From positions 1-64,000 of the forward strand of contig NZ_JAUSTQ010000008.1 of NCBI RefSeq assembly GCF_030812915.1: a stretch of 64,000 nucleotides of DNA, written 5' to 3'. Below the pieces are notes generated by a model. That model did no database searches, was not told the origin of the DNA, and was given only the letters and a program-made list of their open reading frames with translations. A program made the translations under genes and the position numbers. Source of the stretch: Alkalibacillus salilacus (lineage in GTDB: Bacteria; Bacillota; Bacilli; Bacillales; Alkalibacillaceae). How positions within the stretch are numbered: the stretch's first letter is position 1; the number at the start of each line of letters is the position of its first letter. Positions 1 through 64,000 of this stretch are shown piece after piece.

Positions 1-2
1 AT

Positions 3-764
3 ACTCTCCTCCTGGTAATCGTTTTTGTGGTTGAAAACATTGTACCATGTGGAGAGGAAAATGACCCTTTTTACACAATTATATGGACTCTATCGTTACG
101 TGCGGATGATGGTGGTATTATCAGGTCGCCATTTATGGATTCGCTGGTACCTATTATTATGATCTTGTTCTTTATTCCAGGTTTAGTATACGGAATCGTG
201 ACAAAAGAAATTAAGAACGATAAAGATGTTGCTGACCAATTGTCTGATACAATGGCATCAATGGGAATGTTCATTGTCTTAGCATTTACAGCAGGTCAGT
301 TCGTTGCTTACTTTAATGAAACAAACATGGGTCTTGTATTAGGTGTATATGGTGCTGAATTTCTAGAATCTGCTAATTTCACTGGAATTCCATTAATCAT
401 TGGATTTGTATTGGTTGTTGGTTTCATTAACTTATTTGTCGGCAGTGCTTCTGCTAAATGGGCAATGTTAGCGCCTGTATTTGTTCCAATTTTAATGGAA
501 CTTGGCTATTCACCAGAACTAACACAAATGGCTTATCGTATTGCTGACTCAGCAACAAACATTATTACACCACTGATGACTTATTTTGCGATTATTATTG
601 CCTTTGCACAGAAATATGTTAAGAATATGGGAATTGGTACTTTGATTTCTGTTATGTTCCCTTATTCAATAGCATATTTAGTGATTTGGACATTAATGTT
701 AATCGTTTGGATGTTACTAGGTCTTGAATTAGGCCCTGGTTCACCAATCATGTATACTGAATAA
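3..764 (+). CDS. AbgT family transporter, C-terminal part (5' truncated by window)
   Basis: The open frame enters from the left edge and ends at a TAA; about 254 residues are visible, roughly half of the ~500 expected. Several hydrophobic segments alternate with short loops. The stretches FFIPGLVYGIVTK, TAGQFVAYFNETNMG, NLFVGSASAKWAMLAPVFVPI and DSATNIITPLMTYF are typical of the AbgT (p-aminobenzoyl-glutamate transporter) family, ion-coupled inner-membrane carriers that in some members export antimetabolites. The substrate here cannot be told from sequence. The true start lies outside the window; the first GTG at 27 is internal. It is followed by a terminator and then prfC, so it looks like the end of its own transcription unit. 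Confidence 0.88.
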   Translation, partial: TLLLVIVFVVENIVPCGEENDPFYTIIWTLSLRADDGGIIRSPFMDSLVPIIMILFFIPGLVYGIVTKEIKNDKDVADQLSDTMASMGMFIVLAFTAGQFVAYFNETNMGLVLGVYGAEFLESANFTGIPLIIGFVLVVGFINLFVGSASAKWAMLAPVFVPILMELGYSPELTQMAYRIADSATNIITPLMTYFAIIIAFAQKYVKNMGIGTLISVMFPYSIAYLVIWTLMLIVWMLLGLELGPGSPIMYTE

Positions 765-777
765 TATTGTTTTTTTA

Positions 778-806
778 AGCCTCTCCTGTATTGGAGGGGC
801 TTTCTT
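778..806 (+). terminator. Intrinsic terminator after the AbgT-type gene
   Basis: A GC-rich hairpin (AGCCTCTCC / GGAGGGGCT, one mismatch) is followed by a T-rich run just after the AbgT-type stop codon. Confidence 0.8.
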
Positions 807-919
807 TGTAGAAAAGGTTTAGTATTGTTTGGGGAAGTCGTTCGGGATTTTTCACTACAATGAGTCTTGTGTTTATGTTAGGATATGAAAGGCTAAGTTA
901 AGATAGAAAGGGTTAATAT

Positions 920-2503
920 ATGTCGATACAAGAAGAAGTGCAAAAACGTAAAACATTTGCGATTATTTCGCACCCTGATGCAGGTAAAACAACGTTAACG
1001 GAAACGATGTTGCTTTTCGGTAATTTAATTCGGGAAGCTGGAACTGTAAAAGGGAAGAAATCGGGCAAATTTGCGACATCTGATTGGATGGAAATTGAGA
1101 AGCAACGTGGAATTTCCGTTACATCAAGTGTGATGAACTTTCCTTATGAAGGTTATGAAGTTAATATTTTAGATACACCAGGTCACGAAGACTTCAGTGA
1201 GGACACTTATCGAACGCTTACAGCCGTTGATAGTGTGGTCATGGTTATTGATTCGACGAAAGGAATCGAGGCACAAACGAAAAAATTATTTAAAGTTTGT
1301 CGCATGAGAGGGATTCCGATTTTTACGTTTTTCAATAAGGTTGACCGTGAAGGTCGTGAACCACTTGATTTAATGGAGGAAATTGAAGAAGTCTTAGAGA
1401 TTGAAACGTATCCAATGAACTATCCAGCAGGTATGGGTAAACGCTTCTTAGGGACATTTGACCGTCAATCAAATGAATTCGTACGTTATTTACAGAATGG
1501 TGAGGAGGAGCGCGTACCTTATGATGAATTAGAGGCTGACGAGTATGCAGAATTACGTCAGCGTGAAGAGTTTCAGATGGCACAGGATGAAGTTGCGCTA
1601 TTAGATGAAGCGGGCGAAAACTTTTCACTTGATGCAGTACTTGCAGGTGAGCAGACACCTGTTTTCTTCGGTAGTGCGCTTGCGCCATTTGGTGTGGAAA
1701 CATTTCTTGATTCATTTATCGAAATGGCTCCAGCACCTGGTTCTCGCCAAACAACAGACGGCGTCATCCAGCCGACAGAAGAAGAGTTTTCTGGATTTAT
1801 TTTTAAAATTCAAGCTAACATGAATCCGAATCATCGTGACCGAATTGCGTTCGTCCGAATCTGTTCAGGGAAGTTTACGCGTGATATGAGTGTAAAGCTA
1901 TCTCGAACTGGTAAGACAATTAATTTAAATCAGTCACAGCAATTTGTCGCCTCGCAGCGCGGTACGATTGAAGAGGCGTATGCTGGTGATATCATCGGTA
2001 TTTATGATCCGAATGTGTATCATATTGGTGATACGATTACTGAGAGTAAGACGGTGTTTGAGTTTGATGAACTACCTCAATTCCCACCTGAATTATATAA
2101 AACAGTGACGGCGAAAAATGTCATGAAGTCGAAACAGTTTTATAAAGGGATTGAACAACTTGTTCAAGAAGGTGCTATTCAGTTGTTTAAGAAATATCAT
2201 ACTGAATCATTTATTATTGGTGCAGTTGGACAATTACAATTCGATGTATTCCAATATCGCATGCAAAACGAATATAATTCAGAAGTGGTGTTAGAGGATA
2301 TCGGAGAGCGAGTACCGAGATGGTTGAAACCTGATCAGGTTGATGAATCCATCTTTGACAGTCGTAGTACGCTTGTCCGTGATCGTGAAAATAATCCGGT
2401 CGTGTTATTCAAAAATGAATTTTCGTTAAACTTGTTTAAGGATCGTCATCCAGAGATAGATTTAATCGATCTTTATGAAGTGAATCAGTACGAACAAAAC
2501 TAA
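920..2503 (+). CDS. prfC: Peptide chain release factor 3 (RF-3)
   Basis: Translational GTPase of 527 residues, the usual RF-3 length. RF-3 recycles RF1/RF2 from the ribosome after peptide release. The G-domain motifs are all visible: G1 SHPDAGKT at 17-24, switch II DTPGH at 85-89 and NKVD at 139-142, followed by EF-G-like beta-barrel domains. The region [36 protein letters not shown] matches the RF-3 branch rather than EF-G or TypA. AAAGGG lies upstream of the ATG. It is monocistronic, bounded by terminators on both sides. Confidence 0.96.
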
Positions 2504-2508
2504 TTAAA

Positions 2509-2540
2509 GAAGTCGTAGCTAATAATAGCTGCGGCTTTTT
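2509..2540 (+). terminator. Intrinsic terminator of prfC
   Basis: The imperfect stem AAGTCGTAGCT / AGCTGCGGCTT is followed by a T run immediately after the prfC stop. Confidence 0.8.
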
Positions 2541-2705
2541 AATTTGTGAAATTTACATGGTTTGTTAGGACAATAGGTTTAGTTTGCGTGGAAAACGTGT
2601 ATATGAATAATAAGAAGATGAATTAGGCATTATATGATATAGAGATCTTTTTCATAATTGATTTATTTTCCGACCAATTATTTCATTCAGATCCTCTGAA
2701 AGACA

Positions 2706-2732
2706 GTTTAGTGCTTAAACTAAATTGGGAGC
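2706..2732 (+). promoter_or_regulatory. Possible SigB-type promoter of the first usp gene
   Basis: GTTTAG-N15-GGGAGC lies about 40 bp upstream of the usp start. The -35 is one base from the SigB consensus, but the -10 is weak (GGGAGC against GGGTAT). It is supported mainly by three better SigB-like sites upstream of other stress genes in this window. The 230 bp between prfC and usp holds no other gene I can support. Confidence 0.45.
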
Positions 2733-2772
2733 ATGGGAGAAGTGCTTTGAAAATTAAGAGGAGGTTGTTATT

Positions 2773-3246
2773 ATGAATGCTTTATTTAATCATGTTTTAT
2801 TAGCGTATGATGGTTCTCCTGATAGCCAAAAGGCACTTGAGATCGCTGAAGGAATCACTAGACAAAGTGACGCCCGTTTATACTTAGTATTTGTTGAAGG
2901 ACATGATCCATATAATCATCCAGCTCCATATGATAATGAAGCGCTTAATGATCCTAATCAAAACTTTCCGAATATATCTCAGATGAACTCTTATGAAGAT
3001 GTCGAACGGTTAGCGGATAGTGTTATGGAACAAGCTAAGTCTGAAGTATCAAAAGATATTGATGTAAGGTTTGATGTATTAACAGGGCCGCCTGAAAGAC
3101 GTATTATCCAATACTCTGAAGAGAATGATATTGATTTAATAGTGATCGGTAACAGAGGATTAGGTGGGGTGAAACGTTTTGTTATGGGGAGTATCAGCCA
3201 TAAAGTCTCAAATGATGCTCATTGTCCAGTTTTAGTGACGAAATAG
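2773..3246 (+). CDS. Universal stress protein, UspA family
   Basis: 157-residue single UspA domain. The N-terminal HVLLAYDGSPDSQKALE and C-terminal GNRGLGGVKRFVMGSISHKV form the G-2x-G-9x-G-S ATP-binding signature, so it is probably an ATP-binding cytosolic stress protein with Usp alpha/beta fold. A strong SD (GAGGAGG) precedes the ATG. A second usp gene lies 3.1 kb downstream (170 residues, same signature), so the two are paralogues separated by an opuAC-like gene, a pfpI-like gene and an SDR. A candidate SigB promoter lies upstream. The specific function of Usp proteins is generally unknown. Confidence 0.93.
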   Translation: MNALFNHVLLAYDGSPDSQKALEIAEGITRQSDARLYLVFVEGHDPYNHPAPYDNEALNDPNQNFPNISQMNSYEDVERLADSVMEQAKSEVSKDIDVRFDVLTGPPERRIIQYSEENDIDLIVIGNRGLGGVKRFVMGSISHKVSNDAHCPVLVTK

Positions 3247-3248
3247 TC

Positions 3249-3287
3249 AAAAAAGCTTGGACCTTATAAATAGGCCCAAGCTTTTTT
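3249..3287. terminator. Bidirectional terminator between usp and opuAC-like genes
   Basis: A long stem, AAAAAGCTTGG-CC / GG-CCAAGCTTTTTT, is flanked by A and T runs on opposite sides. It can serve both the rightward usp and the leftward opuAC-like gene. Confidence 0.88.
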
Positions 3288-3293
3288 AATGGT

Positions 3294-4235
3294 TTATTGT
3301 TCCATCCATTCGTTAACTAATTCTTGGTTGTTCTCTACCCATGTACGAGCACCATCAATTGGTTCCTCTGCATCTTGAACAGCTGCCATTAGTTCACCAA
3401 TTTGCGTGTCGTCCATCTTCCAGTTCTTCAACCATTGTGTGAATTCTGGGTATTCATCACCAAAACCTTGGCGTGTCGCGAAGTGTATCTTCTCAACGCC
3501 ACCATAAGTTTCTTTTGGATCTTCTAAATATTTAAGGTCATGTTTAGCGAAAATACTATGTGGATTCCAAAGTGGTGCAACAATTGGTTCTTCGTTTTTA
3601 ACTGCTTTGTCGATTGCTGCAATCATAGCAGGTTCAGAACTTGGCATTAGCTCCAATTCAAGGTCATACTCTTGAATCATCTCTTCAGTTACTTCCATGG
3701 TACCAGCACCAGAATCGAAACCAGTAATTTCGCCATCGAATTTATCAGCATTTTCATTTAAATCTTCAATACTATTAATATCTTCCATATATTCAGGTAC
3801 AACAAGACCTACTTTAGCGTTATCATACCAAGTTGCTTCAGAGAAGAATACTTGATCTTCGTATTGATCTAGGTAGTTAGCGTCTTGAACGGGTAGCCAA
3901 ACTTCTAATCCTAAGTCTAGTTCATCGTTTGCTAAAGCTTCCATTGTCGGCCCCATATCTAAGTTTACAAGGTCAACATTGTAGCCCTGTTCTTCTAAGA
4001 TGACTTTCCACATGTTAGTCACAGCGATGTTTTCAGCCCAGTTGATTTGGCCCATTTCAATTGTCTCTTGGTTGACATCGCCTTCACTAGATTCGCTACC
4101 TTCACTATTTTCTTCTTCGTTAGCACCTTCTGATTGGTCTGATCCTTCAGGTGATTCCTCGCCGCCACATGCTGCTAGGACGATTAAAATCATACCTGTA
4201 AGGATTAGTAGTAATGCTTTTTTGTTAAAATGCAT
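3294..4235 (-). CDS. Glycine betaine/choline-type ABC transporter substrate-binding lipoprotein (OpuAC family), orphan
   Basis: 313 residues. A type II signal peptide ends in a lipobox (LAAC, Cys23), so the mature protein should be membrane-anchored outside. A Glu/Ser/Asn-rich linker (about 24-58) follows. The OpuAC domain shows INWAENIAVTNMWKVILEEQGY, the characteristic LEVWLPVQ and TWYDNAKVGLVVPEYM. Family members deliver glycine betaine, carnitine, choline or proline betaine to an ATPase/permease pair. No ATPase or permease gene is adjacent, so its partner must be elsewhere. Its SD (GAGGAGG) is good. A strong SigA-type promoter lies about 200 bp upstream, leaving a long untranslated leader. 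The exact ligand is unknown. Confidence 0.92.
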   Translation of the reverse strand: MHFNKKALLLILTGMILIVLAACGGEESPEGSDQSEGANEEENSEGSESSEGDVNQETIEMGQINWAENIAVTNMWKVILEEQGYNVDLVNLDMGPTMEALANDELDLGLEVWLPVQDANYLDQYEDQVFFSEATWYDNAKVGLVVPEYMEDINSIEDLNENADKFDGEITGFDSGAGTMEVTEEMIQEYDLELELMPSSEPAMIAAIDKAVKNEEPIVAPLWNPHSIFAKHDLKYLEDPKETYGGVEKIHFATRQGFGDEYPEFTQWLKNWKMDDTQIGELMAAVQDAEEPIDGARTWVENNQELVNEWMEQ

Positions 4236-4437
4236 ATGTGTTGTTCCTCCTCAGATTGTTAAAAATAAAGTTGATGTTATGTTGGCAAAGTGATTACAAC
4301 CAATGTTGATTAGCATACATGATTCTGAATGTTTGTTCAACATTAGGTATGACGTGTTAATACGTCGATAAATAGTTTGCCATAAATCACCATCCTTCGA
4401 GTTGTTAAAAACGTTAAATTTTTTCTTTACAAAGTTT

Positions 4438-4465
4438 ATAATAACATAGTCGGATATAATGTCAA
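4438..4465 (-). promoter_or_regulatory. SigA-type promoter for the opuAC-like gene, with a ~200-nt leader
   Basis: On the minus strand, TTGACA-N16-TATTAT. The start codon is about 200 nt downstream. The leader contains GACGT-N6-ACGTC (near 4350), a small dyad that could be an operator or hairpin. No known riboswitch was recognised. Confidence 0.65.
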
Positions 4466-4494
4466 ACCGTGTCGGGGAATTTTTTGATTAGTAG

Positions 4495-4521
4495 GTTTAA
4501 GGTAGGTTGTTGATTGGGTAT
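4495..4521 (+). promoter_or_regulatory. Consensus SigB promoter of the pfpI-like gene
   Basis: GTTTAA-N15-GGGTAT is a perfect match to the Bacillus SigB general-stress consensus. It lies 40 bp upstream of the pfpI-like ATG. The B. subtilis homologue YfkM (general stress protein 18) is, as I recall, SigB controlled. Confidence 0.82.
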
Positions 4522-4560
4522 AACAAAGAATGTGAGATTCAAAAAGGAGGTCATTTATTT

Positions 4561-5073
4561 ATGGGTAAAAAAGTAGCAGCTTTACTAACAGATATGGTAG
4601 AAGAGATTGAATTAACGGATCCAGCAGAAAAATTACGAGATGCTGGACATCAAGTTGATTTGATTGGAAAAGGAAAAGGTGAAACGATAAAAGGCAAGAA
4701 CGGCCAAGAAATGACCCTTGATTATGGGGTTGATGACGTTGATGCAAGTGACTATGATGCATTATTAGTTCCAGGTGGTTTCTCACCTGATTTATTACGC
4801 ATTGATGAAAAAAATGCAAAATTCGCACGTCAATTCTTTGAATCAGATAAACCAGTATTTGCAATTTGTCACGCACCACAGTTCCTAGTTGATACTGAAC
4901 AATTAAAAGGTAAGACATTAACAAGCTTTGTGTCAGTGCGCAATGACTTACGCAATGCAGGAGCTAAAGTGGTTGATGAAGAGGTTGTAGTCGATGGTAA
5001 ATTTGTAACGAGCCGAACACCTGATGATTTACCAGCCTTTAATCGCGAAGCATTAAAACAATTAGAAGGTTAA
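4561..5073 (+). CDS. DJ-1/PfpI family general stress protein (YfkM/GSP18-like)
   Basis: 170 residues, the normal size of a PfpI-type domain. The nucleophile elbow AICHAPQ places Cys103-His104 as in PfpI and YhbO-type proteins; an acidic residue near the N-terminus (Glu14/Glu15/Glu17) completes the usual site. Family members act as proteases, deglycases or stress chaperones; which applies here is unknown. The start was chosen at the ATG preceded by AAAAAGGAGG. An earlier in-frame start overlaps the SigB promoter and has no SD. It is bounded by its own promoter and terminator, so probably monocistronic. Confidence 0.92.
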   Translation: MGKKVAALLTDMVEEIELTDPAEKLRDAGHQVDLIGKGKGETIKGKNGQEMTLDYGVDDVDASDYDALLVPGGFSPDLLRIDEKNAKFARQFFESDKPVFAICHAPQFLVDTEQLKGKTLTSFVSVRNDLRNAGAKVVDEEVVVDGKFVTSRTPDDLPAFNREALKQLEG

Positions 5074-5077
5074 AAGT

Positions 5078-5106
5078 GAAAGGAGGGGGAAATCCTCTCC
5101 TTTTTC
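5078..5106 (+). terminator. Terminator of the pfpI-like gene
   Basis: A hairpin, AAAGGAG-GG / CC-CTCCTTT, runs into a T-rich tail directly after the stop codon. Confidence 0.75.
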
Positions 5107-5127
5107 ATATGGTTTGAATCTCTCAAT

Positions 5128-5283
5128 TTATTTGATAAAATCGCTAATTTATGAGATTAGTACGTTTATTTATGAAATAAATTCTCTGATTTATGAGATA
5201 AACGTTTAGTTATTTGATAATTCAGTTGAGTTATGAGATAAATTCAACCAGAAATTAAATAAAAGATAGTGGAAATTAAATAA
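5128..5283. repeat. 21-bp-period dyad-element array A (8 units)
   Basis: Eight 11-bp cores start at 5128, 5149, 5170, 5191, 5210, 5231, 5252 and 5273: TTATTTGATAA, TTATGAGATTA, TTATGAAATAA, TTATGAGATAA, TTATTTGATAA, TTATGAGATAA, then AAATTAAATAA twice. Intervals are 21 bp except one of 19. The 10-bp spacers are not conserved. The array lies between two convergent genes, 22 bp after the pfpI terminator, and has no open frame. Confidence 0.85.
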
Positions 5284-5296
5284 ATAGAAAGTTCAA

Positions 5297-5332
5297 TAGA
5301 AAACCCTACGCTAATGTTTCTTAGTGTAGGGT
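5297..5332 (-). terminator. Terminator of the SDR gene
   Basis: On the minus strand, AACCCTAC-CTAA / TTAG-GTAGGGTT is followed by TTTTC, just past the SDR stop. Confidence 0.75.
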
Positions 5333-5344
5333 TACTTTAATGTC

Positions 5345-6112
5345 TTATTTTAATGACTTAGCTAGGAGGCGCTGAACCATTTTTCGAGTTAGAATGCGTG
5401 TGAAAGCAATAAGAAATTTATATCGTTTGCCAGGGATTGATACATTTTTCTTTTTGAAAAGGGCATGATAGCCAATTGAAGCGACGCGTTCTGGTGACAT
5501 CGCTATATCGTTAAATGATTCACCCATGGATTGCATATTGGCTTCGTTGGCAAAGTTTGTTGCGGTTGGTCCAGGACATAAAGCAGTGACAGATAGATTA
5601 CCTTTTTTCTGGAGTTCGGTGTTAAGAGATTCTGATAAGGATAATACATAAGCTTTCGTTGCTGCATATGCACTCATCGCTGGGGTAGGAACAAAGGAAG
5701 CGATGGACCCGATATTTAATATTCTTCCATATTGAGAACGGACCATATCTTGTCCAAAATAATACGTTAAATTAGTAAGCGCGACCATATTAAGCTGTAA
5801 CATTTGGTTGAGACGATCTAGATCAGTCTCAAGGAATAAGTCTTCGATTCCAAATCCAGCATTGTTCACTAAGATATCGACGCGGTGCCCATCTTGCTGG
5901 ACACGATCATATAGGGCTTTTGCTGCTTGGGGTTTGGCGAGGTCAAACGGGATAATCGTCACATTGGTGTGTGAGCTTAGTTCTGCTTTAACTTCTTCTA
6001 ATTTATTTTCACTCCGTGCGACTAAAATAAGGTTTAAGTCATTTGCCATAAGTTTAGCGAGTTCGTAACCAATGCCACCACTAGCGCCAGTGATTAGAGC
6101 GGTTCTTGCCAT
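5345..6112 (-). CDS. Short-chain dehydrogenase/reductase (SDR family, YqjQ-like)
   Basis: 255-residue classical SDR. The Rossmann motif GASGGIGYELAK is near residues 8-19, NNAG follows in mid-domain, and the catalytic YAATK gives Tyr and Lys with an upstream Ser (IGSIAS). The C-terminal tail (KFLIAFTRILTRKMVQRLLAKSLK) is basic and hydrophobic, as in YqjQ/DltE-like SDRs that may associate with membranes. The substrate is unknown. The ATG is preceded by AAAGGATG. A hairpin (AACACATCA / TGATGTGTT, around 6149-6185) lies in the short divergent region toward the second usp gene. Confidence 0.9.
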   Translation of the reverse strand: MARTALITGASGGIGYELAKLMANDLNLILVARSENKLEEVKAELSSHTNVTIIPFDLAKPQAAKALYDRVQQDGHRVDILVNNAGFGIEDLFLETDLDRLNQMLQLNMVALTNLTYYFGQDMVRSQYGRILNIGSIASFVPTPAMSAYAATKAYVLSLSESLNTELQKKGNLSVTALCPGPTATNFANEANMQSMGESFNDIAMSPERVASIGYHALFKKKNVSIPGKRYKFLIAFTRILTRKMVQRLLAKSLK

Positions 6113-6247
6113 GAATATTTCATCCTTTCATAAATACATTATTTAATAAGCGTAACACATCAAGTTCCTATAGTTCTTGTGATGTGTTTAGCCTGAGCAG
6201 TGACACTAGATGTCGTTTTGAAAAAGGTAGAAGACGTGATCTAAAAT

Positions 6248-6273
6248 GTTTAAGCATTGCTAGTAAAGGATAT
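6248..6273 (+). promoter_or_regulatory. SigB-like promoter of the second usp gene
   Basis: GTTTAA-N14-GGATAT is one base from the SigB consensus, 38 bp upstream of the usp ATG. Confidence 0.7.
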
Positions 6274-6310
6274 ATAAGGAATAGAATCCTGTAGGAAGGA
6301 GTTGAATAGT

Positions 6311-6823
6311 ATGAGTCATGAATATCAAAAGATCCTAGTTGCATATGACGGTTCGAGTGATAGTATGAAAGCGATTCGTCAGGCAGAGAGCTTAGCAAAA
6401 GCTCATCATGCTTCCTTAATCGTTGTGTACGTTCATGATCAAAATACAAAAACGAAAGCAACAATGAATTCAGAACCCGTTTTTTCACATGGAGCTTCTA
6501 TGATGCATAATACGACCAATTATGTGCCATATGTCCAATTCGGAGACTTTAACCCAACCGCTAATAAAGAATCGATTGGGAGTGAGGCACAGAAGCTATT
6601 AGGTGAAGTAGCTACAAAAATTTCGGATGATATCAAAGAAGTCCATTATGAAACATTAGTAGGTGATCCCGCTAAAACGCTTGTGCAATATGCAGAGGAT
6701 CAGGATATGGATCTAATTGTATTAGGAAATCGTGGTATTAGTGGTCTTCGTCAACTTGTGATGGGAAGTGTCAGTAATAAAGTGGCGAACGAATCTAATA
6801 TTCCTGTCTTAATTGCAAAATAG
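6311..6823 (+). CDS. Universal stress protein, UspA family (second copy)
   Basis: 170 residues with YQKILVAYDGSSDSMKAI at the N-terminus and the ATP-binding signature GNRGISGLRQLVMGSVSNKV at the C-terminus. The ATG at 6311 was chosen because AGGAAGGAG lies nine bases upstream; a TTG at 6302 would abut the SD. A longer insertion (about residues 35-75, rich in Asn, His and Thr) distinguishes it from the first copy. Expression is probably SigB dependent. Confidence 0.93.
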   Translation: MSHEYQKILVAYDGSSDSMKAIRQAESLAKAHHASLIVVYVHDQNTKTKATMNSEPVFSHGASMMHNTTNYVPYVQFGDFNPTANKESIGSEAQKLLGEVATKISDDIKEVHYETLVGDPAKTLVQYAEDQDMDLIVLGNRGISGLRQLVMGSVSNKVANESNIPVLIAK

Positions 6824-6838
6824 TAAGTATATGAGTGT

Positions 6839-6866
6839 AAAAGCTTGGCATTGTGCCAAGCTTTTA
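6839..6866 (+). terminator. Terminator of the second usp gene
   Basis: AAAAGCTTGGC / GCCAAGCTTTT is a perfect hairpin. It resembles the terminator of the first usp gene (shared AGCTTGG core). Confidence 0.85.
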
Positions 6867-7051
6867 CTATTTATTGAATCATAAATTCATTTCTGAATGA
6901 AAGTTGGAGTTATTTCCCGGGCTATAATTTGAATCACGGCTCTAAAGATTAAATAGTCAGGAGGGAAGCTTCAAAATTCTTATTGATTAAAAGGGATTAA
7001 AGCGTTTGAAGGCGAAATAGTGTTAAGAGATTAATGTGGAGTGTGTTTGGT

Positions 7052-7270
7052 GTGAAAAAATCAGTATTTGCACTGTTGATCGTTCTAGGTTTATTTGTAG
7101 GAATTTTGGTAAAAAGTATCTTAGAATGGTTGAACATTAGTTTTTCTGCGAATGTATGGGAATTAATATTTGGTGAACCAACTGTTATGTCAAAAATCTT
7201 AGTGTTTTTGCTGACAGTCTTGATTGCTTTTGCTGTTTTCTTTCCACTTTACAAAAAATACGTTAATTAA
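7052..7270 (+). CDS. Small two-TM membrane protein, unknown function
   Basis: 72 residues from a GTG start (MKKSVFALLIVLG...). Two hydrophobic helices (about 4-24 and 47-66) flank a short loop, with a basic end (YKKYVN). The GTG is preferred because GGAGTG sits eight bases before it; an ATG 18 bases upstream has no SD. I do not recognise a family. It lies between a usp gene and an mpfA-like gene, with a 21-bp repeat array directly after it and no separate terminator hairpin. Confidence 0.55.
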   Translation: MKKSVFALLIVLGLFVGILVKSILEWLNISFSANVWELIFGEPTVMSKILVFLLTVLIAFAVFFPLYKKYVN

Positions 7271-7307
7271 GGTTTATTCACAAAAATTTTGAAAAAAGTG
7301 GCCTTAT

Positions 7308-7402
7308 TTATGAGATAATTGCATCAAGTTATTTCATAAATAACAAGATTTATGAGATAACTGAGTTAGGTTATGAAATAAATTCATGAATTTATTTCAT
7401 AA
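7308..7402. repeat. 21-bp-period dyad-element array B (5 units)
   Basis: Cores at 7308, 7329, 7350, 7371 and 7392 read TTATGAGATAA, TTATTTCATAA, TTATGAGATAA, TTATGAAATAA and TTATTTCATAA. All four intervals are exactly 21 bp. Both orientations of the asymmetric centre (GAR and its complement YTC) alternate. The array lies between two tandem rightward genes. Confidence 0.9.
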
Positions 7403-7484
7403 CTTCAAGAGCTAATCGTGTTATGAGTGTATCTATTTGGGGAATAGATACATCAGTTTGATGATACATAAGGAGGCGCAACTA

Positions 7485-8705
7485 TTGATTTTCGCAATCA
7501 TTGCATTAATTTTTGTTTCACTTTTCTTCTCGGGGAGTGAAACGGCTCTTACAGCAACCAATCGTATGAAATTACAAACACAAGCCCAAGAAGGAGATAA
7601 AAAGTCAGAAAAATTATTAAAACTGGTTCAAAAGCCAAATGAATTTATTACGGCTATCTTAATCGGTAACAATATCTCAAATATTATCTTGCCAACACTA
7701 GTTACGACAATGGCGATTCAATATGGATTTGATGTTGCGGTGGCGACAGCCATTTTAACGGTTACGATTATTATTGTCGCTGAAGTGATCCCGAAATCAG
7801 TAGCCGCTACGTTCCCAGATCGAATCTCTTATCTTGTGTACCCTGTGATTAAAACAGCTGTGGTTATTTTTAAACCAATCACCGTGATCTTAAATTGGTT
7901 AACCGATACGATTACGAAAGTGTTATCAAAAGGTGAAAAGCAGCAATATTCTTTTTCAAAAGAAGAATTCAAGGCAATGATTGATATCGCGGATTCAGAA
8001 GGAACGTTTCGGGACGATGAATCTTACCGCATTAAAGGGGCCTTGGATTTTCAAAACTTAAACGTAAAAGATGTTCTTCAAACCCCACGTGTTGAAATTG
8101 TATCACTTGATGCGGATGCTAAGTTTGAAGATGTACGGGAGATTGCAATTCAACATCCTTATACCCGTTACCCGATTATTGCTGATGACATTGACCATAT
8201 TATAGGGGTTTTTCACTCGAAATTCTTGATTCATTGGTCAATGGAACCAGAAAACTCACTTGAATCATTCAGTGATATGGATCCACTAATTACGTATGAG
8301 TTTCAGTCGATTGAGCATGTGTTCCGTGAAATGACGAAACATAATAAACACTTTGCAGTTGTTTTAGATGAGTATGGTGGAACAGAAGGTATTGTGACAC
8401 ACGAAGATATTATTGAAGCCATGATTGGAATGGAAATCGAAGACGAAAATGACGCCGATAATGATTCCATGGTCGAAAAACTTTCTGAAACGGAAATTAT
8501 TTGTGACGGAAAAATTCCATTAAGACGATTGAATTCAATTTTCAATACTGATATTCCAGAAGAAGAGGACGTCTTATCAGGTTATTTATTAACAGAAATG
8601 AATCGTTTTCCAGAAGAGGAAGACGTCATTGAACGTAATAATTTAACCTTCAAAATTTTAGAAACAGAAGACAGATCCATTCGTAAAGTCCAAATAGTGA
8701 AATAA
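7485..8705 (+). CDS. CNNM/CBS-domain membrane protein, MpfA/HlyC-CorC type (probable Mg2+ efflux)
   Basis: 406 residues from a TTG start preceded by AAGGAGG at eight bases. Order: CNNM (DUF21) membrane domain with three to four helices, including FFSGSETALTATNR and LIGNNISNIILPT; two CBS motifs (about 190-310, with the typical VLDEYGGTEGIVTHEDI); and a C-terminal CorC_HlyC domain (about 325-406). Homologues such as MpfA extrude Mg2+ or confer Co2+/Mg2+ resistance; the older hemolysin label is misleading. It is probably transcribed alone and ends in a strong hairpin. Confidence 0.9.
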   Translation: MIFAIIALIFVSLFFSGSETALTATNRMKLQTQAQEGDKKSEKLLKLVQKPNEFITAILIGNNISNIILPTLVTTMAIQYGFDVAVATAILTVTIIIVAEVIPKSVAATFPDRISYLVYPVIKTAVVIFKPITVILNWLTDTITKVLSKGEKQQYSFSKEEFKAMIDIADSEGTFRDDESYRIKGALDFQNLNVKDVLQTPRVEIVSLDADAKFEDVREIAIQHPYTRYPIIADDIDHIIGVFHSKFLIHWSMEPENSLESFSDMDPLITYEFQSIEHVFREMTKHNKHFAVVLDEYGGTEGIVTHEDIIEAMIGMEIEDENDADNDSMVEKLSETEIICDGKIPLRRLNSIFNTDIPEEEDVLSGYLLTEMNRFPEEEDVIERNNLTFKILETEDRSIRKVQIVK

Positions 8706-8708
8706 AGA

Positions 8709-8743
8709 AAGAGCCATTTAGCACAGCTAAATGGCTCTTTTTT
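8709..8743 (+). terminator. Terminator of the mpfA-like gene
   Basis: A perfect stem, GAGCCATTTAGC / GCTAAATGGCTC, is followed by TTTTTT. Confidence 0.9.
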
Positions 8744-8759
8744 GTTATCAGTGAGGACA

Positions 8760-8833
8760 TTGTTAAACAAACTTGATAATTTGTTAGACAGTTCTACTTA
8801 ATTATGAAATAAAGTGGTGAGATTGTTTAACAA
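8760..8833. repeat. 21-bp-period dyad-element array C, GT-type variant (4 units)
   Basis: Cores at 8760 TTGTTAAACAA, 8781 TTGTTAGACAG, 8802 TTATGAAATAA and 8823 TTGTTTAACAA all fall at exact 21-bp intervals. A degenerate fifth (ATGTTAAAAAA) would fall at 8844. Here both arms change together (TTGT...ACAA instead of TTAT...ATAA), which argues that the dyad itself matters. The array lies between convergent genes, 17 bp after the mpfA-like terminator. Confidence 0.75.
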
Positions 8834-8849
8834 TCTCAATTAAATGTTA

Positions 8850-8888
8850 AAAAACCCGGCTAATTAAACGTTAGCTTAATTAGCCGAG
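8850..8888 (-). terminator. Terminator of the YhgE-like gene
   Basis: On the minus strand, a long stem, CTCGGCTAATTAA / TTTAATTAGCCGGG, is followed by TTTTTT. Confidence 0.88.
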
Positions 8889-8894
8889 CAACTA

Positions 8895-10667
8895 TTAAAA
8901 GAGATTTAAAAAGCGATCCCAAATTGATTGATCTTCATTTGTTTGTTCAGATTCTTCTTCAGGTTCTTCCATTTCTATTTTTTTAGTTTGCAATGTGAAC
9001 TGAACAGATTCAATTCGATCATTGTTTTTCTCAGAGACGAATGATTTCATTTCAAAATTATCAAAGTCATAATCGCTCATCATACTATCGATTTCACTTT
9101 GCATTTCTTCAGGTAAGTCACTTGTTTGATCCCGTAACTCACGAGAACCATCGCGCAATTCATTTGATCCACTATAAATGTCGCTAAGTCCAGATTGTAA
9201 GTCACTCACGCCACTATGAACAGAAGGATAGGAATTAGCTAATTCCCCGACACCATCTGTATAGTCAACTAATCCAGAATGGAAATTGCCATATTCAGAT
9301 GATAATTGAGCTAAACCTTCTTCTAGTTCAGCTAGTCCACTAGCTGGGTCAGCATTATTTAATTCTTCAGCCATCGTTCGCAATTCACTTGCGATGTTAC
9401 CTAATTGACTACTTGTATCTTCTAATGCTGGGCTCACAGCGTCAAATGCTTCACTAACCTCTTGATAAGTGCCTTTTGTTGTTTGAGCCGCTTCATAAGT
9501 GCTGATCAATGTGTCGACTACTTCTTCATCAGCATCACTTTGTTTTAAACTTTGTAATTGTTCTTCGCTCAGTTGTGAATCAGGAATCTCTTGAATGGCT
9601 CCGCTGAGCTCATTATATGCTTCTGAGTAATTATTGCGCAAATCATCTAATCCCGTAGCAGCTTCATCTAATCCACTGGCTATTTCTTCTAAGCCTGTTG
9701 CCATCTCGCTCAAGCCATCACCAGACGTGTCTTGGTTGGCTAAATTTTGATGCATCTCATCAATGCTGGATTGAATTGATTCAGATCCCCCAATAAGATC
9801 ACTAGAACCACTATTTAAATCACGTAAACCATTTAAAACACTGGCTGAACCATCACTTAAATCACTAGCGCCATTATTTAATTCATTTAAGCCATTATTG
9901 AGTTCAGAGACACCATCGTGTAATTCTGCAACGCCATCTGATAATTCTTCCATATCACCAGTCATATCACTTGTGTTAGGTTGTTCGACAGACATTGAAG
10001 CTGGTAGTGCTGAAATACTAAATCCATCAAATTCAAATGATTCAGCTTCAGCTTCTAATGTTACCGTTTCTTCATCACCTGGCATCACTGTAAAAGAAAC
10101 TTGTTGATCCTGACCAACACTGGCTACTGTACCATCTGGTGCTGATATGTTACTAAAAATATCGGAATTCATTGTGGCAGAGACTTGAACCATGAAATTT
10201 TCAGTAAAGACGTCTCGAGCTGATTCACTATGATTAACATCGACAGACATCGTAACTGTCCCGCTTTCACCAACAATGTCACTCGGTTCAACCATTTCAC
10301 CATCTAGTTTATAAGTGACATCAAATGTCCACGGCAACGACTGATCATTCATATCACCTCGATAATAGAATGGATCTTCTGTTGCTGGTAAAGACAATTC
10401 ATTGTCATTACTTGTAATTTCATCAACTGTTGAAAGGTTCTCAGTCGAATCATAATTCCCGTAATCAGTGATGGTACCTTTTTCATTTATGTTAAATTCA
10501 TTGACAACGTATAAGCCATCTTGTTCACCACTCGCGTTTAATGTAGCGTAGATCACTTCATGTTTTTCACTATAACTGCCTTCTTGTTCTGTTGCGGCAA
10601 ATGTTTGGCTCGCTGGATAGATCAGCAAGCCTATAGCCGCTGTCACTGCGATTGTTTTACGCATCAT
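8895..10667 (-). CDS. Secreted/anchored YhgE-type heptad-repeat protein, partner of MMPL transporter
   Basis: 590 residues with a Sec signal peptide (cut probably after TFAA, about residue 25). A beta-rich N-terminal region follows, then repeats of the type L-x-x-G-x-x-x-L (DGVSELNNGLNELNNGASDLSDGSASVLNGLRDLNSG, about 240-530), predicted to form a long extracytoplasmic coiled coil. The C-terminus is acidic and Glu-rich. Such X-X-G heptad proteins accompany MMPL/RND or Pip/YhgE exporters and ESX-like systems. It overlaps the upstream MMPL gene by 11 bp with AAAGGAGG before its ATG, so the two are translationally linked. The cargo is unknown. Confidence 0.82.
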   Translation of the reverse strand: MMRKTIAVTAAIGLLIYPASQTFAATEQEGSYSEKHEVIYATLNASGEQDGLYVVNEFNINEKGTITDYGNYDSTENLSTVDEITSNDNELSLPATEDPFYYRGDMNDQSLPWTFDVTYKLDGEMVEPSDIVGESGTVTMSVDVNHSESARDVFTENFMVQVSATMNSDIFSNISAPDGTVASVGQDQQVSFTVMPGDEETVTLEAEAESFEFDGFSISALPASMSVEQPNTSDMTGDMEELSDGVAELHDGVSELNNGLNELNNGASDLSDGSASVLNGLRDLNSGSSDLIGGSESIQSSIDEMHQNLANQDTSGDGLSEMATGLEEIASGLDEAATGLDDLRNNYSEAYNELSGAIQEIPDSQLSEEQLQSLKQSDADEEVVDTLISTYEAAQTTKGTYQEVSEAFDAVSPALEDTSSQLGNIASELRTMAEELNNADPASGLAELEEGLAQLSSEYGNFHSGLVDYTDGVGELANSYPSVHSGVSDLQSGLSDIYSGSNELRDGSRELRDQTSDLPEEMQSEIDSMMSDYDFDNFEMKSFVSEKNNDRIESVQFTLQTKKIEMEEPEEESEQTNEDQSIWDRFLNLF

Positions 10668-12753
10668 GAGATGCCTCCTTTTTAGAAGATCTTAACCTTA
10701 AACGATCGGTTATAAGCAGTAAAGCCGGCAGTAAGAAGACAACCGACAAGAATGCTAATAACGCGCCTCGGCCTAATAATAGACCAACAGATCCTACGAT
10801 TGGATTACTGGATGTCAGCCATAAAATAAAGCCGACACTAGATAAAATTGCAGCCGAAACAAAAATGGCAAAGATCTTACCATCAATTGTTTGAATAATC
10901 GCTTCTTTAGCCGGTAAGGTTTGGCGCAAGCGATTATAATTCTCGGTAAATAAAATACCGTAGTCGACAGTCGCTGCGAGTTGGACAGTACTGACAATCA
11001 AATAACCAACAAAGACAAGTTCTGAGTCCATGAAATATGGAACTGATAAGTTAAACCAAACAGCCGATTGTATGGTAATTAATAAGACAACAGGGAAGAT
11101 TATATTTCTAAAGGTCACGATTAACACAGTTGCGACTGCTAGAACTGTCAGCCAATTAACAAGCGTATTATCTCGCTCTACGGTATCCTTGATGTCGTAT
11201 AAAGTGACGCTTTCACCGAGAAGTTCGGCCTCTTCTCCATAATATTGATCACCAATTGTTCGGACTTCCTCAACGAGACTGAATGCTTCTTCACCTTCTG
11301 TAGGTGTGTCTGTATGCAAGGTGATTCGGCTATAATTTTCAGAATAAAAGGCTTCCGTCTGACTTTCGTCTAAATACTCTGATGGAATAGTTGGTCCGAT
11401 TGTATTCACGTAACTTTGGACTGTATCAACAGCATTTAAGTTTTCTAAATCATTCACAAGCTGTTCTTCTGAAGCAACATCGCCTCTAGGCACTAACATG
11501 ACCATAGGGGTATTCTGACCAAATTGTTCTTCTATTTGTTCTTGGTCGGCACCCAATCTTGATGAATCAGGTTGTTCACCAATTCCATAAATGAAAGATG
11601 TTTCACTTTGGCCGAGAAAAGCCGGAACAATCAAGATAGCCACTAAGATTAGGACTGGAATTCTTACTTTTAATACCCGACGCCCAATATTTTTGAAAGA
11701 TGGGACAATTGGTCTATGCTCTGTTTTATCAATCCATTTGTAAAACATTAATGTCAGAGCTGGTAAGAAGATCATGACACTGATGAAACTGAAGACAATC
11801 CCTTTTACAAGGTTTACACCTAGGTCAGCACCGATTTCAAAGTTCATAAATGTGAGTGCAATAAAACCAAAGAATGTCGTTGACGCACTTGCTGCAATCG
11901 CTGGGAATGAACGTTTCATCGCTAGCCGCATCGCTTCATATGGCGAAGATGTTTCTTTCCGATAATCGGAGAAACTGTGTAACAAGAAAATCGCATAGTC
12001 AAGTGAGACGGCTAATTGAAGAATCGGTGCGACGGATTGTGTGACAAAGGATATTTCACCGATAAAAATATTTGAACCTAGATTGATTAAGACAGAAATG
12101 CCGATCGCTGTTAAGAAATAGACTGGTTCTGCCCATGAGTTAGTAGAAAGCACAAGAATGATGATGATAATCGGAATAAGTATGGCAGCCGCATACATCG
12201 ATTCTTGACCTGTCATTTTTTGAGAAGTCGCAGTGTCAGCTGCTTCTCCGTCTAACGCATTATCTTCACCGATTAAGGCATAGATCTCATCAGTTGCTTC
12301 AACTTCTTTCCCTTCTTCAATGGTTACTTGAAATAGGGCGGACTGTTTATCATAATATTGTTCAACTGTGTCTTGATCAGCCATTTCAAGCGGTTGTTTT
12401 AAGTCGATTAAGTCATCTAACCAATCAACATTAGACACGCCATTAATAGTTTCTAAGTTTTCTTTGTATTTAAGCGCTTCAGGAATAGTGACATCTTCCA
12501 CCATGACGCGCGCATTGGCAGTAGGTTCGTCGAATTCAGCTTCCATCGTGTCTGTTGCTTGCATCGATGGAGCCTCATCAGGTAAATAATCCATCATATT
12601 GTAATTGACCGACACAGCAAACTGCGCAATTGTACTAGCAATGGCGAGAATGATAAATGTCCAGACAACCGATTTTTTATGTTTGAGTATCTTATTTGCG
12701 AGGTCGATTGGTCTCATTCCTTTCTTGCATTGAATCTTAATCCACTTTATCAT
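10657..12753 (-). CDS. MMPL/RND-family transporter
   Basis: About 698 residues. One helix (KKSVVWTFIILAIASTIAQFAV) precedes a soluble loop, followed by two copies of a five-helix block. Each block has the MMPL signature (VAPILQLAVSLDYAIFLLHSFSDYR and ISTVQLAATVDYGILFTENYNRLR), with conserved Asp-Tyr in the helices thought to carry protons. Family members export lipids, siderophores, peptides or drugs. The start is uncertain: ATG at 12753 lacks an SD and ATG at 12717 has AAAGGA abutting it. It is divergent from a TetR gene, with three operator dyads between, so probably repressed by it. Confidence 0.9.
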   Translation of the reverse strand: MIKWIKIQCKKGMRPIDLANKILKHKKSVVWTFIILAIASTIAQFAVSVNYNMMDYLPDEAPSMQATDTMEAEFDEPTANARVMVEDVTIPEALKYKENLETINGVSNVDWLDDLIDLKQPLEMADQDTVEQYYDKQSALFQVTIEEGKEVEATDEIYALIGEDNALDGEAADTATSQKMTGQESMYAAAILIPIIIIILVLSTNSWAEPVYFLTAIGISVLINLGSNIFIGEISFVTQSVAPILQLAVSLDYAIFLLHSFSDYRKETSSPYEAMRLAMKRSFPAIAASASTTFFGFIALTFMNFEIGADLGVNLVKGIVFSFISVMIFLPALTLMFYKWIDKTEHRPIVPSFKNIGRRVLKVRIPVLILVAILIVPAFLGQSETSFIYGIGEQPDSSRLGADQEQIEEQFGQNTPMVMLVPRGDVASEEQLVNDLENLNAVDTVQSYVNTIGPTIPSEYLDESQTEAFYSENYSRITLHTDTPTEGEEAFSLVEEVRTIGDQYYGEEAELLGESVTLYDIKDTVERDNTLVNWLTVLAVATVLIVTFRNIIFPVVLLITIQSAVWFNLSVPYFMDSELVFVGYLIVSTVQLAATVDYGILFTENYNRLRQTLPAKEAIIQTIDGKIFAIFVSAAILSSVGFILWLTSSNPIVGSVGLLLGRGALLAFLSVVFLLPALLLITDRLRLRSSKKEASHDA

Positions 12754-12766
12754 TATATGGACACGG

Positions 12767-12844
12767 TGTTGGATATTCAACAAACAGATTTCAACTTCGT
12801 GTTAGATATCCAACATTACGTTGGATTGATGTTGGATTTCAACA
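12767..12844. promoter_or_regulatory. Three TetR-type operator dyads between MMPL and tetR
   Basis: Three near-identical palindromes: TGTTGGATATTCAACA (12767-12782), TGTTAGATATCCAACA (12800-12815) and TGTTGGATTTCAACA (12830-12844). Their starts are 33 and 30 bp apart, about three helical turns. They fill the intergenic region and should control both divergent promoters. Confidence 0.85.
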
Positions 12845-12870
12845 AAATTGTCATAAAAGGATGAAGATCA

Positions 12871-13425
12871 ATGGGCGAAAAACTTGATCGTCGTAAGCAA
12901 TATACTCGCAAAGTGTTAAAAGAAAGCATGATCGATATGCTAAAACAAACATCGATTAATCATGTGACAGTTAAAACGTTGTGTGAAATGGCTGATATCA
13001 ATCGGTCAACGTTTTATACACATTACCGCGATCCATATGATTTATTGATGACGATAGAAGATGAAATTATAACGGACTTGAAAAATTATTTGAATAGTTA
13101 TAGTTTCGATCAAGATGAAGAATCCCGACTAATGACGAAGAAATTACTCGAATACATTGAGGATATGCCGGAAACATTTCGTGTTTTGTTAAATGAAAAT
13201 AGTGATCCAGCTTTTGAGAAGCGGGTTATGAATGTTGCGCATCAGTTTGTCATGAGCAATACGTATGATCTAGATGAAACGGTGTCTGATTACTATAGTA
13301 CGTATATTATTAGCGGAGCTATCCATGTGATTAAAGCTTGGATTGCCGCAGAGAGACCTGAGAGTACGGAAGAAATGGCGCATTTAATCCATGCGTTTGT
13401 GAACGGGGGAACGCCTGAAAGGTAA
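12871..13425 (+). CDS. TetR/AcrR family regulator of the MMPL/YhgE-like operon
   Basis: 184 residues. The N-terminal HTH reads RKVLKESMIDMLKQTSINHVTVKTLCEMADINRSTFYTHYRDPYDLL, the classical TetR signature; the C-terminal all-helical domain (about 70-184) would bind an inducer and dimerise. AAAGGATGAAGATCA provides the SD. The divergent arrangement and three operator copies suggest autorepression plus repression of the exporter pair. The inducer is unknown. Confidence 0.92.
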   Translation: MGEKLDRRKQYTRKVLKESMIDMLKQTSINHVTVKTLCEMADINRSTFYTHYRDPYDLLMTIEDEIITDLKNYLNSYSFDQDEESRLMTKKLLEYIEDMPETFRVLLNENSDPAFEKRVMNVAHQFVMSNTYDLDETVSDYYSTYIISGAIHVIKAWIAAERPESTEEMAHLIHAFVNGGTPER

Positions 13426-13450
13426 TGGTGATGGAAGTGGATGAGACGTA

Positions 13451-13642
13451 TTAATTATTCGTTTCATCCACGTTTAATTGATTCGTTGAAGTCTTAATAG
13501 CTTTCTCTGTTGAATCGAGATAGACATCTAAATAGGTGTTATCAGTAAATTTAATGACTAGTGCAAAGTTATTAACGGCAACTTCTTCAACAATTTTGCC
13601 TTTTAATTGGTCTGTTGTTACTGCAAAATCATGATGCGACAT
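13451..13642 (-). CDS. Small acidic cytosolic protein, unknown
   Basis: 63 residues from the ATG preceded by AAGGAGATGATTTA; an upstream in-frame extension lacks an SD. It reads as one small beta-rich domain (KIVEEVAVNNFALVIKFTDNTYLDVYLD) with an acidic tail and no signal or TM. I do not recognise a family, though conserved short proteins of this style occur in Bacillaceae. It converges with tetR (25 bp between stop codons). The 224 bp to the next gene hold only its promoter and the next SD. Confidence 0.65.
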   Translation of the reverse strand: MSHHDFAVTTDQLKGKIVEEVAVNNFALVIKFTDNTYLDVYLDSTEKAIKTSTNQLNVDETNN

Positions 13643-13866
13643 TAAATCATCTCCTTTTTTTTTAATTAAGTATACACTTAACTTGATGTTAATCAAAGAG
13701 GACCGAGAGTGATTCTAAAACAATCCTAAGATGTAAAACAATGTACAGACTTTTTCTATCAGTTCCTTGTTTTTATTCATAACAATCTAAATATTATCGA
13801 AACAAGCTCATTTTTCTGGAAATATGTTAAAATGTCCTTTGGTTTAATTGAAGGAGGACTTATAAA

Positions 13867-15132
13867 TTGTTTAAAGTTATACAATGGTTTATCTTTTTAC
13901 TCGCCAATGCCGTCGCGATTCCGATCGTCATTGGTTCTATTTTTGATATGGACACGACTGCTATTATGCAGCTTATGCAACGGACATTTTTCATTGTCGG
14001 AATTGCTGGTTTTCTTCAAGGATTGATTGGACATAAACTACCGATCGTTGATGGACCTGCTGGATTATGGGTTTCCACGTTTTCCGTTTTCGCAATAAGC
14101 GTTGGAACAACTGGACAGGCAGGTGTTGAAGCCTTTCGTTTACTTGAAGCGGCGATGATTTTAACTGGAGCATTTTTAATGGCATTCGGTTTATTTAAAG
14201 TGTCTGGTAAAGTCATCGGATTGTTCACACCACTCGTCACAGGGGTATTTTTAACCTTACTCACATTTCAACTAAGTGGAACCTTTTTAGAAGGAATGCT
14301 TGGGCTTAGCAGTCAAGCAACACAGATTAATTCTGGTCAATTTGCGATCGCTATGGTGACATTTAGCTCAGTCTTAATTCTATCGATCTTTTTCACTGGT
14401 TGGATGAAGAGCTATGCTGTATTACTCGGTATTTCGCTCGGGTGGTTATTATTTGTCATCTTTTTCGGTACTGGTGATATGCTGGCTAGTCAGGCCCCTA
14501 TTATGCAAATGCCAGAAATGTTCGCTTGGGGTGCGCCTAAGTTTGAATGGAGTGTGGTTCCAATCGCGATATTAACGGCATTCATTTTGCTTTCCAATAT
14601 TGTTGCAGCTCTTTCTGCAACATCTGACGTTATTGATGGCCATTCGAATTTCAGCCAAACACAAATGAATCGTGGTAGCTTTACGCTTGGTATTAACCAT
14701 GGTATTTCAGGGATGTTTTCAGGTGTGGCAGTTGTTCCACTAGCATCTACAGCTGGATTTATCCAATTGACAGGCCAAACGAAAAAAGGCCCGTTCATCT
14801 GGGCCTCAGCTTTATTAATGATTGTATCATTTTTCCCGGTCGTTATAGCCTTTTTAGCAATGATTCCGTCACCGATTGCAAATGCGGCTTTACTTGCAAC
14901 ATTTGTACAATTGATGGGACTGGGTTTGCGAAATTTATTCGCAGAACCACTATACGAGCGTCGTATGACCATTATTACCGTTTCGATGTTATTAGGTGGA
15001 GGTCTAATGTTTATTCCACCTGAAAGTTTCGCTCATTTACCTGAGACGATTAAACAAGTTGTTAGCAATGGATTATTAGTGGGTACGATTATCGCCGTTG
15101 TTCTTGAAAAGATTTGGAAAACAAGTGAATAA
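13867..15132 (+). CDS. NCS2 family purine/pyrimidine (xanthine/uracil) permease
   Basis: 421 residues, about 12 hydrophobic segments. FLQGLIGHKLPIVDGPAGLW, the helix-breaking region near NRGSFTLGINHGISGMFSGVAVVPLASTAGFIQLTGQ and the late PSPIANAALLATFVQLMGLGLRN region match the NCS2/NAT fold. GAAGGAGG precedes a TTG start. Related to the YwdJ-like putative purine/pyrimidine permeases rather than PbuX or PyrP by length and N-terminus. The substrate is not determined. No nucleotide-salvage gene is adjacent. Confidence 0.86.
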   Translation: MFKVIQWFIFLLANAVAIPIVIGSIFDMDTTAIMQLMQRTFFIVGIAGFLQGLIGHKLPIVDGPAGLWVSTFSVFAISVGTTGQAGVEAFRLLEAAMILTGAFLMAFGLFKVSGKVIGLFTPLVTGVFLTLLTFQLSGTFLEGMLGLSSQATQINSGQFAIAMVTFSSVLILSIFFTGWMKSYAVLLGISLGWLLFVIFFGTGDMLASQAPIMQMPEMFAWGAPKFEWSVVPIAILTAFILLSNIVAALSATSDVIDGHSNFSQTQMNRGSFTLGINHGISGMFSGVAVVPLASTAGFIQLTGQTKKGPFIWASALLMIVSFFPVVIAFLAMIPSPIANAALLATFVQLMGLGLRNLFAEPLYERRMTIITVSMLLGGGLMFIPPESFAHLPETIKQVVSNGLLVGTIIAVVLEKIWKTSE

Positions 15133-15139
15133 TATAAAT

Positions 15140-15170
15140 TAATCGTCAATTCTATGATTGGCGATTTTTT
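15140..15170 (+). terminator. Terminator of the NCS2 permease gene
   Basis: AATCG-CAAT / ATTG-CGATT hairpin followed by TTTTTT. Confidence 0.85.
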
Positions 15171-15271
15171 ATTAATGATCAGCATATAATGAAAATAATC
15201 CTTACATGATCCTCAAGAGATTATTGATTCGTGTTAAACTATCTCTAACAAATCATAAAGGTGGAATATAA

Positions 15272-15853
15272 ATGGGGAAGAAGAGGGATAAGTACATAGG
15301 ATTCATTGTTGTGACCGGTTTTATTATTGCTGTTCTATTTATCACTGGCACCATCAGTACATGGGTATCTGGCATGCAATTTGTGATTACAAAGGAAGAC
15401 GTTAAACCTTACTCAAATGAACTTGACGCTACGTTTCAAACTACATTTAAAGAAGGTCTTCAAATAGGCGAATTAGACAAACAATTAGTCCTATATGATG
15501 ATCTGACCCTCCAGTTAAAAAACATTAAACAAGGCGATGATCAAATTACTTTTACATTCGAATCCCGTGGCACGTATGGATCTAACTCAGCAGAAATTAT
15601 ATCAGTAGCCGACCAGGGACCTGATGAAAATACTGAAAACTTCGCTAAGATTAAATTAATATCAGATGAATCGCAAGTCGCACTAGAGCCCAAGACGAAT
15701 CATGGCGTTAACCACCGCAAGGGAGATCAGGTAACCTATAAACTTCCTAGAGAGGAATTCGAACCATTCCAATCGACTGCAACAACACTCTTAATGGATG
15801 ATCTCTATTTAACGAAATGGATTAATTTTAAACAATTATTTCGAGGAATATAA
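15272..15853 (+). CDS. N-terminally anchored extracytoplasmic protein, unknown
   Basis: 193 residues: basic N-terminus (MGKKRDKY), one TM helix (about 8-30), then a soluble domain rich in beta strands and acidic residues. No Cys, lipobox or recognised motif. The SD AAAGGTGG precedes the ATG. It converges with a multi-TM gene of unknown role. I do not recognise a family. Confidence 0.7.
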   Translation: MGKKRDKYIGFIVVTGFIIAVLFITGTISTWVSGMQFVITKEDVKPYSNELDATFQTTFKEGLQIGELDKQLVLYDDLTLQLKNIKQGDDQITFTFESRGTYGSNSAEIISVADQGPDENTENFAKIKLISDESQVALEPKTNHGVNHRKGDQVTYKLPREEFEPFQSTATTLLMDDLYLTKWINFKQLFRGI

Positions 15854-15880
15854 TCTAACTTCTGTAAGTCGAATCAAAGC

Positions 15881-16948
15881 TTAGGCCACTGGGCGATGAT
15901 CTGTCATTTTTATGGAATGATTAAATAATAAGCTGGTCTCAATAACCAACAATATCACCAGCATCCATGGCAAAGTTTGAATCAGTACGCTCTGAATGTT
16001 TGCCAACAGACCATCTAATTCAACCAATGAAGTTAAAACGTAAAGCATGCCAAATGTGAAGTTCCGAGCCCACTGGCTGACATGATATTGGCCAAGCCCT
16101 TTAACTAGACCATACTGTTTATAACGTTCGTGAATTCGAATTAGTTCAATAGCTTCTACGATGAAGAACCAGAGCAGAGCCCATACCCACATCATGACGA
16201 CTACATAACTAGGAAATGCACCACTAATGAAAACAGCAACTCCAGAAATAGACATAGCTCCATGTATAATGCAATTAGTATTCGACCATTGATCAGCAAT
16301 ATTTAATGGTTTATTTCGTTTATATTTATAAATCATCATCAAAAAGGAAAGCATATAAAACACAAGGCCAATCACAATTAATGCTTGGCTTAGGACAATA
16401 GGCCAAATGTCAGGTATTAAATGTGTATACATAACGACGATGGATTGTGTACTAACCGTGCTCAAAAAGAGAATACCATGAACTTTATAGAAATGTTTTT
16501 CTCGCCAAATGCGAGTGAATTGCCTCATGACTAGACCAACATAGCCACCCCACATAACGGTATTAAACAATGCAAGCGGAATAACGACTAATTTCCAATC
16601 CGACAGCCATAATACAATGACATTACATACAATAGAAGTGCCTGCAATCCACGTACCAACTGCAAAGCTACCAATTGGGTCCGACAGATGAGCTTGAATA
16701 AACTGTTTATGGATTATTGACTTTGTAATTGATAGGGCTGTAAGAATCCATAAGAGGACCATGGTGACTACAAATAAATGACGTAGCCATAAACTCACGT
16801 CGAAGAATAACAGAATGCCATACAAAAATACACCGATCCCCATGACGATTGCCCCCGATGCTGTTGGATCTGATTGTAGGCGAATTATTTTATTGTGAAA
16901 TATGAACCATACAACTAAGAAAAGTATGACTGTCAAGAATACATTCAT
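15881..16948 (-). CDS. Polytopic membrane protein, unknown function
   Basis: About 355 residues with roughly ten hydrophobic segments and short loops. The first helix begins right after the ATG (MNVFLTVILFLVVWFIF). Helices contain scattered His and Trp (HKQFIQAHL, WLRHLFVVT, TQSIVVMYTHLIPDIWP), somewhat like voltage-dependent anion channel/tellurite-resistance (TDT) or heme-associated membrane proteins, but I cannot assign it. The start was chosen at the ATG rather than a TTG 33 bp upstream; the SD is weak (GAAAGAAGTG). Confidence 0.65.
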   Translation of the reverse strand: MNVFLTVILFLVVWFIFHNKIIRLQSDPTASGAIVMGIGVFLYGILLFFDVSLWLRHLFVVTMVLLWILTALSITKSIIHKQFIQAHLSDPIGSFAVGTWIAGTSIVCNVIVLWLSDWKLVVIPLALFNTVMWGGYVGLVMRQFTRIWREKHFYKVHGILFLSTVSTQSIVVMYTHLIPDIWPIVLSQALIVIGLVFYMLSFLMMIYKYKRNKPLNIADQWSNTNCIIHGAMSISGVAVFISGAFPSYVVVMMWVWALLWFFIVEAIELIRIHERYKQYGLVKGLGQYHVSQWARNFTFGMLYVLTSLVELDGLLANIQSVLIQTLPWMLVILLVIETSLLFNHSIKMTDHRPVA

Positions 16949-17115
16949 GGTGAACACTTCTTTCGCTTTTTCAGTTACCAAAATTATTATATCAAACTAT
17001 TCTAGATTAAAAAGGTTAAAAGTTTTTACAAAATGGTCAAAAAATTAATGCGTAAAGGTTTAATTTTAAAATTTTTCGAGTTATGATTTAACTAAACTAA
17101 AACGAGGTGAGAACT

Positions 17116-18051
17116 GTGCTAAGGCCGATTATCGTAATACATATAATGTTAGTCATGTTATTAATTGGTTGTTCTAAACAGGAATATGAAGTCAGTGTTG
17201 ATATTCAACCAGAAAATGCAGCAGAAGTTACTGGCACAGGCCTATATGAATCTGGTGAAGAGGCTGTCGTATCACTTCAACCTGAGGATGGTTATGAGTT
17301 TACTGGATGGAGTGAAGAAGGAGAGGAGGTTAGTTCAGATTTAGAATATCGTTTCGAAGTTGATCAAGACGTTGAACTACAAGCTTCTTTGGAAGAAACA
17401 GTCGAAGATATTGCCGTGGAACACACACTTGATGAAGGCACTGCAATGGCATTAGAAACTGTAGAAAAGGTTGAATTTAAAGATGAAACTTTTTCGATTG
17501 AAAAGTCGCAACTACAGCAATCTCTTGATCAAGTTTGGGAATCATCAAATGCTCCTGATTTATGGGATGATCAATTCGCTGAGGTAATTGAAGAACATCC
17601 TGACGTTAATCAGTTGTTTATAAGGCATGAAGGATTGTCACCGAATGAGGATAAGATTGCAGTTACTGTGTTCACATCAGGTGATGTCTTTTCCTATACA
17701 GTGGTAGGGTACATTGATTTAGAGAATGAAGAGATTCAGTTTACTAATGTGACCAATCAAGTGGTTTCATCACGTGAAGGCATCGTTTGGTCACCAGAAG
17801 GGAATTACTATGTTTACACGACTGTCAATGAAGCTCCATCAAACCAACAGGCTTTTATCGATTCCCTTGAAGATGGGAATAATATTGTTACAGCTGATTT
17901 CTCAACGATAAGCGAAGCCGAGCTGTTAAACGTTAATACGATTGAATGGGAAGACGATCAAGAATCGGTCTATATCGATGCAATCGGTCAGGTTGGAAAC
18001 CGAATTGAAGCAAGATTGAGTCTAGAATCAGGAGAATTTGAACAAGAATAA
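17116..18051 (+). CDS. Lipoprotein with InlB-B-type repeat domain, unknown function
   Basis: 311 residues from a GTG start eight bases after GAGG; the GTG at 17107 lies inside the SD. The signal peptide ends in a lipobox (LLIGC, Cys19). Residues about 24-95 form a divergent InlB B-repeat (bacterial surface repeat) recognisable by GYEFTGWSEEGEEVSSDLEYRFEVDQDVELQA. The C-terminal ~200 residues are acidic and contain SREGIVWSPEGNYYVYTTVNEAP, reminiscent of a beta-propeller-like blade, without a clear family. Probably a surface protein of a salt-adapted cell. Confidence 0.72.
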   Translation: MLRPIIVIHIMLVMLLIGCSKQEYEVSVDIQPENAAEVTGTGLYESGEEAVVSLQPEDGYEFTGWSEEGEEVSSDLEYRFEVDQDVELQASLEETVEDIAVEHTLDEGTAMALETVEKVEFKDETFSIEKSQLQQSLDQVWESSNAPDLWDDQFAEVIEEHPDVNQLFIRHEGLSPNEDKIAVTVFTSGDVFSYTVVGYIDLENEEIQFTNVTNQVVSSREGIVWSPEGNYYVYTTVNEAPSNQQAFIDSLEDGNNIVTADFSTISEAELLNVNTIEWEDDQESVYIDAIGQVGNRIEARLSLESGEFEQE

Positions 18052-18084
18052 CACGGTCTCATGACGAGATCGTGTTATTTTTTT
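18047..18084 (+). terminator. Terminator overlapping the lipoprotein stop codon
   Basis: AATAACACG-TCTC / GAGA-CGTGTTATT with a T7 tail. The stem begins within the last codon. The next 236 bp to the EamA gene carry no gene or array that I can support. Confidence 0.88.
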
Positions 18085-18320
18085 GATAAAGCACTTCTTT
18101 TGCAACTAAATTTAATGAGAATTATATTATGATTAAAAGCTTTGAAAGCCATTGTGACAGTTTTAAAACTATATAGAAAAAGTTTCTGATTTTTCACATC
18201 AAAATGGTTGATAATAATCGCTCAGCGTTGTAAGATTTAAGTGCTCGAAGTAATACAACACAACATACATCTTAGTAGTTTTACCTGAACCGACAGACAG
18301 AGAAGAGGGAGGGTTTAACG

Positions 18321-19292
18321 ATGAGAATGAATCACGTTATTGCCTACAGCATGGTAATCTTGGGGGCAGCTTTTTGGGGTCTAACCGGATTATTCGTGCA
18401 AAATTTGTACGCCGCAGGTTTTACACCTTGGCAAGTTGTTACTCTACGCTTGACATTTTCCAGCTTGATCCTACTAGTTATGTTAGCCATTCTAGCACGC
18501 AGTTATCTTAAAATCCGACTAAAAGACCTACCTTATTTTATCGCACTAGGCGTATTCAGTATCGCTTTTTTCAATTGGTTTTATTTCCAAGTAATGGACC
18601 TAGCAACGCTTGCAGTTGCAGTCGTATTCGTGTACTCATCACCAGTGTTTGCAGCGATTATTGCCAGAGTCTTATTCCAAGAAGCACTAACCAAGCAAAA
18701 ACTCGTTGCGATCTCGTTAACGATTTTAGGAAGTGCGTTTGCGATTGAATTCCTACCTTTAGGAGATTTTGCTTTAACATTGCAAACCATCTTATTTGGA
18801 CTGTTAGCAGGCTTTTTCTGTTCAACGTATAGCTTGCTCGGTAAAAACGTCAGTCGTTGGTATCATCCGTTTACCATTACCTTTTACGCGATGGCTGGAG
18901 GGTCGGCGTTTTTAATCCCGACAAGTGGTATTTGGCAAAATGCGTCTGCTTTTGCAAATGGTGATGTGTGGCTTAACATCTTAGGAATCGTTGTTATATC
19001 AACTGTTGTGGCCTATTTGCTTTATACAACAGGCCTTGCTTATATCGAATCAAGCAAAGCAACAATCCTATCATCCGTAGAAATTATCATCGCCATTTCA
19101 GTGAGTGTCATCGTGTTCAATGAAGCCTTAACTGGCTATCAGCTATTAGGGTTTGGATTACTGTTCATATCGTTATTCTTAACGGTATTTTCACTGAAAA
19201 AATTGAAAAAATACAAGTTCCGAAAAATGCGTGGCCAAAAGGAACAATGGCCAACGGAAACGCATCATATGACCGAAAAACCCTCATGGTAA
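18321..19292 (+). CDS. EamA/DMT family transporter
   Basis: 323 residues, ten TM helices in two EamA repeats. The first opens with YSMVILGAAFWGLTGLFVQNLYAAGFTPWQVVTLRL; the second contains LLAGFFCSTYSLLGKNVSRWYHPFTITFYAMAGG and ends ESSKATILSSVEIIIAISVSVIVFNEALTGYQLLGFGLL, the classical family C-terminus. Members export amino acids or metabolites. The cytosolic tail is basic. The SD GAGGGAGGG precedes the ATG. The last codons and the stop form part of the terminator. Confidence 0.92.
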   Translation: MRMNHVIAYSMVILGAAFWGLTGLFVQNLYAAGFTPWQVVTLRLTFSSLILLVMLAILARSYLKIRLKDLPYFIALGVFSIAFFNWFYFQVMDLATLAVAVVFVYSSPVFAAIIARVLFQEALTKQKLVAISLTILGSAFAIEFLPLGDFALTLQTILFGLLAGFFCSTYSLLGKNVSRWYHPFTITFYAMAGGSAFLIPTSGIWQNASAFANGDVWLNILGIVVISTVVAYLLYTTGLAYIESSKATILSSVEIIIAISVSVIVFNEALTGYQLLGFGLLFISLFLTVFSLKKLKKYKFRKMRGQKEQWPTETHHMTEKPSW

Positions 19293-19306
19293 CATGAGGG
19301 TTTTTT
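19276..19306 (+). terminator. Terminator embedding the EamA stop codon
   Basis: AAAAACCCTCATG-GTAA-CATGAGGGTTTTTT: the TAA stop is the hairpin loop, so the last three codons form the 5' arm. Confidence 0.9.
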
Positions 19307-19327
19307 GTGTGCGTTGAAGTTTTGATT

Positions 19328-19464
19328 TTTTGAAATAATTCCTCGAATTTATTTCAAAACTAGCCGAATTTATTTCATTAATTCGGCTAGTTATCTCATA
19401 AATTGAGAGCGCACCTTAATTTATTTAATAAATAAAAGCATTAATGAACGAATTTATCTCAAAA
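19328..19464. repeat. 21-bp-period dyad-element array D (4 regular units plus 2 outliers)
   Basis: Cores at 19328 TTTTGAAATAA, 19349 TTATTTCAAAA, 19370 TTATTTCATTA and 19391 TTATCTCATAA sit at exact 21-bp steps. Two further cores (19421 TTATTTAATAA, 19454 TTATCTCAAAA) are out of phase by 9 and 12 bp, as if the array is decaying by indels. The array starts 22 bp after the EamA terminator, between convergent genes. Confidence 0.82.
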
Positions 19465-19509
19465 ATAAAAAGGAAGGTTAGTCTAGATGAACATTTGATC
19501 AAATCAATT

Positions 19510-19953
19510 CTATAAATAAGAAGAGGATTTAGCGTGACGGTCTTTATCTAATAGAAATTCAATGAATGCGATCGCAACTGCCAAGATCAGCATTGCAACC
19601 TCCGTTAGAACTACTGAACTCATTATTAAATTCATCATGGATAAACTCAATCCATTTGATACCACATCTAATCCGATCGTTATGAAAGATGGTAAGGATC
19701 GGCTCTCTGTACGTGCAGATAATATAGCAGCTAAAGGATTAAAGAATAGATCTAAAATAAACCCTAACAAGAAGTAGCCTGCTACAAATCCAATTAACCC
19801 CCAAACTGAATGATACTGCACCCCAAGAAGCTCGAAAGCACCAGCCATCGTTAAAAAATAAACGCCAACAACCAAACTTAAAATAATGGTGACAAATAAA
19901 CCCATTCCGAGCCATGAGCCAATTCGTTTAAATTGCTTTGAATGATCCCCCAT
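19510..19953 (-). CDS. YrvL-like small membrane protein
   Basis: 147 residues with four hydrophobic helices. The pattern VYFLTMAGAFELLGVQYHSVWGLIGFVAGYFLLGFILDLFF resembles YrvL regulatory membrane proteins of Bacillus (YrvL acts with the SigO system there); this is from memory and not certain. AGAGGAGT precedes the ATG. It is 24 bp downstream of another leftward small membrane gene, probably co-transcribed. Confidence 0.55.
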   Translation of the reverse strand: MGDHSKQFKRIGSWLGMGLFVTIILSLVVGVYFLTMAGAFELLGVQYHSVWGLIGFVAGYFLLGFILDLFFNPLAAILSARTESRSLPSFITIGLDVVSNGLSLSMMNLIMSSVVLTEVAMLILAVAIAFIEFLLDKDRHAKSSSYL

Positions 19954-19977
19954 ATCCTTTGACTCCTCTATAAAGTC

Positions 19978-20271
19978 TTAGTCGTTTTGACGTCTAAATA
20001 ACTGGATAAGCATATAAATGAAACCGCCTGCTGCCAAGAGTGCTAAATAGGTGGTGGGATAACGAAAAGATAATAGAATAGCATCCATCAAATAAATCTC
20101 ACTACAATATTCGACTGTTTCAGGCGTGAATATGAACAATGGTCGACAATCAGATAACGGTAAAATCGCGATTTGATTGACAACAAACAATGAATATAAG
20201 GCTGATACGGAAAAAATAATCAATAAAGCTATCATGCCCAGTATCAAGAAAAATGTCCGCCAGTGTCTCAT
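19978..20271 (-). CDS. Small membrane protein, unknown
   Basis: 97 residues from the ATG preceded by TTGGAGG; an upstream in-frame start lacks an SD. Two TM helices (about 6-28 and 69-88) flank an extracytoplasmic loop with two Cys (SDCRPLFIFTPETVEYCSEIY) that could form a disulfide. I do not recognise a family. It is the first gene of a two-gene leftward unit with the YrvL-like gene. Confidence 0.65.
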   Translation of the reverse strand: MRHWRTFFLILGMIALLIIFSVSALYSLFVVNQIAILPLSDCRPLFIFTPETVEYCSEIYLMDAILLSFRYPTTYLALLAAGGFIYMLIQLFRRQND

Positions 20272-20442
20272 AATAATCCTCCAACGGAACTTAAATACCA
20301 ACTTATCATAAACTAAACAGGATTGGAATTCCTGTTCTAACGTTTTCCTTATTTATTCAATATCGGACGATATTCAGGAAACATTATTGGTTTAAATGAT
20401 AGAAAAGCTCATTTTTTGTGCTTAAACCGTTCATTTCCTAAA

Positions 20443-20470
20443 TTGCAATAAAAATTCAACACGCTATAAT
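20443..20470 (+). promoter_or_regulatory. Strong SigA-type promoter ahead of a candidate structured RNA
   Basis: TTGCAA-N16-TATAAT, with a perfect -10. The expected start point (about 20477) falls at the beginning of the paired region described next; no start codon with an SD follows for ~250 bp. Confidence 0.7.
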
Positions 20471-20476
20471 ACAAAG

Positions 20477-20635
20477 CGTGCGGAGAAAAAGGTGCGCACC
20501 AATCGAGCAGTTGATAGCGAAATCACTTGGTGATCGGAGGGCAGACGAGAGCGTATTACAATAAAAATAAAATTGGTCGGTCTTCAAATGGAATCCCACA
20601 CATTACTGTATAGTGATGTGTGGGATTGTTATGAT
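20477..20635 (+). ncRNA. Candidate structured RNA or leader ahead of the defence island
   Basis: About 160 nt between a strong promoter and a 16-bp near-perfect hairpin (AATCCCACACAT... at 20592-20627, loop GTAT, one G-U pair). Inner hairpins: GTGCG-N12-CGCAC and ATCAC-TTG-GTGAT, separated by purine-rich single strands including GGAGGGCAGACGAG. The final hairpin is not followed by a U-tract, so it may be a processing or attenuator structure rather than a terminator. I compared it mentally with the common Bacillus riboswitches, 6S, SRP, RNase P and tmRNA and found no match. Whether it is a free RNA or the leader of the next operon is open. Confidence 0.5.
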
Positions 20636-20735
20636 AGTAGATTAAACTTCCTAAATCCTTTTCGTTTGTTGAAAGATTCTGTAAAATAGTGTTTAGATGG
20701 TAAAAAAGATTTAGAGAGAGGATGAATTTGTTTAG

Positions 20736-22541
20736 ATGGCTAAATATTATTTTGAAAAGAAGGATGATCGTAAAGCAATATATGATGCGATGAAGAAGTG
20801 GAAAGAAAATTGTCTATTGAATGAAGGCTCACTGATTTGGGAAGGAGAAGCTGTTTGGACGCAAGATAATATTCGTAGGTTTAAGTCAATTTTCGTTGAC
20901 AGTCCTGATAGTTCTGGTGAAACCTTTGATATTAAATTAGAGAATCAATTAGAGAACGAAGTTGAATCTGTTTATAAATTCTTGATTGAGTTGATGTACA
21001 TATATTATTTGTTTCCCTCTAAACGCTCAAATACATATAAGACTAAAATCAATAAATTAGAGAAGATTGCTTCGTGGAAGGGGATTGAGTTTGATCGTTC
21101 TTGGCCAATTTTAGAAGCTTTAAATGGAGGCCTTGGTTCACCTGGGTCAGGTTATAATTCAAACAGATATCATGAAATTTCTTTTCTTAATTCAATTGTT
21201 AAGCAATTAAAGGATATGCCAATTGAAGAACGTGAAAATATTCTGAACCAACCTTGGAAACTAAAGCAGTTTGTAGATGATATACGTCAAAGGTTTGGTA
21301 AACAGCTACAAATGCAACATGTTATTCTCCATTTATTACACCCCGATTACTTTGAAAGAATGGTGAGCTGGGGACACAAGAAAAAAGTGAAAAATACGTT
21401 TGATTATATGATAATTGAGAATGACTATCATGACATGGATTATCAATTACTTCAAATTCGAGAGAAACTTAATGAGAAATATGGTGAGGATATAGATTTT
21501 TACGATCATCCTGAAATCAGACAGGAATGGAAAGGTGATATTAAATCTGATGGTCCTGGTGAAGAGCCATCAATTGATCGCGATCATCTAAATGTGAATT
21601 TTGAAGTTGAGCTACAAGATCTTGGTTTAGTATTTGAAGAGAAAGACTTACTGATTGAACAAGTTTCATCAGCATTGAAAAATGGCAAGCATATTATCCT
21701 AACTGGACCACCTGGTACTGGGAAATCTAAGTTAGCGAGTTCAATCTGTGAGGCATATAATGTTAAACCTATGATGGCGACTGCATCATCAAATTGGTCA
21801 ACTTACGATACGATCGGTGGCTATAAACCTAACCAAAACGGTAAACTTTATTTCGATGATGGACTGTTTTTAAAATGTTTCAAGGATCGAAAAACGAATG
21901 AACCTCATAATAAATGGTTCATCATTGATGAAATTAACCGTGCAGATATTGATAAAGCGTTCGGTTCACTTTTTTCGGTTTTAACAGGTGATGATGTTGT
22001 CTTACCTTATGCAGCTGATAACGGAGAGTTAATCGATATCACACCACAAAAGGGCGAAAAGATTCAGGACATTCAAGAAAACGAATATGTCATGCCTGAT
22101 GATTGGCGAATTATTGCGACGATGAATACCATTGATAAGTCGTCGTTATATGAAATGAGTTATGCGTTTATGCGCCGTTTTGCCTTTATTTCAATTGGTG
22201 CGCCTAAAGATATCAATAATAAGTTAATTAAAGAATATTTATCGATTTGGGGGATGGAAGATTATCCTAATATCGAAACCCTTAAAAATATTTGGATGTT
22301 AATTAATCAATACCGGAAGATAGGACCAGCTATTATTGAGGACATTGCGCGTCATACAGAAGAAAATGACGATTTTGCACAACCTATTATGATGTATGTG
22401 TTACCACAATTTGAAGGATTGCCATTAAGTCGGATTAAAGAATTCATTAAACAATTACAAGAGAAAACTGATGTCGTGATTAATGATACTTACCTACTGA
22501 ACTTTGCTAATGACTTCTTCGGTGAAGGGGCATTCGAATGA
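20736..22541 (+). CDS. McrB-like AAA+ NTPase of a two-gene restriction module
   Basis: 601 residues. The N-terminal ~285 residues are an uncharacterised helical domain (includes LHLLHPDYFERMVSWGHKKKV), probably for DNA or effector recognition. The AAA+ domain follows: Walker A GPPGTGKS at 324-331, Walker B FIIDEINRAD at 395-404 and the McrB-type MNTIDKSSLYEMSYAFMRRF at 463-482. This is the MrcB/McrB clade, whose hexamers power a McrC nuclease. An in-frame TAG directly precedes the ATG, so the start is fixed, but the nearest SD (GAGAGAGG) is unusually far, about 14 bases. It overlaps the nuclease gene by 4 bp. Its specificity is unknown. Confidence 0.82.
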   Translation: MAKYYFEKKDDRKAIYDAMKKWKENCLLNEGSLIWEGEAVWTQDNIRRFKSIFVDSPDSSGETFDIKLENQLENEVESVYKFLIELMYIYYLFPSKRSNTYKTKINKLEKIASWKGIEFDRSWPILEALNGGLGSPGSGYNSNRYHEISFLNSIVKQLKDMPIEERENILNQPWKLKQFVDDIRQRFGKQLQMQHVILHLLHPDYFERMVSWGHKKKVKNTFDYMIIENDYHDMDYQLLQIREKLNEKYGEDIDFYDHPEIRQEWKGDIKSDGPGEEPSIDRDHLNVNFEVELQDLGLVFEEKDLLIEQVSSALKNGKHIILTGPPGTGKSKLASSICEAYNVKPMMATASSNWSTYDTIGGYKPNQNGKLYFDDGLFLKCFKDRKTNEPHNKWFIIDEINRADIDKAFGSLFSVLTGDDVVLPYAADNGELIDITPQKGEKIQDIQENEYVMPDDWRIIATMNTIDKSSLYEMSYAFMRRFAFISIGAPKDINNKLIKEYLSIWGMEDYPNIETLKNIWMLINQYRKIGPAIIEDIARHTEENDDFAQPIMMYVLPQFEGLPLSRIKEFIKQLQEKTDVVINDTYLLNFANDFFGEGAFE

Positions 22542-23830
22542 CGTTAACAGATAGACAGTTATTGGATGAGATATCTAGTTATCTAGTTGGTTATCTAAAG
22601 TCAGGTCAAATTAATATTGATTCAGTTTTATCAAAAACAAGCCTTAACATTGCCAATTTTAATGATTTACTAAAACTGCGATTTTTATTATTACCTGAGA
22701 CAAACAGGTTTGTCCAACAATTACCGTCGCTATTAAAACGGATGAAGACGACCACAACATATACAAAAGAAACATATTATGGAGAAGTTCGTGGAGAGAT
22801 TGATTTTAGTGAGACGATCAGAGAAAGATTAGCACGAAACTATCAAGATCAGACCATCTTTACAACAAATGAAAGTGTGAAATCCTATAACACAACAGAA
22901 AACCAAATCCTGAAACAAATACTAATGGTGTTAGATGATTTATTAGTGCGGAATGACTTTATATCAAACTTAAAAAGTTCGAATTGGTTTAATGATTCGG
23001 AATCGTTACAGATGAGTGTCTCAAAAGCATTAAGAAAAAACATATACATCCAACGAGTTAACGGCGACTCTGTTACAGATCGCATGATTCAGCAAACACT
23101 TCGTCACCGTAATCCACTTTACCAAAAGGCTGCAAAACTTTTGGAGCACTATCGTAAACTTATGCGTGGACAATATAATGAGTCTGATCTAGTTCATTTG
23201 TTTGAACAAACCTTGATCACGCCTGATAATCGAGACGTTTTATTTGAATTGTACTGGGTGGTTCAAATGATTAAACAACAACCGAATATGGTTAAACTCT
23301 ATATCATGGATAAATCACAAAATTTAGTAGCATCTTGGGATGATCCTGACTATTTCTATAAACTGTATCATAATTCATCTGGATCACAAGATATACGTTT
23401 TAACGTTAAAGAAGATGAAATAGCAAATTCATCTAACCCGTATTTACAGCAAAGATGTCAGTCTTATAAAAATCAAAAACAGCTAGACCAATTTTTCTTT
23501 AATATTCAAAAGGAATCTTCTAGTGTGTGGGAAGGAAGACCAGATTTTATTATTGAGAAGATAGACAAAAGCACTCAGGAACTGGTATCACTAACGATTG
23601 GTGAAGTTAAAAACACTTCAGATGATAAATATGCTAGAAAAGGCTTGGCAGAATTGAATGATTATATGCATTTTGTCAAAAATCACAAGAATGAATATAT
23701 ACGTGATGAAATTGAAGTTAATGGATTGTTGTGCCTGCGCCAAACCCAAACGTCAAAAAGAGAGACAGATCATATTAAACTACTCGTATTAAATGATGAC
23801 GAAATAGGATTAGCGAAATGGAGTTTATAA
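22538..23830 (+). CDS. McrC-like PD-(D/E)XK nuclease subunit
   Basis: 430 residues, start overlapping the AAA+ stop by 4 bp (ATGA), so obligately coupled. The N-terminal ~240 residues are helical, with YTKETYYGEVRGEIDFSETIRERLARN reminiscent of McrC/DUF2357-type proteins. The C-terminal nuclease core shows WEGRPDFIIE (Asp336) and SLTIGEVKNT (Glu356, Lys358), a good PD-(D/E)XK site, with Glu237 as a possible third acid. Together with the AAA+ partner it should cleave modified or foreign DNA. It is divergent from textbook McrC, so the call rests on context plus the active site. Confidence 0.72.
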   Translation: MTLTDRQLLDEISSYLVGYLKSGQINIDSVLSKTSLNIANFNDLLKLRFLLLPETNRFVQQLPSLLKRMKTTTTYTKETYYGEVRGEIDFSETIRERLARNYQDQTIFTTNESVKSYNTTENQILKQILMVLDDLLVRNDFISNLKSSNWFNDSESLQMSVSKALRKNIYIQRVNGDSVTDRMIQQTLRHRNPLYQKAAKLLEHYRKLMRGQYNESDLVHLFEQTLITPDNRDVLFELYWVVQMIKQQPNMVKLYIMDKSQNLVASWDDPDYFYKLYHNSSGSQDIRFNVKEDEIANSSNPYLQQRCQSYKNQKQLDQFFFNIQKESSSVWEGRPDFIIEKIDKSTQELVSLTIGEVKNTSDDKYARKGLAELNDYMHFVKNHKNEYIRDEIEVNGLLCLRQTQTSKRETDHIKLLVLNDDEIGLAKWSL

Positions 23831-23922
23831 GCAATTCTTGTAAAGACAATGAGAAATCTACCTTTACGAATCAGATTTTGATATATTAAATATAGCACAT
23901 AGCAATATTTGGAGGTTACGTC

Positions 23923-25407
23923 ATGAGCAAATTAACACTACAAGAACTCGAAAACCATTTATGGGAGTCGGCGAATATACTGCGTGGAAGTATTGATTCA
24001 TCCGATTATAAGAACTACATATTTGGTATGTTATTTCTGAAACGACTAAGTGATGTGTTTGTTGAGACAGCGAAAGAAATTGAAATAGAAGAAGATAGTG
24101 ACCATGGTTGGGAAGACCCAGATGAGCACCAATTCTTCGTGCCAGAACGTGCGCGTTGGTCTCATATCCAAATACAGACACATGATATTGGAAATACCAT
24201 CAACAAAGCGTTCGAAGCGTTAGAAGAAGAAAACACGTCGCTACAAAACGTGTTAGCGAATATCGACTTTAATGATAAAGATAAACTACCGGACTCGCTA
24301 CTAATGCAATTGATTCAGCATTTCTCGAAAATTGATTTAAGTAATAATAATTTATCAGAACCCGATATGTTAGGCCGTGCATATGAGTACTTAATTAAAC
24401 AATTTGCCGATGATGCTGGTAAAAAAGGCGGCGAATTCTACACGCCAAATAAAGTCGTTGAACTGATTGTCAATTTAATCAAACCAGAAGAAGGTATGCG
24501 CGTCTGTGATCCAACAGTTGGATCAGGCGGTATGCTTGTACAGTCGGTTGATTATATTAAATCTCAAGGTGGTGACGCACGTAATATAACGTTACACGGC
24601 CAAGAGAAAAACTTAAATACATGGGCCATTTGTAAAATGAACCTATTATTACATGGTTTAAGTGACCACCACATCGTTCGTGGTGATACGATTCGTGATC
24701 CACAATTAGTTGGTGATGATAAAGAGTTATTATTATACGACCGCGTGATTGCCAATCCGCCGTTTTCACTTAAAAACTGGGGACGTGAAGAAGCGGAAGG
24801 CGACGAATATGGTCGTTTCCGCTTTGGTACTCCACCAAAAAATGCAGGAGATTATGCCTTTGTGCAACACATGATTTCGACCTTAAACCATCAAGGTAAA
24901 GCAGGTGTCGTCATGCCTCACGGAGTCTTATTCCGTGGTGGAGCAGAAGGCAAAATTCGTGAAGGTCTTTTAAAAGAAGACTTGGTCGAGGCGATTATCG
25001 GTCTTCCAGAAAACCTATTTTACGGCACAGGCATTCCAGCGTGTATCTTAATTTTGAATCGAAATAAATCAACTGAAAACCAAGGGAATGTGTTCATCTT
25101 AGATGGATCGAAAAACTACCAAGAAGCAATAAACCAAAATGTATTACGTGATGAAGACATTAAACAAATCGTAGATGCTTATGATGCTTGGGAAGAACAG
25201 GAGAAATATTGTCGCGTTGTGGAATTAGATGAAATTAAGGAAAATGACTACAACTTAAACATTGCCCGTTACATCGATTCAACTGAAGAAGAGGAAGAAA
25301 TCGATGTTCAGGCAGCTGTTGCTGAAATGAAGAGGCTAGAGCAAGAACGTGATGAGATCGAAAGTAAGATGTATGGGTATTTGAAGGAGTTGGGGTATGA
25401 TGAGTGA
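23923..25407 (+). CDS. hsdM: Type I restriction-modification DNA methyltransferase subunit
   Basis: 494 residues, normal for HsdM. N-terminal HsdM helical domain ([38 protein letters not shown]), SAM-binding [10 protein letters not shown] at 196-205 and catalytic NPPF at 278-281, giving N6-adenine methylation in complex with HsdS. TTTGGAGG precedes the ATG. It lies 92 bp after the nuclease gene and overlaps hsdS by 11 bp. The C-terminus is strongly acidic with a coiled-coil stretch. Confidence 0.96.
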
Positions 25408-26665
25408 AAAAACCCAACATGGATGGACATTCGATAAGTTAGGTAATTACGTTAAATTACAAGGTGGAAATGCATTTAAAAGTAGAGATTTTAAGGATAA
25501 CGGTATTCCTTTGTTAAGAATAGCGAATATTAGGAATAATGGTATTGAATTAGATGGTATTGCTTATATTGATGATGAAATTGCCAAAACATACAGTTCT
25601 TATTTATTGAAAGAAAGCAATGTTGTGATTGCTATGTCAGGAGCAACAACTGGGAAAACAGGAATTATAAAAAAAGAAAACCTTCCTTTGTTATTAAATC
25701 AACGTGTAGGTGTATTTAAAATAAAGAAAGATAATTTTATGATCCAAGATTACTTAAGATTTGTTGTTCAATCCAGTTATTTTCAAAATGTAATAAAAAT
25801 TGATGCAATTGGAGGGGCACAGCCCAATATAAGCCCTAAACAAATTGAATCAATTCATGTTTATATTCCCCCATTAGATGAACAACAAAAAATTGCAGCA
25901 ATCCTTTCATCAGTCGATAAAGCAATCGATAAAACGAAAGAAATTATCGAAGAAACCGAGACAGTGAAAAAGGGTTTGATGCAACAGTTGTTAATAAATG
26001 GAATTAGGAGCCATAATTTCAAAGTCAGTCCTATAGGTTCTATTCCTGAAGCATGGCAAGTATTATCGTTTAATAAAGTTTTTGATCGAATTCGAACAAA
26101 AAATTATAACAATAACCAAAATGTGTTAACTATATCCGGAGAAAAAGGATTGGTTAACCAACTTGACTATTTTAATAAAAGCGTCTCTTCTAAAAACCTT
26201 TCAAACTATATTTATCTTGAAAAAGGAGATTTTGCTTATAATAAAAGTTATTCAAATGGTTATCCATTGGGTGCAATTAAAATGTTAGATAAATATGATA
26301 ACGGTGTAGTTTCAACTCTATATATATGCTTTAGGCTAAAACAGCCTTATTTGCAATCATTTTATAAACATTACTTTGATTCTGGTTTATGGAATAGACA
26401 AGTATATAATATTGCCCCTGAAGGTGGAAGAAGTCATGGGTTACTTAATGTAGGTGTGAAAGACTTTTTTGAAATATTAATTCCAGTACCAAGTATTGAA
26501 GAGCAACAGGAAATAAGTGATAGAATCAACGCAATAGAGTATAAAAAAGAAATTGAGCAGAAAAAATTGTCAAAACTAACTAATATTAAACAAGGCCTGA
26601 TGCAACAACTCCTAACAGGTAAAGTCCGTGTACCCATCAATGAAGACGAGGAGGTTCCGTCATGA
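25397..26665 (+). CDS. hsdS: Type I restriction-modification specificity subunit
   Basis: 422 residues with two target-recognition domains (about 8-150 and 205-370), each followed by a helical spacer with the family repeats ([42 protein letters not shown] and [45 protein letters not shown]). It should recognise a bipartite target. The TRD coding regions are visibly more AT-rich than hsdM and hsdR, as is common where TRDs have been exchanged. AAGGAG lies inside hsdM; either of two adjacent ATGs could start it. It overlaps hsdR by 4 bp. Confidence 0.95.
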
Positions 26666-29607
26666 GTGACGCGCAAGCTTGGAATGAAGAAACGATTGTT
26701 GAAAATCGAATGATTAAACAACTTCAGAAGCTTGGCTACACGTACGTTCATGGACCGGAACTAGATCAAGAGCGTTCATCGACGTTAGAGATTATTTTAA
26801 AAGGACGTTTGCGTGAGGCACTCAAACGGTTTAACCCGTGGTTGAATGACAATAATTTAAATAAAGTCATGCGTGAAATTTCGCATATAGACGGGACGAG
26901 TCTAATGGATGCGAATCAACACTTCCATGAACTGCTAATTAATCATTTGTCAGTCAAACAAGATCTCGGCAGTGGACTAAAAAACCAAACGGTGCAAATA
27001 ATTGACTTTAATGATATTGAGAATAATGATTTTTTGATCACGAACCAATTTAGTTATACGTATGCGAATGAAACGATTCGTCCTGACATTATGGTATATG
27101 TGAATGGACTTCCACTTGTCGTAATCGAATGTAAAAGTCCTACGCTTCCACCTGAGGACCAAATCGGGCAAGGGGTTAAACAGTTAAGACGTTACCAGCA
27201 ACAACATGAGCCCTTGTTTTACTACAACCAGTTTATGATCGCGACAAGTAATGATCGCGCTCGTGTTGGGACAATTGGTGCGAAAGTGCAACATTATGCA
27301 TCGTGGAAAGAGCCGTATCCGTTATCTGTTGAGGATGTTGGTGATAATCCGACACCACAAGATATTTTAACGACGGGTATATTAGATAAGAAACGATTGT
27401 TTGATTTAATTTTGAACTTTGTTGTTTATGAACAAGAAGGTGGCCGCGTTATTAAGAAGATGGGCCGTTACCAACAGTACCGTGCCGTGAATAAAGCGGC
27501 TGAGCGTATTTTAAATGGTGAACACCCGCAAGAACGTGGTGGTATTGTTTGGGCGACACAAGGTTCTGGTAAGTCATTATCGATGGTTTTCTTATCGATG
27601 AAACTAAGACGGCATGCTGAACTAGGAAACCCCGTAATTGTGGTCGTCACAGACCGACAAGACTTAGACCAACAAATTACCAATACATTTCGTAGTTGTG
27701 GCTTCCCGAATCCACAACAAGCCGAATCGGTTGATGAACTCCAAACGTTATTACAACAAGGACCAGGTGCGACTGTTATGACGCTTGTCCAGAAGTTCCA
27801 GACAGACGATGAAAAGGATTATCCATTGTTAACGTCTTCAGAGAATGTAATTGTGTTAGTCGATGAGTCCCACCGTTCGCAGTACAGCTCCCTTGCGATG
27901 AATATGCGTGTTGGGTTACCGAACGCGACGTATATTGGCTTTACGGGTACACCGATTGATAAAGAAGATAAAAGTACAGTACGCACATTTGGTACGTATA
28001 TTGATAAATATCCAATCGAAAAAGCAGTAGAAGATGGAGCGACAGTCCCGATTTATTATGAAGCAAGACTTGTCGATTTGCATGTGCAAGGAGAATCGAT
28101 TGATACGTTATTCGAACGATTTTTCCGTGATTATTCGGATGAAGATAAAGAACGCATTAAACAGAAATACGTCACGGAAGAAGCACTCACAGCTTCACCT
28201 AAGCGTCTGCGTCATGTTGTGTTGGATATGATTGAGCATTATGAGCAATATATTGAACCGAATGGGTTTAAGGCACAAATTGTCTCTGTCTCACGTGAAG
28301 CGGCGGTTGAATATAAGAAACTATTAGATGAGTTAAGTGATTATGAGTCAGCTGTCATTATTTCAGGAGGCCATAACGACCCAGAGGAAATGAGACAGTA
28401 TGCGTTAACACGTACAGAAGAAAAACAACTTATCGAACGATTTAAGAAACCACTCGATGATGATCCTTTAGCTTTCCTAATCGTTTGCGATAAGTTGTTA
28501 ACTGGCTTCGATGCACCGATTGAACAAGTGATGTATTTAGACAAGCCGTTAAAAGAACACAACTTGCTCCAAGCTATCGCTCGTACCAATCGGACATATG
28601 ATAAGAAAAGTCATGGATTGATTGTTGATTACTATGGTGTATCGAAATTTTTAGAAGAAGCACTAGGTATTTTCCATGAGGAAGACGTTAAAGGCGCCAT
28701 GCATCATGTCGATGAAGAGATGCCACGACTTGAACAACGTCACCGTCAGGCGATGCGTTTCTTTGACTATATTAACAAAGAAGATTATGAAGCTTGCATT
28801 AAAGTGCTAGAGCCAGAAGATGTTCGTAATAAATTCGATACGGCGTTTAAGAAATTTTCCGAAAGCATGGATATGATTATGCCAAGTCCACGAGCGAAAC
28901 CGTATGTTGATGATTTGAAATGGCTTGGAAAAGTCCGTAAATTAGCTAAATCTCGTTATCATGTGGATGATGGGGCGATGGATATTTCTGATTGTGGTGG
29001 TAAAGTACGCGAATTAATTGAGGAATATGTTTACGCGTCAACACCTGAAGTGTTAGTGGAACCAGTCAACATTTTAACGAATCAATTCGATGAAAAACTG
29101 GATGAACTGAAATCACCTGAAGCGAAAGCAGCTGAAATGGAACACGCGATCAAACACGAAATCCGTGTGAAGTTAGATGAGAACCCCGTTAAGTATACAT
29201 CCATAAAAGAGCGCCTTGAAGAGTTGATTGAGAAACGTAAAGAACGACAGATGACGATTGAAGAATTACTAGAAGAACTCCATGCATTTCGTGAAGAATT
29301 AATAAACATGGATGAAGAGAGTCAACAATATGGCTTAGCTAGCCCTGAACAATTACCATTCTATCAATTGTTAGAACAAGAATTGCCAAGCGAAGCAGAA
29401 CAAGAAAGCGTCAAAGATTTAACTGAAATCGTAACAGAGATCATTCAAGACCACGCTGTCATTGATTGGACAGATAAAGAAGACGTCAAACGCGAAATGC
29501 GTAAAGTCCTAAAAAAACATTTACGACCGACAGCAATCCCGAATGGACAAGTTGAAAGCATTGCTCGCCGATTGATTGAACTAGGTGAGGTGCATTATAA
29601 AAAGTAA
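26662..29607 (+). CDS. hsdR: Type I restriction endonuclease/translocase subunit
   Basis: 981 residues. The N-terminal nuclease has PD at 141-142 and ECK at 156-158. The SF2 motor has Walker A WATQGSGKS at 297-305, VDESHRSQYS as motif II, FTGTP as motif III and LLTGFDAP and QAIARTNRTY as motifs V/VI. The C-terminal helical region (about 780-981) would contact HsdM/HsdS. The frame is intact, so the hsdMSR system looks functional. A 4-bp overlap with hsdS (ATGA) couples translation; a strong terminator follows. Confidence 0.95.
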   Translation: MSDAQAWNEETIVENRMIKQLQKLGYTYVHGPELDQERSSTLEIILKGRLREALKRFNPWLNDNNLNKVMREISHIDGTSLMDANQHFHELLINHLSVKQDLGSGLKNQTVQIIDFNDIENNDFLITNQFSYTYANETIRPDIMVYVNGLPLVVIECKSPTLPPEDQIGQGVKQLRRYQQQHEPLFYYNQFMIATSNDRARVGTIGAKVQHYASWKEPYPLSVEDVGDNPTPQDILTTGILDKKRLFDLILNFVVYEQEGGRVIKKMGRYQQYRAVNKAAERILNGEHPQERGGIVWATQGSGKSLSMVFLSMKLRRHAELGNPVIVVVTDRQDLDQQITNTFRSCGFPNPQQAESVDELQTLLQQGPGATVMTLVQKFQTDDEKDYPLLTSSENVIVLVDESHRSQYSSLAMNMRVGLPNATYIGFTGTPIDKEDKSTVRTFGTYIDKYPIEKAVEDGATVPIYYEARLVDLHVQGESIDTLFERFFRDYSDEDKERIKQKYVTEEALTASPKRLRHVVLDMIEHYEQYIEPNGFKAQIVSVSREAAVEYKKLLDELSDYESAVIISGGHNDPEEMRQYALTRTEEKQLIERFKKPLDDDPLAFLIVCDKLLTGFDAPIEQVMYLDKPLKEHNLLQAIARTNRTYDKKSHGLIVDYYGVSKFLEEALGIFHEEDVKGAMHHVDEEMPRLEQRHRQAMRFFDYINKEDYEACIKVLEPEDVRNKFDTAFKKFSESMDMIMPSPRAKPYVDDLKWLGKVRKLAKSRYHVDDGAMDISDCGGKVRELIEEYVYASTPEVLVEPVNILTNQFDEKLDELKSPEAKAAEMEHAIKHEIRVKLDENPVKYTSIKERLEELIEKRKERQMTIEELLEELHAFREELINMDEESQQYGLASPEQLPFYQLLEQELPSEAEQESVKDLTEIVTEIIQDHAVIDWTDKEDVKREMRKVLKKHLRPTAIPNGQVESIARRLIELGEVHYKK

Positions 29608-29614
29608 GTCATAT

Positions 29615-29650
29615 AAAAGGCATACCACTGTGTCAGGTGGTATGCCTTTT
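29615..29650. terminator. Bidirectional terminator between hsdR and the DUF45 peptidase gene
   Basis: AAAAGGCATACCAC / GTGGTATGCCTTTT, a perfect 14-bp stem with A and T ends, serves both convergent genes. Confidence 0.9.
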
Positions 29651-29653
29651 ACT

Positions 29654-30382
29654 TTAGTCAATCGTATGAAGTTCAGTCCCGTGAACGCGTAACCATTCTT
29701 TTGAGGCTTCGTAATCTGGTAATGTCGATTTAACGATTTTCCAAAACTGATCGTTATGCTCAGCTACAATTAAGTGAGCAAGTTCATGGACGATCACATA
29801 ATCAATAACATGAACCGGGGCCATCGCAAGTCGCCAGTTAATATAAATATCACCATTTGGTGTGCACGTTCCCCAACGTTTATGCTGCGTCCGTAACTGA
29901 AACGAACGTGATTCAACGCCAAGCAGGGATTCATAATGGTGTTTGCGATCGAGCATTTTTTTTAGCCCGTGTTCACGATACCAAGTCTTAAAGTGTTGAT
30001 CGAGTTGTTGTTGAATCATTTCTTGCGTCCAGTAATCAGGGACAATAGCCACAAATCGCCCTTGTTTTAATTTAAGTGAAGCTGATTGAACTGAATCTTT
30101 GTAAATTTTAATGCGATAATTTCGCCCTAAATAAGGTAACTTCTCACCACTAACCATTTCTTTCGGTTGAGTGACAGCTTTTACTTCATCAAGTGCTTCT
30201 AATTTCTCACTAATCCAACGTGCTTTCTTTTTCAATATCTCATCGAGTTTGGTTTGTTCGAGATGCTCAGGTGTGTACACTTCAACCCCGTTAATTAGAT
30301 CAACCGAGACGCGTACATCTTTACGATCCTCTATGTAATGGCAATAATCAATTGATGTTGTTCCATACTGTATGGTCGGCAT
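29654..30382 (-). CDS. YgjP/WSS1-like metallopeptidase (DUF45)
   Basis: 242 residues. The zinc site is HELAH with His199, Glu200 and His203, plus His209 (HExxH-x5-H). The upstream KRWGTCTPNGDIYINWRLAMAP is the hallmark of the YgjP branch. These gluzincin-like proteases often sit next to type I hsdR genes; their role there is not established, and repair of DNA-protein crosslinks or turnover of the restriction complex are suggestions only. The gene converges with hsdR. Confidence 0.9.
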   Translation of the reverse strand: MPTIQYGTTSIDYCHYIEDRKDVRVSVDLINGVEVYTPEHLEQTKLDEILKKKARWISEKLEALDEVKAVTQPKEMVSGEKLPYLGRNYRIKIYKDSVQSASLKLKQGRFVAIVPDYWTQEMIQQQLDQHFKTWYREHGLKKMLDRKHHYESLLGVESRSFQLRTQHKRWGTCTPNGDIYINWRLAMAPVHVIDYVIVHELAHLIVAEHNDQFWKIVKSTLPDYEASKEWLRVHGTELHTID

Positions 30383-30440
30383 TTGGATTCCCTCTTTCTA
30401 ATGGTATTTTACTATGAAGTTGGAGGGAGGGCAATTTTGA

Positions 30441-30475
30441 AATAAAAAACCAGCGCAAACCCTGTTTGCGCTGGA
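30441..30475 (-). terminator. Terminator of the helicase-nuclease gene
   Basis: On the minus strand, CCAGCGCAAAC / GTTTGCGCTGG, a perfect stem followed by T6. Confidence 0.9.
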
Positions 30476-30479
30476 AGCA

Positions 30480-33400
30480 TTAAACACTTTTCTTAGTTTT
30501 TTCTCTGCTTAAAGACTTTATCTTTTGATCAATTCGTTCAATTTCACTATTTGGATCTTTCCACCAATTTCTACTCCATATTCTTTCTATATGCCATCCT
30601 TGTGACTCTAAATAGCGTTGTCTATAAATATCACGCGCTCTAGCAGAAGGAGAGCTATGATACATAGCACCATCACACTCGACTCCTAATACATATCGAC
30701 TTGAATCATTTGGATCAACAATGGCTAAATCTATTCGATAGCTTGACATACCAACTTGTGTATCCACTTGATAACCGATTTGTCTAAACTTTTCGTAGAC
30801 TTGTTCTTCAAAACCTGAATCAAAGTGCAGAGGAGAATCTTGTATCTGTGTATTACGTTCAGTATTAACTTGAGTTAATACATTTTCAACATTTTCTTTT
30901 TGCAGTTCAGACACTTCTTTAGCATAAGTGAGATAGTATTTAAATAATTTTGGTCCGATATTTTTAGTATTACTAACATCGAGTTCACTTGGTTCAATAC
31001 TAGCCACAACATGAATGGCTTCTTTGGCTCTTGTAACGGCTACATTTAATCTGTTTTCTCCGCCTTTTTGACCTAAAGTACCAAACCGATTATGAACTTT
31101 ACCGTCTTTGTTTTTGGCATACGCTATTGAGAATATAATAATATCACGTTCATCACCTTGAACATTCTCAATATTTTTTACAAAGATTCTATCATCAAGG
31201 TCACGTTTCATGACTTCGTTATAAACAGCGCTGAATTCTGGGTCCTCTTCATTATAATTATCAATTAAGTTTTCAATGGTTTCCTGTTGTTTCTTGTTAA
31301 ATGTAATAATCCCAATTGACTTATTGTGGTCCTTAATTAATAAGTCTTTTAATAATTTAACTGTATCTTCAGCTTCTGTATTATTTCTCTGATTAATCCA
31401 TTGTCCTTGGGATTTATGCCATTGAATAGAGGCGGGTTCTTGCATGTGATTCACATTTGGTGCAATTTGCATGGCACCATTATAAAAGGAATGGTTAGAG
31501 AAATTAATAAGTTCTTCAGATTTAGAACGATAATGCCATTCAAGCATACGATTTGGTAAAATTCTTTTGCCTAGATTAAGTAAACTTTCTGATTCATGGA
31601 AATCATCTGTTTCTTCTTCGTCGTCTTCGTCATTGAGATCAACAGAACTCTTGAATAATGTCGATGGAGGAAGTTGTTGTTCATCACCTGCAATTACGAC
31701 TTTGTTACCTCTATAGATTGCTGGTAAACCATTTTCAACGGTACACTGAGATGCCTCGTCAAATATAACTAAGTCAAAAAGCTTCTCTTGTAAAGGGAAT
31801 ATAGCAGATGCGACTTCTGGTGATACCAGCCAAACAGGCATTACATCAATTAGGCCATTATTAGAAAATTCATTGACAAATCTACGGACTTTCCAAATCT
31901 TACTTTTCTTATTAGTTTGATGTAGCATACTTTTTACTGCTTTATAATCGTGATCGTTTACTTCTTCAACTTTTTTATTTAGCTTGTTTTGTATTAATTT
32001 TCTAGTTAATTCTTGTTTTTGAGATAATAATTCTTCTAACCTGTGACGAAGTTTTTCATATGAACCATTACTAACTTTTGAAATGTCAGGGTGTTTTGAC
32101 TCAATCTCATCAATCCAATGAATAAATATTGATTGTTCAGCTAAATCTGACCATTCATTATCAAGTTTATGAGTTGGTTCTGGATGTTTATGGATTAATG
32201 AATCGATGATGGCCTGAGTGTCAGTACCAACGGAGTCATAAAAAGTATCCATTTCACGTAATTGATCAAAATACTCAACTGCATAGTCATACTTGTTCTC
32301 AAAATCCTTTAAGGGAATATCACCTTTTGATATTCTTTTTGCATAAGAGTCAATTGAGTTATCTTCAAAGAATTTTCTTAAACTTTCTAAGTTATTGAGA
32401 AGGTTTTGAGATTTTTGAGATAAATCATATAATATTGTTAATTTTTCACGTATTGCTGGCCATTCTTTGGATGACATACCTTTGAATTTCTCACCATCTA
32501 ATAAATCTTCGATGATGGTCTTTCCTGTAAAGCTAGTCCAAAGCCATACCCTTAATTTTTGTAACGTTTTTTCCTCATTAGTATCTAAATCATCATATAC
32601 TTTTTCTAATTTGGTATCGATCCCCATGCTATATTGAGGGGTGATTTCTTCATCGTTGAAGTGATCTAGAAAATCTGATATATCTTTTGAGTTTTCTTTT
32701 ATATGTTGTAATGTTTCAATAAGCTCTGTCTTATCAGTAAGTTCCATTTGATTGAAAGGTTTTCTATCATGTAACGGATTATTAGTTCCATAAGAATCAT
32801 AATAATTAGCGTAAATTTCAATATCATCTAATACATCTTTAAGATTGTTTTTATGGATATTTGATAAATGACCTTTCAAATCTAAAACTTTATCGACATC
32901 TTTGTTCGGTGTGCTTTCGCTATATAAATCTAATGCTCTATATCCATGATGTTGTGGGGTGAATAAAGCTTTGCTAACATCATCCATTTCGCGTTCAATT
33001 GCTACGATTCGGTTAGAAATGTTTTCATGCTCTTCTTCAACTTCATCCACCATTTGAACTCTATTAAGTGCATTATTGATTTTACTATATAATTGTGGTC
33101 TGTCATTTTTCTCATCATGTAATAACGCAACATTGGCAGTTAAATTTAGCGAATCTAACCTCTGGTATACAACATCTAATGCTGCGCGTTTTTGTGTCAC
33201 AAGCATTACTTTTTCACCTTTGGACATTGCGTTTGAAATAATATTTGTTATAACTTGTGACTTACCTGTTCCTGGTGGCCCGTCTACTACCATACCTTTA
33301 CCGGTCTGTAAATTTTCAATGATTTGTTCTTGCGAGGCGTCAGTATCTAAGACTAATGATTTTCCTTTTTCTTTTTCGACTTTTTCATTATAATTATTCG

Positions 33401-34235
33401 TTTCTTCTGAATTAAGCAGAGAACTACTATGTTCAATTGTATTCAGATTAAGGAAGTCATCTACAATTCCTAAATCCTCACCATCTTCGAGTAACTTTAA
33501 AAAATCATCATAATCCTTTAGTACTGCAGAATCGCCTTGAGAAAACAAACCAATTGCAGCTTGATTATTCAATCTATAGCTATTTTTATTGAACTCTGGA
33601 ATTTCATCTTTATTATAATTGGTTATTTCCATCAAATTTTCTTGGATATTATTTGAAATATTGAATCCGTGAGTCTGTAACCATTCCAAAATTTCTTCAA
33701 TATCAGCATTCTTTGCTATTTCTTCTCCGTTTTGAAAGAAATCTTCATCAAAATACATTTCGTTGATTTTTTGAAGCGCTAGAAAGAGCGTTCTGTTTAA
33801 TTGAGGATAATCTTCTGTATTCGTTTCGATTTTCCACTGGATATTAGTCTTTTTAACTCTGGTTAATTTAATTGGATATAGAAATAATGGTCCGCGAATA
33901 TATGTATGATCGAACAGACTACCTTCAATAAAAGGGTAGCCAAGGTATAAATCATATTGGCCTGTTTCTTCTTCAATAGAATTGACATTTCTATATAGAC
34001 TCGTTAACTTGTTGGAAAGGTTTTGAGTAGTTATATTGTCCTGTTTAACTTTTAATATTGTTTCAGTGTAATTATTTAATAAGTTGTTGAGGATCTTTTC
34101 AGGTTCACCTTCTATTTTATTTAGTTCATATAAGTCAAATGTGGATTTATTATAGTTTTTTAAAAGACGTATAGATCTGTTACTTTTACTAATGTTATTT
34201 AATTTATCTCTCAGATCCATTAATTTATTTTTCAT
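30480..34235 (-). CDS. DUF4011-type SF1 helicase fused to a C-terminal Vsr/DUF559-like nuclease (Hhe-like defence protein)
   Basis: 1251 residues. The N-terminal ~290 residues look like DUF4011. The SF1/UPF1-type helicase has Walker A GPPGTGKS at 319-326, motif II DLVIFDEASQC, motif III VIAGDEQQLPP, EWHYRS, and motifs V/VI VQGDERDIIIFS and RLNVAVTRAKEAIHVV. A long coiled-coil insertion separates motif Ia from motif II. The last ~110 residues (FEEQVYEKFRQIGYQVDTQVGMSSYRIDLAIVD...VLGVECDGAMYHSS) are a Vsr/MTES_1575-like endonuclease. I recall DUF4011-helicase-Vsr proteins reported as a single-gene antiphage system (hhe). It probably has its own promoter. More AT-rich than its neighbours, suggesting transfer. 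Confidence 0.85.
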   Translation of the reverse strand: MKNKLMDLRDKLNNISKSNRSIRLLKNYNKSTFDLYELNKIEGEPEKILNNLLNNYTETILKVKQDNITTQNLSNKLTSLYRNVNSIEEETGQYDLYLGYPFIEGSLFDHTYIRGPLFLYPIKLTRVKKTNIQWKIETNTEDYPQLNRTLFLALQKINEMYFDEDFFQNGEEIAKNADIEEILEWLQTHGFNISNNIQENLMEITNYNKDEIPEFNKNSYRLNNQAAIGLFSQGDSAVLKDYDDFLKLLEDGEDLGIVDDFLNLNTIEHSSSLLNSEETNNYNEKVEKEKGKSLVLDTDASQEQIIENLQTGKGMVVDGPPGTGKSQVITNIISNAMSKGEKVMLVTQKRAALDVVYQRLDSLNLTANVALLHDEKNDRPQLYSKINNALNRVQMVDEVEEEHENISNRIVAIEREMDDVSKALFTPQHHGYRALDLYSESTPNKDVDKVLDLKGHLSNIHKNNLKDVLDDIEIYANYYDSYGTNNPLHDRKPFNQMELTDKTELIETLQHIKENSKDISDFLDHFNDEEITPQYSMGIDTKLEKVYDDLDTNEEKTLQKLRVWLWTSFTGKTIIEDLLDGEKFKGMSSKEWPAIREKLTILYDLSQKSQNLLNNLESLRKFFEDNSIDSYAKRISKGDIPLKDFENKYDYAVEYFDQLREMDTFYDSVGTDTQAIIDSLIHKHPEPTHKLDNEWSDLAEQSIFIHWIDEIESKHPDISKVSNGSYEKLRHRLEELLSQKQELTRKLIQNKLNKKVEEVNDHDYKAVKSMLHQTNKKSKIWKVRRFVNEFSNNGLIDVMPVWLVSPEVASAIFPLQEKLFDLVIFDEASQCTVENGLPAIYRGNKVVIAGDEQQLPPSTLFKSSVDLNDEDDEEETDDFHESESLLNLGKRILPNRMLEWHYRSKSEELINFSNHSFYNGAMQIAPNVNHMQEPASIQWHKSQGQWINQRNNTEAEDTVKLLKDLLIKDHNKSIGIITFNKKQQETIENLIDNYNEEDPEFSAVYNEVMKRDLDDRIFVKNIENVQGDERDIIIFSIAYAKNKDGKVHNRFGTLGQKGGENRLNVAVTRAKEAIHVVASIEPSELDVSNTKNIGPKLFKYYLTYAKEVSELQKENVENVLTQVNTERNTQIQDSPLHFDSGFEEQVYEKFRQIGYQVDTQVGMSSYRIDLAIVDPNDSSRYVLGVECDGAMYHSSPSARARDIYRQRYLESQGWHIERIWSRNWWKDPNSEIERIDQKIKSLSREKTKKSV

Positions 34236-34420
34236 TCTTTTTCTCTCCTTGAAAATTGAATGTTTATAGTTAATTATACATGATTTGTCTTATTAACAAA
34301 AAGATTGTAAATAGGTATCAAATCCTGATTAAGACTAGTTTTAAATTTCAAACATATAAGCAGGTTATGTTAAAATTACTAAAAGGTTAAATATTTGTAA
34401 GACCCCAAAGGAGGCTACAC

Positions 34421-34930
34421 ATGAACGTCAAATTCCCAATTGGTCAATTAGAATTGCCAGAAACTATAACGTTAGATCATATCCATGAATGGATGAAAGA
34501 TATTGAGACTTATACGAACAGGTTAAGAGCAACAGTAGACGGGTTAAATGATTCGGATTTAAAGAAAACGTACCGTGATGGTAGTTATAGCGTACGTCAG
34601 TTAGTGCATCATATAGCTGACTCACAGTTGATTATGTATCAACGTTTGAAAATGGCGTTGAAGGAAGATAACCCGACTGTTTCAACTTTTGATCAGAACA
34701 AATGGGTGGTACTGCCAGACAGCAAGCTACCTATTGAAAGTTCGATAAAAATGTTAGAAGGGATTAACGAACGGATTGTTGCATTAGGAACTAGTTTAAA
34801 AGAGGAAGAATTAACTAGGGTGTTCACCCGTGCGGATGAAGGTAAAATTTCTGTTGCGACCAAACTGGCGAAGTTGTCGTGGCATGAGGAGCATCATTTA
34901 GAACATATTAAGATTGCGTTATCAAATTAA
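34421..34930 (+). CDS. DinB/YfiT-like metal-dependent hydrolase or thiol transferase (BstA type)
   Basis: 169 residues, one DinB four-helix bundle. The metal-binding histidines are expected in RQLVHHIADS (helix 2) and WHEEHHLEHIKIAL (helix 4), as in YfiT/BstA, a bacillithiol S-transferase candidate in B. subtilis. CAAAGGAGG precedes the ATG. It lies just outside the defence island and ends at its own terminator. Stress or detoxification is likely, but the substrate is unknown. Confidence 0.85.
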   Translation: MNVKFPIGQLELPETITLDHIHEWMKDIETYTNRLRATVDGLNDSDLKKTYRDGSYSVRQLVHHIADSQLIMYQRLKMALKEDNPTVSTFDQNKWVVLPDSKLPIESSIKMLEGINERIVALGTSLKEEELTRVFTRADEGKISVATKLAKLSWHEEHHLEHIKIALSN

Positions 34931-34981
34931 GTGACTTCATAGTTAATTTCGATACCGCTTAAAATTCTCTAAGTTATTATG

Positions 34982-35014
34982 AAACCGGCTATCTACTTGA
35001 TGGCCGGTTTTTCA
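34982..35014 (+). terminator. Terminator of the yfiT-like gene
   Basis: AAACCGGC / GCCGGTTT hairpin with a T tail. Confidence 0.85.
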
Positions 35015-35020
35015 TAGATA

Positions 35021-35060
35021 TAAAAAATACGCCCAACCGATTGAATCAGTTGGACGCATT
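35021..35060 (-). terminator. Terminator of the tRNA-Val transcript
   Basis: On the minus strand, AATGCGTCCAAC-GAT / ATC-GTTGGGCGTATT is followed by TTTTT right after the tRNA. Confidence 0.85.
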
Positions 35061-35067
35061 TGCCTAG

Positions 35068-35139
35068 TGACTCCGGCTGGATTCGAACCAGCGACCCCTT
35101 GCCTGTCAAGCAAGTGCTCTCCCACTGAGCTACGGAGTC
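35068..35139 (-). tRNA. tRNA-Val (anticodon GAC)
   Basis: 72 nt folds as a full cloverleaf: acceptor GACTCCG / CGGAGTC, D arm GCTC/GAGC, anticodon stem CTTGC/GCAAG with loop TTGACAG (anticodon GAC), T arm GCTGG-TTCGAAT-CCAGC. The 3' CCA is not encoded (ACTA follows the acceptor). It is a solitary tRNA with its own promoter and terminator. Confidence 0.97.
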
Positions 35140-35179
35140 TTGTTGTTGAATTGTCACCGACGTTTTGTCGACAAGTACT

Positions 35180-35208
35180 AATATAATAGCTTATAATATG
35201 AATGTCAA
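35180..35208 (-). promoter_or_regulatory. SigA promoter of tRNA-Val
   Basis: On the minus strand, TTGACA-N17-TATATT, about 41 bp before the tRNA 5' end. Confidence 0.85.
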
Positions 35209-35238
35209 CACTTTTTGAATAGTTGGAGGCAAAATTTT

Positions 35239-35430
35239 ATGTTACCGCGAATTTTAACTTCTTTATTAATTGGTTTAGCTGTGATTGGTGTTTTAGCTTA
35301 TCTATTTCCGCAGTATTTAAATTTTGTTTGGATCGGATTATCGGCGCTTTTCGTTGTCGGACTAGGCGTTATGGTTTATATATATAGTAAGCGTGTTTTC
35401 ACCTTAATGAAAGAAATGAAAAAACAGTAG
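35239..35430 (+). CDS. Small two-TM membrane protein, unknown
   Basis: 63 residues from the ATG preceded by TTGGAGG; an upstream TTG extension lacks an SD. Two hydrophobic helices (about 5-25 and 29-50) end in a basic cytosolic tail (SKRVFTLMKEMKKQ). No recognised family. It is followed 28 bp later by the ykqA-like gene, so they may be co-transcribed. Confidence 0.65.
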   Translation: MLPRILTSLLIGLAVIGVLAYLFPQYLNFVWIGLSALFVVGLGVMVYIYSKRVFTLMKEMKKQ

Positions 35431-35458
35431 GCTTGAGTTAAGAATAGGGGAGGTTATT

Positions 35459-36325
35459 ATGGGGACGTACGTGTTTGTTTATGGTACGCTTCGTTATGGT
35501 GAACGGAATCACAGAATAATAGCCGGAGAAAAATTAGTAGCCTATCAAGCTTCGATTCTTGGAAGAATGGTGGATACTGAATCAGATTTTCCTGCGATTG
35601 TACTCGATGACTCCTCTTGGGTATATGGTGAGGTGTATGAAGTATCTGAGGAAACGCTGATAAAAATTAATGCGCTTGAAGGGGATGAGCCGAAACAGGA
35701 TCCCTATTATGAACGTGTTCAGGTCGAGGTGAAGACAGGTCATGGCTTCTTAAATGCATATACATATTATATGACAGCTAACCAAGTCAAGGAATGGTCC
35801 ACAATTGCATCAGGTGATTGGCGATTAGAGTCTATTCTTAATCAATCTGTGCCTTATTATTTTGCTTACGGATCTTGTATGGATACGGAAAGAATTGAAC
35901 AGGCTGGTGTGTTATCTGAGTTTAAGCGAATGGGGCTAGGTCGTCTAAGTAGTTTTGAGTTGCAATTTACCACTCAATTACCAGACGGGGGACGAGCAGA
36001 TATTGTTGAAGCTGATGATATGGTTGAAGGGATTGTCTATCAGGTTACGATGAGCGCGATAGATTATTTGTATCAACGTGAAGGTGTGAATGTGGGCAGG
36101 TACCGTCCAGCTGTAGTGGATGTCGAGTTTAACGGTGAGTTGCTACCTATGTTGACGTTTATCGTGATTGATAAACAAGAAGAGTTAGCACCACCAGATC
36201 ATTACCTACGGGAAATTTTACGCGGTGCTTCACCAGATGTTAGCTCAGCTTATTTGGCAAAAGTGCACGAACGAGCAGCTTTATTACGACAATCTGATGC
36301 GACGAGTGAAGAAGGGGAATTATGA
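35459..36325 (+). CDS. ykqA: Two-domain gamma-glutamylcyclotransferase-like protein (YkqA-like)
   Basis: 288 residues with two GGCT/AIG2 folds in tandem: FVYGTLRYGERNHRII at 6-21, and a second copy opening YYFAYGSCMDTERIEQAG (about 136-153). Both carry the Y-G-(T/S)-L/C substrate loop. B. subtilis YkqA has the same fused layout and length. Members release 5-oxoproline from gamma-glutamyl compounds; the substrate here is unknown. A strong SD (AGGGGAGG) precedes the ATG. The stop overlaps the next start by 4 bp. Confidence 0.85.
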   Translation: MGTYVFVYGTLRYGERNHRIIAGEKLVAYQASILGRMVDTESDFPAIVLDDSSWVYGEVYEVSEETLIKINALEGDEPKQDPYYERVQVEVKTGHGFLNAYTYYMTANQVKEWSTIASGDWRLESILNQSVPYYFAYGSCMDTERIEQAGVLSEFKRMGLGRLSSFELQFTTQLPDGGRADIVEADDMVEGIVYQVTMSAIDYLYQREGVNVGRYRPAVVDVEFNGELLPMLTFIVIDKQEELAPPDHYLREILRGASPDVSSAYLAKVHERAALLRQSDATSEEGEL

Positions 36326-36582
36326 TGTTTTTTATTTATATATTGCGTTGCTGTGATGGGTCTTTATATACAGGGTATACGAATGATGTCGAGGCGCGAG
36401 TTGCTAAACATCAGGCGGGTGAAGCGGCAAAGTATACTCGGGCCAAGCGACCGGTTGAATTAGTGTATCAGGAATCGTTTGAAACGAAGTCTGAAGCTAT
36501 GCGGCGAGAAGCAGCGATTAAACAATTACATAAGCAGGCGAAGGAAGAGATGATTCGCACTGCCGTGATGAATGTAGAGTGA
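36322..36582 (+). CDS. GIY-YIG nuclease superfamily protein (YazA/UPF0213 type)
   Basis: 86 residues, a stand-alone GIY-YIG domain. FIYILRCCDGSLYTGYTNDVEARVAKHQAGEAAKYTRAKRPVELVY contains the YIL and YTGYT pair, the catalytic Arg (EARVAKH) and a C-terminal Glu. Similar to YazA. Its cellular role is unclear, possibly DNA repair. It is translationally coupled to the ykqA-like gene (ATGATG over TGA). Confidence 0.9.
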   Translation: MMFFIYILRCCDGSLYTGYTNDVEARVAKHQAGEAAKYTRAKRPVELVYQESFETKSEAMRREAAIKQLHKQAKEEMIRTAVMNVE

Positions 36583-36608
36583 ACCTGTAATGTGCAGGTT
36601 CTTTTTTT
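36581..36608 (+). terminator. Terminator after the GIY-YIG gene
   Basis: GAACCTG / CAGGTTC hairpin followed by T7, starting at the stop codon. Confidence 0.88.
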
Positions 36609-36665
36609 ATGGATACAATTAATCTTTTAAATAACTTTGGGTTATTATGAGTTCATTTATACAAA

Positions 36666-36843
36666 TGATCTCATAATTGATTGGGTTTATCTTCCAATGA
36701 GGTTGATTATCTCACAAATGGTAGGAGTTATCTCACAAATGGTGGTTGTTATTTCACAAATTGAGATGATTGTCTCACAAATAGCTAGGATTATCTCATA
36801 AATAGAGATGATTATTTCAAAAATGAAAGGATTTATTTAATAA
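36666..36843. repeat. 21-bp-period dyad-element array E (9 units, longest and most regular)
   Basis: Cores at 36666 TGATCTCATAA, 36687 TTATCTTCCAA, 36707 TTATCTCACAA, 36728 TTATCTCACAA, 36749 TTATTTCACAA, 36770 TTGTCTCACAA, 36791 TTATCTCATAA, 36812 TTATTTCAAAA and 36833 TTATTTAATAA. Seven of eight intervals are 21 bp, one is 20. All units point the same way (CTC/TTC centre). The core is usually extended by AT, and spacers often end in GGA or GATGA. The array lies between convergent genes. Confidence 0.92.
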
Positions 36844-36861
36844 TTAGACGAGTGATCAAAA

Positions 36862-36894
36862 TAAAAAGCATTGGGGCCCCGCCCCAATGCTTTC
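36862..36894 (-). terminator. Terminator of the Vpr-like protease gene
   Basis: On the minus strand, AAAGCATTGGGG / CCCCAATGCTTT, very stable, followed by TTATTTT. Confidence 0.9.
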
Positions 36895-36903
36895 ATTAAC
36901 CGT

Positions 36904-39390
36904 TTATTCTTCTAAATCAAATTCACCTAGTACCCAACCTTCTTCTTTATCTCCTTTGCCAACAAAGACGACGAAGTTATAACCATCAGAAGGTAGGATG
37001 GCAGGCAATTGAGGCAAGATTGGACTCGCATCAATTGTGAAGTTGTTCTCGCCCGCATCATGAGCACCAGCTTGAGCAATGACAGCTCCAGCTGATAAGC
37101 CAGAATCGTAAATCGCAAAATCGACGTACTCAATATCATAATTGAATCCAAGTGTGACATCGAAAATCCCTTGGTCTAAAGTAAAATCTCCTTGAGCCAT
37201 GAGATCGTCAATTTCAAATACATCATATGGATCTTGGACGAATAGGACAGTAGGGATTTCGATCGTTTCGTCATTGTCTTTCAATGTAATTAATCCCTCA
37301 TAATATCCGCCATCAAGTTTTCCAGCATCGACTTGAACGTTCATGTTTACTTTTTGTGTACCGCCAGCTTTAACATTTAAGTTATTGCTCGTATTCACTT
37401 TGATGTGATCGTTGCCATCAAATAAAGTCACGTCCATATCGTAGCGTTTACGCTCGTTGGATAAGTTTTCGATTTCAAAATGTTGACGTTCAACTTCTTT
37501 ACCATTGTCTTTTTCAAAAGTACCGAAAGAATATGAACCTGGTGCCATCAGTGTATCTGTCGTAATCGCTTCAGGAATACGGATACTACCAGCACCTTGG
37601 GTATTGTTCGGATAGCGTTCACCACTTAAATCTTCTAGTGGTTCTGCTGTGTTCATTAAAGCACCTTTCACTTCATCAACATCCCAGTCTTCATTTGCTT
37701 GAACAACTAATGCTGCTGCACCTGCGACATGGGGGGCTGCCATACTTGTACCTGACATCGCGGCATAGGCATGTGGTGCCGCATCATTATGTGTTGGAAC
37801 AGTACTAATGACATTTACACCTGGTGCACTGACATCAGGTTTAATCATCCAAGAATCTGTTACAGGACCACGTGAAGAGAAATCTGCAATTGTCTCTCCA
37901 GATAAGCCATCTTCTTCAATATTAAAAGTGACCGTGTTGTCTCCAGCTTCTACTGAGTCAACCAAAGCCGCTCCGTCAGCCTGAGACATTTTAATTGTTG
38001 GAATTGCCATGTCACCAACACGTGGTTGAGTACCTTCTTCATTGTTATAGATGACCATACCTACCGCACCTGCTGCGGCAACGTTTTCAGCCTTATCAAC
38101 GAATGGGTATTCACCTCGTTCGACTAAAGCTATTTTCCCTTCTAGGTCAACTTCAGCCACTTCGTCAGCTGAACCTAATCCAGCTTGCGCTAATTCATAA
38201 TCGCCTTCATTTAACGCTTGAAGTGCTTCAGATGAAGGTGTACCCATAACATCTGCACTATCAGCACTTAATCCATTTACATCGATTCCTACATTATACA
38301 ACATATATGGCAATTCACTTGCACCAACAGAAATAGCTTCACGACTTGTACCTGGTGAGCCTACTGTCCAATCATTTGGCCCGCTATTACCATTTGAAGA
38401 AACGGCAACCACTCCGTCTTGCATAGCATTATCGAGTGCAAGTGCTGTCGCGAAGTCTGGGTCATTATTTGTATTACCTAATGATAAGTTCATAACATCT
38501 ACGCCATCTTCAACAGCACGTTCAATCCCTGCGATCACGTTATCAGTCGCACCACTACCACCAGGGCCTAATACTCGGTAACCAAGTAGGTCAACTTCAG
38601 GAGCAACACCTTGAATGACTCCGTTAGCAGCAATTGTACCTGCCACGTGTGAACCATGATTGGTGACCTCACCTTGTTCAGGTTGTGTCTCTTGTGGGTC
38701 CTGATCTTGGTCAACAAAGTCATACCCTTTATAATCACCAAAGGCATGATCTAAATCTGGGTGTGTGTAATCGACACCTGTGTCAATGACTCCGACTGTC
38801 ACACCTTCACCTGTGTAACCAAGGTCTTCCCATACATCTGGCGCACCAATATGTGGGGCGGTATCAATCATTTCAGGTGATACTTCTTCTTGGCTAAACG
38901 ATTGTTCATCAACTTTTGTTACTTCGTGTTTGACGTTCGGGTAAACAGCTTCAACTCCGTTAACAGAAGCGATTGCTCTGATATCACTTTGTTTAACTTC
39001 AAGTGAAAAACCACTAAATACGTAATCATATTCACGGTTAACCTCACTTGATTCTGAGATTGATTGGATGCGCTCAATAACACTATCTCGTTCTTCTTTT
39101 AATGCATCACGATCAACGGATGTATTTTGATGTTTACCTTCTAAAACAGAAGGAGAGGTCATCTCAATAATAACCGTAACGAGCTCGTCAGACTCATAAT
39201 CAAACTCACCGTGAATTGTTCCAGTCTTTTGTAATTCACCACTTGCTTCACTTGTGTCTTGATGTTTATTTTGACCTTTGCTTTTACCTTTGCCCTTTGC
39301 CTCAGCATAATCTGTAGACATAATGAATACACTGAGAGCGAGTAAAAAGGCAGTAACCCCTAATAAAAACTTGTGTGACCTTCTCGACAT
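36904..39390 (-). CDS. Secreted subtilisin-family serine protease, Vpr-like
   Basis: 828 residues. Sec signal peptide (about 1-31), Lys/Gly-rich linker, I9 propeptide (about 65-155), then an S8 domain with Asp203 (VIDTGVDY), His245 (HGSHVAG), oxyanion Asn335 and Ser549 (GTSMAAPHVAG). A PA domain is inserted between His and Ser (about 365-490), as in Vpr, and a Fn3-like C-terminal region follows. Vpr (806 residues in B. subtilis) is the closest layout I know. The mature protein is very acidic, consistent with salt adaptation. AGGAGGG precedes the ATG. Confidence 0.92.
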   Translation of the reverse strand: MSRRSHKFLLGVTAFLLALSVFIMSTDYAEAKGKGKSKGQNKHQDTSEASGELQKTGTIHGEFDYESDELVTVIIEMTSPSVLEGKHQNTSVDRDALKEERDSVIERIQSISESSEVNREYDYVFSGFSLEVKQSDIRAIASVNGVEAVYPNVKHEVTKVDEQSFSQEEVSPEMIDTAPHIGAPDVWEDLGYTGEGVTVGVIDTGVDYTHPDLDHAFGDYKGYDFVDQDQDPQETQPEQGEVTNHGSHVAGTIAANGVIQGVAPEVDLLGYRVLGPGGSGATDNVIAGIERAVEDGVDVMNLSLGNTNNDPDFATALALDNAMQDGVVAVSSNGNSGPNDWTVGSPGTSREAISVGASELPYMLYNVGIDVNGLSADSADVMGTPSSEALQALNEGDYELAQAGLGSADEVAEVDLEGKIALVERGEYPFVDKAENVAAAGAVGMVIYNNEEGTQPRVGDMAIPTIKMSQADGAALVDSVEAGDNTVTFNIEEDGLSGETIADFSSRGPVTDSWMIKPDVSAPGVNVISTVPTHNDAAPHAYAAMSGTSMAAPHVAGAAALVVQANEDWDVDEVKGALMNTAEPLEDLSGERYPNNTQGAGSIRIPEAITTDTLMAPGSYSFGTFEKDNGKEVERQHFEIENLSNERKRYDMDVTLFDGNDHIKVNTSNNLNVKAGGTQKVNMNVQVDAGKLDGGYYEGLITLKDNDETIEIPTVLFVQDPYDVFEIDDLMAQGDFTLDQGIFDVTLGFNYDIEYVDFAIYDSGLSAGAVIAQAGAHDAGENNFTIDASPILPQLPAILPSDGYNFVVFVGKGDKEEGWVLGEFDLEE

Positions 39391-39417
39391 TCAATTCCCT
39401 CCTAAGAATATTTGTTT

Positions 39418-39429
39418 CGCCATTTGGCG
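39418..39429. promoter_or_regulatory. Palindrome upstream of the Vpr-like gene
   Basis: CGCCA-TT-TGGCG, the only GC-rich dyad in this AT-rich region, lies about 28 bp before the start codon in the leader. It may be an operator or a small hairpin. The remaining ~210 bp to the HxlR terminator show nothing I can name. Confidence 0.35.
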
Positions 39430-39640
39430 CACAACTTAACTTTTCCATAATCGCAATTAAATTCCCTTGCGACTATATAACTAATATTTAGAAGATTCGA
39501 ATAAATGATGTTTTAGCATTTGTATGAGTGGGAATAGAAATTTATGAGGAGAAAATCGTGTAGGCCATTAGAACGTTAAATTCGAGGCCAATAGTCAATT
39601 TACACAAGTTAGCATAAAGAGGAAAGAGAGGCTTTAGACC

Positions 39641-39677
39641 TAAAAAATACTCCCGCTTAGTAAGCGAGAGCATTTTA
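39641..39677 (-). terminator. Terminator of the hxlR-type gene
   Basis: On the minus strand, GCTCTCGCTTA / TAAGCGGGAG with T6 following. Confidence 0.85.
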
Positions 39678-39681
39678 TTGG

Positions 39682-39993
39682 TTATTCTGCTTCGATCCAT
39701 TGATCAGCCCACGATTGGATTTGATTAAGCGCAGGCTTAAGAGAATGGCCTTTATCCGTTAAGGAATATTCGATCCGCACTGGCGTTTCGTCGTGAACAG
39801 TGCGCTTCACCATTCCTTCTTTCTCTAAATCTTTAAGGCGTTCTGATAAAACGCGTCCACTGACGCCAATGGCGGATTCTATTTCACAAAAACGCTGAGA
39901 ACCTTCTAATAGTTGAAAAATAATTAATGATGTCCAGCGTTTGTTCATAATGGATAAAGCTTTCTCGAATTTCGGGCAAATCGTTTGGTCCAT
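39682..39993 (-). CDS. HxlR-family (DUF24) redox-type transcriptional regulator
   Basis: 103 residues, winged helix of the HxlR class: CPKFEKALSIMNKRWTSLIIFQLLEGSQRFCEIESAIGVSGRVLSERLKDLEKEGMVKRT. A Cys at position 6 matches the conserved N-terminal sensor cysteine of YodB/HypR/CatR-type members that respond to quinones, aldehydes or hypochlorite; a second Cys is near residue 36. It is divergent from yceI, with dyads over the shared promoter, so it is probably its repressor. Confidence 0.88.
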   Translation of the reverse strand: MDQTICPKFEKALSIMNKRWTSLIIFQLLEGSQRFCEIESAIGVSGRVLSERLKDLEKEGMVKRTVHDETPVRIEYSLTDKGHSLKPALNQIQSWADQWIEAE

Positions 39994-40048
39994 ATGCGAT
40001 CACCTCTTGATTACATTATAACCAATTTGGTGTTGATTGAAAATCATT

Positions 40049-40105
40049 TTACTTACTTGACTTTATTAAATTATTTATGTATAGTTAGTTACATAAAGTA
40101 AGTAA
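40049..40105. promoter_or_regulatory. yceI promoter with HxlR-type operator dyads
   Basis: SigA promoter TTGACT (40057-40062)-N17-TATAGT (40080-40085). A dyad, TTAC-ATAAA-GTAA (40089-40101), overlaps the expected start point. TTACTTACTT (40049-40058) and AAGTAAGTAA (40096-40105) form a longer inverted pair that brackets the promoter. Confidence 0.72.
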
Positions 40106-40128
40106 CATAATTTAAGGAGGCTATTTTT

Positions 40129-40659
40129 ATGGCACAAGTATCATTAGACAAAGTACACAGTTCGATTGATTTCCAAGTGAAACACATGATGGTATCTAAA
40201 GCAAAAGGTGAATTCCAAAACTTTGATGTTGAAGTAAGTGGTAATCCTAAAGATTTAAACACTGTTAATGCGAAAGCAACTGTTTATGTTGATTCAATTG
40301 AAACAAATCAAGAAGATCGTAACGGTCACTTGAAATCAGAGGATTTTTTCGATGTAGAAAATTATCCGACGATCACAGTTCAGTCTAAATCATTTAATAA
40401 AGTAGCTGATTCAGAATATGAAATGGTTGCAGATGTTACGATTAAAGGTGTAACGAACGAAGAAACGTTTAAAGTTGAAGCAAACGGTGTTGCAAAAGAC
40501 CCTATGAGTGGTAACATGGTTGCTGGTTTTGATGTTTCAGGAAAAATCAACCGCGAAGATTATGGTCTAACATGGAATGCTCCACTTGAAACAGGTGGCG
40601 TATTAATTGGTAAAGAAGTCAGCATTCAAGCAGCATTTGAATTTGTCGTTGAAGAATAA
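40129..40659 (+). CDS. yceI: YceI-family (polyisoprenoid-binding-like) protein
   Basis: 176 residues, one YceI lipocalin-like barrel: VHSSIDFQVKHMMVSKAKGEFQNFDVEV near the N-terminus, the HLKSEDFFDVENYPTITVQS region and DVSGKINREDYGLTWNAPLETGGVLIGKEVSI at the end. It has no signal peptide, so it is cytosolic, unlike the periplasmic E. coli YceI. Members bind long-chain isoprenoid or quinone-like lipids. AAGGAGG precedes the ATG. Pairing with an HxlR regulator suggests induction by electrophiles or quinones. Confidence 0.92.
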   Translation: MAQVSLDKVHSSIDFQVKHMMVSKAKGEFQNFDVEVSGNPKDLNTVNAKATVYVDSIETNQEDRNGHLKSEDFFDVENYPTITVQSKSFNKVADSEYEMVADVTIKGVTNEETFKVEANGVAKDPMSGNMVAGFDVSGKINREDYGLTWNAPLETGGVLIGKEVSIQAAFEFVVEE

Positions 40660-40668
40660 AGTTACTTA

Positions 40669-40696
40669 AAGAGAGGCCTCGGCCTCTCTTTTTTTG
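40669..40696 (+). terminator. Terminator of yceI
   Basis: AGAGAGGCC / GGCCTCTCT with T7 tail. Confidence 0.92.
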
Positions 40697-40861
40697 GGTC
40701 AAATTTTTGAGTATTTAGTTTAAAAAAGCTGTATTACCAATATTATTCCTAGTAATGAAAAAAATAGCGGAGGAAGTATTTATTTTTTAATGATTCAGTC
40801 ATGCACAATCATACCTTTTATTTTATAATGGAATGAAGAATTAGTTTAAGGAGGGGCAGTT

Positions 40862-42232
40862 ATGCAGAAGCAAGTTATTCAGTTTTTGAAAGATAATCGT
40901 GAACGTCATCTAGAGGAACTTCAAGATTTTTTGAAAATCCCAAGTATTAGTTCTCTATCTGAACACAAGGAAGATACATTGCGCGGTGCACAGTGGGTTG
41001 AACAAGAACTTCATAATATCGGTTTCCAAGAGGCTAAGATTATGGAAACAGACGGCCATCCAGTTGTTTATGGTGAGTACATAGCAGATGGTAACGCACC
41101 TACCGTTTTAGTTTACGGTCATTATGACGTACAACCCGTTGACCCTGTTCATTTATGGGATTCAGAGCCGTTTGAACCAACAATCCGTGATGAGAAGATC
41201 TATGCGCGAGGCGCGACTGATGATAAAGGACAAGTCTTCATGCATTTGAAAGTTATGGAGGCCGTGATCAATCAAGATGATACGCCACCTGTAAACTTCA
41301 AGGTATTAATTGAAGGTGAAGAGGAGATAGGTAGTCCGAATTTACCGAAGTTTGCGGATGAGCATGCTAATCAACTTAATGCTGATCTCGTGATTGTGTC
41401 CGATTCGGCCTTAGTTGAAAAAGGAAAACCGACGATCACGTACGGATTGCGCGGACTAGCAGGAATTCAAATCGATGTTGAGGGTGCAAATAGTGATCTT
41501 CATTCAGGCGAATATGGTGGGGGCGTTGTGAATCCAATTCATGCGCTTGTTAAAATCGTGGATTCGTTCCGTGATGATAATAATTTCATTCAAGTAGAAG
41601 ATTTCTATCGTGATATTCCTGAATTATCACAAGATGAGCGTGATGCGTTAGCTCGTGTATCCGTTAATGAGGATCAGTTAAAAGATGATCTTGGTGTTCC
41701 AGCTTTAGACGGTGAAGCAGGTTATTCTTATGTTGAGCGCACATCTGTCCGTCCAACTTTAGAAGTTAATGGTATTTATGGTGGTTTCCAGGGTGAAGGC
41801 ATTAAGACGGTATTACCAAATCAAGCAACGGCTAAAATTACTTGTCGTTTGGTCCCTGACCAAGATCCAGAACACATTGTCCAACAACTGACGAAACATG
41901 TTCATTCTAAGGCTCCAGTTGGCGTGAATGTTAGTGTGACTCCATTTGATAAAGGCAAGCCATATGTGACGCCATTTGATCACCCTGTTATTCAAAAAGC
42001 GGCTCAAGCCTATGAAACGGTTTATCAAAATGACACGGCTTATGTTCGTGGAGGGGGGTCGATTCCGATTGTAGCTGAATTGGATCGTATCTTAAATGTT
42101 CCAGTGGTGTTAATGGGCTTTGGTTTACCAGATGAGAATCTACACGCACCGAATGAACATTTCCACTTAGAAAACTTCGACCAAGGTATGGAAACACTTG
42201 TCCATTACATGTATCTGTTAGGCGAACAATAA
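40862..42232 (+). CDS. M20 family dipeptidase/metallopeptidase
   Basis: 456 residues. First zinc-ligand region VLVYGHYDVQPV (His in YGHYD), then ARGATDDKGQ (bridging Asp), EGEEEIGS (catalytic Glu-Glu) and a C-terminal His in LHAPNEHF, with an inserted dimerisation domain. It fits the CNDP/M20A dipeptidase group rather than DapE or ArgE. The SD AAGGAGGGG precedes the ATG. It is cytosolic, probably breaking down dipeptides or N-acyl amino acids. Monocistronic. Confidence 0.9.
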   Translation: MQKQVIQFLKDNRERHLEELQDFLKIPSISSLSEHKEDTLRGAQWVEQELHNIGFQEAKIMETDGHPVVYGEYIADGNAPTVLVYGHYDVQPVDPVHLWDSEPFEPTIRDEKIYARGATDDKGQVFMHLKVMEAVINQDDTPPVNFKVLIEGEEEIGSPNLPKFADEHANQLNADLVIVSDSALVEKGKPTITYGLRGLAGIQIDVEGANSDLHSGEYGGGVVNPIHALVKIVDSFRDDNNFIQVEDFYRDIPELSQDERDALARVSVNEDQLKDDLGVPALDGEAGYSYVERTSVRPTLEVNGIYGGFQGEGIKTVLPNQATAKITCRLVPDQDPEHIVQQLTKHVHSKAPVGVNVSVTPFDKGKPYVTPFDHPVIQKAAQAYETVYQNDTAYVRGGGSIPIVAELDRILNVPVVLMGFGLPDENLHAPNEHFHLENFDQGMETLVHYMYLLGEQ

Positions 42233-42238
42233 AATGAA

Positions 42239-42270
42239 ATCTCGGCCAGAATCCTGGCCGAGATTTTTTT
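42239..42270 (+). terminator. Terminator of the M20 peptidase gene
   Basis: ATCTCGGCCAG / CTGGCCGAGAT with T7 tail. Confidence 0.92.
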
Positions 42271-42293
42271 AGTAAAGGGAGAGAATAATTTGT

Positions 42294-42539
42294 CTACTTC
42301 ACAACTTTCATAATTAAACTTAATATCGCAACAAAGATAAGTGCGCCAACAATAGCAGGGAATATAGCAATTCCCATTATTTCGGGTCCAATTGATCCAA
42401 AAAGATTGTGACCAATCCAAGCACCGACTAAGCCACTAACGATATTTCCGATTATTCCACCAGGTGTGCCTCCAATCAGCATACCGCCAATCCAACCGAT
42501 TATGCCACCGACAATAATAAATAATATGAGTTCTAACAT
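42294..42539 (-). CDS. GlsB/YeaQ/YmgE-family stress membrane protein
   Basis: 81 residues of three Gly-rich TM helices (GGIIGWIGGMLIGGTPGGIIGNIVSGLVGAWIGHNLFG), the transglycosylase-associated (PF04226) signature. Homologues are general stress or GlsB-like membrane proteins of unclear mechanism. GAAAGGAGT precedes the ATG. A SigB-like promoter sits 35 bp upstream. It converges with the M20 gene. Confidence 0.93.
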   Translation of the reverse strand: MLELILFIIVGGIIGWIGGMLIGGTPGGIIGNIVSGLVGAWIGHNLFGSIGPEIMGIAIFPAIVGALIFVAILSLIMKVVK

Positions 42540-42573
42540 GTGAATAGCACTCCTTTCATCTTTTGTTCAAACA

Positions 42574-42600
42574 TTACCCTTTTTTAATGTTCTATTAAAC
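42574..42600 (-). promoter_or_regulatory. SigB-like promoter of glsB-type gene
   Basis: On the minus strand, GTTTAA-N15-GGGTAA, one base from consensus. Confidence 0.75.
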
Positions 42601-42732
42601 ATTAAGGAGTTAAATGCCAAGATTACTTAAATTTTATGACGTTAAAGCGTTTATCTTTTTATGAGTGTGCTTGTTAGTTTTTCAACCTCTTTATATACTG
42701 AAAATTAAGAAAATATTAAAAGGGGTGTTTGA

Positions 42733-44130
<1,398 letters not shown>

Positions 44131-44176
44131 TGAATTATTTTTTCTGTAAACGTTGAATTCGAATATGACTTATTAA

Positions 44177-44208
44177 AAGTGTCGGTTTACTTAAGCCGAC
44201 ACTTTTTT
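44177..44208 (+). terminator. Terminator of tpl
   Basis: AAAAGTGTCGG / CCGACACTTTTTT with a short AT-rich loop. Confidence 0.9.
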
Positions 44209-44291
44209 ATTAAATATCGCAATATTCTGAATTGACGGTTTTCACTAAATCCATCTATAATAAAAGAACAGATAGGAGAGAAGGTGAGAAC

Positions 44292-45971
44292 ATGGGCGTG
44301 TCAATGCGTGATGTGCTTAATCTTGATATTATGAGTGAAGCCGTCGTTCATACTGGTGAAACAGGGCTTGATCAGCGTGACATTGAATGGATATCAGTCA
44401 TTGAAATTCCGGTTGAAAATTTTGTTCGTAAGCATGAATTTGTTCTGTCGACAGGGATTGGTTGTGAGGATCATCCCGCAATATTTCGTTCCTTTGTTCA
44501 AGATATTATTGATTCAGGAGCAACAGCCTTAATGATTGCGACGGGCCGCTATGTATCTGCTATACCTCAAGAAGTACTAAAACTTGCTGAAGAGCATGAT
44601 TTTACCTTGATTGAAGTCTCATGGCAAACACGCTTTTCTGATATTATTCATCGTGTGATTCAACTAATCAATGAAGAAAATGAGTCCAATCGTAATCGAG
44701 TTGAAGCATTGCGCCAAGCGCTAGTGACGAGTGTATTGAATGGCTGTACTTTAGAGGAGTTAATGAATCAATTATATTATGCCATTCAAATTCCCGTTGC
44801 AATCAGTGATGATGAGAAGAATATTCGAGCCAATTGTGATTTTGATGCTGATATCATTGCTGCCTTAAATGGCGAACGTGATATAGCTGTTGAGCAACTT
44901 GTCCGCCCTGATCTACCTCTAACGGAACATCCACTATATCACCATTTAAATCAATACTTAGTCGGTGAGAAAACATGTTATGAGTTAACGATTTTCTCGA
45001 ATAATAAGAAGCAAGGTTATTTACTAGTGATGCCGAAATCGGCTGAAGAGTTAAATTGGTTCACGATGCATGCCTTAGAACACGGTTTAACAGCATGTGC
45101 ACTATATTTTTTAACGGAGAACGCAGTGGAAAAAACAGAGATTCGTTTAAAAGATAACTTTGTCTTGCAGTTAGCAAAAGATGATACACCACTTGATGCT
45201 AAAATGCTGTCTAAAGGAGAGTTATTAGGGTATGATTTGACCCTACCTTATGCATGTATTGTTGGAGATTTTCAATTAAAAGAAGTTGAAACGGATTGGG
45301 ATGACTATTACGATCAGCCCGGGCAATCATCGTTACATAGTCTGAACTATTATGTGCAAAAAGAGATAACACATGCTAGTCAGCAACTAGAACGCAAAAC
45401 AATGTCCTCATTTGATGAAGGAGAGGTCATCATTTTTTTAGAAATAGACCATACAGGGTATCAAGAGACGGTTAATCATTTTTTAGATATGGTCGAGCGA
45501 AGGCTGCATGATCAGTTAGCTCATGTTTATTTTGCTTGGGGCATTGGCTTACATGCTAATGGGATGCGAGCATTTCATGAAAGTTATCAAGAAGCACGAA
45601 CGGCCCTGGATATTCATACGGATGAGGCTGGTTTTGGAGATCGAACGTTTTTTGAAGAGACAAAAGTTAATCGCTTGTTAATGAATATCGCTGATAACCA
45701 GGCACTCATTGATATGGTAAGGGAAACAGTGAATCCTTTAATTGAGTATGACCGTAAACGACAAACGGACTTAATTCATACCTTTATGACCTATCAAAAG
45801 TTTAAAGGAAATGTCAGCCAAACATCACGAGCACTTAATTTACATCGACAATCGTTATTGTATCGTTTGCGAAATATTGAACAATTAACAGGTCTGACCC
45901 TGGTGGATGCAGATGATTCATTTATGCTCGAATTAAGCGTCAGGCTGTGGTTGTTAAAGCAATTCAAATAA
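44292..45971 (+). CDS. PucR-family transcriptional regulator
   Basis: 559 residues from the ATG preceded by GGAGAGAAGGTGAG; an upstream TTG start has no SD. N-terminal PucR domain (VSMRDVLNLDIMSEAVVHTGETGLDQRDIEWISVIEIPV), central linker/GGDEF-like region and C-terminal HTH_30 (FKGNVSQTSRALNLHRQSLLYRLRNIEQLTGL). PucR regulators govern purine, amino acid or ectoine catabolism. Lying between tpl and a DoeA-like gene, it may control either or both. The effector is unknown. Confidence 0.92.
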   Translation: MGVSMRDVLNLDIMSEAVVHTGETGLDQRDIEWISVIEIPVENFVRKHEFVLSTGIGCEDHPAIFRSFVQDIIDSGATALMIATGRYVSAIPQEVLKLAEEHDFTLIEVSWQTRFSDIIHRVIQLINEENESNRNRVEALRQALVTSVLNGCTLEELMNQLYYAIQIPVAISDDEKNIRANCDFDADIIAALNGERDIAVEQLVRPDLPLTEHPLYHHLNQYLVGEKTCYELTIFSNNKKQGYLLVMPKSAEELNWFTMHALEHGLTACALYFLTENAVEKTEIRLKDNFVLQLAKDDTPLDAKMLSKGELLGYDLTLPYACIVGDFQLKEVETDWDDYYDQPGQSSLHSLNYYVQKEITHASQQLERKTMSSFDEGEVIIFLEIDHTGYQETVNHFLDMVERRLHDQLAHVYFAWGIGLHANGMRAFHESYQEARTALDIHTDEAGFGDRTFFEETKVNRLLMNIADNQALIDMVRETVNPLIEYDRKRQTDLIHTFMTYQKFKGNVSQTSRALNLHRQSLLYRLRNIEQLTGLTLVDADDSFMLELSVRLWLLKQFK

Positions 45972-45982
45972 GAGTGGTGATA

Positions 45983-46009
45983 AAAACTTGGCGCATGCCA
46001 AGTTTTTTT
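45983..46009 (+). terminator. Terminator of the pucR-type gene
   Basis: AAAACTTGGC-GCAT-GCCAAGTTTTTTT hairpin and T tail. Confidence 0.9.
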
Positions 46010-46022
46010 ATGTTCTATGAAG

Positions 46023-46096
46023 TTTTGAAATAAATTTAAATCGTTATTTCAAAACTCGAGCCATTAATTTCAAAAATTAAAGGAGTTATCTAATAA
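46023..46096. repeat. 21-bp-period dyad-element array F (4 units)
   Basis: Cores at 46023 TTTTGAAATAA, 46044 TTATTTCAAAA, 46065 TAATTTCAAAA and 46086 TTATCTAATAA; all three intervals are 21 bp. It starts 14 bp after the pucR terminator, upstream of the DoeA-like gene. The remaining ~140 bp contains that gene's promoter region. Confidence 0.85.
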
Positions 46097-46240
46097 ATGA
46101 TAGTCCTTTCAAAAGTGTATAAAAACTCTCTTGAAAACTTCATACACTTTGCACATTATCAAACCAGCTCTAACGGGAATACAATAAACATAACAAAAGA
46201 TTTAAAAAATTCAGTCAATTAGGGAAGGGAGGCGTTAATT

Positions 46241-47452
46241 ATGTTGACGTTTGATATTTTAGAATATCAAGAACGACTTAAGAAAACCAAAGCTCGAATG
46301 GCAAAACAAGGAGTAGAGGTATTGCTGATAACGGACCCAGCTAATATGAATTATCTATCAGGATATGATGCGTGGTCGTTTTATGTACATCAAATGTTGA
46401 TTGTCATGATTGATGAACCGCAACCTATATGGATCGGACGTTTAATGGATGAAAACGGAGCTAAGGCAACAACATGGATGTATGATGAAAATATCATGTC
46501 TTATCCTGATTTCTATGTCAATTCAGAAGAGTATCATCCTATGCAATTCATAGCTGAAATTTTAACTGAAATAGGCCATGGTAATCGCAGAATTGGCGTT
46601 GAGATGGATCAATACTATTTCTCTGCTAAAGCTTACATGACATTACTTCAAAAATTACCGAATGCGAGCTTTATTGATGCGACTTCACTCGTCAATTGGG
46701 TTCGAATTGTCAAATCAGATCAAGAACTAGAATACATGCGACGTGCAGGACAAATTTCAGAGAGAGCGATGCAAGCGGGAATCCAAGCGATTCATACAGG
46801 AGCAAGAGAAAACGATGCCGCTGCTGCGATTTATTATGAATTGATTAAAGGAACTGAAGAATTTGGAGGCGATTATCCATCGATTGTGCCGATGATCCCG
46901 ACAGGTGAAAATACTTCTTCACCCCATTTAACGTGGTCTGATCGTTATTTTGAGGAAGGCAATGCCGTTATTATAGAATTATCTGGTTGTTATGAGCGTT
47001 ATCATGCTCCATTAGCACGGACGATTTCAGTTGGTCATGCGTCCGATCGTTTAGAACGGTTAAATCAAATTGTTCAAGAAGGAATTGAAAATGTGCTCGA
47101 ACGAGCGAAACCAGGTGTATACCTAGAAGAATTGGAAGAAGCTTGGCGAGAATCAACACGTCGCTATGGCATTGAAAAAGAATCGCGTCTTGGTTATGCA
47201 GTTGGCTTAAACTATCCACCAGATTGGGGTGAGCACACAGCAAGTATTCGTAAAGGTGATAGGACGGTGCTTGAGCCGAACATGGCCTTTCATTTTATTC
47301 CAGGGTTATGGTTTGAATCAGACGGAATCGAAATGAGCGAATCCTTTGTTGTGACCAATCAAGGCGCAGAATTGCTAACAAATTATTCGCGCGAGTTAAT
47401 CGTAACTAGCCCATATCACTTTCCGACTAATAGCCAAGGTATTATAAGTTAA
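46241..47452 (+). CDS. M24 family hydrolase, ectoine hydrolase (DoeA/EutD)-like
   Basis: 403 residues, creatinase-N domain then pita-bread M24 fold. Many stretches match the ectoine hydrolase branch as I recall it: YPDFYVNSEEYHPM, VNWVRIVKSDQELEYMRRAGQI, GGDYPSIVPMIPTGENTSSPHLTW, ELSGCYERYHAPLARTI and YPPDWGEHTASIRKGDRT. DoeA opens the ectoine ring to N-acetyl-diaminobutyrate. No doeB-like deacetylase is adjacent, so the function is inferred; Xaa-Pro peptidase is the alternative. AAGGGAGG precedes the ATG. The 84-bp gap to the PLP enzyme suggests an operon. Confidence 0.78.
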   Translation: MLTFDILEYQERLKKTKARMAKQGVEVLLITDPANMNYLSGYDAWSFYVHQMLIVMIDEPQPIWIGRLMDENGAKATTWMYDENIMSYPDFYVNSEEYHPMQFIAEILTEIGHGNRRIGVEMDQYYFSAKAYMTLLQKLPNASFIDATSLVNWVRIVKSDQELEYMRRAGQISERAMQAGIQAIHTGARENDAAAAIYYELIKGTEEFGGDYPSIVPMIPTGENTSSPHLTWSDRYFEEGNAVIIELSGCYERYHAPLARTISVGHASDRLERLNQIVQEGIENVLERAKPGVYLEELEEAWRESTRRYGIEKESRLGYAVGLNYPPDWGEHTASIRKGDRTVLEPNMAFHFIPGLWFESDGIEMSESFVVTNQGAELLTNYSRELIVTSPYHFPTNSQGIIS

Positions 47453-47536
47453 ACTTAATCGATGGCGATCAAGCGGGTGGTGGCTTTGACACAATGTGAA
47501 GTCGCCATTTTATGAATAAATGGAGGAGGGGTTATC

Positions 47537-48733
47537 ATGACAGAATTTAAACCAGCTACAAAAGCTCTTTGGTCAGGTGAGAAAGAACAATTGTCATACG
47601 GCGCAACGCAAGTACCCGTAGTACACAGTGTTTCATTTGGATATGATGATATGGACGAATGGAATGCGATTGCAACTGGAAAACAAGATGGCCATGTGTA
47701 TGGCCGTAATACTAATCCGACGACGCAAGCTTTTGAAGATAAAGTGAAAGACTTGGAAGGAGCAGAAGCAGCGACAGCTTTTGCCACAGGTATGGCAGCC
47801 ATATCTGGTACACTTAACGCATTTTTACGTCCTGGTGATCGCGTCGTCACGATCAAAGATACTTACGGTGGCACTAATAAAATTTTTACCGAATTCTTAC
47901 CTAATACTGGTGTTGAGGTTGTCTTTTGCGAAACTGGTGATCATGAAGAGATGGAACGAGAAATTGCAAAGGGCTGTCAACTTGTTTATTTAGAATCACC
48001 GACAAATCCAACGTTAAAACTGATTGATATTGAACGAATGGCAAAAGCAGGTCATGATGTAGGGGCTCTTGTTGTTATTGATGGTACTTTTGCTTCACCA
48101 GTGAATCAAAATCCGCTCGATTTTGGTGTGGATATTGTCTTGCACAGTGCGACGAAATATCTTGGTGGTCACTCAGATGCATTGGGCGGCATAGTCTGCG
48201 GGCCACAGCATTTGATCGACCAAGTGTATCATTATCGTGAAATCAACGGTGCTACATTAAATCCGCAAGCAGCGTACTTTTTGTTACGGGGAATGAAAAC
48301 ACTCCATTTACGATTAGAAAGACAGAATCAGAATGCTATGCAAGTAGCTAGATATTTGCAGACAGTTGAATGGGTGGAAGATGTTTTTTATCCTGGTTTA
48401 GAGAGCCACACAGGCCATGATATTGCCAAAAAACAAATGAAAGGTTTCGGTGGTATGCTTAGCTTTTCCGTTATAGGTGGTTTAGATACAGTGTACCAAC
48501 TGTTACCACATTTGAAATTAGCTAAGCGTGCTGCAAGCCTTGGTTGTGTTCAAACCATCGTCGGACCACCTGCTTTAACGAGTCATGTGGAATGTACACC
48601 AGAAGAACGTGCTGCGATGGGCATTCCTGAAGGTTTAATTAGGTACAGTGCAGGCATCGAAGATATTGATGATTTAATTGAAGATTTAAAGCAAGCCTTT
48701 GCAAAATTACCTATCGAGGCTTTAACTAAATAA
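47537..48733 (+). CDS. Cys/Met-metabolism PLP enzyme (cystathionine gamma-synthase/lyase or methionine gamma-lyase type)
   Basis: 398 residues, fold-type I. YGRNTNPTTQAFEDKVKDLEGAEAATAFATGMAAI near the N-terminus and HSATKYLGGHSDALGG with the PLP lysine (about 212) are family hallmarks, and SLGCVQTIVGPPALTSHVECTPEERAAMGIPEGLIRYSAGIEDIDDLIEDL is the usual C-terminus. GGAGGAGGGG precedes the ATG. The reaction cannot be fixed from sequence. Coupling to a DoeA-like hydrolase and tyrosine phenol-lyase suggests amino-acid catabolism rather than methionine synthesis. No terminator was seen after it. Confidence 0.85.
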   Translation: MTEFKPATKALWSGEKEQLSYGATQVPVVHSVSFGYDDMDEWNAIATGKQDGHVYGRNTNPTTQAFEDKVKDLEGAEAATAFATGMAAISGTLNAFLRPGDRVVTIKDTYGGTNKIFTEFLPNTGVEVVFCETGDHEEMEREIAKGCQLVYLESPTNPTLKLIDIERMAKAGHDVGALVVIDGTFASPVNQNPLDFGVDIVLHSATKYLGGHSDALGGIVCGPQHLIDQVYHYREINGATLNPQAAYFLLRGMKTLHLRLERQNQNAMQVARYLQTVEWVEDVFYPGLESHTGHDIAKKQMKGFGGMLSFSVIGGLDTVYQLLPHLKLAKRAASLGCVQTIVGPPALTSHVECTPEERAAMGIPEGLIRYSAGIEDIDDLIEDLKQAFAKLPIEALTK

Positions 48734-48780
48734 TTTTTAAAAGGATAATTCTTACACAATCAAAATTTCGCAATGATTAA

Positions 48781-48990
48781 GTCCGTTATTAACCGGACGG
48801 CCTAATGTCGACGTTGGACACAAAAGCTGATTTCATAAGCTTCTTTGCCTAATTCTGCGCCGAGTACTCGCAGGCGCAGGACGTACTTCGACATGATGTC
48901 GTGACTTCCACTTTGCAAACAGGACGTTTACGTTCTTTGTGGAAGTTCCACAATGCTTCGACCAGGAGTCGCCACCTTCGCTACTTACAA
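48781..48990. repeat. GC-richer multi-hairpin intergenic element
   Basis: A noncoding block richer in GC than its surroundings with successive perfect inverted repeats: GTCCG-N8-CGGAC, CTGCGCC-N11-GGCGCAG, CGACA-TGA-TGTCG and ACTTCCAC-N27-GTGGAAGT. I have a recollection of similar sequences recurring in Bacillaceae genomes, but cannot name a family. It could be a dispersed structured repeat or an RNA. Only one copy is visible here. From 48991 to 49214 nothing beyond the SD of the next gene is seen. Confidence 0.5.
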
Positions 48991-49214
48991 TTTAACAACT
49001 CAGTGCTAAATTAGTTGAAAACAAGAACCAATCTTTAACAAATCCAAAATCTGAAGTACTTTTTAGATGAGAAGGACATTTAATAACAATGCCTTCTCAT
49101 TTTTTAATGGTTTAATGAACGAACATGCTTCTTTTTCCAAAATCCACCCAGTATCATCTCCTGACAAGCGCACAAGCTATGAATGCAACAGAGAGGAAAG
49201 GAGGTATGGTAATC

Positions 49215-50066
49215 ATGCGAGTAACGAAGTGGTTGATCGGTGTAATGGCAATTATGCTTTTATTAACAGCTTGCCAAGAAGAGTCTGAACCGAATGATAA
49301 CGTCAATGATGGTACAAATATGACCGACATTGGATTCACAGGTGATGGGAACGGTAATAATCAGGCAAATCGCGACACATCAGACAATCGTAATGACGGG
49401 AATCGTTTTCAATATGAAAATAATCAAGATCGGAATGAACGTGGTGACGATAATCGTTTCGTCCCATTTAATTTCTTTGATCGTGAAGGTAATCCTGATC
49501 CTGGTCAAACTGAAGAAGGTGACCGTGGACAAGATAACACCAATCGTCAACAGGAAGGTCAAGGACAAGGTGAAACCGATCGCGGCCAACAAGGTCAACA
49601 AAACGGCCAAGGTCAGGGACAAAATGAAGCTCGAGATAATGAGACAAATAATGGCCAAGAATCAGGCGATGTAACGACAAATCAATCAATGGTTGATGAA
49701 GTGATTCAATTGACGAATGAAAAACGAGAAGAGAATGGTTTGAGTCCACTTGAACATGATTCAGAAGTTACGGATGTAGCTCAACGTAAATCGGTTGATA
49801 TGGCTGATCAGAACTATTTCAGTCACCAATCACCGACATACGGGTCACCATTCGATATGCTTGACCAATTTAATGTGTCTTATACCGCTGCAGGAGAGAA
49901 TATTGCAGCTGGACAACCATCGGCTGAACAAGTCGTCGATAGTTGGATGAATAGTCAAGGTCACCGTGAAAATATTTTAAATGATGCCTTTACTCATATT
50001 GGTATTGGCTATGAAGAAAGTGGTCGTATGAGTCCGTATTGGACACAAATGTTTATCGCTAAATAA
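49215..50066 (+). CDS. CAP/SCP-domain lipoprotein (YkwD-like)
   Basis: 283 residues from the ATG ten bases after GGAGG. Lipobox LLTAC (Cys20). A long low-complexity region (about 25-155) rich in Asn, Asp, Gln, Gly and Arg has repeated GQGQ-type tracts. The C-terminal CAP domain (about 160-283) has VIQLTNEKREENGLSPLEHDSEVTDVAQRKSVDMADQNYFSHQSP, GENIAAG and HRENILN, with the family His/Glu pair. Similar to YkwD/SafA-associated proteins. It sits on the outer face of the membrane; function unknown. An upstream in-frame start without SD was rejected. Confidence 0.88.
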   Translation: MRVTKWLIGVMAIMLLLTACQEESEPNDNVNDGTNMTDIGFTGDGNGNNQANRDTSDNRNDGNRFQYENNQDRNERGDDNRFVPFNFFDREGNPDPGQTEEGDRGQDNTNRQQEGQGQGETDRGQQGQQNGQGQGQNEARDNETNNGQESGDVTTNQSMVDEVIQLTNEKREENGLSPLEHDSEVTDVAQRKSVDMADQNYFSHQSPTYGSPFDMLDQFNVSYTAAGENIAAGQPSAEQVVDSWMNSQGHRENILNDAFTHIGIGYEESGRMSPYWTQMFIAK

Positions 50067-50069
50067 AGT

Positions 50070-50107
50070 AAGCACGTGTTTCCAAATAGTTGAGGAAACA
50101 CGTGCTT
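50070..50107. terminator. Bidirectional terminator between CAP and yuxK-like genes
   Basis: AGCACGTGTTTCC / GGAAACACGTGCT, a perfect 13-bp stem shared by convergent genes. Confidence 0.9.
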
Positions 50108-50501
50108 ATTTAACGTCTAAAAATTTTCGCTTTAAGTCTGGTGTCGGCATCATACATGATTCACGCTCACCAAAAATCCGTTTTCGATTATTGGCAATGA
50201 AGTCATAGCCAACATCAAGAACCTGTTTTGGAAGCCATTTGAGTAAGCTTAACCTCTGATAAGGTCGGTCTAACTCTTCAGCAATGATTAAAACAGCATC
50301 AGACTTTACATAGCGTTGTTTATCTCGAATAACAATTATACTGTCTAAATCGGGTGTGCCAGTATCATCTAAAACACGCTGACCTAAATCACTTTGAAGC
50401 GGAGCAAAGCGAAGAGAATCATGATGATCACGCTCAATTAACCATTGAACAATGCCATTACATAAATTACAAACGCCATCAAAGAAAATGACAGTTTTCA
50501 T
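50106..50501 (-). CDS. yuxK: DCC-family thiol-disulfide oxidoreductase (DUF393, YuxK-like)
   Basis: 131 residues. FFDGVCNLCNG with CxxC at Cys11 and Cys14 is the DCC signature, followed by RDHHDSLRFAPLQSDLGQRVL and the C-terminal RYRIFGE-like YDFIANNRKRIFGERESCMMP. It probably has a thioredoxin-like fold; partners unknown. It lies 15 bp downstream of a zinc-ribbon membrane gene, so they form a two-gene leftward operon. The SD is GGAGG. Confidence 0.9.
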   Translation of the reverse strand: MKTVIFFDGVCNLCNGIVQWLIERDHHDSLRFAPLQSDLGQRVLDDTGTPDLDSIIVIRDKQRYVKSDAVLIIAEELDRPYQRLSLLKWLPKQVLDVGYDFIANNRKRIFGERESCMMPTPDLKRKFLDVK

Positions 50502-50516
50502 TTGGGTAATCCTCCA

Positions 50517-50816
50517 TCACCATAAGGGTTCTTCTTCATCTGATAATTCATATATAAAAGGAGTCAGTAATAATAATGCACTTACCAAAACGAATGCTAC
50601 TAAAAACACATAGGGTAGTGGCAGATTAATGGTGTTCGAAAATATAATGATGATCATGCCGGCTAGTGTGAAATACATGGATTTTTTACGACTTGCTGCA
50701 GAATAATACTGTCTGTTCCCGCACTTTGGGCAATCACGGCCAACACGAGCATTCCAACTAAACGGTAAAGCTTCTTTATATTTGAACTTATAGCCACAAC
50801 TTGCACACGAGAACAT
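50517..50816 (-). CDS. Zinc-ribbon plus two-TM small protein (TIGR04104-like)
   Basis: 99 residues. N-terminal CASC (Cys4, Cys7) and CPKC (Cys29, Cys32) form a zinc ribbon with 21 residues between pairs, matching the cxxc_20_cxxc class. Two TM helices follow (about 48-66 and 70-90), ending in an acidic tail. Start chosen at the ATG; a GTG nine bases upstream lies in the SD (GAGGTG). Function unknown. Co-transcribed with the DCC oxidoreductase, so a redox or metal role is possible. Confidence 0.8.
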   Translation of the reverse strand: MFSCASCGYKFKYKEALPFSWNARVGRDCPKCGNRQYYSAASRKKSMYFTLAGMIIIIFSNTINLPLPYVFLVAFVLVSALLLLTPFIYELSDEEEPLW

Positions 50817-50898
50817 CGAAATCACCTCAATTTTCTGTATTGCTTTTCCCTTTATGATATCATAGACCTTAGAAAATGTCGTAACAGAAGGTGATGAG

Positions 50899-51588
50899 AT
50901 GACGCATATCTTAGTTGTTGAAGACGAAGCTAAAATCGCACGTGTTTTACAGTTAGAATTAGAATTTGAAGGGTATGGGATTACGACCGTATCCGCTGGT
51001 TATGATGCCCTTGAAATCATGCGTGACGAAACATTCGACCTCATTTTACTTGATATTATGCTACCTGAGATGAGTGGATTAGATATTTTAAAACGTTATC
51101 GAAAGCATAACCAAACGACACCTGTTATTATGCTAACGGCTAAAGACACGGTTGAAGATAAAGTGACGGGGCTGGATAGTGGGGCGCAGGATTACGTTAC
51201 CAAACCTTTTCAAATCGAAGAGTTACTCGCAAGAATTAGGGCACATTTACGTTCTACTGAGGTAAAAGATGATGGTGATTGGTTGAACTTTCCGCCCCTT
51301 CATTTGAACGTGTCCACACGCGATGTCATTCGTGCCAATCGAACGATTGAATTAACACCTAAGGAATTTGATTTGCTTGTTCTATTTCTTCGTCATCCGA
51401 GACAAGTGTTGTCGCGAGAACAAATATTAAACGCCGTTTGGGGCTATGATTTCGTTGGTGATACGAATGTTGTTGATGTTTATGTCCGCTATTTACGAAA
51501 AAAAGTTGACCATGAAGATGAGTCACCACTTATTCATACAGTCAGAGGTGTTGGCTACGTGCTAAAGGATCCGTATGAAACTACGTAA
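50899..51588 (+). CDS. OmpR-family response regulator (YkoG-like)
   Basis: 229 residues. Receiver domain with phospho-acceptor Asp52 (LILLDIMLPEMSG), the acidic pair at 8-9 and a Lys in YVTKPF; C-terminal winged helix (LTPKEFDLLVLFLRHPRQVLSREQILNAVWGYDF...VDVYVRYLRKKV). It overlaps the kinase gene by 14 bp. The layout regulator-kinase-PepSY-PepSY resembles the B. subtilis ykoGHIJ cluster as I recall it, but the signal is unknown. Confidence 0.92.
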   Translation: MTHILVVEDEAKIARVLQLELEFEGYGITTVSAGYDALEIMRDETFDLILLDIMLPEMSGLDILKRYRKHNQTTPVIMLTAKDTVEDKVTGLDSGAQDYVTKPFQIEELLARIRAHLRSTEVKDDGDWLNFPPLHLNVSTRDVIRANRTIELTPKEFDLLVLFLRHPRQVLSREQILNAVWGYDFVGDTNVVDVYVRYLRKKVDHEDESPLIHTVRGVGYVLKDPYETT

Positions 51589-52915
51589 TAAAATTTTTGT
51601 CGCGACAACCGGGTTGTTTATTGTATTGCTCATTGCTTTCTCTGTTGCTATTTATGTATTGTTTGCTGAGGAAGCCTATGACCGCGAGTTAAATCGTTTA
51701 GATCAAGAAGCACAAGCGATGACTTCGAACGTTCATGATCTTAGTTCTTCTGTACAAACAGAAGATCTATTGCGTGCTTATGTCCCATCAAATGGGGCGA
51801 TTCGTGTCGTTGATCAATCATTTGATATGATGACGTCGGTTACAGCGAATAGACAAGTTGGCTTATATCGAGCCGAACTTCCAGAAAAGGAAGGACGTGT
51901 TGTTACTCGTTTAGACGATGTTGATGGGTCAACTGTATCATTTGTGCAACAGCCGATCATTTGGAATGAAGGTGATGTTGTTTATGTCCAAATGGTTGAA
52001 CGATTAGATGCGTTAGATGAAACATTGGCAAATCTACAATTAGTGATTTTACTCGTTGCTTTAATTGCGATTGTGCCAGTTGTCATCTCTGGTAAACTGG
52101 TTGCTGATTTAGTTTTAGAACCGATACAGTCTCTTATTCAGACGATGAATCGAATTAAAGAGAATGAAACATTTCAAGAAATTTCTCTTCCTAAACGTTC
52201 TAAAGACGAACTGTTTACTATGAGCCAAACATTTAATGACATGATTCGCTTACTGCAAGCTAATTTTGAGAAGCAAGAACAGTTTGTCTCGAATGCGTCT
52301 CATGAATTAAGGACACCGATTACGGTGATCGAATCTTATGCCAATTTAGTGAAAAGGCGAGGGTACGAAAGGACTGAAGTGGTAGAAGAAGCAATTGAAG
52401 CGATTCATAGCGAAGCAAAGCGAATGCGCGATTTGACAGAACAATTATTGCTTTTAGCAAAACGTGATCAAGATTGGCAGCTAAACATGTCTAAAGTACA
52501 CCTCGACGCCATAGTACAAGATGTGGCTAATCACATGCATCAGGCTTATGAGCGTACTGTTTTTGTTGATGCCAAACCTACTACTTACTATACGGATGAA
52601 GGGAAACTTAAGCAATTACTGTATATTTTATTAGATAATGCACTTAAGTATAGTGATACATCAGTGGAACTCGCACTAGATTCTGTTGATGACAATCCAG
52701 TCATGACAATTCGCGATTATGGTGTAGGAATCCCAAATGTTCAACAAGAGCAAATTTTTGAACGTTTTTACCGCGTCGATGAATCAAGGCAACGAGCTAC
52801 TGGTGGCAGTGGTTTAGGTTTAGCTTTAGCTAAAGAACTGGCTGACGTTTTAGATGCATCACTTGATCTATCAAGCACACCTGGTGAAGGAACCACCGTC
52901 AAAGTGATCCTCTAA
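51575..52915 (+). CDS. Sensor histidine kinase (YkoH-like)
   Basis: 446 residues. TM1 about 9-30, extracytoplasmic sensor (about 31-152), TM2 about 153-175, HAMP, HisKA with His243 in FVSNASHELRTPITVIESYANLV, and HATPase_c (DNALKY, DYGVGIP, GGSGLGLALAK). AAAGGA inside the regulator gene is the SD. The stop runs directly into a repeat array. The sensor region shows no named domain. Confidence 0.93.
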   Translation: MKLRNKIFVATTGLFIVLLIAFSVAIYVLFAEEAYDRELNRLDQEAQAMTSNVHDLSSSVQTEDLLRAYVPSNGAIRVVDQSFDMMTSVTANRQVGLYRAELPEKEGRVVTRLDDVDGSTVSFVQQPIIWNEGDVVYVQMVERLDALDETLANLQLVILLVALIAIVPVVISGKLVADLVLEPIQSLIQTMNRIKENETFQEISLPKRSKDELFTMSQTFNDMIRLLQANFEKQEQFVSNASHELRTPITVIESYANLVKRRGYERTEVVEEAIEAIHSEAKRMRDLTEQLLLLAKRDQDWQLNMSKVHLDAIVQDVANHMHQAYERTVFVDAKPTTYYTDEGKLKQLLYILLDNALKYSDTSVELALDSVDDNPVMTIRDYGVGIPNVQQEQIFERFYRVDESRQRATGGSGLGLALAKELADVLDASLDLSSTPGEGTTVKVIL

Positions 52916-52968
52916 CCATTTAATAAATTAGAGGATTTATCTAATAAATAGAGGAACTAATTAAATAA
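52916..52968. repeat. 21-bp-period dyad-element array G (3 units)
   Basis: CCATTTAATAA (52916), TTATCTAATAA (52937) and TAATTAAATAA (52958), with both intervals 21 bp. It begins at the base after the kinase stop codon, before the PepSY gene. Confidence 0.72.
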
Positions 52969-53067
52969 ATGAGAAAAAGAGAGCTAAAAATGTTGTCTTT
53001 TAATCTTATTTTAATCTCTATTCGTTATCATAAGATTTAGCAAAAACGTTAGTTTAGGGTGAAAAAA

Positions 53068-53997
53068 ATGAGACGTCGTAGTGGAATTTGGATCATAGTC
53101 GGTGTGATGATAACTGGGTTGTTATTCATGTTAGCTCAATCAGTCATATTTTCAGACGAAACGGAATTATTGTCTAAGATAGAAGCCGAGGGCCGTTTAG
53201 CAGAACAAGTCGATGGTGATCTTGTTTTTAGGTCCGAGTCAGTGAATGATTTCACATTTGAAATAACGAGGGACCAAGGTGTCTACCATGCCACAGTAAG
53301 TCGAGAAGATGGATCGATCGTTGATTTAACACGTGAAGCAACGATTGAAAATGATGAAGAGACCACCAACAATTCTGATCAAGAAAATCAATCAAACCAA
53401 GGATCTAATCAGACCGAACAAAATGACCCTGAGAATAACTCTGAGTCAACCAATGACCAAGAATCTTCCCAGAATGATGACGAAAATAATCCTGATCATG
53501 ATAATGAAAACGAAAGTGACACCGACAATGAACCGACACGTCTAAGCACAGATGAAGTGACTAACCAAATCAAACAAGAATTTGAGGGAGAAATTACTTC
53601 GATAGAATTTGATGATGAATCTGATCTTTATACGTTAGTAATCGAACATGAATTGACACGAACTAAACTTGAAGTGGAAGCATTGACAGGCGAGATTATC
53701 GCTCGTGAAACAGAAGATACTACACCAGAACTTGCCGTAAAAGAAGAAGAGGCAACCACCATTGCATTAGAACAAGTGCAAGATGATGGAGAAGTTGCCA
53801 ATGTTCAAATACAAGAAATTGATGGAATCATTTATTATATCGTGACAATCAATGCCACAGAAGAAGAACAGGCTATTGTTGAGATTAATGGATTTTCCGG
53901 CAATGTAGAAACTGTGACATGGGTAGAACGGGATGATACGTCCTCAAGTGAAGAAGAAAATGAAAATAGTCAGAATGAAGAAGGGGAATCGGGTTAA
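53068..53997 (+). CDS. Membrane-anchored PepSY-domain protein with long acidic linker (YkoI-like)
   Basis: 309 residues. Basic N-terminus, TM helix (about 8-28), first PepSY-like domain (about 30-95), a 75-residue linker of Asn/Asp/Glu/Ser/Gln (about 96-170), then two further PepSY-like units (about 170-290) and an acidic tail. PepSY domains inhibit proteases or sense envelope peptides. ATG 53068 is chosen because the GTG nine bases upstream lies in the SD (GGGTGA). Likely co-transcribed with the kinase; the C-terminus overlaps a convergent gene by 4 bp. Confidence 0.82.
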   Translation: MRRRSGIWIIVGVMITGLLFMLAQSVIFSDETELLSKIEAEGRLAEQVDGDLVFRSESVNDFTFEITRDQGVYHATVSREDGSIVDLTREATIENDEETTNNSDQENQSNQGSNQTEQNDPENNSESTNDQESSQNDDENNPDHDNENESDTDNEPTRLSTDEVTNQIKQEFEGEITSIEFDDESDLYTLVIEHELTRTKLEVEALTGEIIARETEDTTPELAVKEEEATTIALEQVQDDGEVANVQIQEIDGIIYYIVTINATEEEQAIVEINGFSGNVETVTWVERDDTSSSEEENENSQNEEGESG

Positions 53998-54011
53998 TCC
54001 GATTCCTCTTC
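53980..54011. terminator. Hairpin formed by the overlapping ends of two convergent genes
   Basis: A 14-bp stem (two G-T pairs) with loop TTAA, the shared stop codons. The arms encode the last residues of both proteins. T-tracts on either side are short, so terminator strength is uncertain. Confidence 0.65.
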
Positions 54012-54461
54012 GTTTTCACTACTGCTATTATCTTGGCTTTGCACCGTTTCAAACTCTAAATCATTTTCGATTGTATTTAAATGTTCTCCTTGCTCAAGAA
54101 TCTCGTACGTTTTGACACCATCTTGTCCAAAGATCATAACATAATTCTCTGAGAATTCGACGACTCGCTGGTCAAAGCTGACGATGTAGTCTGGTTCAAT
54201 GGTTTGATTTTCAACTTCCTGCACTTCCATCGAGCCTAAATCATCTAATAAAGCTTGTATTGTCGCATTTTCAGAAGTTACTGCTTGGTCCGTTTCACCA
54301 TCAGAGCGACGTAAGACACTGGCTTCGTCTACGTTTTCAATGTCATTGGTGAATACTTCAGTAAAAGTTTGTGGTTCTGGTGCAGGTTCACGGTAAATCC
54401 AAATGAATATTAGAATAACTGCAATACCTGTTGCGATGGACCAAATCAATGTTTTATTCAT
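53994..54461 (-). CDS. N-terminally anchored extracytoplasmic protein, unknown
   Basis: 155 residues: one TM helix (about 5-23), a soluble acidic domain and a Ser/Glu/Asn tail. No recognised motif; no Cys. GGAAGGAG precedes the ATG. It is embedded between PepSY genes on the opposite strand and overlaps one by 4 bp at the stop codons. Family not recognised. Confidence 0.7.
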   Translation of the reverse strand: MNKTLIWSIATGIAVILIFIWIYREPAPEPQTFTEVFTNDIENVDEASVLRRSDGETDQAVTSENATIQALLDDLGSMEVQEVENQTIEPDYIVSFDQRVVEFSENYVMIFGQDGVKTYEILEQGEHLNTIENDLEFETVQSQDNSSSENEEESD

Positions 54462-54604
54462 AGATTAGTCTCCTTCCTTAACTCCAATTTCTAGTTGGAC
54501 TATTAATATTTTACCAATATTTTAATCAAATTTTAATCTTCTTTTTCTTATTTTCTCATATCTTATGAGTAAACTTGTAAGTGTCATGAATTGGAGGGAG
54601 ATCA

Positions 54605-55132
54605 ATGCGTAAGACGATCCTATATAGTACATTTGCTGGAACATTCATGTTTGGCACGATTTTCGGAATAACGAATGAAACACAACAATCTGAAGCAGAC
54701 GTTGCTAAAGCGGAGGATGATCAAATGAATCCAGCATTACTAAGTCAATCTGAACTACAAGCTATTATTAATCAATATATGCAAGGTACAATCGAAGAGG
54801 TTACTCTAAATGAGCATAATGAGTTTGAAGTAACTGTTAATCAAGATGATGAAACATTTGATGTGCTAATTGACGGTCGAAGTGGCCATGTTAAAAATTT
54901 ATATCGTCGAGAAGAACAACCGTTTCATAGCTTAACCGCAACAGGATCAGCAATTGAACAATTAGATGCGATTGAATTAGCATTGGAAACAGTGAACGGG
55001 GAACCGAAGCGTGTTGATTTAACTAAAGATCATGGTACCTGGGTTTATCAAGTATTAGTCCGTTATGATGAAAAAGATTTCCATGTAATCGTTGATGCTT
55101 ATACAGGGGTCGTTTTAGACGTCAATTCATAA
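54605..55132 (+). CDS. Secreted PepSY-domain protein (YkoJ-like)
   Basis: 175 residues with a signal-peptide-like N-terminus (MRKTILYSTFAGTFMFGTIFGI). Two PepSY-like units are recognisable by FEVTVNQDDETFDVLIDGRSGHVKNL and WVYQVLVRYDEKDFHVIVDAYTGVVLDV. TTGGAGGGAG precedes the ATG. It probably belongs to the regulon of the adjacent two-component system, as ykoJ does. Confidence 0.82.
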   Translation: MRKTILYSTFAGTFMFGTIFGITNETQQSEADVAKAEDDQMNPALLSQSELQAIINQYMQGTIEEVTLNEHNEFEVTVNQDDETFDVLIDGRSGHVKNLYRREEQPFHSLTATGSAIEQLDAIELALETVNGEPKRVDLTKDHGTWVYQVLVRYDEKDFHVIVDAYTGVVLDVNS

Positions 55133-55208
55133 TGGTCTAACAATTAATCTGCAAACACTAAATATAGATAAAATATAATAGGAATATGGAAAATTCCCAT
55201 GCAATTAA

Positions 55209-55241
55209 GTCAGATGAGCCATTAGTCATCTGACTTTTTAT
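55209..55241. terminator. Terminator shared by the PepSY gene and the small basic gene
   Basis: GTCAGATGA / TCATCTGAC with a T-rich 3' end; the stop codon of the leftward gene overlaps it. Confidence 0.8.
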
Positions 55242-55381
55242 TTAGATAGTTTGTTTAAAAATTTACCTGTAGCTCGTCCTGAAGCGCGCCTCCCAACTCT
55301 TTTTCCGATCTTCCCTTTTCGAACAGCATCTACATCATTCCAAATTCTTAGCAATTTATAAATCCGTGACTTTAAACCCAT
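55238..55381 (-). CDS. Small highly basic protein, 47 residues, unknown
   Basis: MGLKSRIYKLLRIWNDVDAV then KGKIGKRVGRRASGRATGKF: 14 Lys/Arg and only two Asp, no Cys, no TM. AAGGATGGTGA provides the SD seven bases before the ATG. Short basic proteins of this style recur in Bacilli as hypothetical genes; it could bind nucleic acid or lie at a membrane. Its strong basicity is unusual beside the acidic proteins around it. Confidence 0.65.
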   Translation of the reverse strand: MGLKSRIYKLLRIWNDVDAVRKGKIGKRVGRRASGRATGKFLNKLSK

Positions 55382-55469
55382 ACTTTCACCATCCTTAATT
55401 TTCTGTTAAATTTATTATAAACAAACAAATCAATCTATACCAACAAAATTATTTTATAGGTGGTGTTTG

Positions 55470-55595
55470 ATGATTGAATTTGTTGGGTATTGTATAAGAT
55501 GTGAAAGAGTAGTTTACTGTGAAAATGGTTTTTTAAACGGTGTTTATCAAGACGGCAATCTATTTTGTCAGCACTGTGTAGATCATCAGTATTAA
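55470..55595 (+). CDS. 41-residue CxxC zinc-binding micro-protein upstream of glutathione peroxidase
   Basis: MIEFVGYCIRCERVVYCENG at the N-terminus and LFCQHCVDHQY at the C-terminus give two CxxC pairs (Cys8/Cys11 and Cys33/Cys36) plus Cys17, a likely zinc ribbon. AGGTGG precedes the ATG. It ends 16 bp before the peroxidase start, so the two are likely co-transcribed. It resembles other Bacillus micro-ribbons (SR1P, YhfH style) only in general form. Confidence 0.7.
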   Translation: MIEFVGYCIRCERVVYCENGFLNGVYQDGNLFCQHCVDHQY

Positions 55596-55611
55596 TATTG
55601 GGGGAAAGTAG

Positions 55612-56088
55612 ATGTCAACGATTTACGAGTTTGAAGTCACCAAAGGAAATGGCGAAATTCAAGCATTGTCTGACTTTAAAGGAGATGTCTTGTTAATCGT
55701 TAATACAGCAAGCAAATGTGGTTTTACGCCACAGTTTGAGGGGTTGCAGAAACTGTATGACGATTATCATACTAAAGGTTTTCACATATTAGGATTCCCT
55801 TGTGATCAGTTTATGAATCAAGAATTTGATGATCAAAGTGATATTGAAAGTTTTTGTAAACTGAACTATGGCGTTAGTTTTCCGATATATCAGAAGGTAG
55901 ATGTGAAAGGCGAGCTACAAGATCCTCTGTTTTCCTATTTGACAGAGGAGAAAAAAGGGTTTCTTGGTGGAGAGATTAAATGGAACTTCACTAAGTTTTT
56001 AGTTGATCGTGAAGGTAAAGTTATTCGTCGTTATCCTCCACAGGCAAGACCTGAGAAAATCGAAAAAGATTTAGTCGTATTAATATAG
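55612..56088 (+). CDS. bsaA: Glutathione/thioredoxin peroxidase (BsaA-like)
   Basis: 158 residues, thioredoxin fold. Peroxidatic Cys36 (NTASKCGFTPQFEGLQ) instead of selenocysteine, FPCDQFMNQE with resolving-type Cys, and WNFTKFLVDREG. It reduces peroxides with thioredoxin or bacillithiol rather than glutathione in Firmicutes. Weak SD (GGGGGAAAG). Second gene of an operon with the 41-residue CxxC protein. Confidence 0.93.
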   Translation: MSTIYEFEVTKGNGEIQALSDFKGDVLLIVNTASKCGFTPQFEGLQKLYDDYHTKGFHILGFPCDQFMNQEFDDQSDIESFCKLNYGVSFPIYQKVDVKGELQDPLFSYLTEEKKGFLGGEIKWNFTKFLVDREGKVIRRYPPQARPEKIEKDLVVLI

Positions 56089-56094
56089 ATTTTT

Positions 56095-56130
56095 GCTGAG
56101 TTTACAAATGATTGTAAGCTCAGCTTTTTT
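56095..56130 (+). terminator. Terminator of the peroxidase operon
   Basis: GCTGAG-TTACAA / TTGTAA-CTCAGC with T6. Confidence 0.88.
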
Positions 56131-56132
56131 AT

Positions 56133-56171
56133 AAAAAACACCGGTGAATGCGATCATTCATCGGTGTTTCA
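56133..56171 (-). terminator. Terminator of the leftward unknown gene
   Basis: AAACACCG-TGAATG / CATTCA-CGGTGTTT, nearly perfect; the minus-strand tail is T-rich. Confidence 0.82.
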
Positions 56172-56174
56172 TCA

Positions 56175-56825
56175 TTAAAAATTCTCGCTCTTATTACTGT
56201 CCTTAAATAAAAATGCTTGGTCATTATAACTAAGGGTTATTCGCCCGCCTGGCACTTCTAACTCAGATTGAATTAAGTCGATTAAAGCTTGTAAATCTTC
56301 TTCATCACTTTCTTCCTCACCGCGGTTAATCGTTAAGCGAATATGTGGGTTCACATCTTGTCCAGCAACAGATGGCACATTATTCGGTTCAATCTCTTTC
56401 TTTTGTCCAATATTTTTTGGGTACGCAATCCATAGTTCCTTTATCATATCACTACTACCGAACCTTGATTCGATTTCAGGAACTAAAACGTTTTCCAACT
56501 CATCTTCCCAAACTTCAGCTACGTAACTGTCTACAAGTTGACCTTGCTCATTTTTAAATACAAGCATGTTAAAATCCTTTTGATCTAAATCAACGATCGC
56601 AGCGTGTTGAAAAGCCTCATAAACACCAGTGGAATCATTAATGACCTCTGTTACATCTCCCTCGTAAGGAAAAGATTCGTTTATATAAGTTGTGGCCTCA
56701 TTTTTTAGAGAAGAAGCTGTATCATCATCTGTTGTAAAACCAAGATACATCAAATAAACGACACCCATTGCTAGAGCCACAATGAAAATTATAACGACGA
56801 GTAATGCTTTTGTTTTGGTGGGCAC
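56175..56825 (-). CDS. Anchored extracytoplasmic protein, unknown
   Basis: 216 residues from a GTG with AGGTGA upstream (an ATG 33 bp further upstream is possible). TM helix at about 6-28, then a soluble acidic domain; no recognised motif. It is divergent from the penicillin-acylase-type gene, sharing a 140-bp region. Family not recognised. Confidence 0.62.
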   Translation of the reverse strand: MPTKTKALLVVIIFIVALAMGVVYLMYLGFTTDDDTASSLKNEATTYINESFPYEGDVTEVINDSTGVYEAFQHAAIVDLDQKDFNMLVFKNEQGQLVDSYVAEVWEDELENVLVPEIESRFGSSDMIKELWIAYPKNIGQKKEIEPNNVPSVAGQDVNPHIRLTINRGEEESDEEDLQALIDLIQSELEVPGGRITLSYNDQAFLFKDSNKSENF

Positions 56826-56966
56826 CTCTGTCACCTCATTTCGTATATCCTTATACATTATAAGCGTAATGAAAGGAATTCGTAAATTAAAACTATGAAT
56901 CGACACAAAAGTGTTAAATTTTTTGAATATTTGTATTATGATTAAAGGATAAAGGGGGAGATTAGT

Positions 56967-59381
56967 ATGGCTGAAGTGAAGCAGAAGAAACCAATGCATA
57001 AAGGTTTGAAATGGAGTCTAATAGTGGTTGGAATTTTAGTTGTCGTTATGATTATCGCACTATTAGTTGTAAACGCTTACATAAATCGTTCGCTACCGAA
57101 AACAGAAGGAGAAGTAGAGGTTAGTCAATTTGTTGAAGAGAGTGAAAGGTTCTCAGGTTTAACAGAGGATGTTGATGTCACTCGTGATGATGACGGTGTT
57201 CCGCATATTAGTGCTGAAAATGATGAGGATTTATTTTTTGCACAAGGTTATGTCACTGCACAGGATCGATTATTTCAAATGGAAATGTCACGCCGACAAG
57301 CTTCAGGTGAGCTGAGTGAAGTCGTTGGCGATATGGCACTGAATCAAGATAAATACTTTCGTACATTAGGGTTAAGACGTGCTGCAGAGAAATCAATTTC
57401 AGAATACGATGATGAAACAATGCAAGCTTTAGAGGCTTATGCTGCTGGAGTGAATGCTTATATTGATCAGGCAGATGAAGAAAACAGGATGCCGATTGAG
57501 TTTACATTAATGGGCTTGGATGAAGTAAGTGATTGGACACCGCTTGATTCGCTAACCATAGGTAAATTTATGGCATACGATCTAGGTGGTCATTGGGAAC
57601 GTCAGGCTTTTAACTATCATTTAATTAATAATTTCCCAGAAGATGAGGCATATGAATTATTCCCTTCTTATCCTGAGGAAGCTTTAACAAATATTTCAGA
57701 TGAAGAATACGTTGATGTCACTGCAAGCCTGTCGAAAGCACCAACGCCTCCCGAATTTAACGGCAGCAACAATTGGGCTGTATCTGGCGATAAAACAGAG
57801 TCAGGAGAGCCTTTATTAGCAGATGACCCGCACCTAGGTTTAGCTACACCATCTATTTGGTACCAAGTTCAATTAGATTCACCGAATTATCAAACATCTG
57901 GCGTTATTTTCGCTGGTGTTCCTGGCATTATTTTAGGTCAAAATAAAGACATTGCCTGGGGCGTGACCAATGTAGGCCCGGATGTCCAGCAACTTTATTT
58001 AGAAAAAAGACATGAAGAAAACCCTCATCAATTTCTGTATGATGATGAATGGTATGAAGCAGATGTAATTAATGAAACGATTGAAGTAGATGGTGAGGAA
58101 TCCATAGATTATGAAGTGGTTGAAACGAAACATGGTCCAGTTATTTCAGAGTTTACGAATCCAGTTGAAGCTGAAGAAAATCAAACTGTGATGTCGATTG
58201 ACTGGACGGCATTAGAGGCAACAAAGGAGTTGTCAGCTGTTCTACAAATGAACAGGGCTTCAAATTGGGATGAATTTGAAACGGCTTTAGAAGATTTCCA
58301 TGCACCTGCCCAAAACTTTGTTTTTGCAAGTACGGACGGTACTATCGCTTATAAAGCAAATGGTCGTATTCCTATATATGATCATCCAGATCAAGCCTTA
58401 TTACCAATGGAAGGTTGGAATCCAGATCATGATCTAACAGAAACTATTCCTTTTGATGAATTACCGACACTAGTTAATCCCGAAAAAGGATTTGTTGGAA
58501 CAGCTAACAATAAGATTATTTCAGATGAATACCCTTATCATATCAGTCATGTTTGGGCGCAGCCTTATCGTTACACCAGGATCCATGAATTTCTAGATGA
58601 GCGGGATCAGCTTACAAAAGAAGATATGAAAACATTACAAATGGATACGATGAATTTACGGGCTCGTGAGTTTGTTCCGATGTTCACTGAATTATTATCT
58701 GATGGTGATTGGTCGGAAACGGAATCTGATGCTTTAGATACGTTAGCTGATTGGAATTTTCAAGATAACCGAGAGTTAGCTGGGCCACTAATTTTTGATC
58801 GATTGTTCGCTAATATAGAAGCGGTTTTATTTGAAGAGGCTTTTTCTGAAGACTTAATGAGCATGTTCAAAGGGAGCGGTCAAACCATTGATGAGCTAAT
58901 TCGTCATAGTTACGAAGGCGAATCAGTGAATTGGATAGAAAAGAAAGGAGGATTACAGACTGTTGTTCGTGAGGCATTCGAGCAAGCAATGGAAAACATC
59001 GAATCAGATTATGGGTCAGATGTAAGTGATTGGCAGTGGGGTAATTACCATCAAGTTTATTTCGAGCATCCGTTATCAGGCACAGCATTCTTAGACGTCT
59101 TCTTTAATGAACAAGAACCTAAACCTGTTGATGGCAGTCCAGTTACGGTAATGGCCGCTTCTCATAATGAAAATGGTATTGTCGATCATGGAGCAAGCTG
59201 GCGATTTGTGACGGATATGGCAGAACCACTTCAAGGTGATCATATTGTTGGACCAGGTCAAGCTGGCCATTATCGTAGCGAATGGTATGATAATCAAATT
59301 TATGATTGGGTAGAAGGTCAATATCATACCACAAATATGGAAGGTTTCGCAGGTGAGACTTTCCAATTGTTAGCTGAATAG
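56967..59381 (+). CDS. Penicillin acylase family N-terminal-nucleophile hydrolase, membrane-anchored
   Basis: 804 residues. TM anchor at about 15-37, alpha-chain region (VTRDDDGVPHISAENDEDLFFAQGYVTAQDRLFQMEMSRR), then the autoprocessing site NGSNNWAVSG with nucleophile Ser267 after Gly266, and beta chain with DPHL, GVPGIILGQNKDIAWGVTNVG and LPMEGWNPDHDL. After self-cleavage it forms an alpha/beta heterodimer. Relatives hydrolyse beta-lactam side chains or N-acyl-homoserine lactones. Whether it quenches signals or scavenges acyl amines is open. The SD GGGGGAG precedes the ATG. 67 bp before a BCCT carrier. Confidence 0.92.
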   Translation: MAEVKQKKPMHKGLKWSLIVVGILVVVMIIALLVVNAYINRSLPKTEGEVEVSQFVEESERFSGLTEDVDVTRDDDGVPHISAENDEDLFFAQGYVTAQDRLFQMEMSRRQASGELSEVVGDMALNQDKYFRTLGLRRAAEKSISEYDDETMQALEAYAAGVNAYIDQADEENRMPIEFTLMGLDEVSDWTPLDSLTIGKFMAYDLGGHWERQAFNYHLINNFPEDEAYELFPSYPEEALTNISDEEYVDVTASLSKAPTPPEFNGSNNWAVSGDKTESGEPLLADDPHLGLATPSIWYQVQLDSPNYQTSGVIFAGVPGIILGQNKDIAWGVTNVGPDVQQLYLEKRHEENPHQFLYDDEWYEADVINETIEVDGEESIDYEVVETKHGPVISEFTNPVEAEENQTVMSIDWTALEATKELSAVLQMNRASNWDEFETALEDFHAPAQNFVFASTDGTIAYKANGRIPIYDHPDQALLPMEGWNPDHDLTETIPFDELPTLVNPEKGFVGTANNKIISDEYPYHISHVWAQPYRYTRIHEFLDERDQLTKEDMKTLQMDTMNLRAREFVPMFTELLSDGDWSETESDALDTLADWNFQDNRELAGPLIFDRLFANIEAVLFEEAFSEDLMSMFKGSGQTIDELIRHSYEGESVNWIEKKGGLQTVVREAFEQAMENIESDYGSDVSDWQWGNYHQVYFEHPLSGTAFLDVFFNEQEPKPVDGSPVTVMAASHNENGIVDHGASWRFVTDMAEPLQGDHIVGPGQAGHYRSEWYDNQIYDWVEGQYHTTNMEGFAGETFQLLAE

Positions 59382-59448
59382 AAGAATCGTTCATAATGTT
59401 CCCCGACTGGTTCATACTAAAACCATTACATCAAAAGGGGTAGTATAC

Positions 59449-61074
59449 ATGAGAACAAGATTAATTGATTGGCCAACATTTATTATCTCATTTATTGTTA
59501 TATTAGCAGTTGTAATTCCGTTAATTATCTATCCAGAAGCAGGCAGTGCTTTTGTTGCGCAGTTAAATAATGTGATGTCTGACAGATTTGGTTTTTTGTA
59601 TTTAACGATGGGGTTAGCGATTTTCTTCTTTCTTATTTTTGTTGCGTTTAGCCAAAACGGACAAGTGAAGTTAGGTGAAGAAGAAGAACCGCCTGAGTTT
59701 AGTACACCTGCATGGGCTGGAATGTTATTTTCTGCAGGAATCGGATCGAGTATTTTATATTGGGGTACGATTGAGTGGGCCTTTTATTACCAAGGTCCAC
59801 CTTTTGGATTGAGTCCAACTTCCGATCAACTTGAAACTATTCAGTGGGCTTCTACGTACGGTATTTTTCATTGGGGACCGATTGCTTGGGCCATTTATGC
59901 TCTTCCGGCTGTTCCGATGTCGTATTTCTTCTACGTACGGGAGAAGCCAATTATTAAAATTAGTGAAACGTTACGCCCATTATTAAAAGGGTACTCAGAT
60001 ACAATGGTCGGTAAACTAATTGATGTTTTGTTCATTTTTGGTTTGTTAGGTGGGGCAGGGACAACGTTAGCCCTTGGTACACCACTGATTTCTCGAGGTG
60101 TTGCTGATTTAACTGGATTTGAAGATAACATGTTACTACGCACGATTGTATTATTAGTAGTAACCGTGATATTTGCGATTAGTGCTTATGTCGGTTTAAA
60201 GGAAGGAATCAAACGTTTAAGTAATCTAAATTTAGGATTATCGATTTTCTTGTTATTATTTGTATTAATTACTGGACCTACGCTGTTTATATTAGAAACG
60301 ACGACGAATAGTGTAGGCTTAATATTAGATAATTTCTTTCGTATGAGTACTTGGACAGAACCATTTGCAGTAATGGAAGGCGTTGAAGAAACAGGGTTCC
60401 CAGAGTCATGGACGGTATTCTATTGGGCATGGTGGCTTGTCTACGCGCCATTTGTCGGATTGTTCATTGCACGAATTTCAAGAGGTCGGACAATTCGCCA
60501 AGTGATTATTGGATCTATGGTGTACGGTTCTATTGGCTGTTTACTATTTTTCGGCATTATGGGTAACTTCGGCTTATTTTTACAGATTACGGGAGAATTT
60601 GATGTCGTACAAGTATTAAATGATCAAGGTGCACCGGCAGCGATTATATCAATCATTAACCAATTACCGTTTTCGAATATCATGGTAGCCATTTTCGTCT
60701 TCCTATCTGTTGTGTTTTTAGCTACAACATTCGATTCAAGTTCATATATTTTAGCTTCAGTTACACAAAAACTATTAGAAGATGAGGAGCCACTGCGTTG
60801 GAACAGGATGTTTTGGGCGTTTACGATCTGTTTATTACCACTCACACTCATGTATTTAGGCGGATTAGAAACATTACAAACGGCGAGTATTGTGGGTGGA
60901 TTCCCGCTCATTTTCATTATGTTTTTAATTGCTTGGTCATTTATGAAGACTTCAACTCGTGACTTAAAAATCGATGAGCAGTATGAACCGAAAACCATTA
61001 TACTTGATATGAAAAATATCAGACAGAAGTTGAAAAGGCGACGTAAGAAAAAACAATCAAATGATAAGGATTAA
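59449..61074 (+). CDS. BCCT-family osmolyte carrier (OpuD-like)
   Basis: 541 residues, 12 TM. The family signature FYWAWWLVYAPFVGLFIARISRGRTIRQVI is at about 323-352, with Trp-rich substrate box; also AGIGSSILYWGTIEWAFYYQGPP near the N-terminus. It transports betaine, choline, carnitine or ectoine with Na+ or H+; the ligand cannot be fixed. Basic cytosolic tail (KRRRKKKQ) as in osmosensing members. AAAAGGGG precedes the ATG. Together with the OpuAC-like protein and the DoeA-like enzyme, it supports a salt-exposed lifestyle. Confidence 0.93.
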   Translation: MRTRLIDWPTFIISFIVILAVVIPLIIYPEAGSAFVAQLNNVMSDRFGFLYLTMGLAIFFFLIFVAFSQNGQVKLGEEEEPPEFSTPAWAGMLFSAGIGSSILYWGTIEWAFYYQGPPFGLSPTSDQLETIQWASTYGIFHWGPIAWAIYALPAVPMSYFFYVREKPIIKISETLRPLLKGYSDTMVGKLIDVLFIFGLLGGAGTTLALGTPLISRGVADLTGFEDNMLLRTIVLLVVTVIFAISAYVGLKEGIKRLSNLNLGLSIFLLLFVLITGPTLFILETTTNSVGLILDNFFRMSTWTEPFAVMEGVEETGFPESWTVFYWAWWLVYAPFVGLFIARISRGRTIRQVIIGSMVYGSIGCLLFFGIMGNFGLFLQITGEFDVVQVLNDQGAPAAIISIINQLPFSNIMVAIFVFLSVVFLATTFDSSSYILASVTQKLLEDEEPLRWNRMFWAFTICLLPLTLMYLGGLETLQTASIVGGFPLIFIMFLIAWSFMKTSTRDLKIDEQYEPKTIILDMKNIRQKLKRRRKKKQSNDKD

Positions 61075-61076
61075 AA

Positions 61077-61112
61077 AAAGAGGGACGGAAACTTTATTCC
61101 GCCCCTCTTTTT
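61077..61112. terminator. Bidirectional terminator between BCCT and nitroreductase genes
   Basis: AAAGAGGG-CGGAA / TTCCG-CCCTCTTT, flanked by A and T runs. Confidence 0.9.
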
Positions 61113-61116
61113 GGGT

Positions 61117-61857
61117 TTAATGGCGATTTAGAGATTTATCTTGGATAAACGGTCCGACATCTTGACGCATCGGATTGGTTAACTTACGTTTGATTTGTTC
61201 ACTCCATTGATCATCGCGACCGTTAGTTGCTCGGTGTGTGTAATAATCAGTTACTGTCTTGTCAAAGGCATGAAATTCAGCTGCTGTGGTAATGTCATAT
61301 TGGTTTTCATGATAAACGGTTGTCCAGTCAAAACGCGGCTTACGCTCTGGCTTTTCTTCAGGGACACCAACAGCCATTCCAAATAGTGGTACGACATATT
61401 CTGGTAAATTTAGAATGTCATTCACACGATTAACGTCGTTACGTAAACTGCCAAGATAACACATACCCAGGCCAAGTGATTCTGTCGCTACAGCACAATT
61501 TTGAGCAGCAAGTGTTGCATCAATTGTTGCCATCATAAAGAATTCTGTACTTTCTAGGTTAGTTTTCATTTGTTCACGTGTCGTTTCGTCTTGTGATTGC
61601 GCCAATCGATTGAGATCTGCACAAAATACAAATAAATGACCGTTTTCTTCTACGTAAGGTTGACCACTTACCTCACGTAATTGTTGTTTGATGTTTAGAT
61701 CTGTAACTCCAATTATAGAATAGGCCTGATAGTAACTTGAGGTTGAAGCAGCTTGACCAGCTTCAACAATTGTTTTGATCTGTGATTCTGTTAATTTTTC
61801 ATCTTTAAATTTTCGAATTGAGCGATGATTCATAAGTAAATTAATTGTTTCGTTCAT
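61117..61857 (-). CDS. FMN-dependent NADPH nitroreductase (NfsA/NfrA type)
   Basis: 246 residues. [41 protein letters not shown] near the N-terminus, [26 protein letters not shown] mid-sequence (seen as [11 protein letters not shown]), [17 protein letters not shown] and a basic C-terminus match NfrA/FrxA-like members. It uses FMN to reduce nitro compounds, quinones or flavins. ATGA overlap with the chemoreceptor stop means they are translationally coupled. Confidence 0.9.
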
Positions 61858-63335
61858 CTTGATGACTCCTTTGAAAGTTGTTGTAATGCTTCGGTAGTTT
61901 TTTCGATCTCTTCATGGAGCTGTGAATTCTGATTGGTTTGTTCTTGAACGGTTGCGGTTATTTCTTCAACAGAAGCCGTTGTATGTTGTACTTTAGAAGA
62001 GATTTGTTCCATTGTATCATTAATATGTCTTGTACTTTCATTGACTTGCTCAGCTATTTGACTAAATTGGTTTAACATTTGTTGAAGGTCTTTCGTATCA
62101 TCTTCAAATTGATTAAAACGTTCGCTACTCTGATTGATTATTGCAATATTATCTTGTAATACATCTAGTAGGTTTTTCATTTGTCCATCCGTTTGTTCGT
62201 TTGTCTGTTTCATGGCATTAAGATTATCGGAAATATTAGATGCCGTTTTATCAGTATTGTCAGCTAATTTACGAATTTCATCAGCGACAACAGCAAAACC
62301 CTTACCATGTTCACCCGCACGTGCTGCTTCTATTGAGGCATTGAGCGCTAGTAGTCCAGTCTGTTCGTTGATTTCTTTAATTGATTGAATAAACGTAGCT
62401 GATGACTCGACTTTTTCCGTTAAATCCTTAAATGTCGTACGCATTTGATTCATGCTCGTTTCAAACGTTTTAATTTGTTCAATCATTTGGTCTGATTCCA
62501 CTTTACCTGCTTGAGCTTGTTCGGAGGTTTCATTCGTATTTTTTTGAATATCGTTTAAGTGATGCATCATCTGATCAATATTAGTGGCTGTATCATTAAT
62601 AGAATTATTAATTGTTGTTAAATCATAAGCTTGCGTTTCAGTGCTAGAAGCAATTTCCTGGATGGCACGATGCATTTCGGAAAACGCTTGAATATTGACA
62701 TTCGATTGAGATTTAATTTCTTCCATACTATTTTTAATGATTGCTGTTTGCTTTTCGATATGTTTTTTTTGCTTAATTTCATTTTGAAATCTTAAATCAT
62801 TCTCTTGTCGTAACTGTTCTAATTCGTGATCGGTTTGTTTAGTAATTTTATGAAGTCCAAATAAAATGATAGCGGTGAACAAGATAAATGACAAAGTTGT
62901 TTCATATCGCAAGTCTAATTGGTCGCCGTGCATAAAAACGAGAGTATGAAAAATGATCATACTTGATGTAAAACCTAAAATTAATAAAGGGAGCGACATG
63001 TAGATTGCTGACGTGATGAGTAGGAAGAAAATTAAACCAATATTATGGGTTGCCACACTTGCTATTAAAACGATATAAGCAAGCATCAGCGATAACCCCA
63101 AGATAAATATGTATGGAACAATGGTCATTGCCTTTTTCGTCCTAATCAAATATCCTGTAACTATTAAGATCGCAATTAAAGCAAGTAGAACAAAGATAAT
63201 TAATTGCATAGACAATCCTGCTGATATGTTTACAAATGTGCTTATAATCGTAATGATCGTGATCATCGTGAATAATAGTTTGTTTTTCCGATGCAAAGAA
63301 AGTTGTTCAATGGACAATGTGTCTTGATTAGACAT
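61854..63335 (-). CDS. Methyl-accepting chemotaxis protein with polytopic membrane input domain
   Basis: 493 residues from the ATG preceded by GAGGGGGAT; a longer frame upstream lacks an SD. Six or so TM helices (about 20-180) without a large extracellular sensor, a coiled coil, then a signalling hairpin ([38 protein letters not shown], about 345-385). The absence of a periplasmic domain suggests it senses something in the membrane, such as redox or energy state, or is soluble-like. It is coupled to a nitroreductase, a possible link to redox taxis. Confidence 0.9.
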
Positions 63336-63489
63336 AAGATCCCCCTCAATCTTCTGTAAATTATTAATATTTAAAATTATATTAACATAATCAGAAAATA
63401 TTAGGTAGAGTCGGAAAATATAAAATAATTGCATGTATGACGTCGAATCATTATGATTAATAAGGATAAGAAGAGAGGGGGGAGTTTAG

Positions 63490-64000
63490 ATGCAAACTGC
63501 AAAAGATAAAAATGATCTACATATAGAGAATCCCAAAATGTTATTGTTTTCGATTTGTTTCGTCCTAATGTTTTCGGTAATGAACGGAACGATGTTCAAT
63601 ATAGCGATTCCTGACATTGCCGAAAGTTTTAATTTATTACCCTCTGAAGTCAGTTGGGTGATGACAGGCTATATCATGATTTATTCGGTGGGAGCATTAG
63701 TATATGGTAAGTTAGCTGATACAGTAGCATTTAAGAAGTTGATTACGTTTGGTTTAACTGTTTTTGCGATTGGGTCAGTGATTGGTTTTTTAGCGCCTAA
63801 TTATTATTTTGTGTTGGCAGCTCGTGTAATTCAAGCGGTGGGCGGATCAATGATGCCAGCGATTGCGTTTATTGCTCCGATTCGTTTTTTTCCGAGTGAA
63901 CGTGGTAAGATTCTTGGTATTATCTCATCTGTTATGGCTTTCGCATCAGGAATCGGGCCCATACTAGGAGGTGTAATTGCTGGATTTTTAACGTGGCAGT
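63490..64000 (+). CDS. MFS drug exporter, DHA2-type, N-terminal part (3' truncated by window)
   Basis: 170 residues visible. MFNIAIPDIAESFNLLPSEVSWVMTGYIMIYSVGALVYGKLADTVAFKKLITFG gives the motif A loop, GSMMPAIAFIAPIRFFPSERGKILGIISSVMAFASGIGPILGG contains the antiporter motif C (GxxxGPxxGG). Relatives include Tet(L)/Tet(K)-like and other multidrug antiporters. GAGGGGGGAG precedes the ATG. Divergent from the chemoreceptor gene. Confidence 0.88.
   Translation, partial: MQTAKDKNDLHIENPKMLLFSICFVLMFSVMNGTMFNIAIPDIAESFNLLPSEVSWVMTGYIMIYSVGALVYGKLADTVAFKKLITFGLTVFAIGSVIGFLAPNYYFVLAARVIQAVGGSMMPAIAFIAPIRFFPSERGKILGIISSVMAFASGIGPILGGVIAGFLTWQ

Follow-up and report, generated by a model that had tools for sequence, protein, structure and literature searches.

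Intergenic arrays of an 11-bp dyad at a 21-bp pitch in Alkalibacillus salilacus: candidate operator rows for a cooperatively binding protein

Results

The window analysed here is a stretch of 64,000 nucleotides from the genome of Alkalibacillus salilacus, and it holds seven arrays in which an 11-bp dyad, TTAT-NNN-ATAA or a variant of it, recurs with 10 bp between one core and the next (Table 1). The arrays were found with a detector that combines a PWM with chaining of units, applied to the window and to further genome DNA, and genes were called by a simple ORF caller. An earlier sequence-only reading had named seven positions, about 37 units and 28 of 30 intervals of exactly 21 bp, and the detector agrees closely: all seven arrays are present, with 36 units and 29 intervals, of which 28 measure 21 bp and one 19 bp. 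A Pfam scan of 10 of the 13 array-flanking genes showed no common function.

Table 1. The seven arrays of the window, their surroundings and their counterparts in A. almallahensis.
Position	Units	Neighbouring genes	Further features	A. almallahensis counterpart
5128-5283	8, TTAT-type	Convergent; DJ-1/PfpI gene and short-chain dehydrogenase gene (Pfam)	Spacing 21, 21, 21, 19, 21, 21, 21	Ortholog C16:2912-3067; 8 units and 19-bp step kept
7287-7402	6, TTAT-type	Co-directional	35 bp before called start of downstream gene	Ortholog C16:751-866; 6 units
8760-8854	5, TTGT-type	Convergent	Terminator-like hairpin immediately precedes	Ortholog with 7 units; 42-bp (two-unit) indel, in register
19328-19401	4, TTAT-type	Convergent; EamA transporter and YrvL genes (Pfam)	Decayed units on to about 19464	Ortholog differs by 21-bp and 30-bp indels
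36666-36843	7 strong (36707-36843); weak at 36666 and 36687, upstream	Convergent	Strong-unit centres CTC, CTC, TTC, CTC, CTC, TTC, TTA	C24:18003-18118; 6 units
46023-46096	4, TTAT-type	Co-directional; PucR-type regulator and M24 peptidase genes (Pfam)		
52916-52968	2 strong (52937-52968); weaker at 52916	Directly 3' of upstream gene's stop	Model R1 match at 52918-52968, E 1.1e-4	

About 1.09 of the 2.73 Mb of the source genome (G000) was examined. Within 876 kb of it, selected mostly for arrays (the exceptions being contig C1, the window and the remainder of the window's contig), there are 51 arrays comprising 248 units, from 2 to 8 units each, and 188 of the 197 intervals are exactly 21 bp. 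A further 215 kb of other stretches gave two more two-unit calls (L132, and L139 inside a called gene), which are excluded from the 51. Model R1 counts both strands and comes near a ceiling of 150 scored candidates, so that its figures of 128 and 127 cannot be read as numbers of arrays. The peak at 21 bp that the sequence-only reading had expected over shuffled controls stands when 400 kb of C1 and the window are taken in place of the complete genome. In the window, TTRT-NNN-AYAA pairs at 21 bp were observed 11 times, against none in each of 100 dinucleotide shuffles, and five block shuffles produced no arrays; in the 400 kb of C1, a sequence-agnostic scan summed over all 256 four-base arms, limited to distances of 12-44 bp, gave 7 pairs at 21 bp and one each at 26, 41 and 42 bp.

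Two words are in use. The G/C fraction at the third arm base, with 0.3 as the dividing line, sorts the 51 arrays into 31 of TTAT-type (0-0.125) and 20 of TTGT-type (0.357-0.929). Beyond the 11-bp core, A is enriched two positions to its left and T two positions to its right (0.60 each). Different arrays do not have spacers in common beyond the chance level: 11 of 17,260 pairs are alike at 9 or more of 10 positions, while a column-shuffled control over all pairs had a mean of 6.9 and a maximum of 14. Within arrays, the same likeness is found in 8 of 318 pairs, which points to local multiplication of units.

Fifty of the 51 arrays are intergenic; several touch the ends of called ORFs and one (on C14) lies within a called gene. 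A CRISPR array has nearly identical repeats, about 23-50 bp long, and spacers of much the same length, whereas these arrays consist of degenerate 11-bp cores with 10-bp spacers; at the gathering score, Rfam placed no CRISPR family in the window. The earlier judgement that this is neither a coding nor a CRISPR repeat is upheld, and no named family was found for it in Rfam or in the literature searched, the latter judged from listings; none of the titles listed by one search dealt with intergenic arrays in bacteria. Among the gaps of at least 100 bp on C1 and in the window, arrays occupy 10 of 27 convergent, 2 of 48 divergent and 5 of 112 co-directional gaps, a convergent enrichment of 10/27 against 7/160 for all others. 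For the 40 arrays with known neighbours on both sides, 57 of the adjoining gene ends are 3' and 23 are 5', and the genes that face an array with their 5' end appear unrelated by eye. A terminator-like hairpin stands before the array at only 31 of the 57 facing 3' ends, which falls short of showing that the arrays are untranscribed. In the A. almallahensis sample the bias towards convergent gaps is less marked: arrays are found in 4 of 11 convergent gaps, in none of 21 divergent ones and in 11 of 49 between co-directional genes.

Alignment of A. salilacus with A. almallahensis (G002 in our genome set), in two comparison directions, gave substitutions at 20/492 and 16/537 arm positions, 80/501 and 85/552 spacer positions, and 117/1187 and 225/2371 flank positions. 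Arms therefore change about four times less than spacers (20/492 versus 80/501; Fisher 1.8e-10 and 3.5e-13), and the contrast persists when A/T positions alone are compared (18/461 versus 43/315; 14/505 versus 42/348). Units are called by their likeness to the consensus, which can cut the arm substitution rate by up to half; with this bias considered, the arm rate of 3-4% still lies below half of the spacer rate (about 8%), by a smaller margin than the raw one. Because the arms are less changed than the spacers, the cores are probably under selection. Gaps of 21 or 42 bp make up 5 of 10 and 4 of 13 within-array alignment gaps.

At E <= 1e-5 the TTAT and TTGT words were found in 2 of 199 genomes of the order, and among the genomes searched they are confined to two closely related species; one other genome of the order (L202) has a single irregular three-unit TTAT chain, with spacings of 22 and 19. 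A reversed control pattern had one match in A. almallahensis. The congeners G001, G003 and G004 carry 20-21-bp arrays of other words (GCGCTGATAA, TTCGGTAAT, TCGCCGGATTA, GAGCGCCAGAAT and GTCGGAC), of which GCGCTGATAA is sparsely present in A. salilacus too. In G003 and G004 the cores are GC-rich, for example GCGCTGATAA or TCGCCGGATTA, again at 20-21 bp, and the words are oriented and not dyads; the G004 arrays show 41-bp repeats with similar spacers, and G001 has 52/53-bp repeats, outside the range of our scan. The 20 other-word arrays of G003 and G004 show no convergent bias (3 convergent, 11 co-directional and 6 in called ORFs), and relative to the neighbouring co-directional gene the oriented words run in the same direction in 7 cases and in the opposite direction in 4. 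The arrays of G003 were built into model R2, yet G003 is absent from the listing of one search, so it was probably not drawn.

A search for three exact units returned 33 genome stretches, three of them from A. almallahensis. In 24 of the 33 two spacers are alike (at least 8/10), in L089 the likeness is 7/10, and five are diverse (L091, L094, L099, L117, L119); the surroundings of L091 and L094 include AlbA_2-type genes, while those of L089, L099, L117 and L119 have nothing in common. Of three viral stretches, L121 and L122 (repeat alike) have the repeat within a called reading frame and L123 has spacers alike. L094, from Schaalia vaccimaxillae, is a 7-unit TTATGAGATAA array before a SLFN_AlbA_2/HATPase_c_4 gene, and on L091, an archaeal contig, the array overlaps a gene of the same type. 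The Schaalia array resembles those of Alkalibacillus in its core word, its spacing of 20-21 bp and its unrelated spacers; it is, however, a single array that ends 9 bp before the gene start, like an autoregulated operator. A protein of this type was rejected as the reader of the Alkalibacillus arrays, because A. almallahensis has arrays and gave no SLFN_AlbA_2 match, A. salilacus gave no HATPase_c_4 match, and the 28 testable of 30 HATPase_c_4 loci in Bacilli have no chain of at least four units. Among those loci, lowering the cut-off gave a single weak TTAT score (L174), and some chains of three units were present.

Discussion

From the pitch, the dyads, the placement, the conservation and the restriction of the words, we infer a putative, lineage-specific protein, and with moderate confidence we favour the interpretation that the arrays are operator rows to which it would bind cooperatively, probably in an architectural or insulating capacity. 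Each array would be a row of predicted sites for one dimeric sequence-specific protein, the dimer recognising the 11-bp dyad by its half-sites, TTAT or TTGT, and somewhat favouring the A two bases before and the T two bases after. Since a spacing of 21 bp puts the sites on one face of the helix, the dimers could sit side by side and bind cooperatively. The sequence-only reading had offered either cooperative binding on one face or a phased bend; the first fits best, because the core arms are conserved, the spacers are not, and 188 of 197 intervals measure 21 bp, while the second is weakened. As to the role, the location in gaps, the 3' bias and the convergent preference in A. salilacus make an architectural or insulating function, such as that of a nucleoid or boundary protein, the most likely one. 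Control of promoters would be less expected, given that 3' ends make up 57 of the 80 flanks where a regulon would show arrays upstream of genes with a common function, and that the ten flanking proteins scanned in the window are unrelated. Several observations count against our interpretation: the excess of hairpins and of adjacent inverted complements described below is not predicted by a pure dyad model, the convergent bias is weaker in A. almallahensis and absent for the words of G003 and G004, the congener words are oriented and not dyads, and the spread over contigs is uneven.

The arrays might instead be neutral or self-propagating tandem repeats, with units of 20-21 or 41/42 bp that expand by slippage or unequal recombination in harmless gaps and involve no protein, which we regard as unlikely. 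Units do multiply locally, as the alike spacers within arrays indicate, the 41-bp repeats with similar spacers in G004 favour tandem multiplication, and convergent gaps are the safest places for neutral repeats. Yet the arms are conserved over spacers and flanks, the cores in A. salilacus stay while the spacers are mostly unrelated, 51 separate arrays share two words, and slippage by itself would not explain why different words have one pitch.

Sites such as those of Reb1 or TTF-I act as bound-protein roadblocks to transcription. It is distinctly unlikely, and we rank it below cooperative protein binding, that the arrays work at the ends of transcripts, either as hairpins in the RNA or as sites where a bound protein halts read-through between convergent genes. 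The 3' and convergent bias in A. salilacus would suit such elements, and 26 of 37 arrays give an RNA fold that beats dinucleotide shuffles at a z of -2 or lower. When the cores are kept and only the spacers are shuffled, 12 of 37 still fold better by the same measure, whereas 25 of 37 do not (z above -2); the array at 19328 is a strong case, with z -8.8 against dinucleotide shuffles and -5.4 against spacer-shuffled controls. Perfect inverted complements are more frequent between adjacent than non-adjacent units (16/138 versus 6/243; 10/70 versus 2/139), the 1-10 pairing of spacer positions occurs in 65 of 138 cases, 41.5 being expected, and at 7371-7402 there is a paired change between the species. 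Against within-array permutation, however, adjacent units in A. salilacus are on average no more complementary (p 0.62; in A. almallahensis p 0.045), and hairpins do not require as many as 8 units to keep step at exactly 21 bp. The 31 facing 3' ends that already have a terminator-like hairpin, and the congener words that run both with and against the neighbouring gene, also argue against a role at transcript ends.

The REP sequences and BIMEs of enterobacteria are short palindromic extragenic repeats that occur in groups, favour gene 3' ends and gaps between convergent genes, and have been proposed to bind nucleoid proteins and gyrase. The many dispersed extragenic copies in A. salilacus, which favour the same kinds of place, recall them, but it is very improbable that the arrays are REP/BIME-like or MITE-like mobile repeats copied between places, since likeness of spacers between arrays stays at the chance level and the unit number varies from 2 to 8. 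They differ also in their 11-bp dyad, exact 21-bp pitch and unrelated spacers, and in place of a hairpin unit of about 20-40 bp only the dyad and a weak flank preference are conserved (PMC3733652 is a paper on REP elements). The Bcr1 and Bhal-1 stem-loop families are likewise repeated in Bacillus genomes, and are set apart by their description, in a table of PMC2267715, as block repeats of 72-167 bp, where the arrays conserve only an 11-bp core.

Plasmid iterons are direct sites set in a row at intervals of about two helical turns. The spacing of the arrays agrees with that of such sites (about 21-22 bp), and the likeness of 3-8 two-turn direct repeats to iterons, with the several words per genome, could be taken to mean chromosomal decoys or leftovers of integrated replicons. 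That the arrays are such Rep sites of plasmids or phages is nonetheless remote: they are chromosomal, have a dyad word and number 51 in 876 kb of a single genome, their positions are orthologous in A. almallahensis, and the flanking genes scanned are ordinary, with no Rep gene among the 10 of 13 window proteins searched with Pfam. Phased intrinsic DNA bends, suggested by AT-rich cores every two turns, seem scarcely credible, since the core arms are conserved as specific words and the GC-rich cores of G003 and G004 keep the 20-21-bp pitch, so that pitch and not AT-phasing is common to the congeners.

If one protein family reads the arrays, they add to the chromosome organisation of these spore-formers a layer that has no name yet. 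A tentative extension, which we think may well not hold, is that a fixed pitch of 20-21 bp with a word that turns over between sister species marks a chromosome-wide class of site arrays in Bacillaceae-type genomes. Were this so, the readers would keep one geometry, change rapidly in specificity and reshape dozens of sites, and bacteria would have their own counterpart of satellite or PRDM9-type turnover. Because the pitch stays while the word changes, sister species offer ready-made swaps for studying the joint change of a DNA-binding protein and dozens of its sites, and the convergent bias in A. salilacus would allow transcription or supercoil boundaries between genes to be tested directly. 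Along the chromosome, the arrays are unevenly spread over contigs, and dnaA lies at position 328,911 of C1.

Arrays of a dyad element with a two-turn pitch

The sequence-only reading had claimed seven arrays with an exact 21-bp period in the window. All seven are present, and a PWM built from paired units of the window and 400 kb of contig C1, with chaining at about 21 bp, finds 36 units and 29 intervals, of which 28 are exactly 21 bp and the remaining one is 19. When every four-base arm was searched with a three-base centre at distances of 12 to 44 (256 arms), distance 21 led in the window with 6 pairs, and 42 had 5. The autocorrelation peak expected at 21 also appeared in 400 kb of C1, with 7 pairs at 21 and one each at 26, 41 and 42; each of 100 dinucleotide shuffles gave zero pairs at 21, and five 200-bp block shuffles gave zero arrays.

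In the whole assembly of this strain (G000; 2,729,834 bases, 30 contigs), 876 kb picked mostly for containing arrays hold 51 arrays and 248 units, with intervals of 21 bp in 188 of 197 cases and otherwise of 42 (3), 20 (3), 19 (2) or 40 (1). Stretches of Alkalibacillus almallahensis (G002) picked for matches, 153 kb in all, hold 18 arrays, in which 70 of 75 intervals measure 21 bp. The core reads TTRT-NNN-AYAA, its centre being A/T; outside it, A is enriched at the second base before and T at the second base after (0.60 each). The third arm base divides the 51 arrays into 31 of TTAT type, with a G/C fraction of 0-0.125 at that base, and 20 of TTGT type (0.357-0.929; at least 0.6 in 18 of them). 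TTGT-type arrays lie in convergent gaps in 13 of 20 cases and have 6 or 7 units in 13 of 20; TTAT-type arrays lie in convergent gaps in 10 of 31 cases and have 2 to 8 units.

Conservation of the arms

Orthologous arrays of the two species were aligned via their flanks. For units called in G000 (12 arrays), changed positions number 20/492 in arms, 24/185 in centre triplets, 80/501 in spacers and 117/1187 in flanks; for units called in G002 (15 arrays), the counts are 16/537, 26/200, 85/552 and 225/2371. Because units were called by likeness, arm changes may be undercounted by as much as half, but the observed rate is lower still. The contrast between arms and spacers persists at A/T positions alone (18/461 vs 43/315 when called in G000, 14/505 vs 42/348 in G002), and a variant alignment including longer regions gives 22/532 for arms, 24/200 for centres, 82/531 for spacers and 182/1844 for flanks. 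Of the gaps inside arrays, 5 of 10 (G000-called) and 4 of 13 (G002-called) are 21 or 42 bp long. The arrays are a real feature and probably a selected one.

Genomic placement and neighbouring genes

According to gene calls from a simple ORF finder, 50 of the 51 G000 arrays lie between genes: 23 in convergent, 23 in co-directional and 4 in divergent gaps. Among gaps of at least 100 bp in C1 and the window, an array occurs in 10/27 convergent, 2/48 divergent and 5/112 co-directional gaps (Fisher 7.6e-6 for convergent enrichment); adding array-chosen and other G000 contigs gives 16/53, 3/99 and 14/211. The convergent bias is weaker in the A. almallahensis sample than in G000 (4/11, 0/21 and 11/49). 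The 40 arrays with both neighbours are flanked by 57 gene 3' ends and 23 5' ends, and a terminator-like hairpin precedes the array at 31 of the 57 facing 3' ends, as against 78 of 234 at array-free gaps. Ten of the 13 window genes adjoining arrays were scanned; they have unrelated families or no family at all, and include a PucR-type regulator with its 3' end towards an array. Genes with 5' ends towards arrays are unrelated by eye, and the gene beside a divergent array in locus L033 is GntR regulator-like by eye.

The arrays are spread unevenly. Strict pairs are dense on C1, C5, C7, C8, C10 and C14, and none of the 19 lies on C2, C3 or C4, which together make up 932,605 bases (34% of the assembly); 100 kb sampled from these three contigs held no array, and they are absent from the listed matches to R1, the three-unit model of TTAT/TTGT arrays. 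No array was found in C1 from 306,663 to 400,000, where dnaA is located.

Distribution of the words and of the pitch

Of 22 family genomes, two have the strict two-unit TTAT pattern, G000 (19 matches) and G002 (18); it is absent from the congeners G001, G003, G004 and G005 and from 16 other family genomes. R1, built on sequence alone, has 128 and 127 matches in G000 and G002 (both strands; not array counts); it finds nothing in the four remaining congeners, and three genomes besides have one weak match each (E 0.006-0.009); at E <= 1e-5, under stricter filters, G000 and G002 are its sole matches among 199 order genomes.

The pitch extends further. A sequence-agnostic scan (10-mers matching at 8/10, four or more units per array, spaced by d or d+1 with d from 12 to 43) of intergenic regions of 18 family genomes matched at d = 19-22 and 40-42 only; with one region counted once per d, 20 was found in 30 regions, 21 in 18, 41 in 9, 40 in 6, 19 in 4, and 22 and 42 in 1 each. 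Beyond G000 and G002, matches came from G001, G003, G004, G009 and G018, and the other 11 genomes gave nothing (100 kb of G008, 15 kb of G005, 20 kb of each of nine). Among 19 stretches from other order genomes (183 regions) there were two arrays, both at 20/21; the 20 class stretches from outside the order (203 regions) had one at 12, one at 16 and none at 20/21. One dinucleotide shuffle per region gave no arrays, and coding pieces gave none at 20/21 (one at 12 in 653 from G000; 0/214 from G001, G003 and G004).

The 20 other-word arrays in G003/G004 divide into 3 between convergent genes, 11 between co-directional genes and 6 inside called ORFs, which may be spurious; relative to co-directional neighbours, the words point with the gene in 7 cases and against it in 4. 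Chains of GCGCTGATAA also occur in G000 loci L034, L080 and L136, and R2, the model of this word, matches 45 times in G004, 3 in G000, once in G002 and weakly in one other among 199 order genomes. An AT half (TTAT or TAAT) is common to some words. A bolder and rather doubtful reading is that the pitch is constant throughout the class and the words are what turns over.

Mechanism and alternatives

The two-turn pitch, the dyad core, the conserved arms and the free spacers point to dimers that would bind side by side along one face of the DNA. The main complication for this dimer-array reading is the hairpins. Against spacer-shuffled controls, 12 of 37 arrays show better folding, and perfectly complementary units are found in 16/138 adjacent vs 6/243 non-adjacent pairs in G000 and in 10/70 vs 2/139 in G002. 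Spacer-end pairing is above expectation (65/138 vs 41.5 expected; 31/70 vs 24.3), but for the mean complementarity of adjacent units G000 shows no rise (p 0.62 by permutation; G002, 0.045). The hairpin signal may be a by-product of mutation, for example of quasi-palindrome correction, or a real function.

Spacer pairs at least 9/10 alike number 8/318 within arrays and 11/17,260 between them (column-shuffled control for all pairs: mean 6.9, maximum 14). By these counts the arrays expand in place and have not been copied recently from a single element; an ancient spread of one element, its spacers since fully decayed, is still conceivable.

The convergent and 3' bias in G000, together with adjoining genes that have no function in common, disfavours promoter control, and on the same grounds we infer, and favour, an architectural or insulating role. 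Plasmid iterons are alike in geometry and BIMEs in placement; each has a defining feature that the arrays lack or may lack. No name for the arrays was found in Rfam, whose window matches are one tRNA and Bacillaceae-1 RNA alone, or in the open-licence literature (names published solely in subscription journals would escape), in keeping with the first reading, which recognised no named family. We regard them as a new form of extragenic protein-site array with a putative reader protein.

Other words at the same pitch, and further features beside or apart from the arrays (SLFN protein, the SLFN_AlbA_2/HATPase_c_4 protein, an earlier candidate reader)
Feature	Location	Description
Word GCGCTGATAA	G003/G004	as many as 13 units, spacings of 20 and 21 often alternating
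Word TTCGGTAATAA	G003/G004	9 units
Words TCGCCGGATTA, CGAGCGCCAGAAT, GTCGGAC	G003/G004	
Neighbouring units	window 7371-7402	changed as a pair between species: here TTATGAAATAA...TTATTTCATAA, A. almallahensis TTTTGAAATAA...TTATTTCAAAA; complementary in both
Type I restriction-modification system-like genes	window 20736-30382	by eye from protein starts: methyltransferase-like 23923, specificity-like 25397, helicase-like 26662; metallopeptidase-like gene adjoins (by eye)
Bacillaceae-1 RNA	window 48888-48955 (-)	Rfam match 46.1 bits, cut-off 35; Rfam type sRNA gene
Extra segment, ~195 bp	L062 ~170-561 (G002 C17)	in A. almallahensis inside array region; GGCTCTGTTAAAGT-like inverted ends, MITE-like
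Direct repeats	L048-L055 (G001 C1:40001-200000), joined positions ~14536, 15065, 18578, 29424, 157214	intergenic, period 52-53 bp
SLFN_AlbA_2 match	L142 (G000 C17:25001-37925)	sole one among 22 family genomes; near second type I restriction system-like genes (by eye); no array in stretch
TTAT-like units	L091 5911-6006, archaeal contig	4 units over 5' end of SLFN protein gene, which includes a winged helix
TTATGAGATAA array	L094 5952-6085, Schaalia vaccimaxillae	7 units, spacing 20-21 bp; ends 9 bp upstream of SLFN protein gene
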